64,000 bases of DNA. Source: Heliocidaris erythrogramma. Lineage: Eukaryota; Echinodermata; Echinoidea; Camarodonta; Echinometridae. Numbering within the stretch: position 1 is the stretch's first letter; each line of letters begins with the position of its first letter. The stretch is taken from assembly GCA_025617745.1 (NCBI GenBank), contig CM046853.1:33187770-33251769 (forward strand), written 5' to 3'. Made by a program: the position numbers and the translations under genes. Positions 1 to 64,000 of this stretch are shown here, piece by piece. A model generated the notes under the pieces. The model did not search any database. It was not told the DNA's origin and worked only from the letters and a program-made list of their open reading frames with translations.

Positions 1-570
1 AAATGAAATCTCATTTTGTCATTGTCATGCACTACTCCACACACCCCTCTCGTACAAACATCCGTATCCACACATACATCAACACAGAACTTAAAGTAGT
101 CTATGAATATACATTATGTTTCATGAGAAGTTGCTTGAAACTGTTTTTAATCACTTGCTTCAAAATTGATACAATGAAACATTTTTCTATAACTTGCTGA
201 ATCAAGTTCTATTCCAAATCTAAAGAATGACATATTTAAAATTATAACTTCAAAAAGACATTTTTAAAGTCGGCCTTTACATTCCTAAGATATAGTTGTA
301 TTTTAGACAGAATTACCATTCCAAATTAATGTTATGATTATCATTTTATCAATATAATCATTCACATATTTTCCTTGAGTACTTTTTGAAAAGTTTATCT
401 TAATATAGTTACATTAATGTAAAATAGTAAATTATCGTTCTTCAAGCTGCCTCGCTCAATGTTTTTTTTTTATTCAGTAATAAAGTACATGAATGAACAT
501 ATCCTATCAAACAAAGAGCATTCATCCAAAAATTGTTTTATCCTAATAGGTACTGACTCTAAAGCTAGTT
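1..570. other. AT-rich stretch with no recognised gene
   Basis: Only short open frames of random appearance are present. No conserved domain, splice-flanked exon or terminal inverted repeat was recognised before the first inverted-repeat element at 571. Confidence 0.6.
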
Positions 571-711
571 CAGGGAGCGTTTCATCAAGCGTTTTGTCAG
601 TGATTTTTACCGACAACTGTAATAAGCTACTGAAATCCTTGCATCTGATTGGCTGAGAGCAAACTTGTCAGTAAAAATCACTGACAAAACACTTGATGAA
701 ATGCTCCCCAG
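571..711. mobile_element. MITE, shared-core family, arm type A
   Basis: Both ends read GGGAGCGTTTCATCAAG or its complement, so the whole copy folds back on itself. Each arm also contains a TTGTCAGT...GACAA sub-palindrome. The centre carries the core with CTGATTGGCTGAGAG (inverted CCAAT box), shared with eleven other copies in the window. CAG flanks both ends, which fits a 3-bp CWG target duplication as used by PIF/Harbinger-type elements. There is no coding capacity, so it must depend on a transposase supplied elsewhere. Confidence 0.85.
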
Positions 712-737
712 GTTTAGATACATTAACCTGTTGACTC

Positions 738-880
738 CAGGGGACCGTTTCATGAAAGGAAGTTGTCGGATATTTTATCCGACAACTGTTATAAGCTACT
801 GAAATCCTTGCATCTGATTGGCTGAGAGCAAATTTGTGGGATAAAATGTCTGACAAGTCCTTTCATGAAACGCCCCCCTG
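738..880. mobile_element. MITE, shared-core family, arm type B
   Basis: The element has the same central core as the copy at 571, but different arms: CGTTTCATGAAAGG followed by the near-perfect palindrome GTTGTCGGATA...TATCCGACAAC. The outer ends remain complementary (CAGGGGACCG and CGCCCCCCTG). It is non-coding and probably mobilised by the same enzyme as the type A copies. Confidence 0.85.
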
Positions 881-927
881 AATTCACATATTCCCATAGG
901 GTTAATGCAGAGATCACCAGCAATGGA

Positions 928-1335
928 TTAACCCTTTCAGGACAGAAATTAGTTAAGGACTAAATTGATCACATTTTGTTCTTCAAATTGGCAACAATAA
1001 TATTTTTGTTTTACTGCTCCATGGTTCTAATAAGGTGTAATGTCAGTGAAAACAATATACATGATTAGGAATTTTGTCGCAAAGTTTTTTAATTGCCAAT
1101 TTTGATTAAGAAACAATGATTTGAACCCCTCAATGAGTTGCCAATTTAAGGATTTTAAAACTTATTCTCATTTTTAAATTCCTGGCATCAAACACAATAT
1201 GGCGATGCAACAAAAATCGACATAGTGTGTGCAGAATTTTTTTTTACTAATGCATCTGGTATATTTCTTAGAGCTCTGAATCAAAAGTTATTGAGCCAAA
1301 CCACAAAATGTGGTCCATTGTCATGAAAGGGTTAA
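928..1335. mobile_element. TTAA-flanked MITE, about 400 bp
   Basis: The element is bounded by TTAA on both sides and by ends reading CCCTTTCAGGACA and TGTCATGAAAGGG, a short imperfect TIR. TTAA target sites are characteristic of piggyBac and Kolobok superfamilies. There is no transposase frame. A truncated relative in the opposite orientation lies at 57217-57470 and shares the blocks around CCACATTTTGTGG and the CACACTGTGTC region, which supports a real family. Confidence 0.75.
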
Positions 1336-1694
1336 GTAGGACATCTATGTACAAATAGAGTTAATAAAAATGTAAATATGAGGAGCATTTACTGAAAAAT
1401 GTGTAGTGAAACAAATGAATTGATCCATGCCTGGTATTAACAATGTGTAGAATAGCAAAAGTGCAAAAGCCACTCCCTTACTTTATCGCACTTACAAAAT
1501 TTTGATCAGAACCAGGATTTCAAATCTACAAAGTTTTTCCAGCAATTTTTATTGTCTTTAATTCTCTCTGGCAAATAGGTTCAAGGTAACACATGGAAAA
1601 AGGAGATGAAGTGAAGGTATGTTTTTGAAATCTCTGATACCCTTTTACACTGTGCCCAAATTTTAGGGCAATTCTAAATCATTTTGCCGTAAAC

Positions 1695-1900
1695 ACCAGA
1701 AGCTTTCACTTGCTTTTAACGTTTGCGAATTTCGCGATTGGCTTAGAATCACGAAAGTTTTATGCCGCGAAATCATTGAATTATGATTGACATAGATCTA
1801 GACTAACACTTAATTTTTGAAAAATTGCGAAAGCTTTTTGCTGTGAAAATGGCTGCTGTTTGAAATCCACGAAAGTTTCATGTCGCAAATGTTTCTGGTT
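1695..1900. repeat. Dispersed CGCGAAA-rich MITE-like repeat, copy 1
   Basis: The copy begins ACCAGAAGC and ends with the complement TTTCTGGTT. Between them are several CGAAAGTTT, CGCGAAAT and TGCGAAT words in both orientations. A related copy at 60133-60306 shares these words and the AGAAACTTTCGCG motif. It is non-coding and is probably a diverged non-autonomous DNA element. Confidence 0.5.
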
Positions 1901-2032
1901 GGACAGTATACTGCTCTTTCAACCCCCTAAGGAGCATTCCACAACCGATGCAGTTTCTATATGATCAAGCATTAGGCATAAGGTATCGCCACATACATGG
2001 ATAACTCAGAAGCACTATACAGTTTCCCATTG

Positions 2033-2174
2033 CAGGGGAGCATTTCATCAAGCGTTTTGTCAGTGATTTTTACTGACAAATTTGCTCTCAGCCAATCAGA
2101 TGCAAGGATTTCAGTAGTTTATAACAGTGGTCAGTAAAAATCACTGACAAAATGCTTGAAGAAACGCTCCCCTG
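2033..2174. mobile_element. MITE, shared-core family, arm type A, core on plus strand
   Basis: The arms match the copy at 571, but the core reads CAGCCAATCAGATGCAAGG on the plus strand, opposite to the copies at 571 and 2233. The flanks are CAG and CTG. Only about 60 bp separate it from the next copy at 2233. Confidence 0.85.
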
Positions 2175-2232
2175 GTCACAAAACTGGCTAATTAAACCCT
2201 CGACAGCATTTTATACTGGCATTTAGGCACCT

Positions 2233-2374
2233 CAGGGGAGCGTTTCATCAAGCTTTTTGTCAGTGATTTTTACCGACAACTGTTATAAGCTACTGAAATC
2301 CTTGCATATGATTGGCTGAGAGCAAATTTGTCAGTAAAAATCACTGACAAAACGCTTGATGAAACACTCCCCTG
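2233..2374. mobile_element. MITE, shared-core family, arm type A, core on minus strand
   Basis: A full-length copy with arms matching 571 and 2033. The core is inverted relative to 2033, so these two neighbours are related as an inverted pair. It is non-coding, with CAG and CTG flanks. Confidence 0.85.
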
Positions 2375-3537
2375 GTCCAGACCTGAAACACCTCCGAGAG
2401 TGCCCTAACTTTGAGGTGGCCAAAAAAATTTTTTCAACCCCTTTATACTGGGAGTTCATTCCTCTGAAATGCCTGAACTCCAAGTGGAATAGGAATATCT
2501 GACTCCCTCACTTTGGCTATGGAGGGCAGAATAGGATATTCATTACTCATCTTATCTCATATCATAAATTTCTACACTTTTTGAAATAATAGAAGTTTTT
2601 TTTTTTTTAGTTTTGTAATTGTATAAGATTTTGATCACAATAACAATAAACATTGATTAAATGAGAATTACTACAACCACTTACATTTCATGACCGAACA
2701 TCAAATTCACAAACATATTAATGAACAAATCATCATTGATTTATAAAACATCACAAATCAAAAACAATGAAACAGGACATCTGTTGCATGATACTTGCTA
2801 TCCTAACATTTTCAGGTAAATTAAATACCAAAAACCTTTCAAAGAAATGTTATCAGACATAAAATAAGTTTTTCATATTTAGTTTGCTGAAATGCTCTCT
2901 TGGAATGAAGGCAATGTTTGCATCTCCACATTGTATTTCTTCCTAGTAAAAGGGCTGGTTTGGCTTGTCCGATAGCGATGAGGATAATATATGCGCATAT
3001 AAAATCTACTTAAAACGCTAACTATAAAAGTGGTCCAACCAGCTGACTAATAAAATCGGTTGGGTTATGTCAATCGAGCGTGACAGGCATTGCCCACATG
3101 ATTCTTCTGAATGAACATCACCTTGAAGGAGCAAAATACGATTGGCTCTCAGAAATTATCCGTGAGATCTGTCCTGGAAAAATCGGTGACTGAGCGATTC
3201 CATCGAGGCAATAGAATCAGTGCGGGAGGCTAATTTGCAGATAATGGTCAGGTTTGACATACCATTACCACTACCGGGACACTTCCTATTCTTTTTCCAC
3301 ATAAACAACGCTTGAGCAATTTGGCAACAACCTACAGGTATACTAATCATTATCGGTCAAATGTAATCAGCCCGTAAGACTCCTGTCATACCCATGAAAC
3401 AGACACCATCCTGACAATAGACTGAACAAAAAATTACATTGCCCCAAAAGGCCAAGAGTCGGTCGCTTTTACAATGTGCGGTATAAAGTATTTATCAAGT
3501 AGTGTCTTCAAATTTGATCATGTACTGTCTTCCGAAT
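2375..3537. other. 3' flank of GPCR array with an unexplained insertion
   Basis: No gene was recognised. About 2655-2945 is a decayed copy of the flank that follows each receptor (compare 6535-6670 plus 9110-9300), so the array extends past the last receptor. About 2948-3490 has no counterpart behind receptors 2-4 and appears to be an insertion of about 540 bp into the former 3' UTR of receptor 1. It shows no clear TIR or coding frame. Confidence 0.55.
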
Positions 3538-4530
3538 TCAGGCCTCCCCTTGAACAAAAGTGGACTTAGCAGAGCAGAGATTTCTCCAGGCATATTTGTC
3601 CTTGAAATATCTCAGGGCGTTCTCACGGAATGTACGATCTCTATAGCAGTATATTATCGGATTAATGGCAGAGTTGCAGAGAAATATGTAGACTGCGACG
3701 TCTTCAAAACGGCGACTATACAGAGAACTCTTGGTATCAATCCCGAGAATGAAGAAGAAAAGATTTATAGGCATATAACAGATAAAAAACCCTACGGTAA
3801 TGAGCGTCATGGTCTTTGCCGCCTTCACACGGGAGCCGGTACCATTCTGACCTCCTACCGCCTGCTCCATCTGCGCGATTCTACGTGCATGTTGCAAAGC
3901 TGTCCGGAGAATACTCGCATTCAAAGTGATCAAGGCAATTTGTAGTAACACAAATACCGCTATCCCTGACCAGTTAAATACACTCAGAAGGAAATAAGTG
4001 TGAGTGTTCATTTCAGCGCAATAGGGTGACACTAGTGTCGGGACTTTCGGAACTTGGAATAAAAGAATCACAAGTATTCCCGCTCCGATGGCCCAGCCAA
4101 CAGCAATTACAATGGCGATTCTCTTAGAGGTGACAAGAGTCTCATAGCGAAGAGGTTTGTTAACCGCTATGTAACGATCCAATGTCACCATGAATAAATG
4201 GCACAAAGAGCCTGGGGCTAAAGTATATCCTACTGCATTCAAGTATAAGGTAAGGTGAACACATGTTACTTTTGTCAGGACAACCCTCCTGTAAGTTTCT
4301 ACAGGGATGGCAGTCCAACCAGTCAAGAAGTCTACAAAAGCCAAACTGGACAGGAGATAGTACTTGGGCTTTTGGAGACTCTCTGTTTTCAGGAAAGTTG
4401 CAAGTACCAGAAAATTTCCAACGACAACAATGAAGATGAGGAGAATGCTGAATGTTACAAGTACTGCATTGTAAGCTGGAGAATTAGAAGGAAATGCTAC
4501 AGAGATATTAGTCCCATTGATGATAGCCAT
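3538..4530 (-). CDS. Class A (rhodopsin-type) GPCR 1, orphan, intronless
   Basis: A complete 330-residue seven-TM receptor in one exon, presumably on the plasma membrane and G-protein coupled. Residues 5 and 8 are N-glycosylation sites (NGT, NIS). TM1 has GN at 38-39, TM2 has LAFVD with D67, and C90 and C171 should form the TM3-ECL2 disulfide. DRY lies at 118-120, CYMP at 251-254 replaces the usual CWxP, and NPIIY at 290-294 is followed by a charged helix-8 region. The length is typical of compact class A receptors. It belongs to the five-unit array and differs from its paralogues mainly at residues 145-200, so a variable ligand pocket is inferred; the ligand is unknown. Only about 90 bp of its own 5' flank remains before duplicated gene fragments, and the conserved AATAAA seen behind receptors 2-4 was not found. 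It may therefore be poorly or differently expressed. Confidence 0.92.
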   Translation of the reverse strand: MAIINGTNISVAFPSNSPAYNAVLVTFSILLIFIVVVGNFLVLATFLKTESLQKPKYYLLSSLAFVDFLTGWTAIPVETYRRVVLTKVTCVHLTLYLNAVGYTLAPGSLCHLFMVTLDRYIAVNKPLRYETLVTSKRIAIVIAVGWAIGAGILVILLFQVPKVPTLVSPYCAEMNTHTYFLLSVFNWSGIAVFVLLQIALITLNASILRTALQHARRIAQMEQAVGGQNGTGSRVKAAKTMTLITVGFFICYMPINLFFFILGIDTKSSLYSRRFEDVAVYIFLCNSAINPIIYCYRDRTFRENALRYFKDKYAWRNLCSAKSTFVQGEA

Positions 4531-4620
4531 GACGTAATGTAATCTATTCCAAAATCCAGATTAAATATCTGCATATCATCCAAAGTCCTCTGCAAAGTTA
4601 ATTCAATACAATCTGTTTAT

Positions 4621-4767
4621 TCAAGTATAAGGTAAGGTGAACACATGTTACTTCTGTCAGGACAACCCTCCTGTAAGTTTCTACAGGGATGGCAGTCCAA
4701 CCAGTCAAGAAGTCTACAAAAGCCAAACTGGACAGGAGATAGTACTTGGGCTTTTGGAGACTCTCTG
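4621..4767 (-). pseudogene. GPCR fragment (TM2-TM3 region)
   Basis: This 147-bp piece repeats the receptor 1 segment around residues 50-98, with no start or remaining TMs. It is joined directly to a copy of the 5' flank (AGTATATTCATCC onward). Its boundaries match those of the larger fragment at 4820-5111, so both probably arose from the same slippage or unequal-exchange series. It cannot encode a receptor. Confidence 0.85.
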
Positions 4768-4819
4768 AGTATATTCATCCAAAGTCCTCTGCAAAGTTAA
4801 TTCAATACAATCTGTTCAT

Positions 4820-5111
4820 TCAAGTATAAGGTAAGGTGAACACATGTTACTTCTGTCAGGACAACCCTCCTGTAAGTTTCTACAGGGATGGCAGTCCAAC
4901 CAGTCAAGAAGTCTACAAAAGCCAAACTGGACAGGAGATAGTACTTGGGCTTTTGGAGACTCTCTGTTTTCAGGAAAGTTGCAAGTACCAGAAAATTTCC
5001 AACGACAACAATGAAGATGAGGAGAATGCTGAATGTTACAAGTACTGCATTGTAAGCTGGAGAATTAGAAGGAAATGCTACAGAGATATTAGTCCCATTG
5101 ATGATAGCCAT
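4820..5111 (-). pseudogene. GPCR N-terminal fragment (TM1 to start of TM3)
   Basis: It has the start codon, N-terminus, TM1, TM2 and the TM3 cysteine of receptor 1. After about residue 98 it runs into duplicated 5' flank, adding a few unrelated residues before a stop near 4797. Over the shared part only one residue differs from receptor 1 (Lys to Glu just before the TM3 Cys), so the duplication is recent. This fragment retains the full native 5' flank that receptor 1 has lost, so the array promoter may now drive a non-functional stub. A functional two-TM protein is unlikely. Confidence 0.85.
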
Positions 5112-5811
5112 GACGTAATGTAATCTATTCCAAAATCCAGATTAAATATCTGCATATTATCTATTACTCTGAGTATATTCATCCAAAGTCCTCTGCAAAG
5201 TTAATTCAATACAATCTGTTAAAACAAAAGCATTGCATCAGCCAGGGAAGCACTGTTATACATTTCCTTACATGTAGCTTATGGCACTGATTTTTTTTTC
5301 CTTTGAGAAATCAGAAGTCGAACACAGCACAAAGATGACATGAAATTCCTTTCAAAATTCCTTTCAAAATTCAGTTGAATGTCATGTCTTCAATAGATGA
5401 TGTTCAAAATATGATGTTACCACTAAAAAGGCAGCAAGTTTATTCCTTTCTCTGTTACATGTACAACTGATAACATCAGCGGCTGCAATTTTAAGCAAAC
5501 AGCCGCACATAAAACAACCCGCTGCACATTTGGACCTTCTGAAACACAAAAAATATTTCAGTGATATTTGACTTTCATGCACTTTATGAAATATTAATGT
5601 CACATTCATTTTGCTCTTGCCCTATACCAAAAGCGGTAGAAAATATCGATTTGCATGAGTTTCTTTTTTTTTTGGTCTTTTTTAAAAATGATTTTTTTTT
5701 AATCTGATGCTTGTACCCAATCGCTTGAAAGTGGTTGGTATTCATGACAAGGTATAATGGAAGGTGTCACAGTCATTAAGCCCAGGAAAATGCAGAAAAT
5801 ATAGTCATTTC
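5112..5811. other. Upstream spacer of the receptor 1 unit
   Basis: It contains sequence shared with the other array spacers, such as the AAGTCCTCTGCA block near 5190 and the CTGCACATTTGGACC block near 5520. No additional gene was seen. It should hold the array promoter by position, but no convincing TATA box was found. Confidence 0.6.
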
Positions 5812-6189
5812 TGCAATTGCTTGAAATAAGCATGAAAATGAATTATTGAAAGCGTATCACCTCAGCGGGAAAATCGTTAAAAGCTTTACTGGTAATTACC
5901 AAGTTCCTATATTTTCATGGAATTGTGCCAAATATACAAGTAAGAGCATTGATTTTCATTATGTTTTATGAAAAAGGAGAAAACTTATAACACAACTAAA
6001 TGCAATTGCTTGAAATAAGCATGAAAATTAATTATTTAAAGCGTATCAGCTTTGGCAGGAAAATCGTTAATAGATTTACTGGCAATTACCAAGTTCCTAT
6101 ATTTTCATGGAATTGTGCCAAATATACAAGTAAGAGCATTGATTATCATTATGTTTTATGAAAAAGGAGAAAACTTATAACATAACTGA
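5812..6189. repeat. Tandem duplication, 2 x 189 bp
   Basis: The block beginning TGCAATTGCTTGAAATAAGC at 5812 is repeated directly from 6001, with a few substitutions. Other array units have one copy of this spacer block (for example near 11045), so this is a local duplication within one unit. Confidence 0.9.
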
Positions 6190-6674
6190 ATTTGAATGAG
6201 ATTAATTTGAGGCTGCCGTCAAGCAACTTGCTCATGTTGACAGTCTCCTTTCACAAATTTATATTTCCCATATATACATATTTTCTTTGTATTTAAAAGC
6301 AAACTGTTAATGTCTGAAAGTGTTTGTTTGTAATATTAGCTCATTTTGTATCGTGTTATTGAATACATAAAAAGAATTTAATCAAACAAGCAAATAAACA
6401 AAATAGAAAAAGACTGTCATATTAGTTTGAAAATACGGTACATAGTTATGGGTAGATGAATGGGAGATTGAAATGTTTAGGTTACTAATTGTACTCTAGC
6501 TTGGTTCACTAAGAACACTATGAAATTCATAGATGAAATTACTACAACCACTTACATCTCTCAACCAAACAGTGATATCACAGACATGGAGTTGAGCACA
6601 GCATCACTGATTAAAAAAATATTACAAATCGGACAAAAAACACACAAATGCAATAGGATACCTGGTGACATAAT

Positions 6675-9106
6675 GGCCCGTATTCTGAACTCCGGTTTAG
6701 CTTAAGCTTGAGTCTAAGTGTAGTTTAAATCTGCCCTTTAGACCGGAGTTTAAGAAAATCACATTCTGAACTCTGGTTTAACTTGAACTCCAGTCTAAGC
6801 ATGGTTTAACTTTGTACAGAAAGTTAGACTGCAGCTAGGGGTAGTTTAAGTCTGGTTTAACTTACTTGTCTTCATGCACGGCTGCTGCAGGATATTGTTT
6901 GCAACTGAGGCGAAGAGTAAGTTAACAAAGGTTTTAAAGTCTGCTGGCACCACCTTAGAGAAAGGTAAATTTACCTCCGTAAAGAGGAAAATCTTCTTTT
7001 TCTTTTTTTTTTAGCTGGATCTCGGATCGAAGTTGGATCGACTAACGTTACCAGAAGTATTCATGGCAAGTGCTGTCATTATCGCAAAACTGATTTTGCA
7101 ACAATCTTTCGCGCTTTCGCGCTTGCGCGTGAGCAAGTATAGCTCTTTACACGCTAACCCGAGCTGGGCCGGCCGGCCCAGCCGACGCGACCGATACCCT
7201 CTCATCCCATCCCACGCATTTCCTGAGCTAGCTAGCTGAGCCAGGCTAGGTTGGAGCTGACTGTTGTTGGGAAGTTGGGTTCCGAAGTTACAGCTACAGA
7301 AAAAACCATTCAAGAAAACTACAAAACAAATAGATCATTAAGAGCTCAGCTCCAGAGATTATTGCAATTTCCGACTGCAATTTCAAAATTTGACAACTGA
7401 GTCACTCAGAGTTAACATTAAAACTCAACTCTCCTCGACCTCAAATGTTATATTCAATATCTAACTTCAACCTTCGTTAGGAAAATAGGGTCTAACTTTT
7501 AGAATCTATATAGTACAGTAGACTTAGTCTTAGACTAGTAACAAACGTAGTTTAGCCTTTACAACTTACACTATATCTAACGTTAGAATATCTATTTAGA
7601 GTCGAGATGCTGTCTTGGAAAAAAGAGACACATGAATAATAAAGTTAGTCCAGGAACTTACCAATGGCAATGTCACCAGATTATTTTTGTAGGCCAGCAG
7701 CTAGTAGCAGCTAACGTCAGGTTCTAAAGTAACACAGTGCCCTTTATTATACATCTATAACATAGGCCTAGATCTGTATGTCTGAAGTAGATCTAGCTGT
7801 TTCTTTACATGCATTCTTATTACATACTATTTTCTCCGAAAATGTGCTCTTCATATGATATGGTACACGGTAAAGTGCATTGACTTTTCATTGAAACGAA
7901 ACGAACAATTTTGTTTTCAGTCTAAAAGTACTGAATGGGGTATAGGCCTAGACCCTAGCTCTGTTATATATTACCTCTAGATCTAGATACGATATATGTT
8001 ATTGTTTTGTTTGTTTTGTTTTTGTTTTTGTTTTCAAAATGGCCCCAGTGCCTCATAACAAATTATCTCTCAGGCTATAAAGAGGTCTATGACCCGGGTC
8101 ATTTCTTTTTGCTTTGAATCTAGTCAAATTTGCAAAGTGACGGTGTTTGCGTTTGCCTCACCAATCGAATCAGGGGCAGTTGGGGGATCACGAGGTCTGA
8201 GCACCCCCCCCCCCCACGGTTTTTTATTTTTAATTTTCGCTTTGCTTTAATTGTCAGACGTAACTAAGTCTTCAATTTTTTCCCCCAAATCAACCCCCAA
8301 ATCTGATGCTTTTTTGTTTATGTTGTGTGTCAATCGCTTGAGCCCCTTCTTCAAAGTACAAAATCCTTGATCCGCTCCACTCCCACATGGCACATGACGG
8401 ACATTGCAGGCCTAACTGTTAGATAGATCTAACCTTTAGATCTAGAGTCTACCATGAATTTTTTCGCCAGCCCTCAGAAAGTTGCTCAGTGGGGGCAGGG
8501 GTTATCAGATGTTTTCCTCCATAATTATCTGACAAGCAAAAAAAAAAGGGGGTGTTTCTGGCTGGGTTTGCCCCCCCCCCCCCCCAGCCTACACTAGTGA
8601 TCCAGCCATTTTGAAATGGAAGAAAAAGCTGAATACAGAGGCGTAGTGCATGCATTCAGTATCTTCCCTGGGACGAGGTATCCCTAATACAACATGCAAT
8701 AACATAGGATAAACCAACCAACCTAACCTTAAATAGTCGTTCATTTACGATCCAGAAAACTCCAGTAGGCTAATCATGACAAATGAAGTGCCAAATGGTA
8801 TGCCTTTAATTTGTGTATGGAGTATTTCATGACATTCCTTCATTAAACATCTTAAAAATGAAAGGAATAAGCAAATTTTAGCCTTCTTGAAGATAAATTG
8901 AGCTCTATACTGAGCATGTGCAGTGGCAGCAGACTACATCTCCATGGCAACTAAACCACAGTTTAACTTAGACTGGACTTAACTAAACTAGACTTTCATA
9001 AACAGAAATGGAGTTAAACCTGACATGCAGTCTAAGTCGGGTTTAGTTAGACTCTGGTTTAACTTAGACTGGAGTTTAAGTTAAACCGGAGTTCAGAATA
9101 CGGGCC
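6675..9106. mobile_element. Non-autonomous TIR DNA transposon, 2432 bp, Harbinger-like
   Basis: The ends read GGCCCGTATTCTGAACTCC and its complement. They are followed by long imperfect inverted regions of about 200 bp, made of repeated GTTTAACTTAGACT-like words. AAT flanks both ends (6672-6674 and 9107-9109). The equivalent spacer in later units (near 12121 and 15179) is an empty site with a single AAT, so the exact insertion and a 3-bp target duplication are visible. A 3-bp duplication and GG-start TIR fit PIF/Harbinger, though AAT is not its commonest target. No transposase or Myb-like frame was found inside. The interior contains poly-C runs near 8204-8215 and 8571-8585. Confidence 0.85.
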
Positions 9107-9342
9107 AATATCTACAAGCAAATGCTCCAAAACCTAACATTTTGGGTAAACTGTCAATAACCTTACAAACTACTGATATAGAACATGAAATCAATTTTAA
9201 TCAGTTTGCAAAAAACTCAATTTATTTCGCTAAACTGTTCTCTTAACGGCTTCAGACTATGTTTGAAAGTTGCATCCATTTCTTCCTATAGTGTATGAAT
9301 AAATTGGAGACTTCAAATCTGATCACTTTCTTTCTTCCAATT

Positions 9343-10338
9343 TCAGGCCTCCGCTTGAATAAAAGTGGACTTAGCAGAACAAAGATTTCTCCAGGCAGAT
9401 TTGTCCTCGAAATATTTAAGGGCGTTCTCACGGAATGTACGATCTCGATAGCAATATATTATCGGATTAATGGCAGAGTTGCAGAAAACTATGTAGATTG
9501 CAATGTCTTCAAAAGGACGACTATACAGAGAACCCTTGGTATCAATCCCGAGAATGAAGAAGAAAAGGCTTACAGGAATATAACAGATAAAAAACCCTAC
9601 TGTAATGAGCGTCATGGTCTTTGCCACCTTCACACGAGAACTGGTAACATTTTGACCTCCTACTGCCTGTTCCATCTGCGCGATTCTACGAGCATGTCGC
9701 ATAGCTGTCTGAAGAATACTTGCATTCAAAGTGATCAAGGTGACTTGTACTATCAACAAGAACACCGTTAACACTAACAAGTAAATTAATCTATCCTGAA
9801 AATAGTTGTGTGTTTCAGCACAGTAGTACGATACCTGAGTGGGGACTTTCTGGATTCCTCTTATACATGTATCAATCACAATTGACCCCACGCCAATGCC
9901 CCAGCTAACAGCAATTACAATGGCGATTCTCTTTGGGGTGACAAAAGTCTCATAGCGAAGAGGTTTGTTAACCGCTATGTAACGATCCACTGTAACAAAG
10001 ATTAGATGAAACAAAGAGCCCATAGTTAACCCATATGATAATGCATCCAAGTATAAGTAAAGGTAAACACATGTTCTTTCTGTCAGGACAACCCTCCTGT
10101 AAGTCTGCAAAGGGATGGCAATCAAACCAATCAGAAAATCTACAAAAGCCAAACTGGACAGGAGATAGTACGTAGGCTTTCGGAGACTATCCGTTTTCAG
10201 GAAAGTTGCAAGTACCAGAAAATTTCCAATGACAACAGTGAAGATGAGGAGAATGTTGAATGTTACAAGTACTGCATTGTAAGCTGGAGAATTAGAACGA
10301 AATGCTACAGAGATATTGGTCCCGTTGAGGATAGCCAT
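9343..10338 (-). CDS. Class A GPCR 2, orphan, intronless
   Basis: Intact receptor of 331 residues from the start codon conserved in all paralogues. An in-frame ATG three codons upstream (10347) exists only here and is less likely. It has NGT and NIS glycosylation sites, GN in TM1, LAFVD in TM2, DRY at 118-120, an ECL2 Cys in YYCAE, CYIP in TM6 and NPIIY in TM7. The TM4-ECL2-TM5 segment is distinctive and closest to receptor 4; both share a longer ECL2 and IVQ(V/A)TLITLNAS in TM5. AATAAA lies on the minus strand at 9221-9226, about 120 bp past the stop, a likely poly(A) signal. The ligand is unknown, with a chemosensory role inferred only from the clustered, variable family. Confidence 0.92.
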   Translation of the reverse strand: MAILNGTNISVAFRSNSPAYNAVLVTFNILLIFTVVIGNFLVLATFLKTDSLRKPTYYLLSSLAFVDFLIGLIAIPLQTYRRVVLTERTCVYLYLYLDALSYGLTMGSLFHLIFVTVDRYIAVNKPLRYETFVTPKRIAIVIAVSWGIGVGSIVIDTCIRGIQKVPTQVSYYCAETHNYFQDRLIYLLVLTVFLLIVQVTLITLNASILQTAMRHARRIAQMEQAVGGQNVTSSRVKVAKTMTLITVGFFICYIPVSLFFFILGIDTKGSLYSRPFEDIAIYIVFCNSAINPIIYCYRDRTFRENALKYFEDKSAWRNLCSAKSTFIQAEA

Positions 10339-11197
10339 GACAGCCATAATTTATTCCAAAATCCTGACAAATATCTTTATGATCTACTTCTCTGAGTATA
10401 TTCATTCAAAGTCCTCTGCAGAAATAATTCAATACATTCTGTTCAGCTCAAAGCGTTGCATTGTATAAGCCAGTGAAACGCAAACTTCAACAAGGAACGC
10501 TGTTATACATTTCCTTTGCTTTATGGCACTTAATTTCTTTTCTTTGAGAAATCAAAAGTCCAACACATAGCACAAAGATGACATGAAGTTCCTTTCAAAA
10601 TTCAGTTGAATGTCATGGCTTCAAAAGATGACTTTACCGTTAAAACGCAGCAAGTCTATTCCTTTCTCTGTTACGACTGATAACATCATTGGCTGCTCAT
10701 TTAAGCAACAGACGCACATATAACAACTGGCTGCACATACAGTATAACAACTGCACATTTGGACCTTCTGAAAAACGAACAAATATTTCAGTGGCTTTTA
10801 TTTTCCATGCACTTTATGAAATATTAATGTCATATTCATTTTGCTCTTGCCCTATATGAAAGAGAAAATATTGCTTCAATTAGTTTATTCTCTCTTGGGG
10901 GGGGGGGGGTTCTTTCTTTTTTTCCCTGATACTTGAGCCCAATATTCTGAAAGTGATTGGTATTCATGAAAAAGTATACATGTAATGGAAAGGTGTGGCC
11001 ACAGTCTTTAAGAACAGGAAAATGCAGAAAATATTGTCAACAACTGCAATTGCTTGAAATAAGCATGAAAATTAATTATTGACAGCGTGGTGGGTTTCAG
11101 CTATAGCAGAAATATTGCTAAAAGCTTTACTGGTAATTACCAAGTTCCTTCAATGTAGATGTTCATGGCAGTGTGCCAAATATACAAGTAATATCAT
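10339..11197. other. Spacer between GPCR 2 and 3
   Basis: Array spacer homologous to 13356-14400 and 16423-17230, with no separate gene. A G homopolymer of 13 bp lies at about 10897-10909 and is missing or shorter in the other units. Confidence 0.65.
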
Positions 11198-11371
11198 GAA
11201 TGAATGAATGAATGAATGAATGAATAAATGAATTTATTATCCAATGCAATAATCATCATTGTACATGTTCACAGTGATATCTCGTTACATAAGAGTGCAA
11301 AGATAATAGGAACCAGAAAATAGCATGAATGCTAGTCGAGTCTGGTCCCTTGTATTTAGACAGTTACAAAG
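11198..11371 (-). mobile_element. 3' end of a non-LTR retroposon with (ATTC)n tail
   Basis: An insertion of 174 bp found only in this array unit and flanked by the exact 8-bp direct repeat AATATCAT (11190-11197 and 11372-11379). On the minus strand it ends in a run of ATTC repeats, as expected for a 5'-truncated LINE or a SINE sharing a LINE tail. The family could not be identified from so short a piece. The matching spacer near 14410 is an empty site. Confidence 0.7.
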
Positions 11372-11944
11372 AATATCATCATTATATTTCATGAAAAAGG
11401 AGAAAACTAATAAAACATAACTGAATTTGAATGAGATTAATTTGAGGCCGCCATCAAGCAACTCTCTCATGATGACAGTCTCCTGCTTTCACAAATTCTA
11501 TTAATTGTAAAATGTTAATTTCCCATTTACATATTTACTTTGTATTTAGAAGTAAACTTTTTAATTTAATGTCTGAAAATGTGTTTATTTTTTTTTTTGT
11601 TATATTAGCTTATTTTATATTTTGTAATTGAATGCAGATATTTTTGATAATCAAACAAACAAGATAACCACATTGACACAACAAGAAGTAAAAAGACAGT
11701 GTTATATTCGTTTGAAAATACGGTACATAGTTATGGGTAGATGAACAGGAGACTGAAATGTCTAGGTTACTAATTGTACTCTAGATACTTCACTAAGAAC
11801 ACTATGAAATGCACAGACCAAATTTCTACAACCACTTACATCACTCAACCAACAGTGACATCACAAACATGGAGATGAGCACAGCACTACTGATTACAAA
11901 AATAAACATTAAAAATAGAACAAAAAACAAATGCAACAGGACAC

Positions 11945-12120
11945 CTGGGGGGCATTTCATGAAAGGACTTGTCAGATATTTTATACAACAAATTTACTCT
12001 CAGCCAATCAGATGCAAGGATTTCAGTAGCTTATAATAGTTGTCGGATAAAATATCCAACGACTTCTTTTCATGAAACGATAAAATATCCAACGACTTCT
12101 TTTCATGAAACGCTCCCCTG
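11945..12120. mobile_element. MITE, shared-core family, arm type B, with duplicated right arm
   Basis: The core is on the plus strand with arm type B. The right arm has a short tandem repetition (CTTCTTTTCATGAAACG twice), making this copy longer than usual. CTG flanks both sides, and the unit before receptor 1 has the empty site with one CTG (near 6660). An almost identical copy sits at the same place in the next unit (15003-15178). Confidence 0.88.
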
Positions 12121-12362
12121 GTGACATAATATCTACAAGAAATACTCAATAACCTAACATTTCGGGTAAACTGCCAATAACCTTTCAAACTACCCATACA
12201 AAACATGGAATCAATAGAAATCTGTTTGCAAAATACTCATTTTATTTCACTAAACTGCTCTCTTGACGGCTTCAGGCGGTGTTTGAAATTTGCATCCATT
12301 TCTTCCTACAGAGTATGAATAAATTTGAGACTTCAAATCCGATAACATTCTTTCTTCCAATT

Positions 12363-13355
12363 TCAGACCTCCGCTTGAATAAAAGTGGATTTAGCAGAAC
12401 AAAGATTTTTCCAGGCAGCTTTGTCCTTAAAATATTTAAGGGCGTTCTCGCGGAATGTGCGATCACGATAGCAGTATATTATCGGATTAATGGCAGAGTT
12501 GCAGAAATATATGTAAACTGCAATGTCTTCAAAAAGGCGACTATACAGAGAATCCTCAGAATCGATCCCAACAATGAAGAAGAAAAGGTTTATGGGCATA
12601 TAACAGATAAAAAACCCTACGGTAATGAGCGTCATGGTCTTGGCCGCCTTCACACGAGAACCGGTACCATTCTGACCTCCTACCGCTTCTTCCATCTGCG
12701 CGATTCTATGTGCATGTCGCATAGCTGTCCGGAGAATACTCGCATTCAAAGTGATCAAGGCAATTTGTAGTAACAGGAACATCGTCATCCCTAACAAGAG
12801 AATTACTCTTGCGGGAAAAGTGTGAGTGTTAGTTTCAGCACAGTAGGGCGATACCAGAGTGGGGATTTTGCGGATTCCTATAAATGTATAAATCATATTT
12901 AACCCTGCGCTACTGCCCCAGCAAACAGCAATTACAATGGCAATTCTCTTAGAGGTGACAAGAGTCTCATATCGAAGAGGTTTGTTAACCGCTATGTAAC
13001 GATCCACTGTAACAAAGATTAAATGGAACAAAGAGCCAAAGGCTAAATTATTTGATACTGCATCCATGTATAAGGTAAGGTGAATGCATGTTAACTTAGT
13101 CAGGACAACCCGTAAGTAAGTCTCCACAGGGATGACAATCAAACCAGTCAGAAAATCTACAAAAGCCAAACTTGACAGGAGATAGTATGTAGGCTTTCGG
13201 AGACTATCCGTTTTCAGGAAAGTTGCAAGTACCAGAAAATTTCCAATGACAACAGTGAAGATGAGCAGAATGCTGAATGTTACAAGTACTGCGTTGTAAG
13301 CTGGAGAATTAGAACGAAATGCTACAGAGATATTGGTCCCGTCGAGGATAGCCAT
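12363..13355 (-). CDS. Class A GPCR 3, orphan, intronless
   Basis: Complete 330-residue receptor. Asp replaces Asn at residue 5, so only the NIS glycosylation site at 8-10 remains near the N-terminus. The TM1 GN, TM2 LAFVD, C90, DRY 118-120, ECL2 SPYC, TM6 CYMP and TM7 NPIIY motifs are all present. TM5 (LLQIALITLNAS) matches receptor 1, while TM2-TM3 is nearer receptor 2 in places, so the gene looks mosaic within the cluster. AATAAA at 12241-12246 (minus strand) is a likely poly(A) signal about 117 bp past the stop. The ligand is unknown. Confidence 0.92.
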   Translation of the reverse strand: MAILDGTNISVAFRSNSPAYNAVLVTFSILLIFTVVIGNFLVLATFLKTDSLRKPTYYLLSSLAFVDFLTGLIVIPVETYLRVVLTKLTCIHLTLYMDAVSNNLAFGSLFHLIFVTVDRYIAVNKPLRYETLVTSKRIAIVIAVCWGSSAGLNMIYTFIGIRKIPTLVSPYCAETNTHTFPARVILLLGMTMFLLLQIALITLNASILRTAMRHAHRIAQMEEAVGGQNGTGSRVKAAKTMTLITVGFFICYMPINLFFFIVGIDSEDSLYSRLFEDIAVYIYFCNSAINPIIYCYRDRTFRENALKYFKDKAAWKNLCSAKSTFIQAEV

Positions 13356-13589
13356 TACGTAATGTTATTTATTCCAAAATCCTGACAAATATCTGCAAAT
13401 GATCTGCTTCTCTGAGTATATTCATTCAAAGTCCTCTGCAGAAATAATTCAATAAATTCTGTTCAGATCAAAGCATTGCATTGCACAATTAAGCCAGTGA
13501 AACGCAAACTTCAACAAGGAACGCTGTTATATACATTTCCTTTGCTTTATGGCACTTAATTTCTTTTCTTTGAGAAATCAAAAGTCAAA
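13356..13589. other. 5' flank of GPCR 3
   Basis: Conserved upstream flank of the array, sharing the AAGTCCTCTGCAGAAATAAT block with the receptor 2 flank. No clear TATA box was found. Confidence 0.5.
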
Positions 13590-14075
13590 CACATAGCACA
13601 AAGATGACATGAAGTTCCTTTCAAAACTCAGTTGAATGTCATGGCTTCAAAAGATGAATTTACCGTTAAAATGCAGCAAGTCTATTCCTTTCTCTGTTAC
13701 GACTGATAACATCATTGGCTGCTCATTGAAGCAACAGCCGCACATATAACAACTGGCTGCACATTTGGACCTTCTGAAAAACGAACAACTATTTCAGTGA
13801 TATTCAATTTTCATGCACTTTATGAAATATTAATGTCAAAATCATAGCACAAAGATGATATGAAGTTCCTTTCAAAATTCAGTTGAATGTCATGGCTTCA
13901 AAAGATGACTTTACCGTTAAAAACGCAGCAAGTCTATTCCTTTCTCTGTTACGACTGATAACATCATTGGCTGCTCATTTAAGCAACAGCGGCACATTTG
14001 GACCTTCTGAAAAATGAACAAATATTTCAGTTACATTCAACTTTCATGCACTTTATGAAATATTAATGTCAGTCA
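13590..14075. repeat. Direct duplication of a 240-bp spacer block
   Basis: The segment from about 13590 to 13835 is repeated from about 13836 to 14075. Shared blocks include GATGACTTTACCGTTAAAA and CACATTTGGACCTTCTGAAA. Other units have it once, so this happened within unit 3 alone. Confidence 0.85.
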
Positions 14076-15002
14076 TTTTGCTCTTGCCCTATCCAAAAAG
14101 AGGTAGAAAATATTGCTTCCAGGAGTTTATTCTCTTTTTGGGGGGTCCTTTTCTTTCTTTCTGATACTTAATTGAGCCCAATATTCTGAAAGTGATTGGT
14201 ATTCATGAAAAAGTCTAATGGAAAGGTGTGGCTACAGTCTTTAAACAAAGGAAATGCATAGAGTATTGTCATTAACTGCAAATGAAATATGCATGAAAAT
14301 TAAATATTGAAAGCGTGGTGGGTTTCAGCTATAGCAGAAAAATTGCTAAAAGCTTTACTGGTAATTACCAAGTTCCTACAATGTAGATGTTCATGGAAGT
14401 GTGCCAAATATACAAGTAAGATCATTGATCATCATTACATTTCATGAAAAAGGAGAAAACTAAAAAAACATAACTGTATTTGAATGAGATTAATTTGAGG
14501 CCGCCGTCAAGCAACTCTCTCATGATGACAGTCTCCTGCTTTCACAAATTTTATTAATTGTAAAATGTTAATTTCCCATTTACATATTTACTTTGTATTT
14601 AGAAGTAAACTTTTTAATTTAATGTCTGAAAATGTGTTGGTTTTTTTTTTGGTTATATTAGCTTATTTTATATTTTGTTATTGAATGCAGATATTACTGT
14701 TAATCAAACAAACAAGATAACCACGTTGACACAACAAGAAGTAAAAAGACTGTGTTATATTCGTTTGAAAATACGGTACATAGTTATGGGTAGATCGATG
14801 AACAGGAGACTGAAATGTCTAGGTTACTAATTGTACTCTAGCTTAGTTCACTAAGAACACTATGAAATTCATAGATGAAATTACTACAACCACTTACATC
14901 TCTCAACCAACAGTGACATCACAAACATGGAGATGAGCACAGCATTACTAATTACAAAAAAACCATTAAAAATAGAACAAAAAACAAATGCAACAGGACA
15001 CT
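14076..15002. other. Array spacer between GPCR 3 and 4
   Basis: Homologous to 10840-11944 minus the retroposon tail, and to 16900-17400. No gene was recognised; it is ordinary spacer of the tandem unit. Confidence 0.6.
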
Positions 15003-15178
15003 TGGGGGGGCATTTCATGAAAGGACTTGTCAGATATTTTATACAACAAATTTACTCTCAGCCAATCAGATGCAAGGATTTCAGTAGCTTATAATAGTTG
15101 TCGGATAAAACATCCAACGACTTCTTTTCATGAAACGATAAAATATCCAACGACTTCTTTTCATGAAACGCTCCCCTG
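15003..15178. mobile_element. MITE, shared-core family, arm type B, co-duplicated copy
   Basis: It has the same position, orientation, core and duplicated right arm as 11945-12120. It was therefore copied with the unit and is not an independent insertion. Confidence 0.88.
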
Positions 15179-15420
15179 GTGACATAATATCTACAAGAAA
15201 TACTCAATAACCTAACATTTCGGGTAAACTGCCAATAACCTTTCAAACTACCCATACAAAACATGAAATCAATAGAAATCAATTTGCAAAATACTCATTT
15301 TATTTCACTAAACTGCTCTCTTGACGGCTTCAGACGATGTTTGAAATTTGCATTCATTTCTTCCTACAGAGTATGAATAAATTGGAGACTTCAAATCCGA
15401 TAACATTCTTTCTTCCAATT

Positions 15421-16422
15421 TCAGACCTCCGCTTGAATAAAAGAGGATTTAGCAGAACAAAGATTTTTCCAGGCAGCTTTGTCTTTAAAATATTTAAGGG
15501 CGTTCTCGCGGAATGTGCGATCACGATAGCAGTATATTATCGGATTAATGGCAGAGTTGCAGAAAACTGTGTAGCCTGCAATGTCCTCAAAGGGGCGACT
15601 ATACAGAGAACCCTTGATATCGATCCCGAGAATAAAGAAGAAAAGATTTATGGGCATATAACAGATAAAAAACCCTACGGTAATGAGCAACATGATCTTT
15701 GCCGCCTTCACGCCAGAACCGGTACCATTCTGACCTCCTACAGCTTCTTCCATCTGCGCGATTCTACGTGCATGTCGCATAGCTGTCCGAAGAATACTTG
15801 CATTCAAAGTGATCAAGGTGGCTTGCACTATAAACAAGAATAGTGTTAACACAAATAAGTTAATTATTCTATCATGTAAATAGATGTGACTGCGTGTTTC
15901 AGCACAGTAGGGGGATACCGGAGTGGGGATTTTCCGGATTCCTATTAAACATGTATCAAACACAATTGAACCCACGCCAATGCCCCAGCTAACAGCAATT
16001 ACAATGGCGATTCTCTTAGACGTAACAAGAGTCTTATATCGAAGAGGTTTGTTAACCGCTATGTAACGATCCACTGTAACAAAGATTAGATGAAACAAAG
16101 AGCCCATAGCTAACCCATATGATACTGTATTCAAGTATAAGGTAAGGTTAACACATGTTACTTCTGTCAGGACAACCCTCCTGTAAGTCTCCACAGGGAT
16201 GGCAATCAAACCAATAAGGAAATCTGCAAAAGCCAAACTGGACAGGAGATAGTATGTAGGCTTTCGGAGACTATCCGTTTTCAGGAAAGTTGCAAGTACC
16301 AGAAAATTTCCAATGACAACAGTGAAGATGAGCAGAATGCTGAATGTTACAAGTACTGCATTGTAAGCTGGAGAATTAGAACGAAATGCTACAGAGATAT
16401 TGGTCCCATTGAGGATAGCCAT
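15421..16422 (-). CDS. Class A GPCR 4, orphan, intronless
   Basis: Intact receptor of 333 residues from the conserved start. The frame stays open 24 codons further to an ATG at 16494, but that extension is homologous to untranslated flank in the other units, so the inner start is preferred. It has NGT/NIS sites, GN in TM1, LAFAD in TM2, DRY at 118-120, SPYC in ECL2, CYMP in TM6 and NPIIY in TM7. The third loop reads GSGVKAAKIM where the paralogues have GSRVKAAKTM. ECL2 and TM5 are closest to receptor 2. AATAAA at 15298-15303 (minus strand) is the likely poly(A) signal. The ligand is unknown. Confidence 0.92.
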   Translation of the reverse strand: MAILNGTNISVAFRSNSPAYNAVLVTFSILLIFTVVIGNFLVLATFLKTDSLRKPTYYLLSSLAFADFLIGLIAIPVETYRRVVLTEVTCVNLTLYLNTVSYGLAMGSLFHLIFVTVDRYIAVNKPLRYKTLVTSKRIAIVIAVSWGIGVGSIVFDTCLIGIRKIPTPVSPYCAETRSHIYLHDRIINLFVLTLFLFIVQATLITLNASILRTAMRHARRIAQMEEAVGGQNGTGSGVKAAKIMLLITVGFFICYMPINLFFFILGIDIKGSLYSRPFEDIAGYTVFCNSAINPIIYCYRDRTFRENALKYFKDKAAWKNLCSAKSSFIQAEV

Positions 16423-17419
16423 GACGTAATGTAATTTATTCCAAAATCCTGACAAATATCTTAATGATCTACTTCTCTGAGTATATTCATTCAAAGTCCT
16501 CTGAAGAAATAATTCAATACATTCTGTTCAGATCAAAGCGTTGCATTGCATAAGCCAGCGAAACCTAACCTTCAACAAGGAACGCTGTTATACATTTCCT
16601 TTGCTTTATGGAACTTTATAATTTCTTTTCTTTGAGAAATCAAAAGTCCAACACATAGCACAAAGATGACATGAAGTTCCTTTCAAAATTCAGTTGAATG
16701 TCATGGCTTCAAGATGACTTTACCGTTAAAAGCGCAACAAGTCTATTCCTTTCTCTGTTACGACTGATAACATCACTGGCTGCTCATTTAAGCAACAGCC
16801 GCACATATAACAACTGGCTGCACATTTGGACCTTCTGAAAAATGAACAAATATTTCAGTTACATTCAACTTTCATGCACTTTATGAAATATTAATGTCAG
16901 TCATTTTGCTCTTGCCCTATACAAAAAGAGGTAGAAAATATTGCTTCCATGAGTTTCTCTTTTTGGGGGGTCCTTTTCTTTCTTTCTGATACTTAATTTA
17001 GCCCAATATTCTGAAAGTGATTGGTATTCATGAAAAAGTATAATGGAAATGTGTAGCCAAAGTCTTTAAACACAGGAAATGCATAGAGTATTGTCATTAA
17101 CTGCAATTGAAATACGCATGAAAATTAAATATTGAAAGCGTGGTGGGTTTCAGCTATAGCAGAAAAATTGCTAAAAGCTTTACTGGTAATTACCAAATTC
17201 CTATATTTTGCATGGAACTGTGCCAAATATACAAGTAAGATCATTGATCATCATTATATTTCATGAAAAAGGAGAAAACATAACTGAATTTGAATGAGAT
17301 TAATTTGAGGCGCCGTCAAGCAACTCTCTCATGATGACAGTCTCCTTCTTTCACAAATTCTGTTAATTGTAAAATGTTAAATTCCCATATACATAGTTAC
17401 TTTGTATTTAGAAATATAC
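16423..17419. other. Array spacer upstream of GPCR 4
   Basis: Collinear with the spacers at 10339 and 13356. It ends abruptly at about 17419, where spacer joins the middle of the next receptor gene, marking a deletion breakpoint. No gene was recognised. Confidence 0.6.
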
Positions 17420-18044
17420 TTCAATTCAAAGTGATCAAGGTGACTTGTACTATAAACAAGAGCACCATTACCACTAACAAGTTAATTAGTTATCAGGTAA
17501 ATAGGTGTGACTGTGTGTTTCAGCACAGTTGGGCGATACCAGAGTGAGGACTTTCCAGATTCCTAATATACATATATAAATCACAACAAAAAAACCTGCC
17601 ACTGCCCCAGCTAATAGCAATTACAATGGCGAATCTCTTAGACATAACAAGAGTCTCATATCCCAGAGTTTTGTTAACCGCTATGTAATGATCCACTGTA
17701 ACAAAGATTAGATGAAACAAAGAGCCCATAGCTAACCCATATGATACTATATTCAAGAATAAGGTAACGTTAACACATGTTACTTCTGTCAGGACAACCC
17801 TCCTGTAAGTCTCCAAAGGGATGGCAATCAAACCAATAAGGAAATCTACAAAAGCCAAACTGGACAGGAGATAGTACATAGGCTTACAAAGATTATCTGT
17901 TTTCAGGAAAGTTGCAAGCACCAGAAAATTTCCAACGACAACAGTGAAGATGAGGCGAATGCTGAATGTTACAAGTACTGCATTGTAAGCTGGAGGATTA
18001 GAACGAAATGCTACAGAGATATTTGTCCCATTGAGGATAGCCAT
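17420..18044 (-). pseudogene. Truncated GPCR 5 (N-terminus to TM5)
   Basis: It begins with the array-type N-terminus and keeps TM1, TM2 and TM3. The DRY motif has become DHY (VTVDHYIAVNK). A single-base frameshift within ECL2 leads to a stop near 17520. Homology continues in another frame to about 17420, at the TM5 region, where the sequence switches to array spacer. TM6, TM7 and the C-tail are absent, so a deletion fused coding sequence to spacer. It cannot encode a working receptor and is the most decayed member, at the upstream edge of the cluster. Confidence 0.9.
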
Positions 18045-19267
18045 GACGTAATGTAATTCATTCCAAAATCCAGATTAAATATCTGCAAATGATCTACTAC
18101 TCTTGAGTTTATTCATTCAAAGTCCTCTGGAGAGATAATTCAATACATTCCGTTCACACAAAAGCAATGCATAAGCCAGTGAAACACTAACTTAAATAAG
18201 GAATGTCATGCTTGTTATACAATTCCTTTGCTTATGGCACTGAATCTTTTCCTTTGAGAATTCCGAAAGCCAACACATAGCACAAAGATGACATGAAGTT
18301 CCTTTCAAAATCCAGTTGAATGTTGTGTCTTCAAAAGATGATATTAACCGCTAAAACAGGCAGCAAGTTTATTCCGTTCTCTTCTACAACTGATAACATC
18401 ATCGGCTGCACATTTAACCACTTGGCTGCACATTTAAACCTTCTGAAATACGAGAAAATATTTCAGCGAGGTTCGACTTTCACTTTATAAGATATTAATG
18501 TCACGTTCATTTTGCTCTCTCCCTACCAAATGAGGTAGAAAATATCTCTTGCATGGGTTTCTTCTTCTTTTTTTTTTTGAATGTTTTTTTCTGATGCTCA
18601 TGCCCAATATTCTGAAAGTGTTTGGTATTCATAATGGAAAGGTGTCATAGTCTCGTTAATTTCAGCAATTGCTTGAAATAAGCATGAAAAGTAATTATTG
18701 AAAGCGACTCCACTATAGCAGAAAAATCACGAAAAGCTTAATACTGGTAGTGACCAAGGTCCTATATTTTCATGGAATTGTGCCGAATGTTGTTTTCTCC
18801 CTACTAAAAAAGATAATATTGTTTCAGTGGATTTTATTTTATTTGTTGTTGTTTATTCTTGTTGCTTTTGTTTTCTGGTGTCCAATATTCTGAAAGTGAT
18901 TTGTACTCATAAAAATATATAATGAAAAGGGTGTCACGGTTGTATTAAACCCAGGAAAGCATAGCAAGGATTGTCATTACTGCAATTGCTTCAAATAAGC
19001 ATAAAACTTAATTATTGAAAGCTTGGTGGGTGTCGGCTTTAGCAGTAAAATCGTTTAAAAGCTTTTACAGGTAATGAGCAAGTTTGTATATTTTCAATAA
19101 ATAGTACAAATAAAGAGCTTTTTTTAATCCGGTGTTTAAAATGTATTTTCTAGGAGAAACCGACATTGCAGCAGGGTTTTGACAACCTACCTAATGGTGA
19201 TGACAAGAAAAGAAGAAAAAGACAGTGTCATATTCATTTGAAAATACTACAGTACGGGTTGTTGAAT
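18045..19267. other. Decayed upstream edge of the GPCR array
   Basis: It contains 5' flank of the fifth unit and two diverged copies of the spacer block, at about 18590-18790 and 18880-19090 (CAATATTCTGAAAGTG and AATTATTGAAAGC words). No gene was found. Similarity to the array fades out near 19.1 kb. Confidence 0.6.
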
Positions 19268-19312
19268 GTATGGTTGAAATCATGGTTGAAATTATGGTTG
19301 AAATCATGGAAG
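19268..19312. repeat. Short tandem repeat of ATGGTTGAAAT
   Basis: Three to four imperfect copies of a 15-bp unit containing ATGGTTGAAAT. It has no evident function. Confidence 0.7.
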
Positions 19313-19623
19313 GAACAGTGATCATGAAAAATATCCCCAAAACATTGTGAAAACCTTATGATACAATAATATCAATAGAATGAAGGGTGGCAGGTGTAGC
19401 AGAAGGAAAAAAATGGATCAAAAACTGAAAATGTTTCATTTTGGACAAGTCATGCAAAACTTGGTGGGGGAAGATTGACAAAAACAGAAATACATAGCAG
19501 TGTAATTTTATTTTGTTCATATAAAACAAATATACCCTGTACAAACTTTTGCACAAAAGCTGACAGAGAGGGGGAATTAAAGTTGGGGGTAAAGGAGTTG
19601 ATAGAAGGGGTAGTAGTAGTGGT

Positions 19624-19625
<2 letters not shown>

Positions 19626-19657
<32 letters not shown>

Positions 19658-19706
19658 TCTCTCTCTATCTCTCTCTCTCTCTATCTTTCACACACACAAA
19701 CACACC
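19626..19706. repeat. Compound microsatellite: C30, (CT)n, (CA)n
   Basis: A run of about 30 C is followed by CT repeats interrupted by AT, then CA-rich repeats. The C length is uncertain because homopolymers are hard to sequence. It creates spurious proline- and serine-rich frames. Confidence 0.9.
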
Positions 19707-20036
19707 AAAACCAGAACAAACAAGGAGAAACAAGGAGAATATCACCAAGAAAACACATTAAACGGTCAATGACAGTTCATTTCACTTTCCCACCTTGCTT
19801 CGATAGCTTGAGCTATTTTGGAAGGATCCCTCATCATGAGCCATGCACCACTGGTGGAGCAGAAACTTAAATTACCTGTTCTATACTATTCTGAGGGTCA
19901 TATCATTTGATGACAGATAATCATCATTACCATGTATAAAGCCTCATTCACACAAGACCTGGTAAACCGTCTCAAAAAAAAAAAAAACTGCCGCAGAAAA
20001 ATAAAACACATTTGCCATGTAAATGAATGGGGAAGT

Positions 20037-20057
20037 GGGGGGGGGGGGGGGGGGGGG
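20037..20057. repeat. Poly-G tract, about 21 bp
   Basis: Uninterrupted G run, one of several similar tracts scattered through this AT-rich window. Confidence 0.9.
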
Positions 20058-20274
20058 AGCTGTGCCCAACGCATACTAAGCATATCTACTACATGTACTC
20101 TACTTATATTAATTACAATAACAATATTCTGGATTTATTTATATAACACCTAATATATCTACTGTACAATGTCTCTAAGCCCTTACGGATACATTACTAC
20201 CGGCCCCAGTCAGGCTTGCCAGCACACAATGTATCCACCTTCTCCACTCCGTGGGAGCACTCTAGCCAGCCACC

Positions 20275-20360
20275 TTTTTCACACAGGCCTGAAACAACGA
20301 TACTCGTCGTCCTGAAACTACAAGCCGAGCGATCGTCGTTGTTAACACCTGAAGTAGATA
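20275..20360. repeat. Fragment of the CTGAAACTACAAG repeat family
   Basis: Contains CACACAGGCCTGAAAC, a CGTCGTCCTGAAAC stretch and CTACAAG, words also seen in the larger copies at 21226 and 63631. It looks like a partial copy. Confidence 0.5.
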
Positions 20361-20399
20361 TAGTCAAACCTGCTTTAACCCGCCGTACTTGCAAGTGCC

Positions 20400-20768
20400 T
20401 GCTGGGGGATCGTGGGGGTACGTGGTGAGTACCGCCTTAGTACGGATTTGGGAGCACTACGTTCAGGCTGCGGGCGGTCTACAGATTCACCACCAGTACA
20501 GGTGACGTGCGTTGACGTGCGTACCCTCTGCTGCTAACGAGCGCACAATGCACGGACTCTGCGAGTTTTTGAAAAATTTTCCCACTTGCTCTATGGACAA
20601 CGCACCTAGCACGTGTGTGCTCCGCACGTGATAAGTGCGGGGTCCGTGCGTATTCGGCGCTTCTCTAGTTCAGTTGTCCAGTGAGCACACAGAACTCCCG
20701 TAAACCGCACCGAGGAAGTACATGCTATGCACTTGCAACGCATGTTTTGCGCGCTGATTTCTGCAGGA
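20400..20768 (+). promoter_or_regulatory. GC-rich candidate promoter upstream of a TATA box
   Basis: This stretch is clearly richer in GC and CpG than its neighbours. It holds CACGTG E-boxes (near 20620 and 20634) and leads directly into the TATA box at 20769. Promoter function is inference; it could also be the end of an unrecognised mobile element. Confidence 0.35.
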
Positions 20769-20778
20769 TATATAAAAG
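20769..20778 (+). promoter_or_regulatory. TATA box
   Basis: TATATAAAAG is a strong TATA match. It lies 44 bp before the ATG of the small ORF at 20813, with a possible initiator (ATCATCTTTT) about 28 bp downstream. Confidence 0.45.
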
Positions 20779-20812
20779 CCGAGCAGACTGACGAGTATCA
20801 TCTTTTCTTCCA

Positions 20813-20923
20813 ATGCCCAAGAAGCTTAACAAAAAGGGGTCAGCTCAAAAGACAGCCAATAGCGCCAGAGAGGCCCAACAGAAACGGACCGTAGATGATG
20901 TAAAGGCAGGCGACAAACGTTGA
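20813..20923 (+). CDS. Small Lys/Arg-rich ORF, 36 residues, unrecognised
   Basis: The frame starts MPKKLNKKGSAQK and ends DVKAGDKR before TGA. It is strongly basic and polar, with no hydrophobic segment or signal peptide. A TATA box and initiator-like site lie just upstream at natural spacing, and the local base composition differs from the surroundings. It could be a tiny protein, the first exon of a longer gene, or the basic N-terminus of a lost transposase. No domain was recognised. A weak potential donor (GATGAT/GTAAAG) occurs inside the frame. Confidence 0.3.
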   Translation: MPKKLNKKGSAQKTANSAREAQQKRTVDDVKAGDKR

Positions 20924-21039
20924 CGTACCCCTTCCCTGCTCTTGCTACTCCCTCCCCACGTTTTCAGAAACAAGTGGCGGACGTGGCCTCCGCAGAACAC
21001 GTACGGCCTAAAAACATGCATGGCGGGTTGTGACCATGC

Positions 21040-21202
21040 CTTTAGCGATCACCTGTCTATAAAGACCACAATATTTGTTTCCCTTGAAGATCATTTCTCA
21101 TAGAAACATGTATTAAAGGAACCTGTCCATAAAGACCACCTGCTCTTAAAGACCGCTTTTCTTGCCTGCCTTGAGTGGTCTTTATAGACAGGTTTCACTG
21201 TA
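21040..21202. mobile_element. MITE, ACAGTGAAACCTG family, left end diverged
   Basis: Shares CTGTCTATAAAGACCAC and the right end CAGGTTTCACTGTA with the complete copies at 29970 and 52196. The left terminus has diverged. It is non-coding. Confidence 0.75.
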
Positions 21203-21225
21203 CTACTGATTGTGTGCACAGTACT

Positions 21226-21549
21226 CATTCAGATCCTGTGTTCATAATTCGCGCGAAGGGTGTGACCCGGAAGTTTAACATGAACAACGAGGTCATCACT
21301 AATTACAAGCTTGCGAAACTTAAAGTTTATTCCGTTCACATGGCCTGAAACTGCGACGATGGACCACCCGCTGCTCATGGTTTCGGCCTTAACCACGAGC
21401 TCACTTGTGGTTCTAGAACTACAAGTAAACCAAAGTTTCGAAACTACAAGTCCATTCATACGGTCTGAAACTACAAGATAACTACAAGTTAACTTAAAGT
21501 TTTGAAACTGCAAGCGAAACTTAAAGTTTAGCTCCCTACGTGTGAACGA
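21226..21549. repeat. CTGAAACTACAAG-rich dispersed repeat, copy 1
   Basis: About 320 bp rich in GAAACTACAAG and AACTTAAAGTTT words, the second being palindromic. The right end TAGCTCCC...GTGTGAAC and left end GTTCATAA form a weak inverted terminus. A second copy lies at 63631-63975. It is probably a non-autonomous DNA element. Confidence 0.65.
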
Positions 21550-21616
21550 GACTAATGAAATAAATGACTAACCAGGATACACACATCTTATTCTGAATGA
21601 AACTGTTCATATCCTA

Positions 21617-21720
21617 GGCCCTGTTTCATGAAACTTGTCATCAATGACAAGCTGCAATAACTGTTATAAGCTACTGAAATCCTTGCATCTGATTGGCTGA
21701 GAGTAACATGATCACAAAGA
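21617..21720. mobile_element. MITE, shared-core family, arm type C, partial
   Basis: The left arm reads GGCCCTGTTTCATGAAAC followed by the hairpin CTTGTCATCAATGACAAG. The shared core is on the minus strand. The right arm is largely lost after GAGAGTAAC. Confidence 0.75.
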
Positions 21721-21959
21721 CTTTCGAGCAATCAACTAGAGGACAATGTCAATTTTGATCCAATAAAAAATAATGTTCGGATTAATTATGTATAAGTTAT
21801 GTATTACATTACTGCAATGTTTGCACATTTCAAAAGATGATGGACAAGGTTTTGACATTGACTTAGGTCGATTTTTTGAAAGTCTTTGCCACTGTGATAA
21901 GTTCAGGACTCTTTAGAACTATGCATCCATACAGAATTAAATAGAAATGTTTTGCTATA

Positions 21960-22032
21960 TACAGTCAAACCTGTCTTAGTGGCCACTTTTTCTGTTACCC
22001 TTGGGTGGCCTTAATAGACAAGTTTGACTGTA
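21960..22032. mobile_element. Minimal MITE, 73 bp, ACAGTCAAACCTG family
   Basis: The ends TACAGTCAAACCTGTCT and AGACAAGTTTGACTGTA are complementary. Only about 40 bp separate them, including GTGGCC and GGTGGCC blocks that are also inverted. It is an internally deleted relative of the copies at 29970 and 52196. Confidence 0.8.
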
Positions 22033-22048
22033 TTGATGAAATACACTT

Positions 22049-22322
22049 AGGTATTTCCACAAATAAGGGTCCCAGTTTGTGACATTCTTGGTGTCCCGCT
22101 TACATATTAGGAACACACAGGTTTTTGTGGCTCTGAGTGTAAGATGCCAATAGTGGAATAAGACTGCAAAGTGATTCTAAGCATAAAATTTTGCATCTTC
22201 ACTGTTAGAATAGTACTCAATCTGTCTTTACCCAGAGCCACAAAAAACCACTGTGTTCCTGATGTAAGTGGGACACCAAGAATGTCACAAATTGCATGGG
22301 ACCCTTATTTGCGGAACTACCC
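22049..22322. mobile_element. Fold-back MITE with about 95-bp arms
   Basis: The arms beginning GGTATTTCCACAAATAAGG and ending with its near-complement (CCTTATTTGCGGAACTACC) extend inward about 95 bp each. They include TGACATTCTTGGTGTCCC in both arms. The central part is short and non-coding. The target duplication is unclear. Confidence 0.8.
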
Positions 22323-22563
22323 ACACTCAATGAATGCATATATAAGAAGTCAGACTCAATGAATGCATACATGTACATGGGTTCTTTGCCCCTGCATAAG
22401 GTTTATCTATTTTTGTAACGTATGTTCGTGTTGAAATGATTTTTTTTTTAAATTGTGAATGTTGCGTGCATTTTTTGGAATATACATGTTACATCGAGCA
22501 TAATATATTCAAGTGATCCACCACCCATAATTGATTGTTTTTGCCTTTCTATAGCATTGTAGA

Positions 22564-22760
22564 ATGACGGATTCAATTACCGGCAGAATTAATAAGCAAT
22601 TAAGGATGGCCTTGAGGCTACAAGAACATAAAGGCCGTTGGGGACTTGGAAAGGTTGCCTGTATGGCCTTTGTTTATGTGATATATCGCAAACAATCAAA
22701 TCGAATAAAGGCTGATGATGTTTTCTCAACCATGTATCATTCAAAAGGGCATCCATACCT
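22564..22760 (+). CDS. Possible exon, unrecognised; weak TFIIB-like cyclin-fold flavour
   Basis: An open frame starting MTDSITGRINKQLRMALRLQ is preceded by a pyrimidine-rich stretch ending CTATAGCATTGTAG, which resembles a splice acceptor. It continues with a mixed, protein-like composition including KVACMAFVYVIYRKQ and ADDVFSTMYHS. The alternation of a small-residue helix, YR-Q and an acidic helix faintly recalls TFIIB/BRF-type cyclin folds, but I cannot claim homology. The frame runs into the hairpin element at 22761, so any original 3' part is lost or interrupted. It may be an exon remnant or chance. Confidence 0.25.
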
Positions 22761-22837
22761 CGTCTGTTTGGAGCCAGAAGGGCGTTAACTCATATACTTT
22801 AACACAGAGTTAACGCCCTTCTGGCTCTCAACAGACG
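22761..22837. mobile_element. Hairpin micro-element, GAGCCAGAAGGGC family, copy 1
   Basis: A near-perfect palindrome: CGTCTGTT, GGAGCCAGAAGGGCGTTAAC, a short loop, then the complement ending CAGACG. Relatives at 39755-39830 and 48141-48218 share the GAGCCAGA stem and the CATACTTT loop. Confidence 0.8.
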
Positions 22838-25077
22838 ACCTGAAGTGCATTGGTAGTCCCGTTAACTGAATGTCACAAGTCAGATTGACCCCTACCGTAA
22901 ACACATTAAATGGAAAATAATCATGACTTTTAAAGTTTATAGTACACCGCGGTTAAACCAGGCCCAAACCCAGTATGTATACTGGTCTATATTTTGGTAC
23001 TATCGGGTACATATTCATTTGAACAAATGTCAGGGTTGAAGTTGTAATCAATCAAATGCAAATTGGCAACTCTGTGACATAATTTTCAAGCACCTCTCTG
23101 GTTTGTACAGAAAATGTCATAAATTTTCTTGGTCGTTTATGAAGGAATAGATCTATAACAAATGGGGTTGTGTAAAAGCATAATATTTATATAAAGCGTG
23201 CATATATAATTAAGTATTTTCTTCAGAAATTAACTGAATAAATGATTAGGCCTATTTTAAATAAAACCTCGGACACATATATATTTATTTCGACTATGAG
23301 AGAAGGATATCCATTTGGACTGCTAGTAAAATTCATTAGTCCCTCGGAGAGGACTCAAAGACGTCAGTCCCCTGGTTGCTGACTTACAAGCATACACATG
23401 CTTTCTTATCAGTCAGGTTAAAATAAAACATCAAAATACTGAAGCACCCATATTACAGTAAATTCAAAAGGCTGCATATATACAACATATACATCATCTT
23501 GCAAAAGAATTGCTAATGTTTTATTCACGTAACAGAGAGAAAATAATTTGCATTTTATGTCTTCATCAATAATTTTCATGGCATGCATACTTTAATTTGA
23601 CACAATGGAAGATCCATTGCAAATAAAATTCTGTTAGAGGGGGAAAAAAACATCATCTGCATTAAAAATAATGCCAGAATTTTTACAACATACACAGCAT
23701 AAAAGAGATCAAATATGGAGAAGAAAAGTGGGGCAGAAAATGGTTTTGATTGATTCAGTTGTTACTATATTCATCTCATGTTTTCTTGGTATCAGGATGC
23801 GTTGTTCTATCGAAGGGGAAAGACCCCAAAGGTTATGCCTAACTTAATAATGAGAGGCAGGAAAGAGCGGGCAAAATGTCAGGATACATGTATACAGCCA
23901 TGGAATTTCATTTATCAATAAACTTCTTCTTTTTTTTTTTTAAAGAAGAAGGAAATCTTTACTTTCTGCTCCTCCATCTATGCAGTATCCACGGTGGGTG
24001 TATGCTATGCAGAAAGGATTAAATTGCATGAAAGATTTGTAACACAGTGCTATTAATGGGCGACTTTTAATAGAAATTTGAATGGTTTCTTTCTTAAAAT
24101 GAAAACATATAAAACTGTTGCTTTTTTTCTTTGACAACACATTTTAAGAAATATGGATATCCAGTTTGGAGAAGCCTGTGCAATTATGTAAATGTAAGTG
24201 AAATGTATGCATTTGTAGGAATGAGAAAACAATTCAACAAAATCTTAAACAAAGAAATTCAGAGGGAAAAACACTGATGAGTTTTATTCCTGTCAATTAT
24301 AAGATCAATAAAAATAAACATAAAATATCTAAAATAAAGCAACTATGAAATCCTACAGAAAAAACAGAAAAGAAAACTAAGTACCACAGGTTATGAATAA
24401 AATTGGTAGTGATCTTTATTTTTTTTTTATGTATGTCTATTAAAAGACCACTATAAAACACATATCTTTTTTACAAAAAACAAAATATGAAATCAAATTG
24501 AAAAAAAGGAAAAAGGAAAGAAAAGTAACTACCACAGGTTACAATCCATTTCTTCTTCACTGTAGAAACAATGAACACATTCAAGAAGAGCACTTCTACG
24601 AGATCCATCTAACTAGTCATATCTTTGTACATTCATCTTGTGTTTATCTTAATTCATATTGTACATTCATGAAACGCAACTGGATGGATAAGCACACCAT
24701 AAGTGCATCAATATTCGCTAATCAAAACATTGATATATACAATGGAGCTCCCATTCATTACCAAGCAAAACTACCTGTTTGACCTCACTAATCTGTATAA
24801 ACAATCCTTAATGCGTAGAACAAACATACATTATTTCAAAATTGAAGGAGAAAACAAGGTAAAAACCTCTCAGCCTCCAGGGCGAGGAACTTGCCTCTAC
24901 TCAAAGCAGTGGCTAGTCCATTAGCCTTACTTGATTGAATGATGCACAAGAACGCTCTCTAGCAAATATACACAAATCAAGAAGCCATTAACAATTTATT
25001 TCTGGTGGTGATTTTTTTTTCTATTCTTTTCTTCTAATAATGCTCGACTGGATATCCCCATTTACGAGATGGCCAGG
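22838..25077. other. AT-rich intergenic stretch
   Basis: No convincing gene. About 23055-23140 resembles the interior of the TIR element at 26672-27242 (GCAAATTGGCAACT and TTTGTACAGAAAAT-like blocks). The regions 24320-24395 and 24465-24545 look like a decayed tandem pair sharing TACCACAGGTTA. Confidence 0.5.
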
Positions 25078-25078
25078 C

Positions 25079-25109
<31 letters not shown>

Positions 25110-25190
25110 GAGAAAGAGAGAAAGAGAGAAAGAGAGAGAGCGGAGAGAGAGAGAGAGAGAGAAATAAAAATAAAGAGAATAAAAAAATAA
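25078..25190. repeat. GA-rich microsatellite (GAGAAA/GAGA)
   Basis: A purine tract of GAGAAA and GAGA units. It generates long artificial Arg/Glu or Leu/Ser frames on both strands. Confidence 0.9.
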
Positions 25191-25499
25191 AGAGAGCAAT
25201 GACCCTACCAAAATTCTTTGTATAGCTATACCAAAACTGTATAGATATACGATACATAAGTAATTAAAATTTTTTTGTCTGAACGTCATATAAACAAAAT
25301 GTCATATAACAAAATGTTGTATAGCCAAATGGTCCGACGCATGCTCACTTTTACCTATGCGTTATTTAAAGATACATAAATATGAAGCACAGTGCTCTTA
25401 AAAACTCCACATTTTTTAAGGTAGTTTACCATTGCATAATGTATTTGAACGAGCCTTTACTGAATCAGTGAATGTCAAATGCTTAAAATTTTCAAGGAT
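25191..25499. other. Gene-free AT-rich stretch
   Basis: No gene seen. Words such as GTCATATAA repeat near 25285-25320 and recall the repeat at 28140. Confidence 0.4.
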
Positions 25500-25945
25500 C
25501 CTCTCCCTCTCTTCCTCTCTCTCTCTCTCTCTTATATTCTCTATATTAATATAACAATGCAACTATCCTTGTCCATGTCGAAATTTTAAATGGTACCTTT
25601 AAAAATACAACCCCTGCTTTTCGTGGCAATATACTGAGAGCGGACGATATGGGCTCCATAATTTCATTCTGCAAAATTTGCCGAGAATCCAACGGCAAAT
25701 GCTGTGATTCGATAACTCAATCAAAGCCTCCAAGACTCGTAAATTCCACTGAATGGCCAAAATAAATGTCATCAACGTAGTCTAACATTCACACACACAT
25801 ATGGTCTGCATGCAGTTTAATCATTCTCTCTCTCTTTCTTTTTTTTTTTTTCTCTCTCTCTCTTCTTCTCTATCTCTCTCTCCTCTCTTTCTGTCCTCTT
25901 TCTCTCTCTCTCTTCTCTTATTCTCTCTCTCTATTTTTCTCTCTT
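25500..25945. repeat. Two CT-rich microsatellite blocks
   Basis: CT-rich tracts occur at about 25500-25533 and 25823-25945, separated by ordinary AT-rich sequence without a recognisable gene. Confidence 0.8.
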
Positions 25946-26671
25946 TGTCTTTGTCAATATGATTTTTCTTTCTCTTGGGTTATCCATTGAAAATTACCAC
26001 AAAGCCTTCTGCTTCTATATACTCTGTTTGATCCAAGAGCTATCAAGATGCCATATGCAACATTTCATTCCCATTTCTAGAATGTATCATCTTCCCTCTT
26101 CCTATTTTCCATCTCTTTTGACCACAAAAAAATACGGGAGCTTAGGAAATGCTAATTGGCGTTTCCTTCCTCTTTCGGTTTATTTTTAGCCACGATTCAG
26201 ATTCACCGAAGACAGAATCTGTCAAATGCAGACGGATTGCCTGTATGCTTGACACTTATAACCTTTACCTGATTCTTCATGTAGGAAGTGATCATTTGGG
26301 GCACTACAAGTATATGCCCTTTTTTTTCTGAACTGTATGCACTGTTTGGGATTAAATGGTGATGGGGGCCATAATTGACTTTTAGAGCCAAGTGATACAC
26401 GTAAAGCTAACATAATACCTCACAAGTCTCTGAGTAACGTTCAAATCATGACAGTTCTTATCAAGGAAATATCACAAGCATATTAAAGGCTTAGACCAAA
26501 TACCCTTGATTCCTATAGTTTATTATCCCCTGCTTCCTTTTTTATTGGGGGGGGGGGGGGAGGGGGGCACCTGCCTCCATTTCTATTTTTATCTTTTGTT
26601 ATTTGACCACTAGTTGCTCAATAAAATGAATGAAAATCTGAGGAGATCTAGACAATGAGATAACATACACC
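25946..26671. other. Gene-free stretch with a poly-G run
   Basis: Only short frames without recognisable features. A G-rich run occupies about 26547-26568. Confidence 0.5.
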
Positions 26672-27242
26672 ATTAAAGGCAATCCAACCTTGGTAATAAG
26701 ATGATTTGTATGAAAGCAGAAAAATAAGAAAAACAGCATGGTGAAAGTTTGAAAGAAATCGGACAAGGACTAAGAAAGTTATGGGTGTTTGAAAAATGAG
26801 ATCACTACTATCTATGCGAATCTCAAATTGGCAATTTGGTGAGTCGATTGTGACATATTTGTGGACAACTCTCCCGTTTGTCGTACACAAAAATATCATT
26901 AATTTGCGTTTTTCTTCGAGACGCTTTTACCCTCGGGGCAGTACTTAAAATATATTGGAGATAGCATATTGTTATAGGTCCTCATAAAAGAAAAAGATCC
27001 TCCTGAGTAATACATTTTGTGTGTTGGAGTGAATGGGGGAGTTGTCAATCCACAGCTACATCACAGTGACATTATCTAATCAGCCAATTTGAATTTCCCA
27101 TATGCATAATGATTATAACTTTCAAATATTCATAATTTTCTTATTGTTTGTCTGATTTCTTTCGAACTATCACCAATCTGCTTCTCTGATTTTTCCTCTT
27201 TCTTTCGGAGCAACTCGCCATTAAAGTTGGATTTCCCTTTAA
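26672..27242. mobile_element. TIR element, ATTAAAGG ends, about 570 bp
   Basis: The left end ATTAAAGGCAATCCAACCTT and right end AAGTTGGATTTCCCTTTAAT are complementary. Inner blocks such as GAAAGAAATCGGACAAGGA and TTGTCTGATTTCTTTC are also inverted. There is no transposase frame. The superfamily is unresolved because target duplications are unclear. Confidence 0.75.
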
Positions 27243-27723
27243 TATGATGCAATATCACCTAGTTTATAGTGCATGTACAAAATGAAATATTGAATTCAGA
27301 AAATTTGTGTTCAAATAGACCCAATAAGGATTCTTGTACAGGAAAAATATCAAATATTAACTATTATTACCTATATAAGGCATTTTAGCGGCGCATTAAA
27401 TACGCATATTTTTGCGCGCTTGATTTGCGCATGCAATATCAGGGCATATTAAATGATACACCAAATTCTCCATAGGCTACTGTACTAAATTTGCAGTGCA
27501 ATATTACACCGTATTTTGCCTGGTCAGCTTTTATCAAAGTGCATGCGCGCAACAATGGATACGCGCGGTAACGATTTACGTCACAATTGCTCGGCCCAGA
27601 TTACATACCTGTATGAATAACCTGAAATCAGATTGAGAGACTGACAGGCAAACAGACGTGTTCGTAATTGCTACAAGATAGGCATATACATGATATAGGT
27701 AATTATAATAATATTGAATGGCT
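27243..27723. other. Gene-free stretch
   Basis: No gene seen. It includes a locally GC-richer stretch at about 27390-27600 with GCGCGC-type words. Confidence 0.4.
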
Positions 27724-27832
27724 GGAATCCAGTTTGCATACGTTACTTGTTGCTATGTCTGACAAGCCTCTGACAAGCTTTCAGGTTGTCAAGAACAACC
27801 TTTGCTTTAAAAGTATGCCTAAAATTTGAATA
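27724..27832. repeat. 109-bp dispersed repeat, copy 1
   Basis: Nearly identical to 37369-37478, sharing GAATCCAGTTTGCATAC, GACAAGCCTCTG and the hairpin GGTTGTCAAGAACAACC. The ends TTGCATAC and GTATGC are inverted. It is probably a short MITE. Confidence 0.8.
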
Positions 27833-28139
27833 TATTTGTGAACAGGTCTATTCAAACTAACCTATGTTACTTATTGCAAATTAGATCCACTGTATCTGTA
27901 CATGGAGTTCCTTTTCATGACAAAACCCCCAGAAAGCATTTGAGCTGTATAACAATCATGTATCTTAACCCTTTAGCACCTACAGATTACGTGCACTGTA
28001 GTAATTTACTCACTGAATTCGCTACTCAGTAAACCATCTTGCTGCATAGACTCTCTGCTGTACGCAAAATCTATCTGCAGTAACAGATCATCTCAATGCG
28101 GATTCTAAATGGCTTATGTGTAAAGATAGCATGCACACA
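27833..28139. other. Gene-free stretch
   Basis: Nothing recognisable beyond short open frames. Confidence 0.4.
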
Positions 28140-28540
28140 CAAACCCCCTGTTCAGACACAAACCGTTTATACTGAAACTTGATAACAAAACGTCGTATAA
28201 AATTTTATCATATAGCCTACGAACTGTTCAGAAACATATCTCGACTGATTAGAAAAACATCGTATAGATGCACAGTTTTCCACTGCGCATGTTGTTATGG
28301 TCACCGCTAGCCCCTGTCTGGCCCTCAAGGTCACCTTTCGTGCGCGCTCACATTAAGCCCCGCCTAGTTATGCCGTTCTATGGTCGCCATACGTTCAGAC
28401 ACACACGGAAAGGTGATTCGTTATCAAGTTCTAGTTCGAAATGATGCTCTGACCCCAGTTTAGTTATACAACGTTTCGTTAGTCAGCGTTCAGACACACA
28501 TATCCACATAAATCCATCATATAGCTAAACCGTTTTGGTA
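28140..28540. repeat. Dispersed repeat with GTTCAGAC words, copy 1
   Basis: The words GTTCAGACACA, CGTATA and CACATTAAGCCCCGCC recur in the related region at 45945-46390. GTTCAGAC occurs at both edges and inside. It is likely a diverged non-autonomous element family. Confidence 0.5.
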
Positions 28541-29592
28541 TGAATTTTTCATCAACTAAGATCCCCTACATTTGCTATTACACCGGTCAAGGCCAACGGG
28601 CAGTCCTGGGTTGTTCAGTGACTAATAGGCTATTTACACTCAATTTTTTCGAACCCTGTACTACCCAGACTTTTTTTTTTTTTTGCTGTTTTTATTTGCA
28701 GTTTTGGTCCCGTAATATCTCCCGAGCCAGAGTGCTTAACCCCACCTTTTTACGTTAAGCCCCATCTTTGGTAGGGCAAAAAAAAATCCTGTAACATTCT
28801 GGAGTTAGCGCACTTTGGTAAAATGCAATGTGAACAGTAAGTGGGCTAAGCTTAGTCTCGTACTATCGAAAGGGCTAAATCCTTGTTATAGTACGGGACT
28901 ATAAGCAAAATTTTGCAAGTGTAAAAAGCCTATATAGGGTTAGACATCTCATTGGCAACATAATAATTGTTACGGCAAACCATATTCCTTATAGGCCTTT
29001 TGTAATCACGATGAAGGAATTAAAGTCTTCAAATTCGCTCCCTTTTATTTCAAACAGTGAATATGGTGGTGAAATTGACTGATCCTGTCCGTTAAAGGGA
29101 TCAGTATCCATGATGAAATAATGCTAATTTGTAAAATATTCCTGTGGTACTGATTAAACTTTTATTCTTTATCAATTCTAACCCTCCTGGTTTTTTCAAA
29201 AATGAAGAAAATGTTATTTGTATGATAGAATAAAATCTTTCACATAATTCATCTTGTAATATGAATATATATTTTGAGAAGGATAAGATTCTTTGTTATT
29301 TTTCAAGAAACTAGAGAGTGGACGAGAGAGACTCGATGAAAATCGAGGGCAGTATATGCGAAAAATGAATGAAACCGTATCTTCTGCCGATTGATGAATT
29401 GATCTGACCCGGTATTTACTCTGACCAAACTACCAGTCTCATTAGGGTGGCAACCTCTATTGAGCACATTGATCTTTAAGCCCTCTGTTCCCCCGTTTGT
29501 TTGCGAAGGTGTCACAACCCTTGGAGATGGGCGACTCTCTTCACGCCTACCTAGCACAACGCTGTGTGCAAACAAGGCCGGCGTATGAGATT
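28541..29592. other. Gene-free stretch
   Basis: No recognised gene, TIR or splice-flanked exon. It contains poly-T near 28671-28684. Confidence 0.45.
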
Positions 29593-29618
29593 GGGGGGGG
29601 GGGGGGGGGGGGGGGGGG
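29593..29618. repeat. Poly-G tract, about 26 bp
   Basis: Uninterrupted G run in AT-rich surroundings. The true length is uncertain. Confidence 0.9.
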
Positions 29619-29969
29619 TTGGATGGTAGATAATATAGAGCTGTATTCTAAGCATCTACATCATATCCAAGTAAGTCTCTCTTATAATCGACCGTTTTCT
29701 TTCAAAGCCACCTGCAGCGCAATTAAAAGCCATTTATTGGGCCTTTCATGCAGGTACAGTAGATGTATATGTGAGCACCATACCAGCATGATATATTTCT
29801 TGCGTTTATAATATGCCAAACACTGACTAGCACAATTACTCAAAATACAAGGGTTAATCGCAACATCCTTGCCGTAAATATGAAGTTTGATCTTAACTTG
29901 AGTTGCGAATGTCGCAAGCAATAATGGGTAAAGGGATGCTGATAAAAAGTTTAGTGTCAAGTATGATAA

Positions 29970-30163
29970 TACAGTGAAACCTGCTTCAGTGACCACCTGC
30001 ATAGAAAGACCACCTGTCTATAAAGACCACAATTTCCGTCTCCCTTGAAAACTGTTTCTTATTGAAACGTGTGTTAAAGGAACCTGTACATAAAGACCAC
30101 CTGCTTATAAAGACTGCTTTTCTTGTCTCCCTTAAGCGGTCTTTATAGACAGGTTTCACTGTA
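29970..30163. mobile_element. MITE, TACAGTGAAACCTG family, 194 bp, complete
   Basis: The ends TACAGTGAAACCTG and CAGGTTTCACTGTA are perfectly complementary. Internal words AAAGACCACCTG and TATAAAGAC repeat in direct and inverted orientation. The same structure occurs at 52196-52396. Flanking TA suggests a TA target, as in Tc1/mariner-type elements. Confidence 0.88.
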
Positions 30164-30949
30164 TACATGGAGGTCAGAAAGTAATATGTAGGCAAACATG
30201 TAGATATTATTATCAGAGAAATTGATATATACAGAAAAACGATAAGAGAAGAGATGGCCAACATTGGCGACATAAAAATTCAAGAAAAAGGCAGGAGAAA
30301 TATAAAATTTCAGGCACGGAAAGGTAAGTTATTGAAAGAGAGATAGAAGTATGTAAGTAGATATTATTGTATGATCGACACATGCACCAGCGACGATCGC
30401 TTCACGGTCAGTTTTTAATACAAACCGCATTCCTGATTTCATCCTGGACCAAACATAATAACTTACACTTATGCTAACCCTACAACAACCCTAACCCTGT
30501 TAACTCTGACAAAATAAAACATGCAGCGAATGTAATTTGAGCATGAGTCGGATCACTGCAGATGGAAGACAAAAAGAAAATACATGAGATCTGTAATAAT
30601 AAAATAACATAAAAGTTCCAATCAGCATGGCGTAAAGGGGCACTGACAAGGATATCTCAATGACAGGGAGAAATCACCTTGACAAAAATGAAAAAAAAAA
30701 AAAAGAAGAGGAAAATAGAGGAAGGGAAAAATGCAATCTCATGCCGAGATATGAAGCAGTATACTCGACGTCCCCCTGGGACCTACTGCTCATGAGTATG
30801 GGGTTGAATCAACTAGGCCACGACCGCGACGCCCTAAAAATTGAACCGAAATATAGCTGTCTACATACAAACAGGCAGCTTCATTGAAGAAGACAGGAGC
30901 GAAGATGACTGATGAAAATATGAAAAGAGGGAGACATATTAAAAAGAGA
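30164..30949. other. Gene-free stretch
   Basis: No gene seen; short frames only. Confidence 0.45.
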
Positions 30950-31240
30950 CAGAGACAGAGGGACAAACAATAGAGAGACAGAAAAGAGAGAGAGAGGGGG
31001 GAGAGAGAGAGGGGGGAGGGAGAGAGAGCTACATGTAGATAGAGATACCCAGAGAGATAGGCTGAGTGAGGAGGTAGGAGAGTGAGAATGAGATAGGCAG
31101 AGGGAGAGAGCGAGAGAAAGAAGAAGACAGGGAAATGAAAAGGAGAGGAAAGAAAGAGGTAGACGGGAAAAGAAAAGGAAAGGAGAGAGAGAGAGGGGGG
31201 GGGGGGGGGTGGAGGGAAGGAAAAAAAGAAGATAAGGAAA
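30950..31240. repeat. GA-rich purine tract
   Basis: About 290 bp dominated by GAGA, GGGAGA and GGAAA, with a G run at about 31197-31209. The opposite strand reads as spurious Ser/Leu-rich open frames. Confidence 0.9.
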
Positions 31241-32380
31241 AAAAGAAGATAAGGAAAAAGAAAGAATCAAACAGTACAAGAGCGCACTGCATTTCAGAGA
31301 AAATTGCCCTATAAAGACAACATAACGACACAAGCAAATGTAATTGCTATTGCGGAAAATGCGTAGAAAGACCAATATGATACATTCCACACAATATCAA
31401 ATGCATCATTATTCATAATGTAAGTAGGTCACATGTGCAAGAAAAGACTCCATCCATGGACACAGAGAGAATATGGAGATTACGAGAAGGAAAGAGATGA
31501 AAAGAACAGCAGATATTAAGTTTTGCATCAACGATGATACAGTCTTACATGAATAAGAATCCTTCATAGGAAGTAATAAGGCAATGGATGGGCCATAAAA
31601 TGAAAGAAAGATAGGAAGACTGAAAGTGAGACAGGCTGAGACAGGGGGATTACAAGACACGTCATGAAATGACAACTGTTTAACTTTTCATTAAAAAAAA
31701 AAACAGATTATGTAGAAAATCTTCAAGTGCTTCAACATTTGCATCAGGACAGATGTCCTTGAACTGTTGTAAAGTATTGAAGTGTTTTTGAATACATAAA
31801 AAAAATAATAAAGCAAGGTAATATAGAACGGCCTCAAAGGAAATTACTAATCTGGCCTAAATCAGTCTAGAATTAATACAATCAGGCAGTTAAAGGTAAA
31901 AAGAGGCCACACAAAAGCTTTATGCTGAACATGTGTACATCAATTAAAAGACGGAAGACCTATATTACTATAATTATAATCACTTGATTGACGCGAACTT
32001 TTTCATTATTGTTTCACCTGGATCACCCCATTCTTCATATTAACTCCCAAAGTGGACAAAAATTGAGACAGCTGCATAACAAGTTTGGCTCTTGTTCAAT
32101 AACCACAACAATTGCATACTTCTACACTATGCATATGATTTACAATGAGCCTAGGAATAGCGATACATTTGAGGAAATGAGTAATCAGAATGTCTTGATG
32201 GATAAACTCGAGGACAGATTATGTACGCATAACCTCATTTAAAAGTAATCTCGATTTCTGTTTATAATGGAAAAGTAATGTCTCTCACACATAAAACAAA
32301 CTTACACCAGACTGTTCATTGTTCAAACAACAAACAAATGAAATACACTGGACAATTTTGGTATAAAACACATGCAACAT
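31241..32380. other. AT-rich gene-free stretch
   Basis: No supported gene or terminal repeat was found. Confidence 0.5.
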
Positions 32381-32462
32381 ACATCAGATGCGGGTATTTC
32401 AGTAGCTTATAACTGTTATTGTAACTTTTCATAGATATCAAGTGTTATGGAAACGGGGGCCC
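32381..32462. mobile_element. MITE, shared-core family, half copy (type C arm)
   Basis: Contains ATCAGATGCGGGTATTTCAG, GCTTATAACTGTTAT and a degraded right arm ending GGAAACGGGGGCCC. The left half with the CCAAT box is missing. Confidence 0.65.
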
Positions 32463-32629
32463 AGAAGAAATAAAAGATTGTAATCTTGACACGGGTGCCT
32501 ATAATGCTTGGTCTCTTACATTTGTGTATGAGTAAAATGTGATTTCTCGGTGAATGCAATATCAAGCAAGTTTTTATTAGATTGCTTATGTTTTGCAGGT
32601 CTAAACAGCCTACCTACTGAATGGCACAC

Positions 32630-33105
32630 AATTCAAAATCACTTTTAGCCCACTTACAGCCTGTTTCCCTAAAATGAAATTCCATTACCAAAATTCCATG
32701 CTGGATTTAAGCAACATGTATAAACCACCACAACACGAAATTTTAGATTGATGATTACCAGTCACAGTGGATATCTATCCAGACTCTACAGGCTACAACC
32801 ACAAAAATTCAGCATCAATTGCTCTGGTTCATGCTGAATTCTATCAATTTGGTCTATGGTCTCATAGCATAATGTACTTCAACGGACACAATTTAATCAT
32901 GAGGTTTCAAATATAATATTTATTTCCAGTATGCCTATACACTGCACGGTAAATATTATTGCTGGCCAGTTTCTCTCAAAATGGAATTCCATTATGAAAA
33001 ATCAGCTTTAATCAAAGACCTCGCATCACAAAATTGTAAATTGATAATTACCAGTCACAGAGGATAGTTGTCCAGACTCTAAAGGCTACAGCCGCAAGAA
33101 ACTGG
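32630..33105. repeat. Direct duplication of about 300 bp
   Basis: 32658-32810 and 32966-33105 share TGAAATTCCATTA-like, TTACCAGTCACAG and CCAGACTCTA blocks in the same order. The segment between them (about 32870-32960) resembles 35190-35280, including TCATGAGGTTT and ATACACTGCA-like words. An older, larger duplication involving the 35-kb candidate exon is possible. Confidence 0.65.
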
Positions 33106-33327
33106 AGAAAAAAAAAGTTATTTCACCGAATAATCCAACGAAAGCTGCACGGCAGTTGCCAATTTGGAAGCCATGTAGCCAACAAGTTCATATCTTCAGG
33201 AGATCAATCGACAAACAGGATGCAATGGTGAGATGAGAAATGTCAACGGATACAACACACATGCGACACACATGACCATCCCCAGATGTAAACAAAGAGA
33301 AATAGTAAATAAGAGTTTGCAAACAGT

Positions 33328-33620
33328 GTGTGAGAGAGCGAGTGTGTGTGTGTGTGGGAGTGAGAGAGAGAGAGAGTGAGAGGGAGGGAGAGAAAGAAGG
33401 GGAGAGAGTGAGAATGAAAGAGCGGGGGGAGTGAAGATGAGAGGGGAGAGAGAATTAAAGAGAGAAAGAGAGAGAAAGAGAGAAAAAGAGAAAAAGAGAG
33501 AAAGAGAAAGAGAGAAAGAGACCATCGCTGCAAGAGAGAAAGAGAGACAGAGAAAGAGAGACAGAGACAAATAAAGAAGAGACACAGAGAGAGAGAGAAA
33601 CTGACAGAACTAACGAAGAC
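33328..33620. repeat. GA-rich microsatellite tract
   Basis: A (TG)n stretch followed by about 250 bp of GAGA and GAGAAA units. Confidence 0.9.
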
Positions 33621-33797
33621 AGCTGTTGAAGAGGAAACAAAATAATAACGCATTCAGAGAGATGGGATATCATAAAAATATAACAGATTTCAGTAGCAAT
33701 AGTAAAAGAGGACAGAACGAATGATAGATGGACAGAACGAATGATAGATGGACAGAGTGAGAGATGGTAAGAGGTAGAGGTAGTTTTCTACACTTAC

Positions 33798-33909
33798 ACA
33801 CATCAGCACATCCATGAACATCCAATGTATAGTACCAAGGTCTTGTAAACTGCTGAACTCTCGATGTCTCTCTACAGGACGCCAACAAGAGTAGAAAATG
33901 CAATAACAT
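33798..33909 (-). CDS. Candidate first coding exon with signal peptide, phase-1 donor
   Basis: From an ATG at 33909 the minus strand encodes MLLHFLLLLASC, a short signal-peptide-like start, then RETSRVQQFTRPWYYTLD and a Cys-containing end. A strong donor (T/GTAAGT) follows at 33798, leaving a phase-1 intron, as is common after signal-peptide exons. No downstream exon was identified. On the opposite strand, 33878-34034 is also open and splice-flanked, so only one of the two is likely real. The protein is unrecognised. Confidence 0.3.
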
Positions 33910-34034
33910 CTGCCCCTATCGCCCGTCAGAAATCATTCTCCACAACAAGGATCCATTGGCAGGCCGTCCCATCCTGCTACGCTAAAATATACCCAAAACA
34001 CGACGATCAGAGCGAAAGAACATCCCGCCAGCAA
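33878..34034 (+). CDS. Alternative candidate internal exon on the plus strand
   Basis: A 157-bp segment preceded by CTCTCTACAG and followed by CAA/GTGAGC has one frame open throughout (TPTRVENAITSAPIARQKSF and onward). It competes with the minus-strand candidate at 33798-33909. The composition is protein-like but no domain was recognised. Confidence 0.22.
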
Positions 34035-34097
34035 GTGAGCGGTGGCAGTGAGACTGTCGGAGCGGAAGACAGGCAGGGAATCTTGTGTGTGTATGTG

Positions 34098-34182
34098 TGT
34101 GTGTGAGCAAGAGAGAGAGTGGGAGAGAGTGAGAGGGAGAGGGAGAGAGAGAGAGGGGGGAGAGAGATAGAGAGAGAAAGTG
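34098..34182. repeat. TG/GA microsatellite
   Basis: A TGTG run followed by GAGA units. Confidence 0.85.
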
Positions 34183-35111
34183 GGAGTTTGCAGTGTATGG
34201 GGCAGCGTGAAAGAGTAGAGTAAATGTACATGGGTATTTAAACCTGCATTAATGCTTGATGTGAGGAGTATCGTTGGTTATTTGGGTCGAGGGCCGGAGT
34301 ATCGTCCTGCACAGGCATGCAGGCGTTTGCACGCATGAAGGTTCGCTATTTGCTTTGCAATCAAATTTTTACACATTATCCTGTGCAATGTATATGCCTG
34401 TTGTGTGTACAAGAGTATAAGGGGCAGAGAAAATTTTACTTTCTTCTTCGTGGGAGCCCTTCTTTAATTTAATATAAAAAGCCTGAGATTCATTTTCAGC
34501 AATTTTATGCATTATTCTGTTGTTGTGTCAGAGCTCTTTGTCAGATTCCCTTATGGCAATTTTTAACGGTTCATTTTGTTTTCTTTTACATGAAGATTAT
34601 CAGAGTTACATGCTCACTGCACACACATATTTTTTTCTTTTTGCAGTTTCTAGAAATAATTGAAATATATTGAATAAGACGTAATTTGTAAAGACGTAAA
34701 TATGTTACACATATTTTGATATTTGATGATTTTTCAATAAATAATTTCCACAATTTGCAACAAAATGAAATAATACTTTGTCTTCTATAAAAATGAATTG
34801 CAATAATTTAAACAGTGATAAAGTATACATGAATCTAAAAAAGTAGATCTATCCCACTTTAAGAAATTATTGGGTCTGTTGATATGACGATACAGGTACA
34901 TATACACGTAACAGAGAGAGAGAGAGAGAGATTGCAAAACCTATATATTAATAAGCAACACCCCGTTTCCTCCCAAATGTCATCTGTACAAAGCTAACAC
35001 TTCAAATACTCTTCTTTATTATTTCATTAAACTCTTTTTCTCTTCATACATACACGTAGTTCTTAGGACAATTTCAACAGAGGAAAAAATACTTTCATCT
35101 TAATTATAGTC
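34183..35111. other. Gene-free stretch
   Basis: No gene recognised. A short GA microsatellite lies at about 34913-34931. Confidence 0.45.
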
Positions 35112-35276
35112 TCAATCATCCTTCCAATGAATAAACCTTCCTTCAAAAGCATTTCCTAAAAGAATCCCATTCCATCCGTGGTATATCATAGCATACTCAT
35201 ATATCTCACATTGGTATAACTCATTCATGAGGTTTTCTAATATAAATTCATTTCCCCGACTGTCTACCCACTGCAT
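35112..35276 (-). CDS. Open frame, possible terminal exon, unrecognised
   Basis: After an acceptor-like CTTATCACAAATGCAG on the minus strand, the frame reads WVDSRGNEFILENLMNELYQ and continues with Cys, aromatic and acidic residues to FIHWKDD and a stop. It has no ATG. The composition is protein-like, but its phase (0) does not fit a direct join to the phase-1 exon at 35946-36111. A decayed relative may lie at 32870-32960. Confidence 0.22.
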   Translation of the reverse strand: MQWVDSRGNEFILENLMNELYQCEIYEYAMIYHGWNGILLGNAFEGRFIHWKDD

Positions 35277-35945
35277 TTGTGATAAGCAGCTTCCCACTAT
35301 ACACCATTCATCACGACGTCTCGGCGCTAGCTCTCCACTCCATTAATTCTTGAAATATCATCATGCATTCTGCATTATTCATAGGAAGTAGGACTTTGTG
35401 CTCGAAACGGGTCAGGCGTGGAGTAAATAAGGGAATTAATAATTGATTGCATAAAGACAGGGAGCATTTATCGCGTAATCCCCAACACTTGATGAATATT
35501 CGGCAGAATTCTGTTCATTTTCTTTTTTCTTCTCGCTTGCGGAATATGCTGCGAAATTCCATTCATTTTTGTCCCCCTTCTATACAGAGAGTACCCGAAA
35601 ATGTGTATTCAGGATCCAAATATACTAGCACCCTGCTCAATAGTCCTATAACAGGTAATGAATGAATGACTTGATTATACAAATTTACAAAATGAATGAA
35701 CGACATGATTATACAAATTTAAGACACGCTTACCCATCCCCTTCCATCCACTGATGCTAAACAATAATAATAAAAAAGACTACCCCTCCTTCCTTTATAT
35801 CCCTACACACCCCCATGTCTCTCTTCATCCCTCCCACCTTTATATCTATGTATGTACCCCCATATCTCTCTATCCCCCCCCCCCAAAAAAAAACACACAC
35901 ACAAACACCAACACTTGTACGTATAGATGCAAATGATAACCTTAC
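35277..35945. other. Gene-free or intronic stretch
   Basis: If the exon at 35946-36111 is real, this would be the start of its first intron. It includes AT-rich homeodomain-like words (for example TTAATAATTGATTG near 35432) and a C run near 35875. Confidence 0.4.
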
Positions 35946-36111
35946 CTTGGAGGTGATATTGACTACACAACAGATGACACAAAGTTAAAACACACAATAC
36001 CCAGGTCTCATTCCCGATTCTAAGCATGCATCCATCCTGGTATATAGAATTCAATCTTTGCCTCGGAGACCCTCGTACGACCCGCTTGCCTTCCACCACT
36101 GCGGTGCTCAT
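35946..36111 (-). CDS. Candidate first coding exon of a secreted or membrane protein
   Basis: The minus strand opens at an ATG (36111) and encodes 55 residues plus one base before a strong donor (CCAAG/GTAAGG). Residues 29 onward read MLRIGNETWVLCVLTLCHLL followed by CSQYHLQ, with the n-, h- and c-regions of a signal peptide. An inner start at Met29 would give a standard leader. The phase-1 boundary right after the leader is typical of extracellular proteins. Upstream on the minus strand is a GA tract (36241-36282), common near promoters. Neither a second exon nor a family could be identified. Confidence 0.4.
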
Positions 36112-36240
36112 TCGTTCGGCGCAAAATCAATCAGGGAGCACTGGGGAGCATATTTTCACGAGAGCCAGGCAAACAGTGGCAACAAGTTCAGCGAGGCCTA
36201 ATGCGCACGATCAATTCAGGCGTGCACCTTTTTTTTTTCC

Positions 36241-36282
36241 CCCATCTCTCTCTCTCTCTCCCTCTCTCTCACTCCTCTCGCT
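36241..36282. repeat. CT microsatellite
   Basis: CT repeats following a poly-T/C run, just upstream (minus-strand sense) of the candidate exon at 35946-36111. Confidence 0.85.
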
Positions 36283-36874
36283 CGTAACATTGCCAGCGTT
36301 TATTCTCCCCTTACGCTTTTGTGTGTTTCGGAGTAACTCGACAAATACCAGCATTTTGTCTGAGCATGAGCTCATGATATTGAATGCTCAATGTCACTGA
36401 TCATATTGCCCTGTGTTTACACTGTGCTATATTTACGTGTGTGTCGAGTGCAGAGATGCCGGATATTGATTGTCGGGGAGGCAGTATTTGTAAAAATGTC
36501 TTCTGACAAGAAATGGGGTTCCTTCAGAGCTAATGATTGCCTTCCTCTGTCTTTTCAAGGAACAGACTCTACCTGCTTCGATTTCTAAGGACAGGGTTTT
36601 CCATGAAGATACCATCACATGGGCTTGTAAACAATATGAACTGCATCTACACACAACAGTTCACCTTCACTTGTAGCCGTGTTAACACTTTTTTTCACAT
36701 GCTGAAGGCAATAACTAGTTAAACTAACGTAGACAGGTTTTTTTTTTCTTTTTACTGTTCTTTATTTTTTCATTTCAAGTATTTTCGAGAAAGAACTATC
36801 CACTCAGGAGGGTTATTATGAATGTTGTGATTATATGTGTTTCATTATAATATTACAACAATATACTGCCACTA
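36283..36874. other. Gene-free stretch
   Basis: Only short overlapping open frames; no supported gene. Confidence 0.4.
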
Positions 36875-37040
36875 TGAGGTGCTATGGTCTAGTGGTTTAG
36901 TCACTGCACTATGGACTGCAAGGTACAGGGTTCAAATCTTTGCCTCAGCGCTACCGCTGGAAAGATATTTACTTATATTCACAACTGAGGTAACAGGTAC
37001 CTGGTGGTATTGGTGGTAGGAAGAAATTTATTAAATGCAA
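36875..37040 (+). mobile_element. tRNA-derived SINE fragment
   Basis: Pol III A-box-like TGGTCTAGTGGTTTAG (about 36885) and B box GGTTCAAATC (36929-36938) have tRNA-like spacing. They are followed by a non-tRNA body with GGTACCTGGTGGTA. The cloverleaf is imperfect, so this is a SINE head and not a functional tRNA gene. The 3' end is approximate. Confidence 0.65.
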
Positions 37041-37368
37041 GATTGCCTTTATCAAGGAAGATTAAAGCCAAGGTTATAATGGTATTCAGCCCTTTAAATT
37101 CCAAGGAAAAAAAACAACTACATGTAATACGACATTGTCTGCAATTGCCTTTGATCTCTGTCTGCATCAACCCAAACTTGAATGAGATCCTCTAAATATG
37201 ATGATGAGATAAACCCTAACGCTGAAAAGCATTTGAGTATCGATCTGCATCAACCCAAAATAGACCGTTTACTATTAAAGTGATTCAAATTTATGGATGT
37301 TTCTTTCCTGGGGACCTAGAAACGAGGTATTCCATTAACCGGTTATTAATGAATGAACTACAATACTT

Positions 37369-37478
37369 GGAATCCAGTTTGCATACATTACTTGTTGCTA
37401 TGTCTGACAAGCCTCTGGCAAGCTTTCAGGTTGTCAAGAACAACCTTTGTTTCAAAAGTATGCATAAAATTTGAATCA
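37369..37478. repeat. 109-bp dispersed repeat, copy 2
   Basis: Near-identical to 27724-27832 in the same orientation, about 9.6 kb away, including the GGTTGTCAAGAACAACC hairpin. Confidence 0.8.
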
Positions 37479-37498
37479 CTTAGGTCTATTGAATCTGT

Positions 37499-37631
37499 GC
37501 AGTTTCATAAAACTTGTTATCGATAACAAGTTGCAATAACTGATATAAGCTACTGAAACCCTTGCATCTGATTGGCTGAGAACAAATTTGTTACAGAACT
37601 TTGTCATTGATAAAAGGTTTTATGAAACAGC
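37499..37631. mobile_element. MITE, shared-core family, arm type C
   Basis: The arms read GTTTCATAAA and TTTATGAAAC. The left arm contains ACTTGTTATCGATAACAAGT, a perfect 20-bp palindrome. The core is on the minus strand (CTGATTGGCTGAGA). Confidence 0.85.
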
Positions 37632-39048
37632 TAGAACACATATCCTCTACATGATGACTACATACATGTAAATCCTATTATTGAAAATTTCTTTAATATT
37701 GAATTAGACTTCTTTTATTCCATTTAATCCCTCTGGGTTCTACATGTATACAAAATTAATGTAATATACATTTGTTTTATTACAAGAGACCAGCGCAATG
37801 TGGATATTACAAATATAATTTGACAAAGTGATAAATTCCTCATTCCCCATTGCCATCATGACCAGAACATATGTATCATCACGATAATATTTCAGAAACC
37901 TCCTAATACCTTTATTCAATGCTCCCTACTAATGACTATCTAATTGCATCAGGAATGCAGGATATCTGTTGTCAATGTACATGTAATAAATTATCCTTGA
38001 TGACTGCTTAATTTGTGAAATGGGCACCCTTTTCTACGAAAATGATTACCAGCAGTTTACAGCTACAAGCGTGATTCAACATTGTCGAGGACGGCGATTA
38101 TGAAACATTGCATATTACATATTGGAGTATTCCCATTAGTAATAATGAAACATTTGCCAATATCCATTAAAATATGTTCATAATCATGATCTCTATTTTG
38201 CTGACCTTCCATTTTTCAGCCAAGAGGGATTCAATACAATTTTTTCCGGCCTTCAGTTACTTAGGAGAGGAGGGGGAACCTGGATGTCAATTCCTACTAT
38301 CATTTTACCATCTTTAGATGGAAACAAAGCTCCCTAGCTGTTTGCTACTCTCAACAAATGATCACTATCCACATCAGTTGCTCTAAGGTTTGAAAAATAA
38401 AAGCCACCTTTATCAATTTAGAGTTGTTAATTTCCCATCGATTGAATCGCGACTGAAAGACTGTGACGTCAGCATCTACGCAAGCGGGGGAACAAGGAAA
38501 AATGATTTTGCCTTCTGGACGTACTCCAAATTACGAAACAGAATATTGTCCCTCGTCAAATTACGTGAAAGGCAGAAGAAATTGCTGATGATTGTATTAC
38601 AAATTACAAGGAAAACTTCTCCAAAAAAAAAAAAAAAATGAAGCTTGGAAAATTAAGAATATTGTTTGTCCAACTTCGTTTTCCTCGACCATTTTAATCA
38701 TCATCCATCTTTATTCATCTGAAAATGATCAAAAACTAATCATATTATCCTGAAGCGGTGGAAGAGAAGAGATCCGGAATGTGATAGTGACATACATCAG
38801 TGATATACACAGCCATTACTGACAGCTAGACATTTAGAACATACTCAGTGTATATATATACTAAAATTTTACTTTTTTGGAATAAAACCTTCACTGATTG
38901 AAAAGGATTCTCCTTTTGTGTCTTAAATGCGAAAATTTGCTTCTTTTGTATTTCTTTGTTTCCTGGCTGCAATTTGCAAACAAATGCCAGATCCACACAT
39001 CACACTTTTTACAACGCTATGTTTTTCTTTTTATATAGGCATGTAATT
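37632..39048. other. AT-rich gene-free stretch
   Basis: No supported gene. An open frame at 38390-38641 ends in a poly-A run and looks accidental. Confidence 0.5.
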
Positions 39049-39720
39049 ACCCACGCCGATAAAATCGGCAGGGTTATGTAAAGGGCTCCGTATGTTTGTT
39101 TGTTTGTTTGTTTGTTTGTTTGTGTGTTTGTTTGTTTGTTTGTTTGTGTACAAGATAACTAGAGAACGGGTGAACGGATTTGCACCAAATTTTCAGGGAA
39201 TGTTCAGATAGTGACAGGAAAGAATCGATTAGATTTTGGTGATGATCGGTTGACCCCTGCAAATTCTGCCTGACCTTGAAGTTTTGACCCAAACTTCAGT
39301 TCGGATAGTGACAGGAAAGAATCGATTAGGAAAAGAATCGATTAGATTTTGGTGATGATCGGTTATAGGAACTTCATTTCGGATAGTTTTTTTTTGTTTT
39401 TAAGAATATTTTATTACTTCCTTTTTAAAAATAACATTTTTCACAATAATCAAGGTAAAATACACAAATATATTCACATGCAGTATCATTGTGCCAAATT
39501 ACATAATAATAATAATAACAATAAGTAACCATAATATTTTACATGCATGCATTAAATAGTAGATTATGCCAAATCTGGAAGTGTTTATTGCGATAAGAAA
39601 AGATAAAAATATAACATATAAAATATAGTGACAGGAAAAAATCGATTAGGGAAAGAATGCAACTACTCGATCTGTAGCGCCGCTAAGGCGTGGGTCTGCC
39701 GCCTTTGACGGCCTTTCTAG
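39049..39720. mobile_element. Helitron/Helentron-like non-autonomous element
   Basis: It starts ACCCACGCCGATAAAATCGG, with an early palindrome (CCGATAAAATCGG). It ends with GCGTGGGT, a small hairpin (GCCG...CGGC) and CTAG before T, as Helitron 3' ends do (CTRR). The start and end share ACCCACGCC/GGCGTGGGT as short inverted ends. It contains a (TTTG)n microsatellite at about 39093-39150 and direct repeats of GTGACAGGAAAGAATCG. No Rep/helicase frame was seen. Confidence 0.5.
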
Positions 39721-39754
39721 TTCACTGTATATATTTTATATACCACATTTTGCC

Positions 39755-39830
39755 CGTTTGGAGCCAGAAGGGCACTATTAAACTCATATACTTTCAAAAC
39801 AAAGTTAACGTCTTTCTGGCTCCAATGGAC
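39755..39830. mobile_element. Hairpin micro-element, GAGCCAGAAGGGC family, copy 2
   Basis: TTGGAGCCAGAAGGGC pairs with the later TTTCTGGCTCCAA; the loop contains CATATACTTT. The stem is less perfect than the copy at 22761. Confidence 0.75.
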
Positions 39831-39921
39831 AATTAACACAATCATGATTTGCATTTGTGGAAAAAAATTGAATAAAATTGGAATGTTATGATTAGGATTA
39901 TATGGTTAGGATTAGTCAAAT

Positions 39922-40092
39922 AAGCTGACCCTGGACGAATCAGAATGGTTGTTTCAAATTTGCTATTGATTGCAAACCTTTATGTTCCAACCAATCAAGA
40001 TCATTATTTCATCCACATCTTGTTAAAAAAAGCTGACCCTAGACCAATCAGAATGGTTGTTTCATATTTGCGTTTGATTGCAAACCTTTATG
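39922..40092. repeat. Direct duplication, 65-bp blocks
   Basis: AAGCTGACCCT, AATCAGAATGGTTGTTTCA and GATTGCAAACCTTTATG occur in the same order at about 39922-39986 and 40030-40092. Confidence 0.85.
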
Positions 40093-40129
40093 CTACGGAG
40101 CCATGGATATCCATCTATATATGTATATA

Positions 40130-40542
40130 CACTATGAGTCAATAAAAAGGAAATCAAGCCCCAATATTTTAAATTAAAAACCGAATGAAATCGCTGAAAT
40201 GCATTCAACTGGTAAGTTGATAATGTATCCTTTAATTTGATTGGCTGCTAACCGAAATGCGATCATTGATGACTGAGCTCTGGCCATTTACAAAAAGCAT
40301 GTCAAAAACGAGTTTGGATTGAATGGTGTTCAGGAGTTACTTTCATTGTTTGTGAGTGCATTCAACTGGAATGGAGACCATTCAACCAACCTTGGGTGTT
40401 CCACCCATTTCATTCTAAAGTGAGGCAGAGTTGTATTTCACTGATCAAGGTGTCACATTGGCGAAACTGTGAGTGTCTTTGATTAAACCTAAGGGTGTTC
40501 GGCGTTGAATTTTGGATTCTCTTTTTTCATTGACTCACTCTG
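40130..40542. mobile_element. Mariner-type MITE with TA target duplication
   Basis: The ends CACTATGAGTCAATAAAAAG and CATTGACTCACTCTG (complementary to CAGAGTGAGTCAATG) form a TIR of about 22 bp with mismatches. TA flanks both ends. The length is 413 bp with no transposase. TA duplication and the GAGTCAAT end fit Tc1/mariner. Confidence 0.7.
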
Positions 40543-40831
40543 TATAAATATATCCCTCTCTAAAAAGTCTTGCATCCAGAGGAAAATGACTGACAGCATT
40601 CAGAGCTTTAATTCCTAATGAAGATACATTCAATGAGCTAAAATCACAACATATGACCATATGATACCAATGTGAATGGTTGGAACCACAGTCATTCAAA
40701 TTACACTGATTGGTATCACATGAACAATTGATAAAGATAACACGTGTGTTATAAAACAGTTTAACATGTTGCATCCATAGTACATACAAAGCATGGAAGT
40801 GTCCAATGAGGTTCGGTGTAAAGTAAATCAT

Positions 40832-40856
40832 GGGGGGGGGGGGGGGGGGGGGGGGG
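40832..40856. repeat. Poly-G tract, about 25 bp
   Basis: Uninterrupted G run; the length is uncertain. Confidence 0.9.
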
Positions 40857-41584
40857 ACATGATTGCACCTTCTATACCTTCTAACATATTACACATACTG
40901 GTATATTGTCAGAGGTATGTCTGTTAGGAATCAGCAACAACTAATATGCTAAATCCAAACACATGCATATAAGATAATCAATTTCGGTTGATGATCAAGC
41001 CTCTACATGTATTTGAACCAGCACCTGTCACTTGATGGGTCTACATACATGTGCATGGTAGAAAGTAGAAACTGCCAAACCTGTTTCAAAAATGGTCTTA
41101 CAGTACGAGACATCTCATACGTGTACATATACATGTACAGGTCCTTGGTTTCAATAAATGTCAGTCTACTACAGACAAAAATGCATATTTCATAAGGAAT
41201 AGATGTGGATGTTATCTTTCAAGCTACAAAATCCGATTATAAAGGCCATTTTAAAAAAAGACTCTTCAGGAACAGTTGGACTTAATAACATTTGACTGCA
41301 TCTAATTAATAAGCTTGGAAAGAAAATTAGTTGGATGTCTTCAAAGATGTATTTAATGAACTGTACATTGTGTAGTTCATCTCACAAATCCAGACATTCA
41401 TTTTGAAAGTGCAAGTGTTATATATATACACATGCATTAAGCGCGAGTATAATTTATAGTACGTCCTGTACTTTTTCCTTTCTGCGATTCTCTCGGCCTA
41501 ACTTGCTGCATCTTGCAAGAAGATTCATGCCTTCTCTATCAACAGTGTCTGCTTATTTCATGCCATCTCATAATTACAATACAA
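40857..41584. other. Gene-free stretch
   Basis: Nothing supported beyond short frames. Confidence 0.45.
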
Positions 41585-41830
41585 CTGCCATGTATGCCTT
41601 CAGTCCACTGAAAGAACCCGATGCCGGCGAGTGAGCGACAGCCTTGCGACGATGGATGATAAATTGCCCTCATCTATATTTCATGCAAATTAAACGAGGC
41701 TGCGACACCACTGGCACGGGGAAAAAAAAGGGGGATGAGAGAGAGTGACAGCGCATTTGGCCAACACAATTAGATTGCATTAAAATTAATGACAAATGAA
41801 TATTAGATACCATCAAGATGATCAGTAGTA
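41585..41830. promoter_or_regulatory. Candidate enhancer-like non-coding block
   Basis: A mixed-composition stretch, unlike the surrounding low-complexity DNA. It holds a perfect octamer ATGCAAAT (41693-41700) next to TAAAC, plus CAATTAG and ATTAATGAC homeodomain-type words. Motif density makes a POU/homeodomain enhancer plausible, but this is inference without conservation data. Confidence 0.25.
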
Positions 41831-42019
41831 TCCTGTTTGAATAAGAAGCACTTTTTTCCTCCTCTTGCCGTTTTAGTCTCGACCATCCTTTTCTGTTATT
41901 TTGATTGGCGGTTTTGTGTCTGATGGTTGTTGCTATTGACATTAATTCAGTGTAAAGTAAGTAAGAATTATTGCCTCTAATTGGGACAGGCTTAATAGGA
42001 GTTTTTCAAGGTATGAAAA

Positions 42020-42358
42020 ATGACAGCGTGGGAACACACTATTACTGTCATTTTGTACTTTGGTATCAGTATCATTTCTCTTGTATATATTGGATCTTGG
42101 AGTTGGCAAACAGAGATGTTCTCACATCGTGAATCAACAGGTCATGTTGAGTCCTGGCACTCTGAGAATTCCATGTTTGATGAAGATAATGATGATGGCT
42201 TCTTGTTTAGCGACGGTATCCGCCTATGCTGGGCGCTCATGGCGCATGCTCTAGAAAGTCTCACAAATTCAACTTCTCAGTCAGTGTTTCAAATTGAGAT
42301 ATTTAATTTTCAATTGTCCTTTGTTTATAGCATTATCATTCCTGAGATAATGTTGTAG
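42020..42358 (+). CDS. Open frame with one hydrophobic segment, unrecognised
   Basis: 112 codons from an ATG in a fair context (AAAAATGACA). Residues 8-27 form a membrane-like segment (VILYFGISIISLVYIG), followed by an acidic stretch (SMFDEDNDDG) and a mixed tail. It could be a first exon of a membrane protein, with a possible donor near GACG/GTATCC, or a chance frame. No family was recognised. Confidence 0.2.
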   Translation: MTAWEHTITVILYFGISIISLVYIGSWSWQTEMFSHRESTGHVESWHSENSMFDEDNDDGFLFSDGIRLCWALMAHALESLTNSTSQSVFQIEIFNFQLSFVYSIIIPEIML

Positions 42359-43959
42359 CTAGGAAAAGGTAAGTCTTTTTTTTTTGCACTAAAACTAACA
42401 TGTTGTCTGCTGTGAGCTAGACCCAGAGGGTATTAACTCTACTCGAAGAACTATTTGTTACTTAAGGCCCTATCCCTCTCATTATAAGCAGACGATATGG
42501 ATATATGGTGGCAAAATTTTTAAGATTTAGCAGAGATCAAGCAGACATACGTCATGAACAATAAATTGTGCATTTCTTTTAATGATATATATTTTAATAT
42601 TGTATATTTTTGTATATTTTTGTACATATTTATCATTGATTTGTATCTTGTATTACTGAATCAATTGTTTTTGTTATTGTTTTATCCTTTTCATTTCTCA
42701 TAAAGATGATTCATAATATTTCAAACAGGTGGGCCTACAGCTCTGCTTTTTAGTCGGCGGTCCTTCCCTTTCAATTTCATGTTATTTATGTATTGTATTG
42801 TGCAATTTGAGCTACAGTGTACATATTAACATGTAAATATGTAAACTGTATTATCATTGTAAATATGAAAGGAATATGAGTCTGGAAACATTTCATAACT
42901 TGTCCAATGGGGCAATTAACAGATTCACCTGCCAATGGGCCAGTCAACAAAACAATTTGCCCCTATTTTATCAGAAGAAACATTTTCTTTGAATCAATTC
43001 AAGTGAGAATACCTTGTGTTTAGAAAAGTGATTAAGCATTAAAGATCTATGAAGCCTGTGTTTGTCAAGGGTTTTTGTACTTTAATGTTGAATGTACACA
43101 TATACATAATTTACTTGTAAAGTTAGTCAGCCTGCCTAATAGGGCGAGTGATATATAAATTCAGTTTTCATCTGTCACTCTTGCTTGTTCAATGACATTA
43201 GGCAAGTAAAGTTTATGCTGGAAATGTTTTAATTCTACCAAATATTAAGAGAGGCCAATAAAGATATTACAAGTCCATGGACCTGCTTTCCTTCACAAAA
43301 AATGACTATTCTACATAAGTTTAAGGGGAACCTGTCCAATTGACGTTAAGACCACTGAATGTTTAATATATAATTGAGGAAAGTTTACGCATGAAAATAT
43401 GAATAAAAGCAAGCGTGAAATGGTATGAAACAGGCCTTGCATGATGTATTTGTTAATCATAGCATTTATTCCTACAAGGAGAGGATTTGGGCTGTCTAAC
43501 ATACATGCTACCCTTGAAAATAGAATGTCTTAAAATAAAACTGAACCTGCAATGATCTATAAACAAAGCACTGTTTCAATCAAGTCCAGACAGCAACTGT
43601 ATTATCATGTGGGTTTATTTTACTTTCCCTAATATCATGAGACATGCAGTTTCAAATTTCATTTTTACAGCGAGCTGACGAGGGCAGCACTAAGAGCTCG
43701 CTCTAAATATGTAAACTTGGTTTGCTTCTAGCAGGTTGACAAACATATAGAAACCCTGAGGAGAGTAGCGGGGGCGAGCTCCAAATTCAACTGCCAGGAA
43801 ACGATTTCAATCCCAACGTGTCTAGCCTATATAGACAAGACCTACAGAAGAAGGAGAAGGTTGGTAATAATCCATCACTCTGCTTCTCCTAATACCCTAG
43901 AGGATGAACCACTCTGTCTATAGAAATAATATAACCTTTCTGTCATATCTGTCACATCT
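42359..43959. other. AT-rich gene-free stretch
   Basis: No supported gene or terminal repeat. It includes TATATTTT-rich sequence near 42590-42620. Confidence 0.5.
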
Positions 43960-44250
43960 CCGTGCTCCCCAAGCCGCTGACGGCGCAGCGACGACTACTC
44001 CTACCGTTCCAGCGTTCCTGCCGTGCAACTCACCGCCGTAATAATAATTGGCCAATCCCCCAACGCCAGCATCGAGCTGTCAGACGCTTCTGTCTCCTCT
44101 CCGACGACCGGGATGTGCATTTAATGAAATTAAAATGACTCTCCTTCATCATTGCCCATCGATCGCATTACCTAAATGTGTATGCCCCTCATCGTCCATT
44201 GTCAATTTCATTACCTACTCTGTTCGGTTAAGACAGCTCCGTGAACATGA
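43960..44250. promoter_or_regulatory. CpG-richer candidate regulatory block
   Basis: GC content rises locally with several CpG words, a GGCCAAT box near 44050, GAGCTGTCAGAC (MEIS-like TGTCA) and TTTAATGAAATTAAAATGAC. Its composition suggests constraint, but no gene start was found. The function is inferred only from composition. Confidence 0.22.
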
Positions 44251-44507
44251 TAGACTATCTTGTCAACACCTCGCTCACTTAGTTTCCCCCACTCAAATTC
44301 TATTTAAGTGCAATGTAAACTTTAGATCAGATGGTAATTTGGAATGCAGCAAACATTGCCAATATGCTAAACTGTAAAACATACTTTACTCTAAGATATA
44401 CAAATGGAGAAACCAGCTCAACAGCGTAAAGTGCATGCATATCAATGATCTTCCATTTGTATTTCAAGAACCGTGAAGCGTGATTAAAAGTGATACTAAA
44501 GTTCAAA

Positions 44508-44649
44508 CTGGGGAGCGTTTCATCAAGTGTTTTGTCAGTGATTTTTACCGACTAATTTGCTCTCAGCCAATCAGATGCAAGGATTTCAGTAGCTTATAAC
44601 AGTTGTCGGTAAAAATCACTGACACAACGCTTCATGAAACGCTCCCCTG
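44508..44649. mobile_element. MITE, shared-core family, arm type A, complete
   Basis: The arms GGGAGCGTTTCATCAAG and CTTCATGAAACGCTCCC are flanked by CTG on both sides. The core CAGCCAATCAGATGCAAGG is on the plus strand. This is one of the best-preserved copies. Confidence 0.88.
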
Positions 44650-45944
44650 ATATTAAACTTCTCAAAACACATCTCTTCCCAGAATAGTTAAACCCTTCCA
44701 TTTCTTTCAAACTTCATGCTTAATACATTCATTTTTATTCTATGTTATGTATTATTGAGTTTGTATTAATGTTATGTTATTAATTATAGCGATATTATGT
44801 TAAGTATGATTAAATTTGTAAACACTGTGATAGTTGTACTATGGAGATTGTACTAAATGTTAGTTACTATTATCATTATTATTTGAATGCACATGTTTTT
44901 AAACTTGCTTTCATTTTACGAAAAGTTCAAATCATTTAGTCTAGTCTTTTTTCATGCAAAGATAATATCCTGGACCTCACACACATTCTCCCCTTTCTGC
45001 ACTTTTATGAGTCAAATGTTTTGTTATGTAAATCATTAGTATGTTCTTTAATTCAAAATATGCAGCAAGGCATCTGAAAAGGGAAATTTTGGAACACTTC
45101 ATTCATATGTGTATAATCTACTCTGGGTGCTATATGGAAACAAATATATCCAGAATGTACCCTTTGCTATGAAGCCAGAGAGACTGTAAGTTACAAAATG
45201 TTGCCTTTTAAACAAAAATACAATCACATTTTCCAAAACACAAAGAAAAATATTACCAACAACATGAAATATTCGAAATACAAGTGAGATAATACCCCCT
45301 CCTCTACCCAATCCATTCAAAGAAACATCTATGAAAAACTATTTGTTTTATTTCAAATAAAACAAATTTTATCTCAAATTAAATGAAGTACATGTTTTTT
45401 TTTTCATATTCGTTACCCAACATTCTAGCCCCCTTCCCCACATACTGTGCATTCCTTCCCCACTCACATTAAGAGCAATCCGTGAAGCCCTTTATTGAAG
45501 TTGCCTTCATTCATGCTTTACGTTCACGAAGGAAAAAAAATTTGCCAGGCCGTCAGTCTGGTGTCCGATATGAATTCATCAAATCATACATTGCCCCAAC
45601 CAATTAGGGGTTCCATGCCATCCCAACCAATTAACGAGGTGAAAAATTGGTTCTAAATTTAGAGCTCTGGTCCTAGTATCTGTCTCCTAACTCCCCTCAT
45701 GCCTTCCCTTTCTCTCCTGAGTATACCCCCTTCCCTTTCATTTCCTATCTTTCCACAACCCCTCATGCCCCTCCAAATTCTTATAAATGTCACTGCCATA
45801 CTTTATGCACCTTCCATAGTCATCAATTCTATCCATTTCTTTCCTGCATGAAGAAAAATCATGATAAACATGACCGGTCAGTATACTCTCCAAAGTAGAC
45901 TGAATTTGAATAGGCCAAGCTATTATAAAATCGCTGACTTATAG
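44650..45944. other. Gene-free stretch
   Basis: No supported gene. About 45470-45660 is less AT-rich and contains CCAACCAATTAGGGG with a second CCAACCAATTA, a possible regulatory patch. Confidence 0.4.
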
Positions 45945-46390
45945 CCTGTTTATATAGATTACAAGAAAAAGTTATAGGAGACTCGTATGAAGAAACATCG
46001 TATGAAGAATTATGATTAGCGAAAGGAGTGTTCAGACTCCAACATCGTATAAAGAAACAGGTTTTGGGGAAGTCGGCTGACACAGTATGTTTTGTATCAG
46101 GTTACGTCAAGGACAGCGATGGAGTATACGATATTACAGCTGATTGGTCATATCAGTATACACACACATTAAGCCCCGCCCAGTTATACGATTCTGGTAC
46201 GAAACAATGTTCAGACTACAAGAGGATGCTTGTTCTTTATCTAGTTTTCATTCGATACAATGCTCAAACACGTGTTTCGCTATATACAACATTTCTTGAT
46301 ACAGTATTCAGGCTACGAAAATTTCATTATTTATCGTATAGCTATACGATTGTTGTACAGCCATACAATGAAGTTTGGTAGTCTGACCAA
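45945..46390. repeat. Dispersed repeat with GTTCAGAC words, copy 2
   Basis: Contains repeated AAACATCGTATA-type and GTTCAGACT words and CACATTAAGCCCCGCCCAG, shared with 28140-28540. Confidence 0.5.
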
Positions 46391-47434
46391 GGGGTATATG
46401 GGTGAATCATTCCATTATTCTAATTCTAAATTATTATTCTTCTAATTATAAATTATTGGAATTCTGTCATTAGAAGAAAAAAAAACACATCACATCATTT
46501 ATTTCTCGCTTTCATTTGACGACTCAATAACTTTTGTTTATTAATATTGTTACAAACTAATAAATTTGTGCAGAAGGGAGAGGTTCACACTTGGTGGTTG
46601 TTAAATAAGCTGACTACAAGCTTAACTTTAATCCGCTTTCTATAATACCAGCCTTTATCTTTATTTTTTGTCTTACATTTTTCCAAAGATGATTGTAAAC
46701 TATCATGCTTTATCAAATACCAAGTATTTCCTTAAAAGAATAACACATCCTTAATTTATCCCTCTTCCTCATCTATAAAAGTCATTATGACATCACTTTC
46801 TAGATCATTAAAGTTGACATTAACTTTACAGTGTAAGCATAACTGTAATGAAAGTCACTATCGTAGATATGATTTATTTCACTTTCCTATACAGTACATA
46901 TACGTAGGTGTATATTTATTATAAAGGATAATATTAGTGGACTCTGATCGTAAAAATGTCACACCCCAAAGCAGCAGACTTAACTGAAAGTTTTGAAAGT
47001 CTCATCTAGACTCATTCAGGTAAAATTATTACTTATTATTTGTTTCAGTTTCTCTCTTTCAATTTTGAATAAAATAAGAGATAAAATCATATATTTCTCC
47101 GCATGACTTCCTCAAGCATAACCGAAAGTTGATACAACAGGCAATTAATGATAAGATCTAGATGTGTGGGCGATTTTATACGGATGCAATGTCAATATCA
47201 AACCTTGTTAATGTCCGTTTTTGAACACTTAGCCAAGTTTAATTGATACTTGAAACAAAAAAAAATACTATGGTTATAATAAAACTTGCATATCCCTTCT
47301 TATATCTACTCATGATACCATTGCCTTCAATTTGTTTATGGTCTTTTTGGTTTTGTTAAGCTTTGAAATCATCTCATATGTGATAATTATGATTAATGAT
47401 CTACATGTAAAATTCCAAGTGGGCCTACATGTAT
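46391..47434. other. AT-rich gene-free stretch
   Basis: Nothing supported. Confidence 0.5.
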
Positions 47435-47698
47435 GGGGTCCGCTCGCTATTCATAAGGACGGTTATTCATAGAAAACTGCTACTCATTTAACATGCGTTA
47501 TAAATAGCGGTCCTTATGAATAGTTATTAATAGTGATCCTTATGAATGGAGGTCCTTACGAATAGCGAGGTAATTTGTCTATGGTTTGCTCGCTATTTAG
47601 AAGGACCGCTATCCATACAAAACCGCTATTCATTTAGTCACGCGTTTTGGATAGCAGTCCTTATGAATAGTGGTCCTTATGATTAGCGAGGTTACCCC
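47435..47698. mobile_element. Fold-back element built of CTATTCATAAGGAC words
   Basis: The outer ends GGGGTCCGCTCGCTATTC and TAGCGAGGTTACCCC are inverted. Inside, CTATTCATAAGGAC-like words occur about eight times in both orientations. A second inner boundary near 47570-47590 (TAGCGAGGTAA, TTTGCTCGCTATT) makes it look like two head-to-tail copies of one 130-bp palindrome. It is non-coding. Confidence 0.75.
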
Positions 47699-47747
47699 AC
47701 ATGTATATCCTCTGTTGGGTGTTAGAAGGTCATTAACTCGATGTTAA

Positions 47748-48110
47748 AGAGAAGGTTGAGTTCAGGGAAAGGTGAAAAAATAATTTGTGAGCCTTCTGAT
47801 TCATTCTCTTCAAATGCCCTCATCTTCGATATATGACGAGAAACAGGTGAAGTGTTCGGGCCAAACATTCATGCCAAATGTGTGTGTGCAGTCCCATATA
47901 CCCATTTCTGTGTGCAGTGCATGTGCTTTTCAGCGAGATTGGGTCAATTTCTTATCATTTTGATGATTCGAAAACCTCATAGTATACACCAATTTTTATT
48001 TAGACATGATCAACCTTTCCGCATAGTTTTCAGAAAATTACTATCACAATGCAATCGCATGACCAGAACTCAACTTTATCTTTAATAGAATTTCAGAATA
48101 TGACTGTAAT
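47748..48110. repeat. Dispersed repeat X, uninterrupted copy
   Basis: Matches 58033-59290 in pieces: ATAATTTGTGAGC, TATGACGAGAAACAG, GTGCATGTGCTTTTCAG, AGTATACACCAATT and CACAATGCAATCGCATGA. Here the parts are contiguous, while the 58-kb copy is split by inserted elements. A frame at 47852-48085 is partly conserved in translation between copies (SIHQFLFRHD and SIHQFLRRHD), so a decayed coding origin is possible. Confidence 0.8.
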
Positions 48111-48140
48111 CCCATTCTAGCTCTCTGCAGATGATAATAC

Positions 48141-48218
48141 TGTCCACTGAGAGCCAGAGGGCATTATCTCACATACTTTTTTAACACAGAGTTTTTATGC
48201 CCTTCTGCCTCTCGACAT
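48141..48218. mobile_element. Hairpin micro-element, GAGCCAGAAGGGC family, copy 3
   Basis: TGTCCACTGAGAGCCAGAGG pairs with CTTCTGCCTCTCGACA around a CATACTTTT loop. It is the most diverged of three copies. Confidence 0.7.
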
Positions 48219-48608
48219 ACGTTATACTGTAAATTACATACAAGACTCTTGAAAGTCAACTTGTGCACTAAAATCTTTGGTTTTGAGGTAGGAAAGAAAT
48301 TGCATTTCTAAATTGTATACGTTGATTGAAATCAATAAAACATACCGGTATATATGAAAACGAATCAAAAATTTGAACTTGCAGTTTTTAATGTATTTTT
48401 GATCTTTATAATGGCACATACTTTTAGATTATATGCTTTGGAAATTGTCTTTCAGGGACTTTCTCCTTTTCTAAAGCTAATTGCTAACTCGGGTAATGGA
48501 ACTGCATTGAAAGAGAAATTGACTTATTTACCAGGCAGTTGATATGTGGTGGATCAGCAATAAACAAACTAAAGAAAACTTGCTGAAAATTACATTCATT
48601 GCAATACC
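48219..48608. other. Gene-free stretch
   Basis: Short open frames only. Confidence 0.4.
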
Positions 48609-48757
48609 TGGGCCCCGTTTCATAAAACTAGTTAATGAAGTACATGTAACAACTGCTACATTTCTACATGTATGACAAATATGGTCTCAGCCAATCAGAT
48701 GCAAGGATTTCAGTAGATTATAACAGTTATATCAAGTTTTATGAAACAGGGCCCCGA
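48609..48757. mobile_element. MITE, shared-core family, arm type C
   Basis: The ends GGGCCCCGTTTCATAAAAC and GTTTTATGAAACAGGGCCCC are complementary. The core is on the plus strand. The inner left arm has diverged and contains repeated TACATGTA words. Confidence 0.85.
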
Positions 48758-48960
48758 TATATTGCTCAACACACAGTCTGGATGACTACAATGTAGCTCG
48801 ATTTTCTTACCCTTCTTTGCTCATTACTCAACTGGTATACACTTTCCACTAAAATCATTTAACAGCTTTCATTTATTTTTAACATTAAATATTTGAATTC
48901 AGAGTAAGTGTCATCAGAATTGTTGTGATTTTAAACGCCTCCTGATGTCTCATTCACATC

Positions 48961-49050
48961 TTCAGACATTCTCTCCATCATTCAGACATTCTCTCTATCA
49001 TTCAGACATTCTCTCTGTTATTCAGACCTTCTCTCTGTCATTCAAACAAT
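48961..49050. repeat. 20-bp minisatellite, 4-5 copies
   Basis: Units of TTCAGACATTCTCTCTATCA with small changes. Confidence 0.9.
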
Positions 49051-50845
49051 TTGTCCTTTGCAAGCACAAGGCTATGGTCTATCTTTAGACAAAGTCTTCA
49101 AGTAACAACAAATATAGTTCAGCCTGTACTACATGCAGTGTCCTAATTGTGCTTCATTTAGACCAAGGACCTGGCACTGCATTGCAATTTGCTATACACA
49201 TGGTTCTTATCAGACTCTGTAGAATGCACAACATGTATGTAATAAGTGTATCACTAAAACAGGGCTTGACGCTAAAGGTTCGTTCACATGATGCTGTAAA
49301 ACCAATCAGACAAGTACATGTTTTTTGATGCTGGACAGCGGATAATTTCTCTGCGTCTAGAACCCACACGTGGGGGAAACTGTCGGCGGTACGGTCCCAA
49401 CTGCGCACTCGTGATTTCGAGTCATTTGAATCAGCAAGCTACAACACAGGAAGAATATTGGTGATGCCAGCAAATTAAACACAGTTTTTTCATCAAAATA
49501 CTCGTCAAATTGTGAATATCGGACACATGCTCATGAGGTAAAGGATTTTTCTTCAAATATTTAAGTACAAATTTTCATCTTACCTTGTTCCGTTTGAAAC
49601 AATTCGGAACCAAACTGGAAAAGATTTTGACTCTGTATATTTGTACCAGGTGCGTGGGTCTGATACATTGGAATGATCGGGGCTCAGTAGGCATATGATA
49701 GGGGTCATTTGGAAATTGTCAAAATCATTGGAGTCATATGTACATGCAAAAAACAGCCAACATTTAGAGGTATGAATTATGAATTTCACAGGGTCATCTG
49801 CCTTTGGACCGATTTTAGTTGACCCCTTTTACATCTGTTGTTCGAAGCAATATAAATACCCAATGAACACCCTCTTTCTTACACCAATACCTTCAAACTA
49901 TCAGCTAACGATCCATAACCATCAGATTAATTACAGTCTGAATTGTAGACAATAGGACAATGTGACCTTTGTAGGGCAATAAAGATATAAGAATATTACA
50001 ATAATAATCCACTTGACTGTAATTTGTGGGAATAAATGCTGGTAGGATACAAGGCTGTGTGCCCCTTCCCAGGGACGACCGTTTCTAAGGTATTGTTTAC
50101 CATTTACAAACCATAAGGCCAAATGAAAAGAAAAAAAATGCATTACTTCTCTGTCCTTGCAAATACATTGTAGCTGACACGTCAAAGAAATATTGCTTCA
50201 ATATTTGGAATTTAAAAAGAAAAACACAAATGATGGTAAGTAACTTTTACAAGCTTTCTTCCACATCATATAATCACTTCACTTGCTGCCTTTCAAAGCA
50301 TACATGTAGCACATGCACACAGGGAGTCTAAAATCTATACCTTATAACACTACAATTCTGCAAAAAAAGGTCTATATGATACTTTTCGGAAATCTTCTTT
50401 TCCTATGAATAATATACATGTGATTTTTTGATAAGTGAATTGTTCCCTTTAAGATTTCTGAACATATAAGTCAGACATACTTAATAAAAATGTTGAGTTT
50501 TCAAATTCGCTATTATACAGAACTATATATAGCCCATGCAGTTGTTTTCAAAGTTTTTATAATATACACTGGTAGACACTTTGCAATTCTACAGATATAC
50601 ATGAAGCTGTATCACTATGGATACCTTGCCATAACTTCCTGGTAGAGTGAGTACCAATAAAAGCTCATCCCTCAGGGTGGAGAAGGAGAATGGAGTCATG
50701 ACGTCGTCGATATCACTCATGCAATGCCAAAAATAGAAAAACATGCAGAAATCACATATATACATGCGTTTAAAGATGAATTCCCAATCCCACTTGATTA
50801 CTCCATTAGCTGTTCTGCAACGTGAACTCTGCATCAACCGCAAAG
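49051..50845. other. Gene-free stretch
   Basis: No supported gene. About 50600-50810 has a TGACGTCG CRE-like site, CAATAAAAG and CCAAAAATAG words; a regulatory role is only a guess. Confidence 0.45.
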
Positions 50846-50990
50846 CTGGGGGGCGTTTCATCAAGTGTCTTGTCTGTGATTTTTACCGACAAATTTGCTC
50901 TCAGCCAATCAGATGCAAGGATTTCAGTAGCTTATAACGGTTATTGCAACCTGTCATTGATGACAAGTTTTATGAAACAGTCCTCTGATG
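50846..50990. mobile_element. MITE, shared-core family, chimeric arms (A left, C right)
   Basis: The left arm is type A (GGGGGGCGTTTCATCAAG, TTTTTACCGACAA). The core is normal. The right arm after the core is type C (TGTCATTGATGACAAG, TTTTATGAAACAG). The outer ends therefore no longer pair well. It is evidence for exchange between element types sharing the core. Confidence 0.82.
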
Positions 50991-51178
50991 GGAACGTGCT
51001 TCCAGACCCAGAAAACTGAGCCAATTATTTCTCTAACCACAAAATTTTCCCTCTTTCTCGCCATCCATAATCCTCCCATATTTACGCACACGCCCATACA
51101 ACCCCACACATTTCCTGTGGTTTCATTGGGTTTCCATGGCAAATGGCCCTCCTAGACGTAATCAAAACAAACGCTCGA

Positions 51179-51186
51179 TGACGTCA
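51179..51186. promoter_or_regulatory. Perfect CRE site TGACGTCA
   Basis: Full palindromic cAMP-response element in a stretch (51140-51270) that is not low-complexity. No gene start was seen beside it. Confidence 0.3.
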
Positions 51187-52195
51187 TTGTCAAAATCACC
51201 AAGGGGGCTGCTCATGATATTAAAACATCCAGCCGAGAAATGTGCTATTTCCATCTTTTTCCCACCTTTAGAATCCTCACACAAATATACTCGCGCACAT
51301 GATTTGAATACGTTTACCAGGGACTGCTATATTTGGTCTTAACTTCCTGGTCCTGTATTGACAAAAGTTTCTTTGATCAAAAGCTTTATATTGTGTTGTT
51401 ATTCAGGCAGCCTTCTCTCTCTCATCTCTCTCTCTCTCTCTCTCCTCTCTGTCCCTTGTGAATTCCGATGTTTTATCATTCCCTATCACGTCTCTGGCAG
51501 GCTTTACATGTTTTCAAGTGTGCACATGGAATGATGTTGAGGGTGAAAGAAATGCACAATCAGGGCTGTTGAAACATACTTTATGAGTCAACTTTTGAAA
51601 AGCAATTAAACAGCATTTTCGAGGTCATGGAATGGGTGTGCAAGTATTATAAGTGCAAGTTTATTATCTACAGCAAGGTTCAAAAGATTAAACCATAGAT
51701 GAAAACTGAAATTCTATAGCCCTATAAATAATATACTGTACTAACATTTTTAATAGTCCTTTGCCATGAACCTACAATTAACAGATATGAACAATGTATT
51801 GTAGGCCTATATAGTATCTGCCATCAAGTACCCCCCCCCCCCCACACACACACACATACACATACACATAAAAAATGCTATACGATGACAATATTTGCCT
51901 CATGTAAATTTGATCACCTGTAAGTACAATAAATACATGTTCACACACTGGCATAATCGCAAACATATATACATGTACATGTACCTGCAAAATTCTGGTT
52001 ATGAAAATAATACCTGTAACATTTGCAATGGTTGGTGTACAATGTAACACTTAGGCCTAAATCGATGAAGGACTTTGGATGTAGTTTCAGTTGTGTGTGT
52101 GTGTGAGCAAGAAGTGATAAAACATTGGCGTGAATGAGCCGTCGGTGTTTAAACCATGGCTCCCTTCAGCTCATTTTCAGGAATACACCTACATA
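51187..52195. other. Gene-free stretch with microsatellites
   Basis: CT repeats at about 51415-51447 and a C run followed by CA repeats at about 51831-51870. No gene was recognised. Confidence 0.55.
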
Positions 52196-52396
52196 TACAG
52201 TCAAACCTGCTTTAGCGACCACTTATTACATAGAAAGACCACCTGTCTATAAAGACCATAATTTTCATTTCCCTTGAACAGTATGTGTTTCCCATTGAAA
52301 TGTGTACTAAAAGAACCTGTACATAAAGACCACCTGCTCACAAAGACCGCTTTTCTTCTCTCCCTTGAGCGGTCTTTATATACAGGTTTCACTGTA
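52196..52396. mobile_element. MITE, TACAGTSAAACCTG family, 201 bp, complete
   Basis: The ends TACAGTCAAACCTG and CAGGTTTCACTGTA flank the same AAAGACCACCTG/TATAAAGAC body as 29970-30163. It is non-coding; any protein read across it is an artefact shared by both copies. Confidence 0.88.
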
Positions 52397-54174
52397 TATA
52401 TGTATTTCTTGTTTTTAGACAAAAAAAAATATTGCAGAAGCTTTTCAATAGTAATACAACATACAAGACTTCCTTTGACAGTCAATTGCCTAGGAATGCA
52501 TGATTAATAATTTAAAAAAAAGGTGTTCAAATTATTTGTGGGAATTAAACACAAAAACAAAGAAATACTTGTGTCTATGGATAACTTTTACATGTAGTAA
52601 CATTACATAAACATTTTTATGCGGAATGTTGGTGAATATGAAACACTCACTAAAATCACCTTACACCATAGACTTAATTAATAAATTTATTGTCTAAATT
52701 TTTTTTATAAACCAAACAAAGTTCCTGCAGAGCAATTTAACAATTCTAATAAAGATCAAACTTATAATGTTTAATGCTAGTTACCTTCCTAACAAAACGG
52801 TCATGCATGCATGCATCTCGACTTTTTTTTAAGCAGGGTCACATGCTCTATTCATTTACATTGTAGTTGATCATGTCAACAATACACAAGCACTTAACCC
52901 AATTTTAATTGAATGCCATTCAGTGGCCACAACACAAGAGAAAATGTGTAGGTACGGAGTAGGTCCATCTGTGACATTGAATATTTTAGTAGGCGACCAT
53001 GGCAACCAAATTTTTATAAAATTTCAACTTTTTCAGTTAAGCCCTTCACAATGAAACATAAATTAGCTTGCTTCAATAAAATACTTATTTTCTACAGGCT
53101 TTCAAACTTTCAAAATTTGTCAAATGTCCGTCCATGACTAACCGATCAGGCTCTAATATAGCCTACACACAGTACAAGAGCGACATACAATGTACATGTT
53201 TTAATGTTAATTGCACTCAAAATCACAATAAAAGATACATGTATGCAATGACATAAATGTACAAAATCAAAGAACCTTACCTCTCAAAAGTACTCTGGAA
53301 TTATGATGTGTGTTTTTTTTTGTTTATATCCAATCTTCCTACTCCTTATGATCAAAACTTAAGCCAATCCATACACACAAAGCTCTCTCGAGACACATTT
53401 ATCGCAAAATGTGGGGAATAAGATCTGCTAAAACAGGGAATTCCTCGGATAAACAAACTGTGGTACCTATAGTATGATCCACAAGGCAGGTAAGTGTTAC
53501 TTCCTGAAGAGTGCAAGCCCGACTGTCACTGCTTCCCCCAATACCCTAGCTATCCCGTTCACACATCAACGATGTATACAACTTTAGAGTGGGTGGATCT
53601 AGGTCGACCTGCGCCTTTTCTTTTATTATCATTTACAAACTGCAATCTTCTTAAACCCCTTGCTTTTGATTTCGGTTGAGCAGACAAGTCAATAAGATTT
53701 TTGAAAAAGAGAGGTAAAGGAATTTAAATGGTCCACTTAATTTCAAAAAGGGAGCGTATAGCACTGGGGTCAGATTTAGTTGTGGGTCTTATAGTGTAAA
53801 CAGGATTTTAGGGTGTACTATAAACATGAAATATTTCTTTCCCAAAACAAGGTAATTACTATGTGGGTGAAGTGTGTAGTTTTGAGAGATAATCCTATAT
53901 TGAAAAGGAAATCAGCATGAAACTTGTTGAATAGGATCCCATACTGAGCCTCTTGCCTTGACGGATACAAAATCGTACAGTATACGATTGTGCTAGATAT
54001 TTTGAATTTCTAATCTCCGAATTCCGATGAGTTTTAAAAGTGTATACAACTGAGGCTGTCAGTCATCTCTGTCTATGCCAAAGTACACTGCACTGCAATC
54101 TCACAGTGGCTTATAGTAATACCACACACACAGTCGTCTGCTTGTTCTAAAAGGAGTTATCACTACCCTGTCAT
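52397..54174. other. AT-rich gene-free stretch
   Basis: No supported gene, only scattered short frames. Confidence 0.5.
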
Positions 54175-54420
54175 ATGATGCACCACGCGTTACCCCGGGG
54201 TACCGTTGTACCACAGGGTACCACGTTGTGCAGCGCCATCTCATGTCCACTCGTGTACAACTCCAGAGTTATGCAAGCAGTGCGTGTACGTAGTCATTCC
54301 CACTGCATGTTAACAGTGCAGTGTTACTATGCATGGTGTGCATGCACTGCTGCTCGTGCTAACTACATGTAGCGCTCACAAGCGCAGTGGCTAGCGCTAG
54401 CTCCTGTGGCTTTAGAACTT
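54175..54420. other. GC-richer stretch dense in short palindromes
   Basis: It contains CCCCGGGGTACC, several GGTACC, TGCATGCA, AGCGCT and GCTAGCGCTAGC, far more self-complementary words than its surroundings. No arms long enough for a TIR element were found. It may be a regulatory region or a decayed element. Confidence 0.35.
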
Positions 54421-54479
54421 GATTTTATTGCACTTCTTCCTAAAAAACATCACATCATCGTTACTGTAGTTTAGCTGTC

Positions 54480-54752
54480 AAACTTTCAAACTTAGACAAT
54501 GGTGGAAGGTGATGGTGGATACGGAGATTTACTGAAAGGGAAAGGACGTAAAAGACGAAGATTTCAAGGACCGAGAAAGTTGAAAGGGCAGGATGTCGTG
54601 CAATACAGAAGTTGGGGGACGAGCAGGCCGCTGATGTGGTAGCGGTTTTTAGGAAGGCGAGGGACGGGGGAGACAAGAATCAGGCTGATGGTGTTATGAC
54701 CCTGCTGGCTGACCCAAGCCCTCTCTCAAATCGAATAAATAGAAATCAATAA
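54480..54752 (+). other. Possible decayed coding sequence, unrecognised
   Basis: From about 54546 one plus frame stays open to a TAA near 54750 without an ATG (…VERAGCRAIQKLGDEQ, ADVVAVFRKARDGGDKNQAD, VMTLLADPSPLSNR). A separate frame from an ATG at 54499 reads MVEGDGGYGDLLKGKGRKRR. The composition is protein-like in both, and no family was recognised. It could be an exon or a relic. Confidence 0.25.
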
Positions 54753-55084
54753 TAGAATAATTACTCATAACAACAATGAATTTGAGAAAAATACATGACT
54801 TTTAGGATTTTTTACAAGAACATGGGACACAATTGAATGTTGAAAAAAAATCACACCAAAATAATTTCCCACTTTTTGGTAACCCAGGGTACAGCCCTAA
54901 AAAAAAAAAAAAAATTCAACAAAATGGCAGATTTTTATTTGGTACCCCAGGGCGCTAAATTTTTTTTCCCACAAACTTTTTGTCCCTGTCCTCCCTGGCG
55001 CATGCGCACCTGATCCTTTCCGATCTAAATCAATTTCGCAATCATAGGGTTTATTCCGTAAGCGATATAACGGTTGCTCCCAGC

Positions 55085-55150
55085 GTCTTGCTGTGGTGAG
55101 ATGCGTTAGCCCTCAGACATTTAACCTGAGGTATGTGGGTTCGACTCTCA
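55085..55150 (+). mobile_element. tRNA-derived SINE head fragment
   Basis: A-box-like TGGTGAGATGCGTTAGCC and B-box GGGTTCGACTC are at tRNA-like spacing. Acceptor stem pairing is poor and there is no clean tRNA fold, so it is a SINE relic, not a tRNA gene. Confidence 0.5.
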
Positions 55151-57216
55151 GTTTGGACATTATTAGTAGGATGAAACTTTGAAAACCCATCCAACTCCAA
55201 GCATTGTAGGGCTATTTCAAAGTTGCGCATGCGTCAAGGACGATAGTGACAAAAGTTCGTGGGGAAAAAAAGTTCGCCCCCAGGGTACCATTTATGTCAT
55301 CATATAAGCAATTTTACATCTTTAAATATCCAGGATGTAAATCATTTTTCATCTCTCACTTGTTAAATATTAAACTTAATGAGGAAACTAATTAACAATA
55401 CCTGAGAATGACTAGAGAGAGGGAGTAATAGGCGGATCAAGTATAAAGGAAAGACAAAAAGTGAAGGGACAGGGGGAGGGGGGGGGGGGTTAACTCATAC
55501 TGTGCCAGGGGTTTAGCTCTCTTCAAAATTTTACCAAAATGTGATCAATGCTTACTTTTCAAATGTCTGCACTTCATTAACCATCTATTATTTCACAAAC
55601 TATTGTTGTACAAACTTATATAATTTATTACCATTTCTTATGTTACCAAACATTACTTACTTTGCCTAACTATATGCATAAGAATTATTGAAAACTATAT
55701 TTGAGTTTCTTTTTTGTCCATTATTTTTGGTTTCTGATTTGTTTACTATTGTTTATTAATGCTGAAATAAGGTAATACATGTATCTTTTTAAAACTGCAA
55801 TTTTCTCTGAAAATTTCTATGGTAGCATATAGTTATAATCATATATTTAGAATGCTTGATTTATGCTCAAAATTTTGATATACATTGACCACCTTTCCTG
55901 TGGTCGAGCAATTGGTGAATGAAAATGTCTATCTGTCACATACATGTATACGTGACATCGGCACTGAAAGAGTTAAACATTAAAATACAGAGTGCACTTA
56001 TTAGGATACAGAAGGATATAAGGTGAATAAAATAGCAAGAAAAGAACAGCAACAGCAATAGTGAACAGGAAAAAGGAACAGAGAAAGATTGGGGGGGGGA
56101 TCTAAGCTAATTCCATCAGAAGTAAATTGGCAACATGTTTGCATCATTGCGGCTTTCCTCTCCATCCCAGGGAATTCATTTCTAAAGTCATCCTTCTTCT
56201 TTCTCTCTGCATCTCGCCCTCGGCCAGGCTTCAATTTTTAAATGCAAGTGAATGCAGCGCTCAAATCCCATCCCACTGGTCGCGCTCGTATATATATATA
56301 TATATATATATATACACTTTAAGCCGTAATTCCTGCCTGTTACCCCTGTATATGTTCATGCCGAGTTAAGCCATATCATGAACATGCTGGGATAAAAATA
56401 CTAGGGATGCCTTGCGTAAGCTCGACAACGGGGATAGATGTTCTTCCAATTTGATGAAGTCCCTCATCTTTCTCAGACGACTACCTCCAGGGTCAGAGTG
56501 AATAATTGATCGAACCAAAGAAAGCGTATACAGCGCTGAACGGACGAACATGTACAAAAAGACTTATTACCCAACTGTACTATGGGCATGCAAGCATCCA
56601 CCCAAGATGAAGATTATCATTGCTATACATAGAAATATTTCTTTCTGGATCATTTCATCTTATATATTTCAAATATTTCATGGATATCACATGTGCATCT
56701 TTATAGTCAGGTACTGTTCTGATTACCAGTACTTATATGCTTCAGACGTGAATAATTAGATCTGATTGACACATATCTATAAAACCCAATGGCGCATTTT
56801 CTTCTCCTGATGTTGCTGTTGATGTTTAGTTTGTTTCAAATGAGTTGATCAAGATACAAGTCAACAAAGTTGTATATTTGTTAAGGTATTTGAATTGTTT
56901 ATCAATTAGTCCAGAAAGTAAGAAAAGGGATTCCAACACAGAAAGTGATAAAAAAAAAAGATCAACAATAAGTAAAGGAAAAAAATCAATGCTGACTTTC
57001 AATAAGAATGAGGGTTCTAATGGTGCCAGTGTACAAATACCTTTTAACTCTAAAATCATGAGATATCAATCACATAAAGGAGTATATGTAGGCCTATATA
57101 TAAAACCATGATAACTTCAAAGGAATTTCAAACCAATTAATGTCATCTTCCTCATAATCTTGCTTATAATTCTCTTTACCTTCTGGACTGATTCTACAAC
57201 ACGTAGAATTATATTT
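55151..57216. other. Gene-free stretch with simple repeats
   Basis: Poly-G near 55478-55490 and (TA)n at about 56289-56314. No supported gene. Confidence 0.5.
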
Positions 57217-57470
57217 TTAACCCTTTCCAGACAATTGAACCACATTTTGTGGTTTAGCTCAATAACTTTGGATTCACAGCTCTAAAAACTATACCAGATG
57301 CATGAGCAGAAAGAGCAAAAATTTCTGCACACACTGTGTCCATTTGTGTTGCTTGACCATATTGCGTGTGATGCCAGGAATTTTTAAAATGAGAGTAAGC
57401 TTTTAAAATCCTTATATTGGCAACACATTGAGATGTTCAAAATCATTGTTTTTCATCTGGTGCCTTTCGT
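57217..57470. mobile_element. TTAA MITE, truncated copy
   Basis: Starts TTAACCCTTTCCAGACA and follows the complement of the 928-1335 element through the CACACTGTGTCC and GATGCCAGGAATTTTTAAAA blocks. It fades near 57470 without the second end. Confidence 0.7.
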
Positions 57471-58032
57471 CTGCTCAATAATTTCTGTAACATTTTTGAC
57501 CATCCGCACAGCACACAGACGGCACATTCCTCGTTACAAGTAACCAATAGCGGTGGCAGTTATGATATATCGCTATATTTGATTACTCCAGTGCTAATAG
57601 CCCGGGGCCACTGTGAATTATTAAAAACAGTGAATCACTAATAAAACGACTTAAATAAATCTCTCTTCCATCATGCAGAATAACCCACCGGCTACTAAGC
57701 CACCTGTGCGCAATTCAATGTTTGTTTTTCTCTCGGATTCTTATTTCTTCATGCCGCGTGTTTCGCGTATGCTCATATACCGTAACGTATCTTCTATAGC
57801 AAGATGTACAGGGTCTGTAACACAAAAAAAAAAAATTTTCTCAGAAAAAAAAAAATCCCAAAGAGGCTTCAAAGCCATGGGGAAAAATGACATAAATAGA
57901 GACAGTGGATTTAATTTCTCTGTATCACGTGAGTGGTTCGGGTAAAATCGGAATGTACATGTGTCGCACAGTTTTTGTGTAAAGCTCTATGAAGTGCAGG
58001 AGTCATTTGCGCACAGGTGCTGCTATATATCC
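57471..58032. other. Gene-free stretch
   Basis: No gene recognised. Two poly-A runs lie near 57822-57853. Confidence 0.4.
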
Positions 58033-58052
58033 GAGAGAAGGTTGATGAAGGT

Positions 58053-58481
58053 CAGTGTTATAGCTACGGTGGTCGGCGGTGGACGGGCCCGACCAGCACG
58101 GGGGATTTCCGTCCACCACTCCGGGTGAAAAACACTGCTTCCGACCGGCACTAATTTCACATAAGAAACAGCATTAAACGTAACTGTTTGTGAAGAAACG
58201 TGGTACTTACATTCATATTTCCATCTTTATTCTTGTTTTATTTGCAATCGTACAAGAATCATGCTTTCTATTTGACAATAAATGATTATTTCTTTAAGAT
58301 TTGCCGAGTTTTGTTGTCTTTTGTTACACACTATACTGTACTACTGTTCGTAATTTGCACGTACAAATAGATATCATGTTTTACGTAGCGTATACCGGAA
58401 GCTGCTGTTCTGAAATTCGTTCTGAATACTGTATTGTCGCCAATTTGAACCACCACTAAAAAGTTCCTAGCTATAACACTG
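58053..58481. mobile_element. Non-autonomous hAT-type element, 429 bp
   Basis: Perfect 14-bp TIRs CAGTGTTATAGCTA and TAGCTATAACACTG are flanked by the exact 8-bp direct repeat ATGAAGGT (58045-58052 and 58482-58489). An 8-bp duplication with CAGTG ends is diagnostic for hAT. It has no transposase frame, and exact TIRs and duplication suggest a fairly recent insertion. It lies inside repeat X. Confidence 0.92.
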
Positions 58482-58736
58482 ATGAAGGTAAAAATAATTT
58501 GTGAGCTTTCTCATTCATTTTATGTCAGTTTGGAAGAACATCATAGTATAAATATCCCCTGACAATGACTGCTCTTCAAATGCCCTCTTATTTAAAATAT
58601 GACGAGAAACAGCTGAACTGTTCGGTATGAACGATCATGCAACATATGTGTGCAGTCCCACATATACCAATTGCTGCATGCAGTGCATGTGCTTTTCAGT
58701 GAGATTGGGTCAATTTCTTATCAGTTTGATGGATTT

Positions 58737-59070
58737 GGTAACTTTGTGGAGGCTTGATTTAATAAATTGTTGATTTTGATATCTGTCTTGTATAATGATG
58801 TTCAGAAGGATAAATAAATAGCCAGGCATAGAAAGGTTTTCAAATATATAATGCTATTATTAAGATATCTGTGGCTGAATACTCCCAATTACACCGAGTC
58901 AATGGGCGAAAATGAGTCTGGCATTTCCAGTCACTTGCATATGTTTACTTTTGTGAAGCACATGATGATTTGAAGTGCTTTTTTTTCCCACGGGCTTCAT
59001 TTTTACACCATACACTGAAAGCATGTAAGGCCAGACAGCTCAGATTTTATCAAGCCTCCACAAAGTTACC
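58737..59070. mobile_element. TIR element, 334 bp, inside repeat X
   Basis: The ends GGTAACTTTGTGGAGGCTTG and its complement CAAGCCTCCACAAAGTTACC are perfect over about 21 bp. Flanking sequence matches the uninterrupted repeat at 47.97 kb, but the target duplication is not clear. It is non-coding. Confidence 0.8.
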
Positions 59071-59156
59071 TAATCACTTTAAAAGACCTCAAAGTATACA
59101 CCAATTCTTACGTAGACATGATCCACCATTCCCAATTGCTTTACAGTTCATCACTG

Positions 59157-59215
59157 GTTTCGCGAACTGACGTATCTCCTTTACTTAAGCCTATGTGCGT
59201 AAGTCAGTTTGCAAA
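59157..59215. repeat. Small palindromic insertion
   Basis: GGTTTCGCGAACTGACG and CGTAAGTCAGTTTGCAAAACC form an imperfect hairpin, absent from the matching place in the 48-kb copy of repeat X. Confidence 0.6.
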
Positions 59216-59290
59216 ACCTTTGAGGAATTTCTTTCACAATGCAATGGCATGATCAGAACCCAACTGTATCTAAAGCTGACAGAATCCACC

Positions 59291-59794
59291 AGTACAGAAC
59301 CAGAACATTTGTATGACATTAATTGTATCCTCCGATCTGAAAGGTCTTGTGTATGAAATAGAATCAAACAATATTTAAATATCATTAGGGAGTGTCTGCC
59401 ATCTGGCAAAAATACAGAATCATAAATACATGTATTACAAAGCTCTCAAAAATTACTTCTATCAAAATTAGTGGAATTTTCGTCAAAATTTGATAATATA
59501 CAAAGAGCTCCTGCGTGAGATGGTATGCAGTAAATTAGTATTGAATAATAGTTCAAAATTCATAAACCAGTTTCTTTTCTTTGTTTTTGTGATTTTTCTT
59601 GTGCTTTTTCTTTCCTTTTGGAACCTTCGGAATGTCTTAATATAGATGCATGTCTACCATCTCTTAAAGGTGGCATCCATCTTGGAAGTGGGCGGCGGCA
59701 CGGAGTAGAGTTCCGTACCAGGATGCAGCACATTTCCTGAACACAGAGAGACAAGATGGGTTTACACAGCCCAACCCAGGAGGAAATGAGTCAG
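59291..59794. other. Gene-free stretch
   Basis: Short open frames only. Confidence 0.4.
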
Positions 59795-59860
59795 AGAAAA
59801 TGAGAGAAAGAGAAAAAGAGAGAAAGAGAGAGAAAGAGAGAGAAAGAGAGAGAAAGAGAA

Positions 59861-59891
<31 letters not shown>

Positions 59892-60010
59892 GAGTGAGTA
59901 AGAGCAAGGAGGAAAATGGAGATGGTACAGGAAAGGATGGGGGTATACAGGGAGATTCAAAGACAGGGGAGCGACAGAGAGAGAGAGAGAGAGACACACA
60001 CACACAGAGG
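59795..60010. repeat. GA-rich microsatellite tract ending in (CA)n
   Basis: GAGAAA and GAGA units followed by ACACACAC. Confidence 0.9.
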
Positions 60011-60021
60011 ATAACAGTGGA

Positions 60022-60101
60022 GCAAAAAAGAAATTATGGGGCAAAAAAGAAATTATGGGGTAAAAAAGAAATTATGGGGAAAAAAATAAATTATGGGGAA
60101 G
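60022..60101. repeat. 19-bp minisatellite, four copies
   Basis: Units of AAAAAAGAAATTATGGGG with minor changes. Confidence 0.9.
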
Positions 60102-60132
60102 AATAGAAACTAAAGCGTTGTGTTTTTAAATA

Positions 60133-60306
60133 AAATCAGAAACTTTCGCGACATAAAACTCTCACAAATTGTCAATGGCAGCCAATTTTGCAGCAAGAAA
60201 CTTTCACGAATTGCAATAATTTTACGTTGTTTTAATTGTGATTTTATTATTTCGCGGCATGAAAATTCGCAAATCTTGACCACTCATGAAATTTCCGGTT
60301 TTACAG
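60133..60306. repeat. Dispersed CGCGAAA-rich MITE-like repeat, copy 2
   Basis: Shares AGAAACTTTCGCG and ATTTCGCGGCATGAAAATTC words with 1695-1900 and ends in ATTTCCGGTTTTACAGT. Confidence 0.5.
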
Positions 60307-60702
60307 TAATACTAAACTACTGTACACATCTCGCAATGAGAAATTGTGGAGAGAGAGAGAGATGGGACACAGGCAGAAAAATTGAGTTGGTATCTATTAA
60401 GATTACAGGTACATGACTTCTTTAACCACAAATGGCTTTAATTTCATCTTTACATCTCTCTTCTGATCGATCATTTTTTTTAATCCTCTATAGTGTCCCT
60501 CTTTTCCTATTTTTTTTTTCATTTCACTGTCTGTATTGTTCCTTTATGTTTGTCTGAACTTCTATTCATTCTCTGCTCTTCTTTCTCTCTGCTTTCCTTT
60601 CTCCCTCTTCTCTAAAACTCTCTTCACACTTCTCTTTTCCTTGGTTCCTACACGTTGTAAATGTATTTTTTTATCACCCAAAACTATCTTTCATTCACTA
60701 TC

Positions 60703-60930
60703 CCCTCTCTCTCTCTCTCTCTCTCTCTCTCGCTCTCTTTACTTTCTTTCTTTTTCTCTCTCATCTCCCCCTTGTTTCTCTCATCTCTCTCTCTTTCTCT
60801 CTCCATCTCCCCCTCTCTCTCTCTGTCTTTCTGTCTCTTTATCTCTATATCTCCTCTCTATTTCTCTCTCTCTCTCTCTCTCTCTCCATTAATCTTTCTT
60901 TCTCTTTCTCTCTCTCCTTCCTCTTCCTCT
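60703..60930. repeat. CT-rich microsatellite tract
   Basis: Pyrimidine tract of CTCT and TTTCTCTC units that produces artificial Ser/Leu frames. Confidence 0.9.
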
Positions 60931-62988
60931 ATCTTCCCATCCATTCCCATGCACCTCCTCTCTGTGCTTCTCAATGAAGCATGATATGCCTGCCCATAAG
61001 TATCGATCCTACCGACCCATCCATTTCCCTGCATTTCTCTCTCCAGGAAATGGTCTACCGCCGCACCAAGATGGAAGATCCTTCCATCTTCACACCAAAT
61101 CTTTACCGCTCTCTCAACAACGTAGCAGGCTACACACCGTATGCTTTGCCTATACTATAGTAGGTGCCTTTTCCATTAGCCCAAGTAAAGCTCGATAGCA
61201 GACTGATCGTTTCTCAAAAAAAAAAAAAAACTGCCCGAGCTTGGAGTTTCCCCATCTCCATTGACTTGAGTCGAACAATTCACACATGCTCAAGGAATAA
61301 ACTCAAGCTACATGTACAAAGCATGAGCTTTCAAATTACAGTCTGTGCATGTCTAAACTGGCATACTGGCCCCCCAAATGCCAAATAGCAGGCTAGTCAT
61401 GAAACACCCCCAAGATTGCATGGGATAATATCCCTTGCACAACAGTAAAATACCCTATTTGTGTCCTCACTGCAGATTAGCTAATGCTAATCAGAGTTAG
61501 AGTCTGGATCAGAGTTAGCAGGCAATTTTGAGGACTTGTGCTAATGAGGACAGACCCATTGAAGAGCTACATGTAAATGCCACTTAAGATGACATGAGGT
61601 GTAACATGTTACTCTGCAAATTGGATCATTCCAGGAGAGGTGTCTGTTCCACGAGCAGAGCTAGCTGATTTACTTGACGTATACCCGCATTAAGCTTCGA
61701 CCTCCCACCCTTTATTGAACAGCAAGTCTTCCATAGGACTAGCACTGGAACCAGAACCCATCTACCTGCAAGTCTTACAAATCGAGTTGTATCAAGTGTG
61801 TTGTTATGCTCCTCAAGACCACCTTAAGTACATTGTAGTAAGCTTCAGTCGACACTGCTAAATTGAGCATTTCAAATAGTATGCTAGATACACATACGTG
61901 TATGCCTGGTACATGTTACAAGATGAATGAAATATTTAGCTTGTACTTAATTGTTAATTTCCAAGACGGTAATCACTCATCACAACATACGTATACATGC
62001 ACAATCAAACACCAACTTTAACCATTTTTTAAAGCTCATGCATCTATGAAAATATCAGAGCTTCTACATGTGTAATATGCATGATGCATACAAAATAAAT
62101 ATATCATCTGCTTTCAAGATCAAGGTAATTTTGGTAAATACAGGAAATTGGTTCTTCATGGAGCTGTTTCTTATGGACCACATATCCAAAGCTTCCAGAG
62201 ATATTTATATAGAAGTCATAGAATCCAAATCTGTTCCTCTTGGACCGTATATTCCAAGATTACCGGTCCTTTGGGTACAAGGGATGTATTAGAATACTGT
62301 TTGAATTAATAATCTCTTTTGATAGTGCTACAAGATTTACTTCATAACTCAATTTCAGGTATCATTCTCGTGTGGTATAATGTCAGTCATTACAATAGGA
62401 GCAAATTAATAAATATAAGATCAAATTTATTTGTTCATAATTCATAATTGAAATTAAAGTTTAATGATGGTTGAAAAATTGGAGATTAATAATAGTACTT
62501 TTTGTAATATTTATTACTGTTTACATTTCACTACAATCTCAAAAACTAGAACATTAACTGAACATTTTCATGCCAGTACAAGAAGTATTTATTATCTACT
62601 GCCCTTCCTCTTGAATATTTCTGTTTGATGTGGAGATATATTTGATCTTTCTCATTTCATTTTCATGTGAAAATATCAATTTTCATGTACATGTATCAAT
62701 TCATTCCATTCTAAGTTGTTACTCCTTTTTTAAATGTTACAGTGTTTGCTACTGTTTCATTTGTATTTATTGATCCTGCCCCTAAGAGTATTGCAAGTTG
62801 GAATGGGGGACCCTTTGGGTATCGGTGATTAGTTTGCCTCCCTCATTCTTGGCAACTTGTCAATACACTTGGGGGATCCAATTATATTATTTTGAACCTT
62901 TTTGTTTCCTATTATTTGTCCTTCTTTGGAATTCTACATGTATATTGATTTGCAAAATAAAATAATAATAATAACAAGAGGACCTAAT
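60931..62988. other. Gene-free stretch
   Basis: Several unremarkable open frames (for example 62068-62292). None has supporting splice sites or recognisable domains. Confidence 0.45.
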
Positions 62989-63400
62989 GACCCAACTGTT
63001 AAATCGGTTCCAAGTCTCGTGAGCACGATGCATACAGAGATGCCCAAGACCCAACTGTTAAAGGTTCCAAGTCTATACAGAGATGCCTAAGACCCAACTG
63101 TTAAAGTTCCAGGTCTAGTGAGCACAAGGCATACAGAGATGCCCAAGACCAAACTGTTAACGGTTCCAAGTCTCGTGAGCACAATTAATTAAGGGATACA
63201 GAGGTGCCTATGACCCAATTCCCCAAAGGTCCAAGTCTAGGAGCATGATGAATACAGAGGTGTCCATGGCCCAACTGCTCAAGGTTCCAAGTCTAGTGAG
63301 CACTAAAGATACAGAGCAGCCCATATCGGTTCCTCAAGAACCAAATTTGTTCACCATGGATTCAAATGCTCAAGGTTCCAGGATCTAGTGGACATAATTA
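62989..63400. repeat. Degenerate minisatellite, about 43-70 bp units
   Basis: Six to seven diverged copies of a unit containing GACCCAACTGTTAAAGGTTC, CAAGTCTAGTGAGCAC and ATACAGAGATGCC. Unit length varies through internal deletions. No continuous reading frame spans it. Confidence 0.85.
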
Positions 63401-63630
63401 AAGGGCACATGTGAACTGTTATTCCTGAAGATTGCAAAAAACAGACCATGACGTACCCAAATCTCACATGTTGAAATACACACTGTACATGTAGATCTAT
63501 GTCTTCTTCATCAAGGAAGCCATTTCAGCAATATGCATGCGTTAAGTCAGGCGGATTATTTTCTATTTAGTATCAGTACTAGTTAACATTAGCTACATGT
63601 ACGTTCATACAGGACTTTGAACAGCGATGA

Positions 63631-63975
63631 GGGTTCATACCGGCACGAGACAATGACGCTCGTCGTTCCGAGACTACAATTAAAGTCAAGCAATTGTTGT
63701 TCAACATGAGCAGAGAAGAGAGGTCAATGTTAACAACAAGATTGCTAAACTTAAAGTTTATTCTGTCCACATGTCTGTAACAATGACGAGGACCCCTGCT
63801 GCTCATCGTTTTGGCGTTAACTACAAGCTCGCTTGTGGTTCTGGAACTACAAGTAAACTTAAAGTTTCAAAACTATGAGTCCATTTATATGGTCTGAAAC
63901 TACAAGATAACTACAAGATAAAAGTGTTGAAACTACAAGCGAAAATTAAAGTTTAGCTCCCTTTGTGTGAACCTG
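63631..63975. repeat. CTGAAACTACAAG-rich dispersed repeat, copy 2
   Basis: Matches 21226-21549 over AACTTAAAGTTTATTC, CTTGTGGTTCT, GGTCTGAAACTACAAGATAA and TTTAGCTCCCT. It ends with GTGTGAAC close to the window edge. Confidence 0.7.
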
Positions 63976-64000
63976 CCTTCTGACTTTTGAACAAAAGACA

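Follow-up and report, generated by a model that had tools for sequence, protein, structure and literature searches.

Mixed-arm copies around a common core in an abundant short DNA transposon family of Heliocidaris erythrogramma

A 64,000-nucleotide stretch of the Heliocidaris erythrogramma genome (contig CM046853.1, hereafter the window) contains dispersed short elements in which the same central sequence is enclosed by inverted arms of several types. What could hold the centre constant while both arms change in a coordinated way? The initial annotation of the locus offered two answers, the replacement of arms by exchange between copies and selection acting on the fold-back structure.

Copies of the element in the window

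A search with a 19-mer of the core, allowing up to 3 mismatches, finds 12 matches in the window against 0 in 100 shuffles. Ten of these are exact, and one (2300) has a single mismatch. The match at 40229, with 3 mismatches, was rejected as a copy, there being no arms around it. The count of twelve copies originally given is nevertheless reached, since a core profile adds a decayed remnant at 32383 (16.8 bits) to the 11 clear copies. The core, first described as about 46 bp long, has a length of 52 bp common to all copies. Rhodopsin-type receptor genes are also present in the window and fit an animal host.

The assignments to arm types A and B stand as annotated. The A/A copies are located at 573..709 on the reverse strand (arms 573-614 and 667-709, core 616-665), 2035..2172 on the forward strand (core 2079-2128), 2235..2372 on the reverse strand (core 2279-2328, its 19-mer carrying the single mismatch) and 44510..44647 on the forward strand (core 44554-44603); all four are recovered by both the 19-mer and the core profile. 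The B/B copies occupy 740..877 on the reverse strand (core 785-834) and, on the forward strand, 11947..12118 and 15005..15176. The copy at 11947 has a tandem duplication within its right arm. Because it shares both flanks and this internal duplication with the copy at 15005, the two look like one insertion duplicated together with its surroundings, 15005..15176 being an apparent segmental duplicate.

Type C is confirmed in two C/C copies, 37499..37630 (reverse strand, core 37539-37588) and 48610..48754 (forward strand, core 48678-48727), each found by the 19-mer and the core profile alike. The other two elements assigned to this type keep the right C arm only: 21617..21706 (reverse strand) has a core and an unrecognisable left arm, and 32383..32459 (forward strand) has the decayed partial core. 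The copy at 50849..50981 (forward strand, core 50892-50941), which had been given no arm type, is a hybrid with an A arm on the left and a C arm on the right. Arms are therefore not always paired. Their proposed complementarity within each copy describes the four A copies well (93–94% over arms of 43–47 nt), but fails in this hybrid and reaches only 76% at 37499.

All three arm types have the outer GTTTCATNAA in common. A frame TTGTC...GACAA is shared by the A, B and right C arms, the left C arm having TTGTT...AACAA, and the types diverge mainly in the middle of the arm. Consensus sequences of different types are 52–81% alike; the identity is 0.75 between AA-left and BB-left, 0.58 between AA-left and CC-left, and 0.57 between the two arms of AC copies. 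Each AC arm matches its source class, with an identity of 0.89 for AC-left to AA-left and 0.93 for AC-right to CC-right.

Separate histories of core and arms

The exact core 19-mer has 13,182 matches across the 1.06 Gb genome, and 9,214 matches are flanked by TTTCAT and ATGAAA on the two sides; viral contigs gave 0 matches. A sample of 103 copies (106 core matches minus exact duplicates) comprises 60 AA, 17 BB, 12 AC, 6 CC and 1 AB copies, along with 7 that have an unclassed arm. Most sampled copies have paired arms, the 12 AC copies and the AB copy being exceptions. Segmental duplicates with similar flanks are retained in the 103; they were removed for the core test (87 copies left) and for the test of AA arms (57 of 60).

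The 52-bp core consensus is identical in the four sampled combinations AA, BB, AC and CC. The A and B arms differ at approximately 10 of 43 positions, or 23% (a hand count of AA-right against BB-left), and given this difference the probability that the 33 core sites lying beyond the 19-mer show no difference is 1.8e-4. Core distances display no significant structure by arm class, the observed value being reached in 68 of 500 label shuffles (87 copies, 33 sites). A core phylogeny that tracks arm type perfectly, named at the outset as the pattern that would speak against exchange, is not observed, in a comparison of low power that is weak because the core is short.

A constant core might also result from constraint. 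A single lineage would then have diverged, with the core under selection in the source copies and the arms changing faster through compensatory substitutions. A more distant relative (L016:6821-6980) has different arms and yet retains CAGCCAATCA and AAGG centrally, and the core contains TTATAA together with CAGCCAATCAG, which resembles a CCAAT box. Given their common frame and the roughly 10 differing positions in 43, the step from A to B could be one of divergence. Constraint does not, however, yield an A arm opposite a C or B arm around the same core. The core also decays within classes, though slightly less than the arms: mean within-class identity is 0.944–0.969 for the core outside the 19-mer and 0.929–0.945 for AA and BB arms. 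We consider this explanation unlikely.

Exchange predicts mixed copies, and these occur genome-wide. Exact motif counts are 781 for BB, 741 for AC, 21 for AB and 15 for BA. A left C arm combined with a right A or B arm has 3 exact matches in the genome, all with A on the right and counted by motif alone, and a left B arm with a right C arm has 0 exact motif matches. Upon reading, 13 of the 15 BA matches proved to be hybrids, at 12 loci, as did 14 of the 18 AB matches read out of 21, at 13 loci; two of the other three lie, by their coordinates, where the L122 cluster is present a second time. Among the BA hybrids, two lineages are each found with differing flanks, one at L089 and L099, the other at L095, L096 and L098. 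Within single arms, A/B mosaics were found in 2 of 76 right arms (L093 and L112), each with at least 2 diagnostic sites of either type arranged in blocks. The identical core consensus in four combinations, the lack of significant structure in the core distances and the mixed-arm copies all speak for arm replacement by exchange, the first of the two answers proposed. Exchange does occur, with AC as a mixed-arm class that has been amplified and AB and BA as rare hybrids. The imbalance between 741 AC matches and 3 with C on the left and A on the right is non-reciprocal, and AC therefore represents an amplified lineage and not frequent exchange.

Of the 12 BA hybrid loci, 5 adjoin another copy, against 2 of 93 copies in the general sample (Fisher p 1.5e-4), these two forming one pair; the pattern search gave 3, of which L025 was false on reading. 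With BA and AB pooled, the proportion is 6 of 25 loci (p 0.0011). A route through clusters of copies rests on the BA hybrids, because of the 13 AB hybrid loci only 1 has an adjoining copy.

Our preferred explanation, which we hold to be probable, is that several arm versions have become joined to one invariant 52-bp core, with arms exchanged between copies and hybrids founding new classes. In such an exchange a whole arm would be substituted at once, whether through recombination, gene conversion or template switching from one copy to another, and the shared core and outer ends would supply the homology for the replacement. An occasional hybrid might afterwards transpose and give rise to a new class, AC being the successful one.

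Fold-back structure and mobility

The second proposed answer holds that a hairpin needed for transposition or replication keeps the arms paired. The copies folded against shuffles include two AA copies (44510, z -12.5; 2235, z -13.6) and one BB copy (740, z -8.1), and all three fold strongly. The AC copy tested, 50849..50981, does not fold back (z -0.9, 33 of 200 shuffles equally good), its pairing being confined to the outer part of the arms. With arms only 57% alike and one tested copy unfolded, the AC class nonetheless comes close to BB in its motif count, which argues against fold-back selection as a need for mobility. Because copies with two unmatched ends have multiplied too, the fold-back shape seems unnecessary for spreading. 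The sub-palindrome ascribed to each arm is visible, but the two single arms folded alone do so no better than chance (A arm: z -0.7, 34 of 200 shuffles equally good; C arm: z -1.2, 29 of 200).

Arms of AA copies are slightly more similar within copies than between them (0.888 against 0.883, reached in 129 of 2000 shuffles), as are those of BB copies (0.814 against 0.809, 245 of 2000). The difference in AA leans towards selection on the hairpin, and in neither class is ongoing homogenisation of arms within copies supported. In view of the poorly matching arms and the abundance of AC, we consider fold-back selection a very improbable explanation. Under arm exchange, matching arms may instead go back to a founder element in which an inverted copy of one arm took the place of the other, and not to continuous homogenisation. 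What an element seems to require for mobility is not a long fold-back but the shared outer ends, GGG and GTTTCATNAA, to the left and to the right.

Ends, relatives and significance

The copies resemble MITEs in their length of about 138 bp, high copy number, terminal inverted repeats and CWG target duplication, and are judged non-coding from their length. In a scan of duplication lengths 2–9 over 65 AA and BB copies, CW and CWG rank highest (33 against 21.2 and 31 against 19.8 expected). No 8-bp duplication stood out in these copies, and membership in hAT was rejected. CAG or CTG stands on each side of 45 copies, whose flanks point to a 3-bp CWG target site duplication; W is the same on both sides in 31 of them (p 0.008 against one half) and differs in 14, a mismatch left unexplained by exact duplication. 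Immediately following the left CWG, the first, second and third positions are G in 44, 48 and 44 of 50 AA copies.

PMC4482050 describes NuwaI (PHIS, PIF/Harbinger superfamily) as restricted to animals, with CWG duplications, ends that usually start with GGG and inverted repeats of 12–61 bp. The present element shares the CWG duplication and GGG ends, and the 43–47 nt arms of the four A copies in the window fall within this range. NuwaI as described there consists mainly of autonomous candidates of about 4.5 kb, with 3,845 copies over all genomes surveyed, unlike an element of some 138 bp with 13,182 exact core matches in one genome. Judging by its GGG ends and CWG duplication, this is one very abundant, putatively non-autonomous family of short DNA transposons, NuwaI-like within PIF/Harbinger. 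A weak palindrome surrounds CWG in the flanks, as in zebrafish Harbinger3_DR and Harbinger3N_DR, whose palindromic target is given in PMC3016246 as AAACACCWGGTCTTT, centred on CCWGG; in the sea urchin element the signal of an extended target is far weaker.

The ends of Harbinger3N_DR are bound by a Myb-like ORF1 protein, according to PMC2836001. More tentatively, and with a rather low probability, the arms may be exchangeable address labels by which the core switches its autonomous partner, each class being a putative recognition site for a different pair of transposase and Myb-like protein. Discrete arm classes with class-specific centres and common ends are consistent with such a role, under which AC would carry one label of each kind. 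This reading extends that of arm exchange, and the two are not mutually exclusive.

The nearest precedent is Galileo (P superfamily) of Drosophila mojavensis, in which end exchange between subfamilies is already known. PMC3573991 reports 12 chimeric copies, whose two ends belong to different subfamilies and which have non-matching 7-bp sequences at their bounds, and some copies that pair the ends of one subfamily with the middle of another, ascribed to exchange between copies. In contrast, W is equal in 12 of the 16 scorable AB and BA hybrids (out of 25), weak evidence from one informative base, and AC here forms a class of 741 exact matches. Literature searches on arm or terminal inverted repeat replacement and chimeric MITEs gave no helpful precedent, the one paper they brought up on chimeric or rearranged MITEs (PMC12368964) dealing with hAT-derived MITEs at inversion breakpoints, and a search for six stretches of the element's own sequence gave 0 papers. 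Among sea urchin elements, the TU elements are fold-back transposons described as modular; a literature search for them returned no match.

Subfamilies of MITEs are usually read as products of simple descent. In this family of about 13,000 copies the ends and the centre have separate histories, and a class with mixed ends has multiplied. Two questions thereby become directly testable: whether each arm class has a transposase of its own, and by what means matched ends are restored after a swap.

Core copies and arm classes

The core CAGCCAATCAGATGCAAGG has 12 matches in the window at up to three mismatches, against none in 100 shuffles, and 11 of these are copies of one short element in which a fixed core lies between two arms. 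The twelve core copies proposed in the initial annotation are borne out as these 11 and a core remnant at 32383, added by a profile search of the window; the core match at 40229 lacks arms and was dismissed as an element copy. Exact core 19-mers number 13,182 genome-wide (6,568 + 6,614; 1.064 Gb, 26 contigs), with 0 for the reversed control, and 9,214 core matches are flanked on both sides by TTTCAT and ATGAAA at fitting distances. Two B copies, at 11947 and 15005, share common flanks and sit between members of an array of four similar rhodopsin-type receptor genes (3538-4530, 9343-10347, 12363-13355 and 15421-16494, all on the reverse strand), each a single frame matching PF00001 with E values of 1e-36 to 1e-37.

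The arms of 103 distinct copies, drawn from the window plus loci on contig C1 and mostly picked by the exact 19-mer, were classified by alignment. Naming the left arm first in core orientation, the sample comprises 60 AA, 17 BB, 12 AC, 6 CC and 1 AB, with one arm unclassed in 7. The outer GTTTCATNAA is common to the arm types, and the type-specific part is the arm middle. Left and right consensi are 0.93 identical in AA and 0.87 in BB, while AA-left shows identities of 0.75 to BB-left and 0.58 to CC-left. The AC consensus joins a left arm 0.89 identical to AA-left with a right arm 0.93 identical to CC-right, the two being 0.57 identical to each other; the copy at 50849-50981, inside the annotated span but left untyped there, is AC.

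A-like and B-like stretches occur within one right arm at loci L112, L122 and L093, and 2 of 76 right arms appear mosaic by such blocks (L093, L112); L122-like matches recur by motif at C7:35730708 and C7:35730879. A more distant relative at L016:6821-6980, with GGGCCC ends, arms of TTACCATNAATGGTAA palindromes and a diverged core, is perhaps a fourth arm class. Another inverted repeat in the window (47415-47718; 57-nt arms, 72% complementary) carries TATTCATAAGGAC motifs, and similar motifs adjoin element copies in L026.

Abundance of mixed-arm copies

To count arm combinations genome-wide, arm-centre motifs were matched exactly at a set distance from a 15-bp core. Among the 103 sampled copies these motifs recovered 30/60 AA, 9/17 BB, 5/12 AC, 2/6 CC and 1/1 AB, always in the copy's own class; exact counts are therefore about half of the true numbers, and the true AA number is likely several thousand by estimate. 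Exact matches amount to 781 BB, 741 AC, 21 AB and 15 BA. On reading, 13 of the 15 BA matches (12 loci) and 14 of 18 AB matches read out of 21 (13 loci, including L059) are true hybrids. AB and BA are rare and roughly reciprocal, as expected for exchange. C-left copies with A- or B-right arms number 3 genome-wide, all A-right by motif, and exact motifs found no B-left copy with a C-right arm. AC thus exceeds its reciprocal more than 200-fold by exact motif counts, matching the expectation for a multiplied founder.

Core history and fold-back structure

The 52-bp core consensus does not differ among AA, BB, AC and CC. Core distance between classes exceeds that within classes by 0.435, which 68 of 500 label shuffles reached (87 copies, not significant), in a test of little power covering 33 positions outside the sampling 19-mer. 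A and B arms differ by 23% (10/43 positions, our own count); given this, the probability of 0 differences at 33 core sites is 1.8e-4, so that a single history with a uniform rate does not fit both core and arms. Part of this contrast could be due to constraint on the core, and the L016 relative retains CAGCCAATCA and AAGG in its core despite quite different arms, but such constraint does not produce mixed-arm copies. The existence of these copies, together with the common core consensus, supports arm replacement by exchange, one of two explanations offered in the initial annotation.

The other, selection on fold-back structure, is not supported. Folded as single-stranded DNA, two AA copies gave z scores of -13.6 and -12.5 and one BB copy -8.1, against -0.9 for the one AC copy folded; single A and C arms did not fold beyond chance (z -0.7 and -1.2). 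With 741 exact AC matches, a long fold-back therefore seems unnecessary for spreading, judging from that one copy. Arm likeness within and between copies was 0.888 versus 0.883 in AA (129 of 2000 shuffles) and 0.814 versus 0.809 in BB (245 of 2000), neither significant; arm pairing accordingly looks founder-derived rather than maintained by ongoing conversion.

Ends, clusters and hybrid formation

When 65 AA and BB copies were scanned over possible lengths and borders of the duplication, CW/CWG (W, A or T) ranked highest. In 45 copies each side carries CAG or CTG; W agrees between the two repeats in 31 of them (p 0.008) and differs in 14, more than base changes would seem to account for in elements that are otherwise well kept. 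The element ends begin GGG. CWG duplication and GGG ends match the marks given for NuwaI in an excerpt of PMC4482050, to which we liken the element; Harbinger3_DR also uses a CWG-containing palindromic target, centred on CCWGG (PMC3016246, in excerpt).

BA hybrids directly adjoin another copy at 5 of 12 loci (L091, L096, L098, L099, L103), with CWG at four junctions and CTT in L091, and AB hybrids at 1 of 13 (L125); in the general sample 2 of 93 do so, one of three regex matches being false. The BA and AB proportions suggest exchange inside clusters for BA, not AB. Chains of abutting copies, mostly at a single shared CWG, occur at L108, L107, L104, L105 and L106; at L108 the order is B/B copy, coreless A palindrome, B/A hybrid, and the outer flanks of the L107 chain are inverted repeats of each other. 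Hybrids appear to transpose, since each of two BA lineages is found between unrelated flanks at more than one locus (L089 and L099; L095, L096 and L098). W is equal in 12 of 16 scorable hybrids, like other copies, whereas 12 chimeric Galileo copies are described, in an excerpt of PMC3573991, as bounded by non-matching sequences.

A NuwaI-like MITE family exchanges its arms, and one mixed-arm class has been amplified. Arm exchange is already known from Galileo; what is new here is a variant of that phenomenon.
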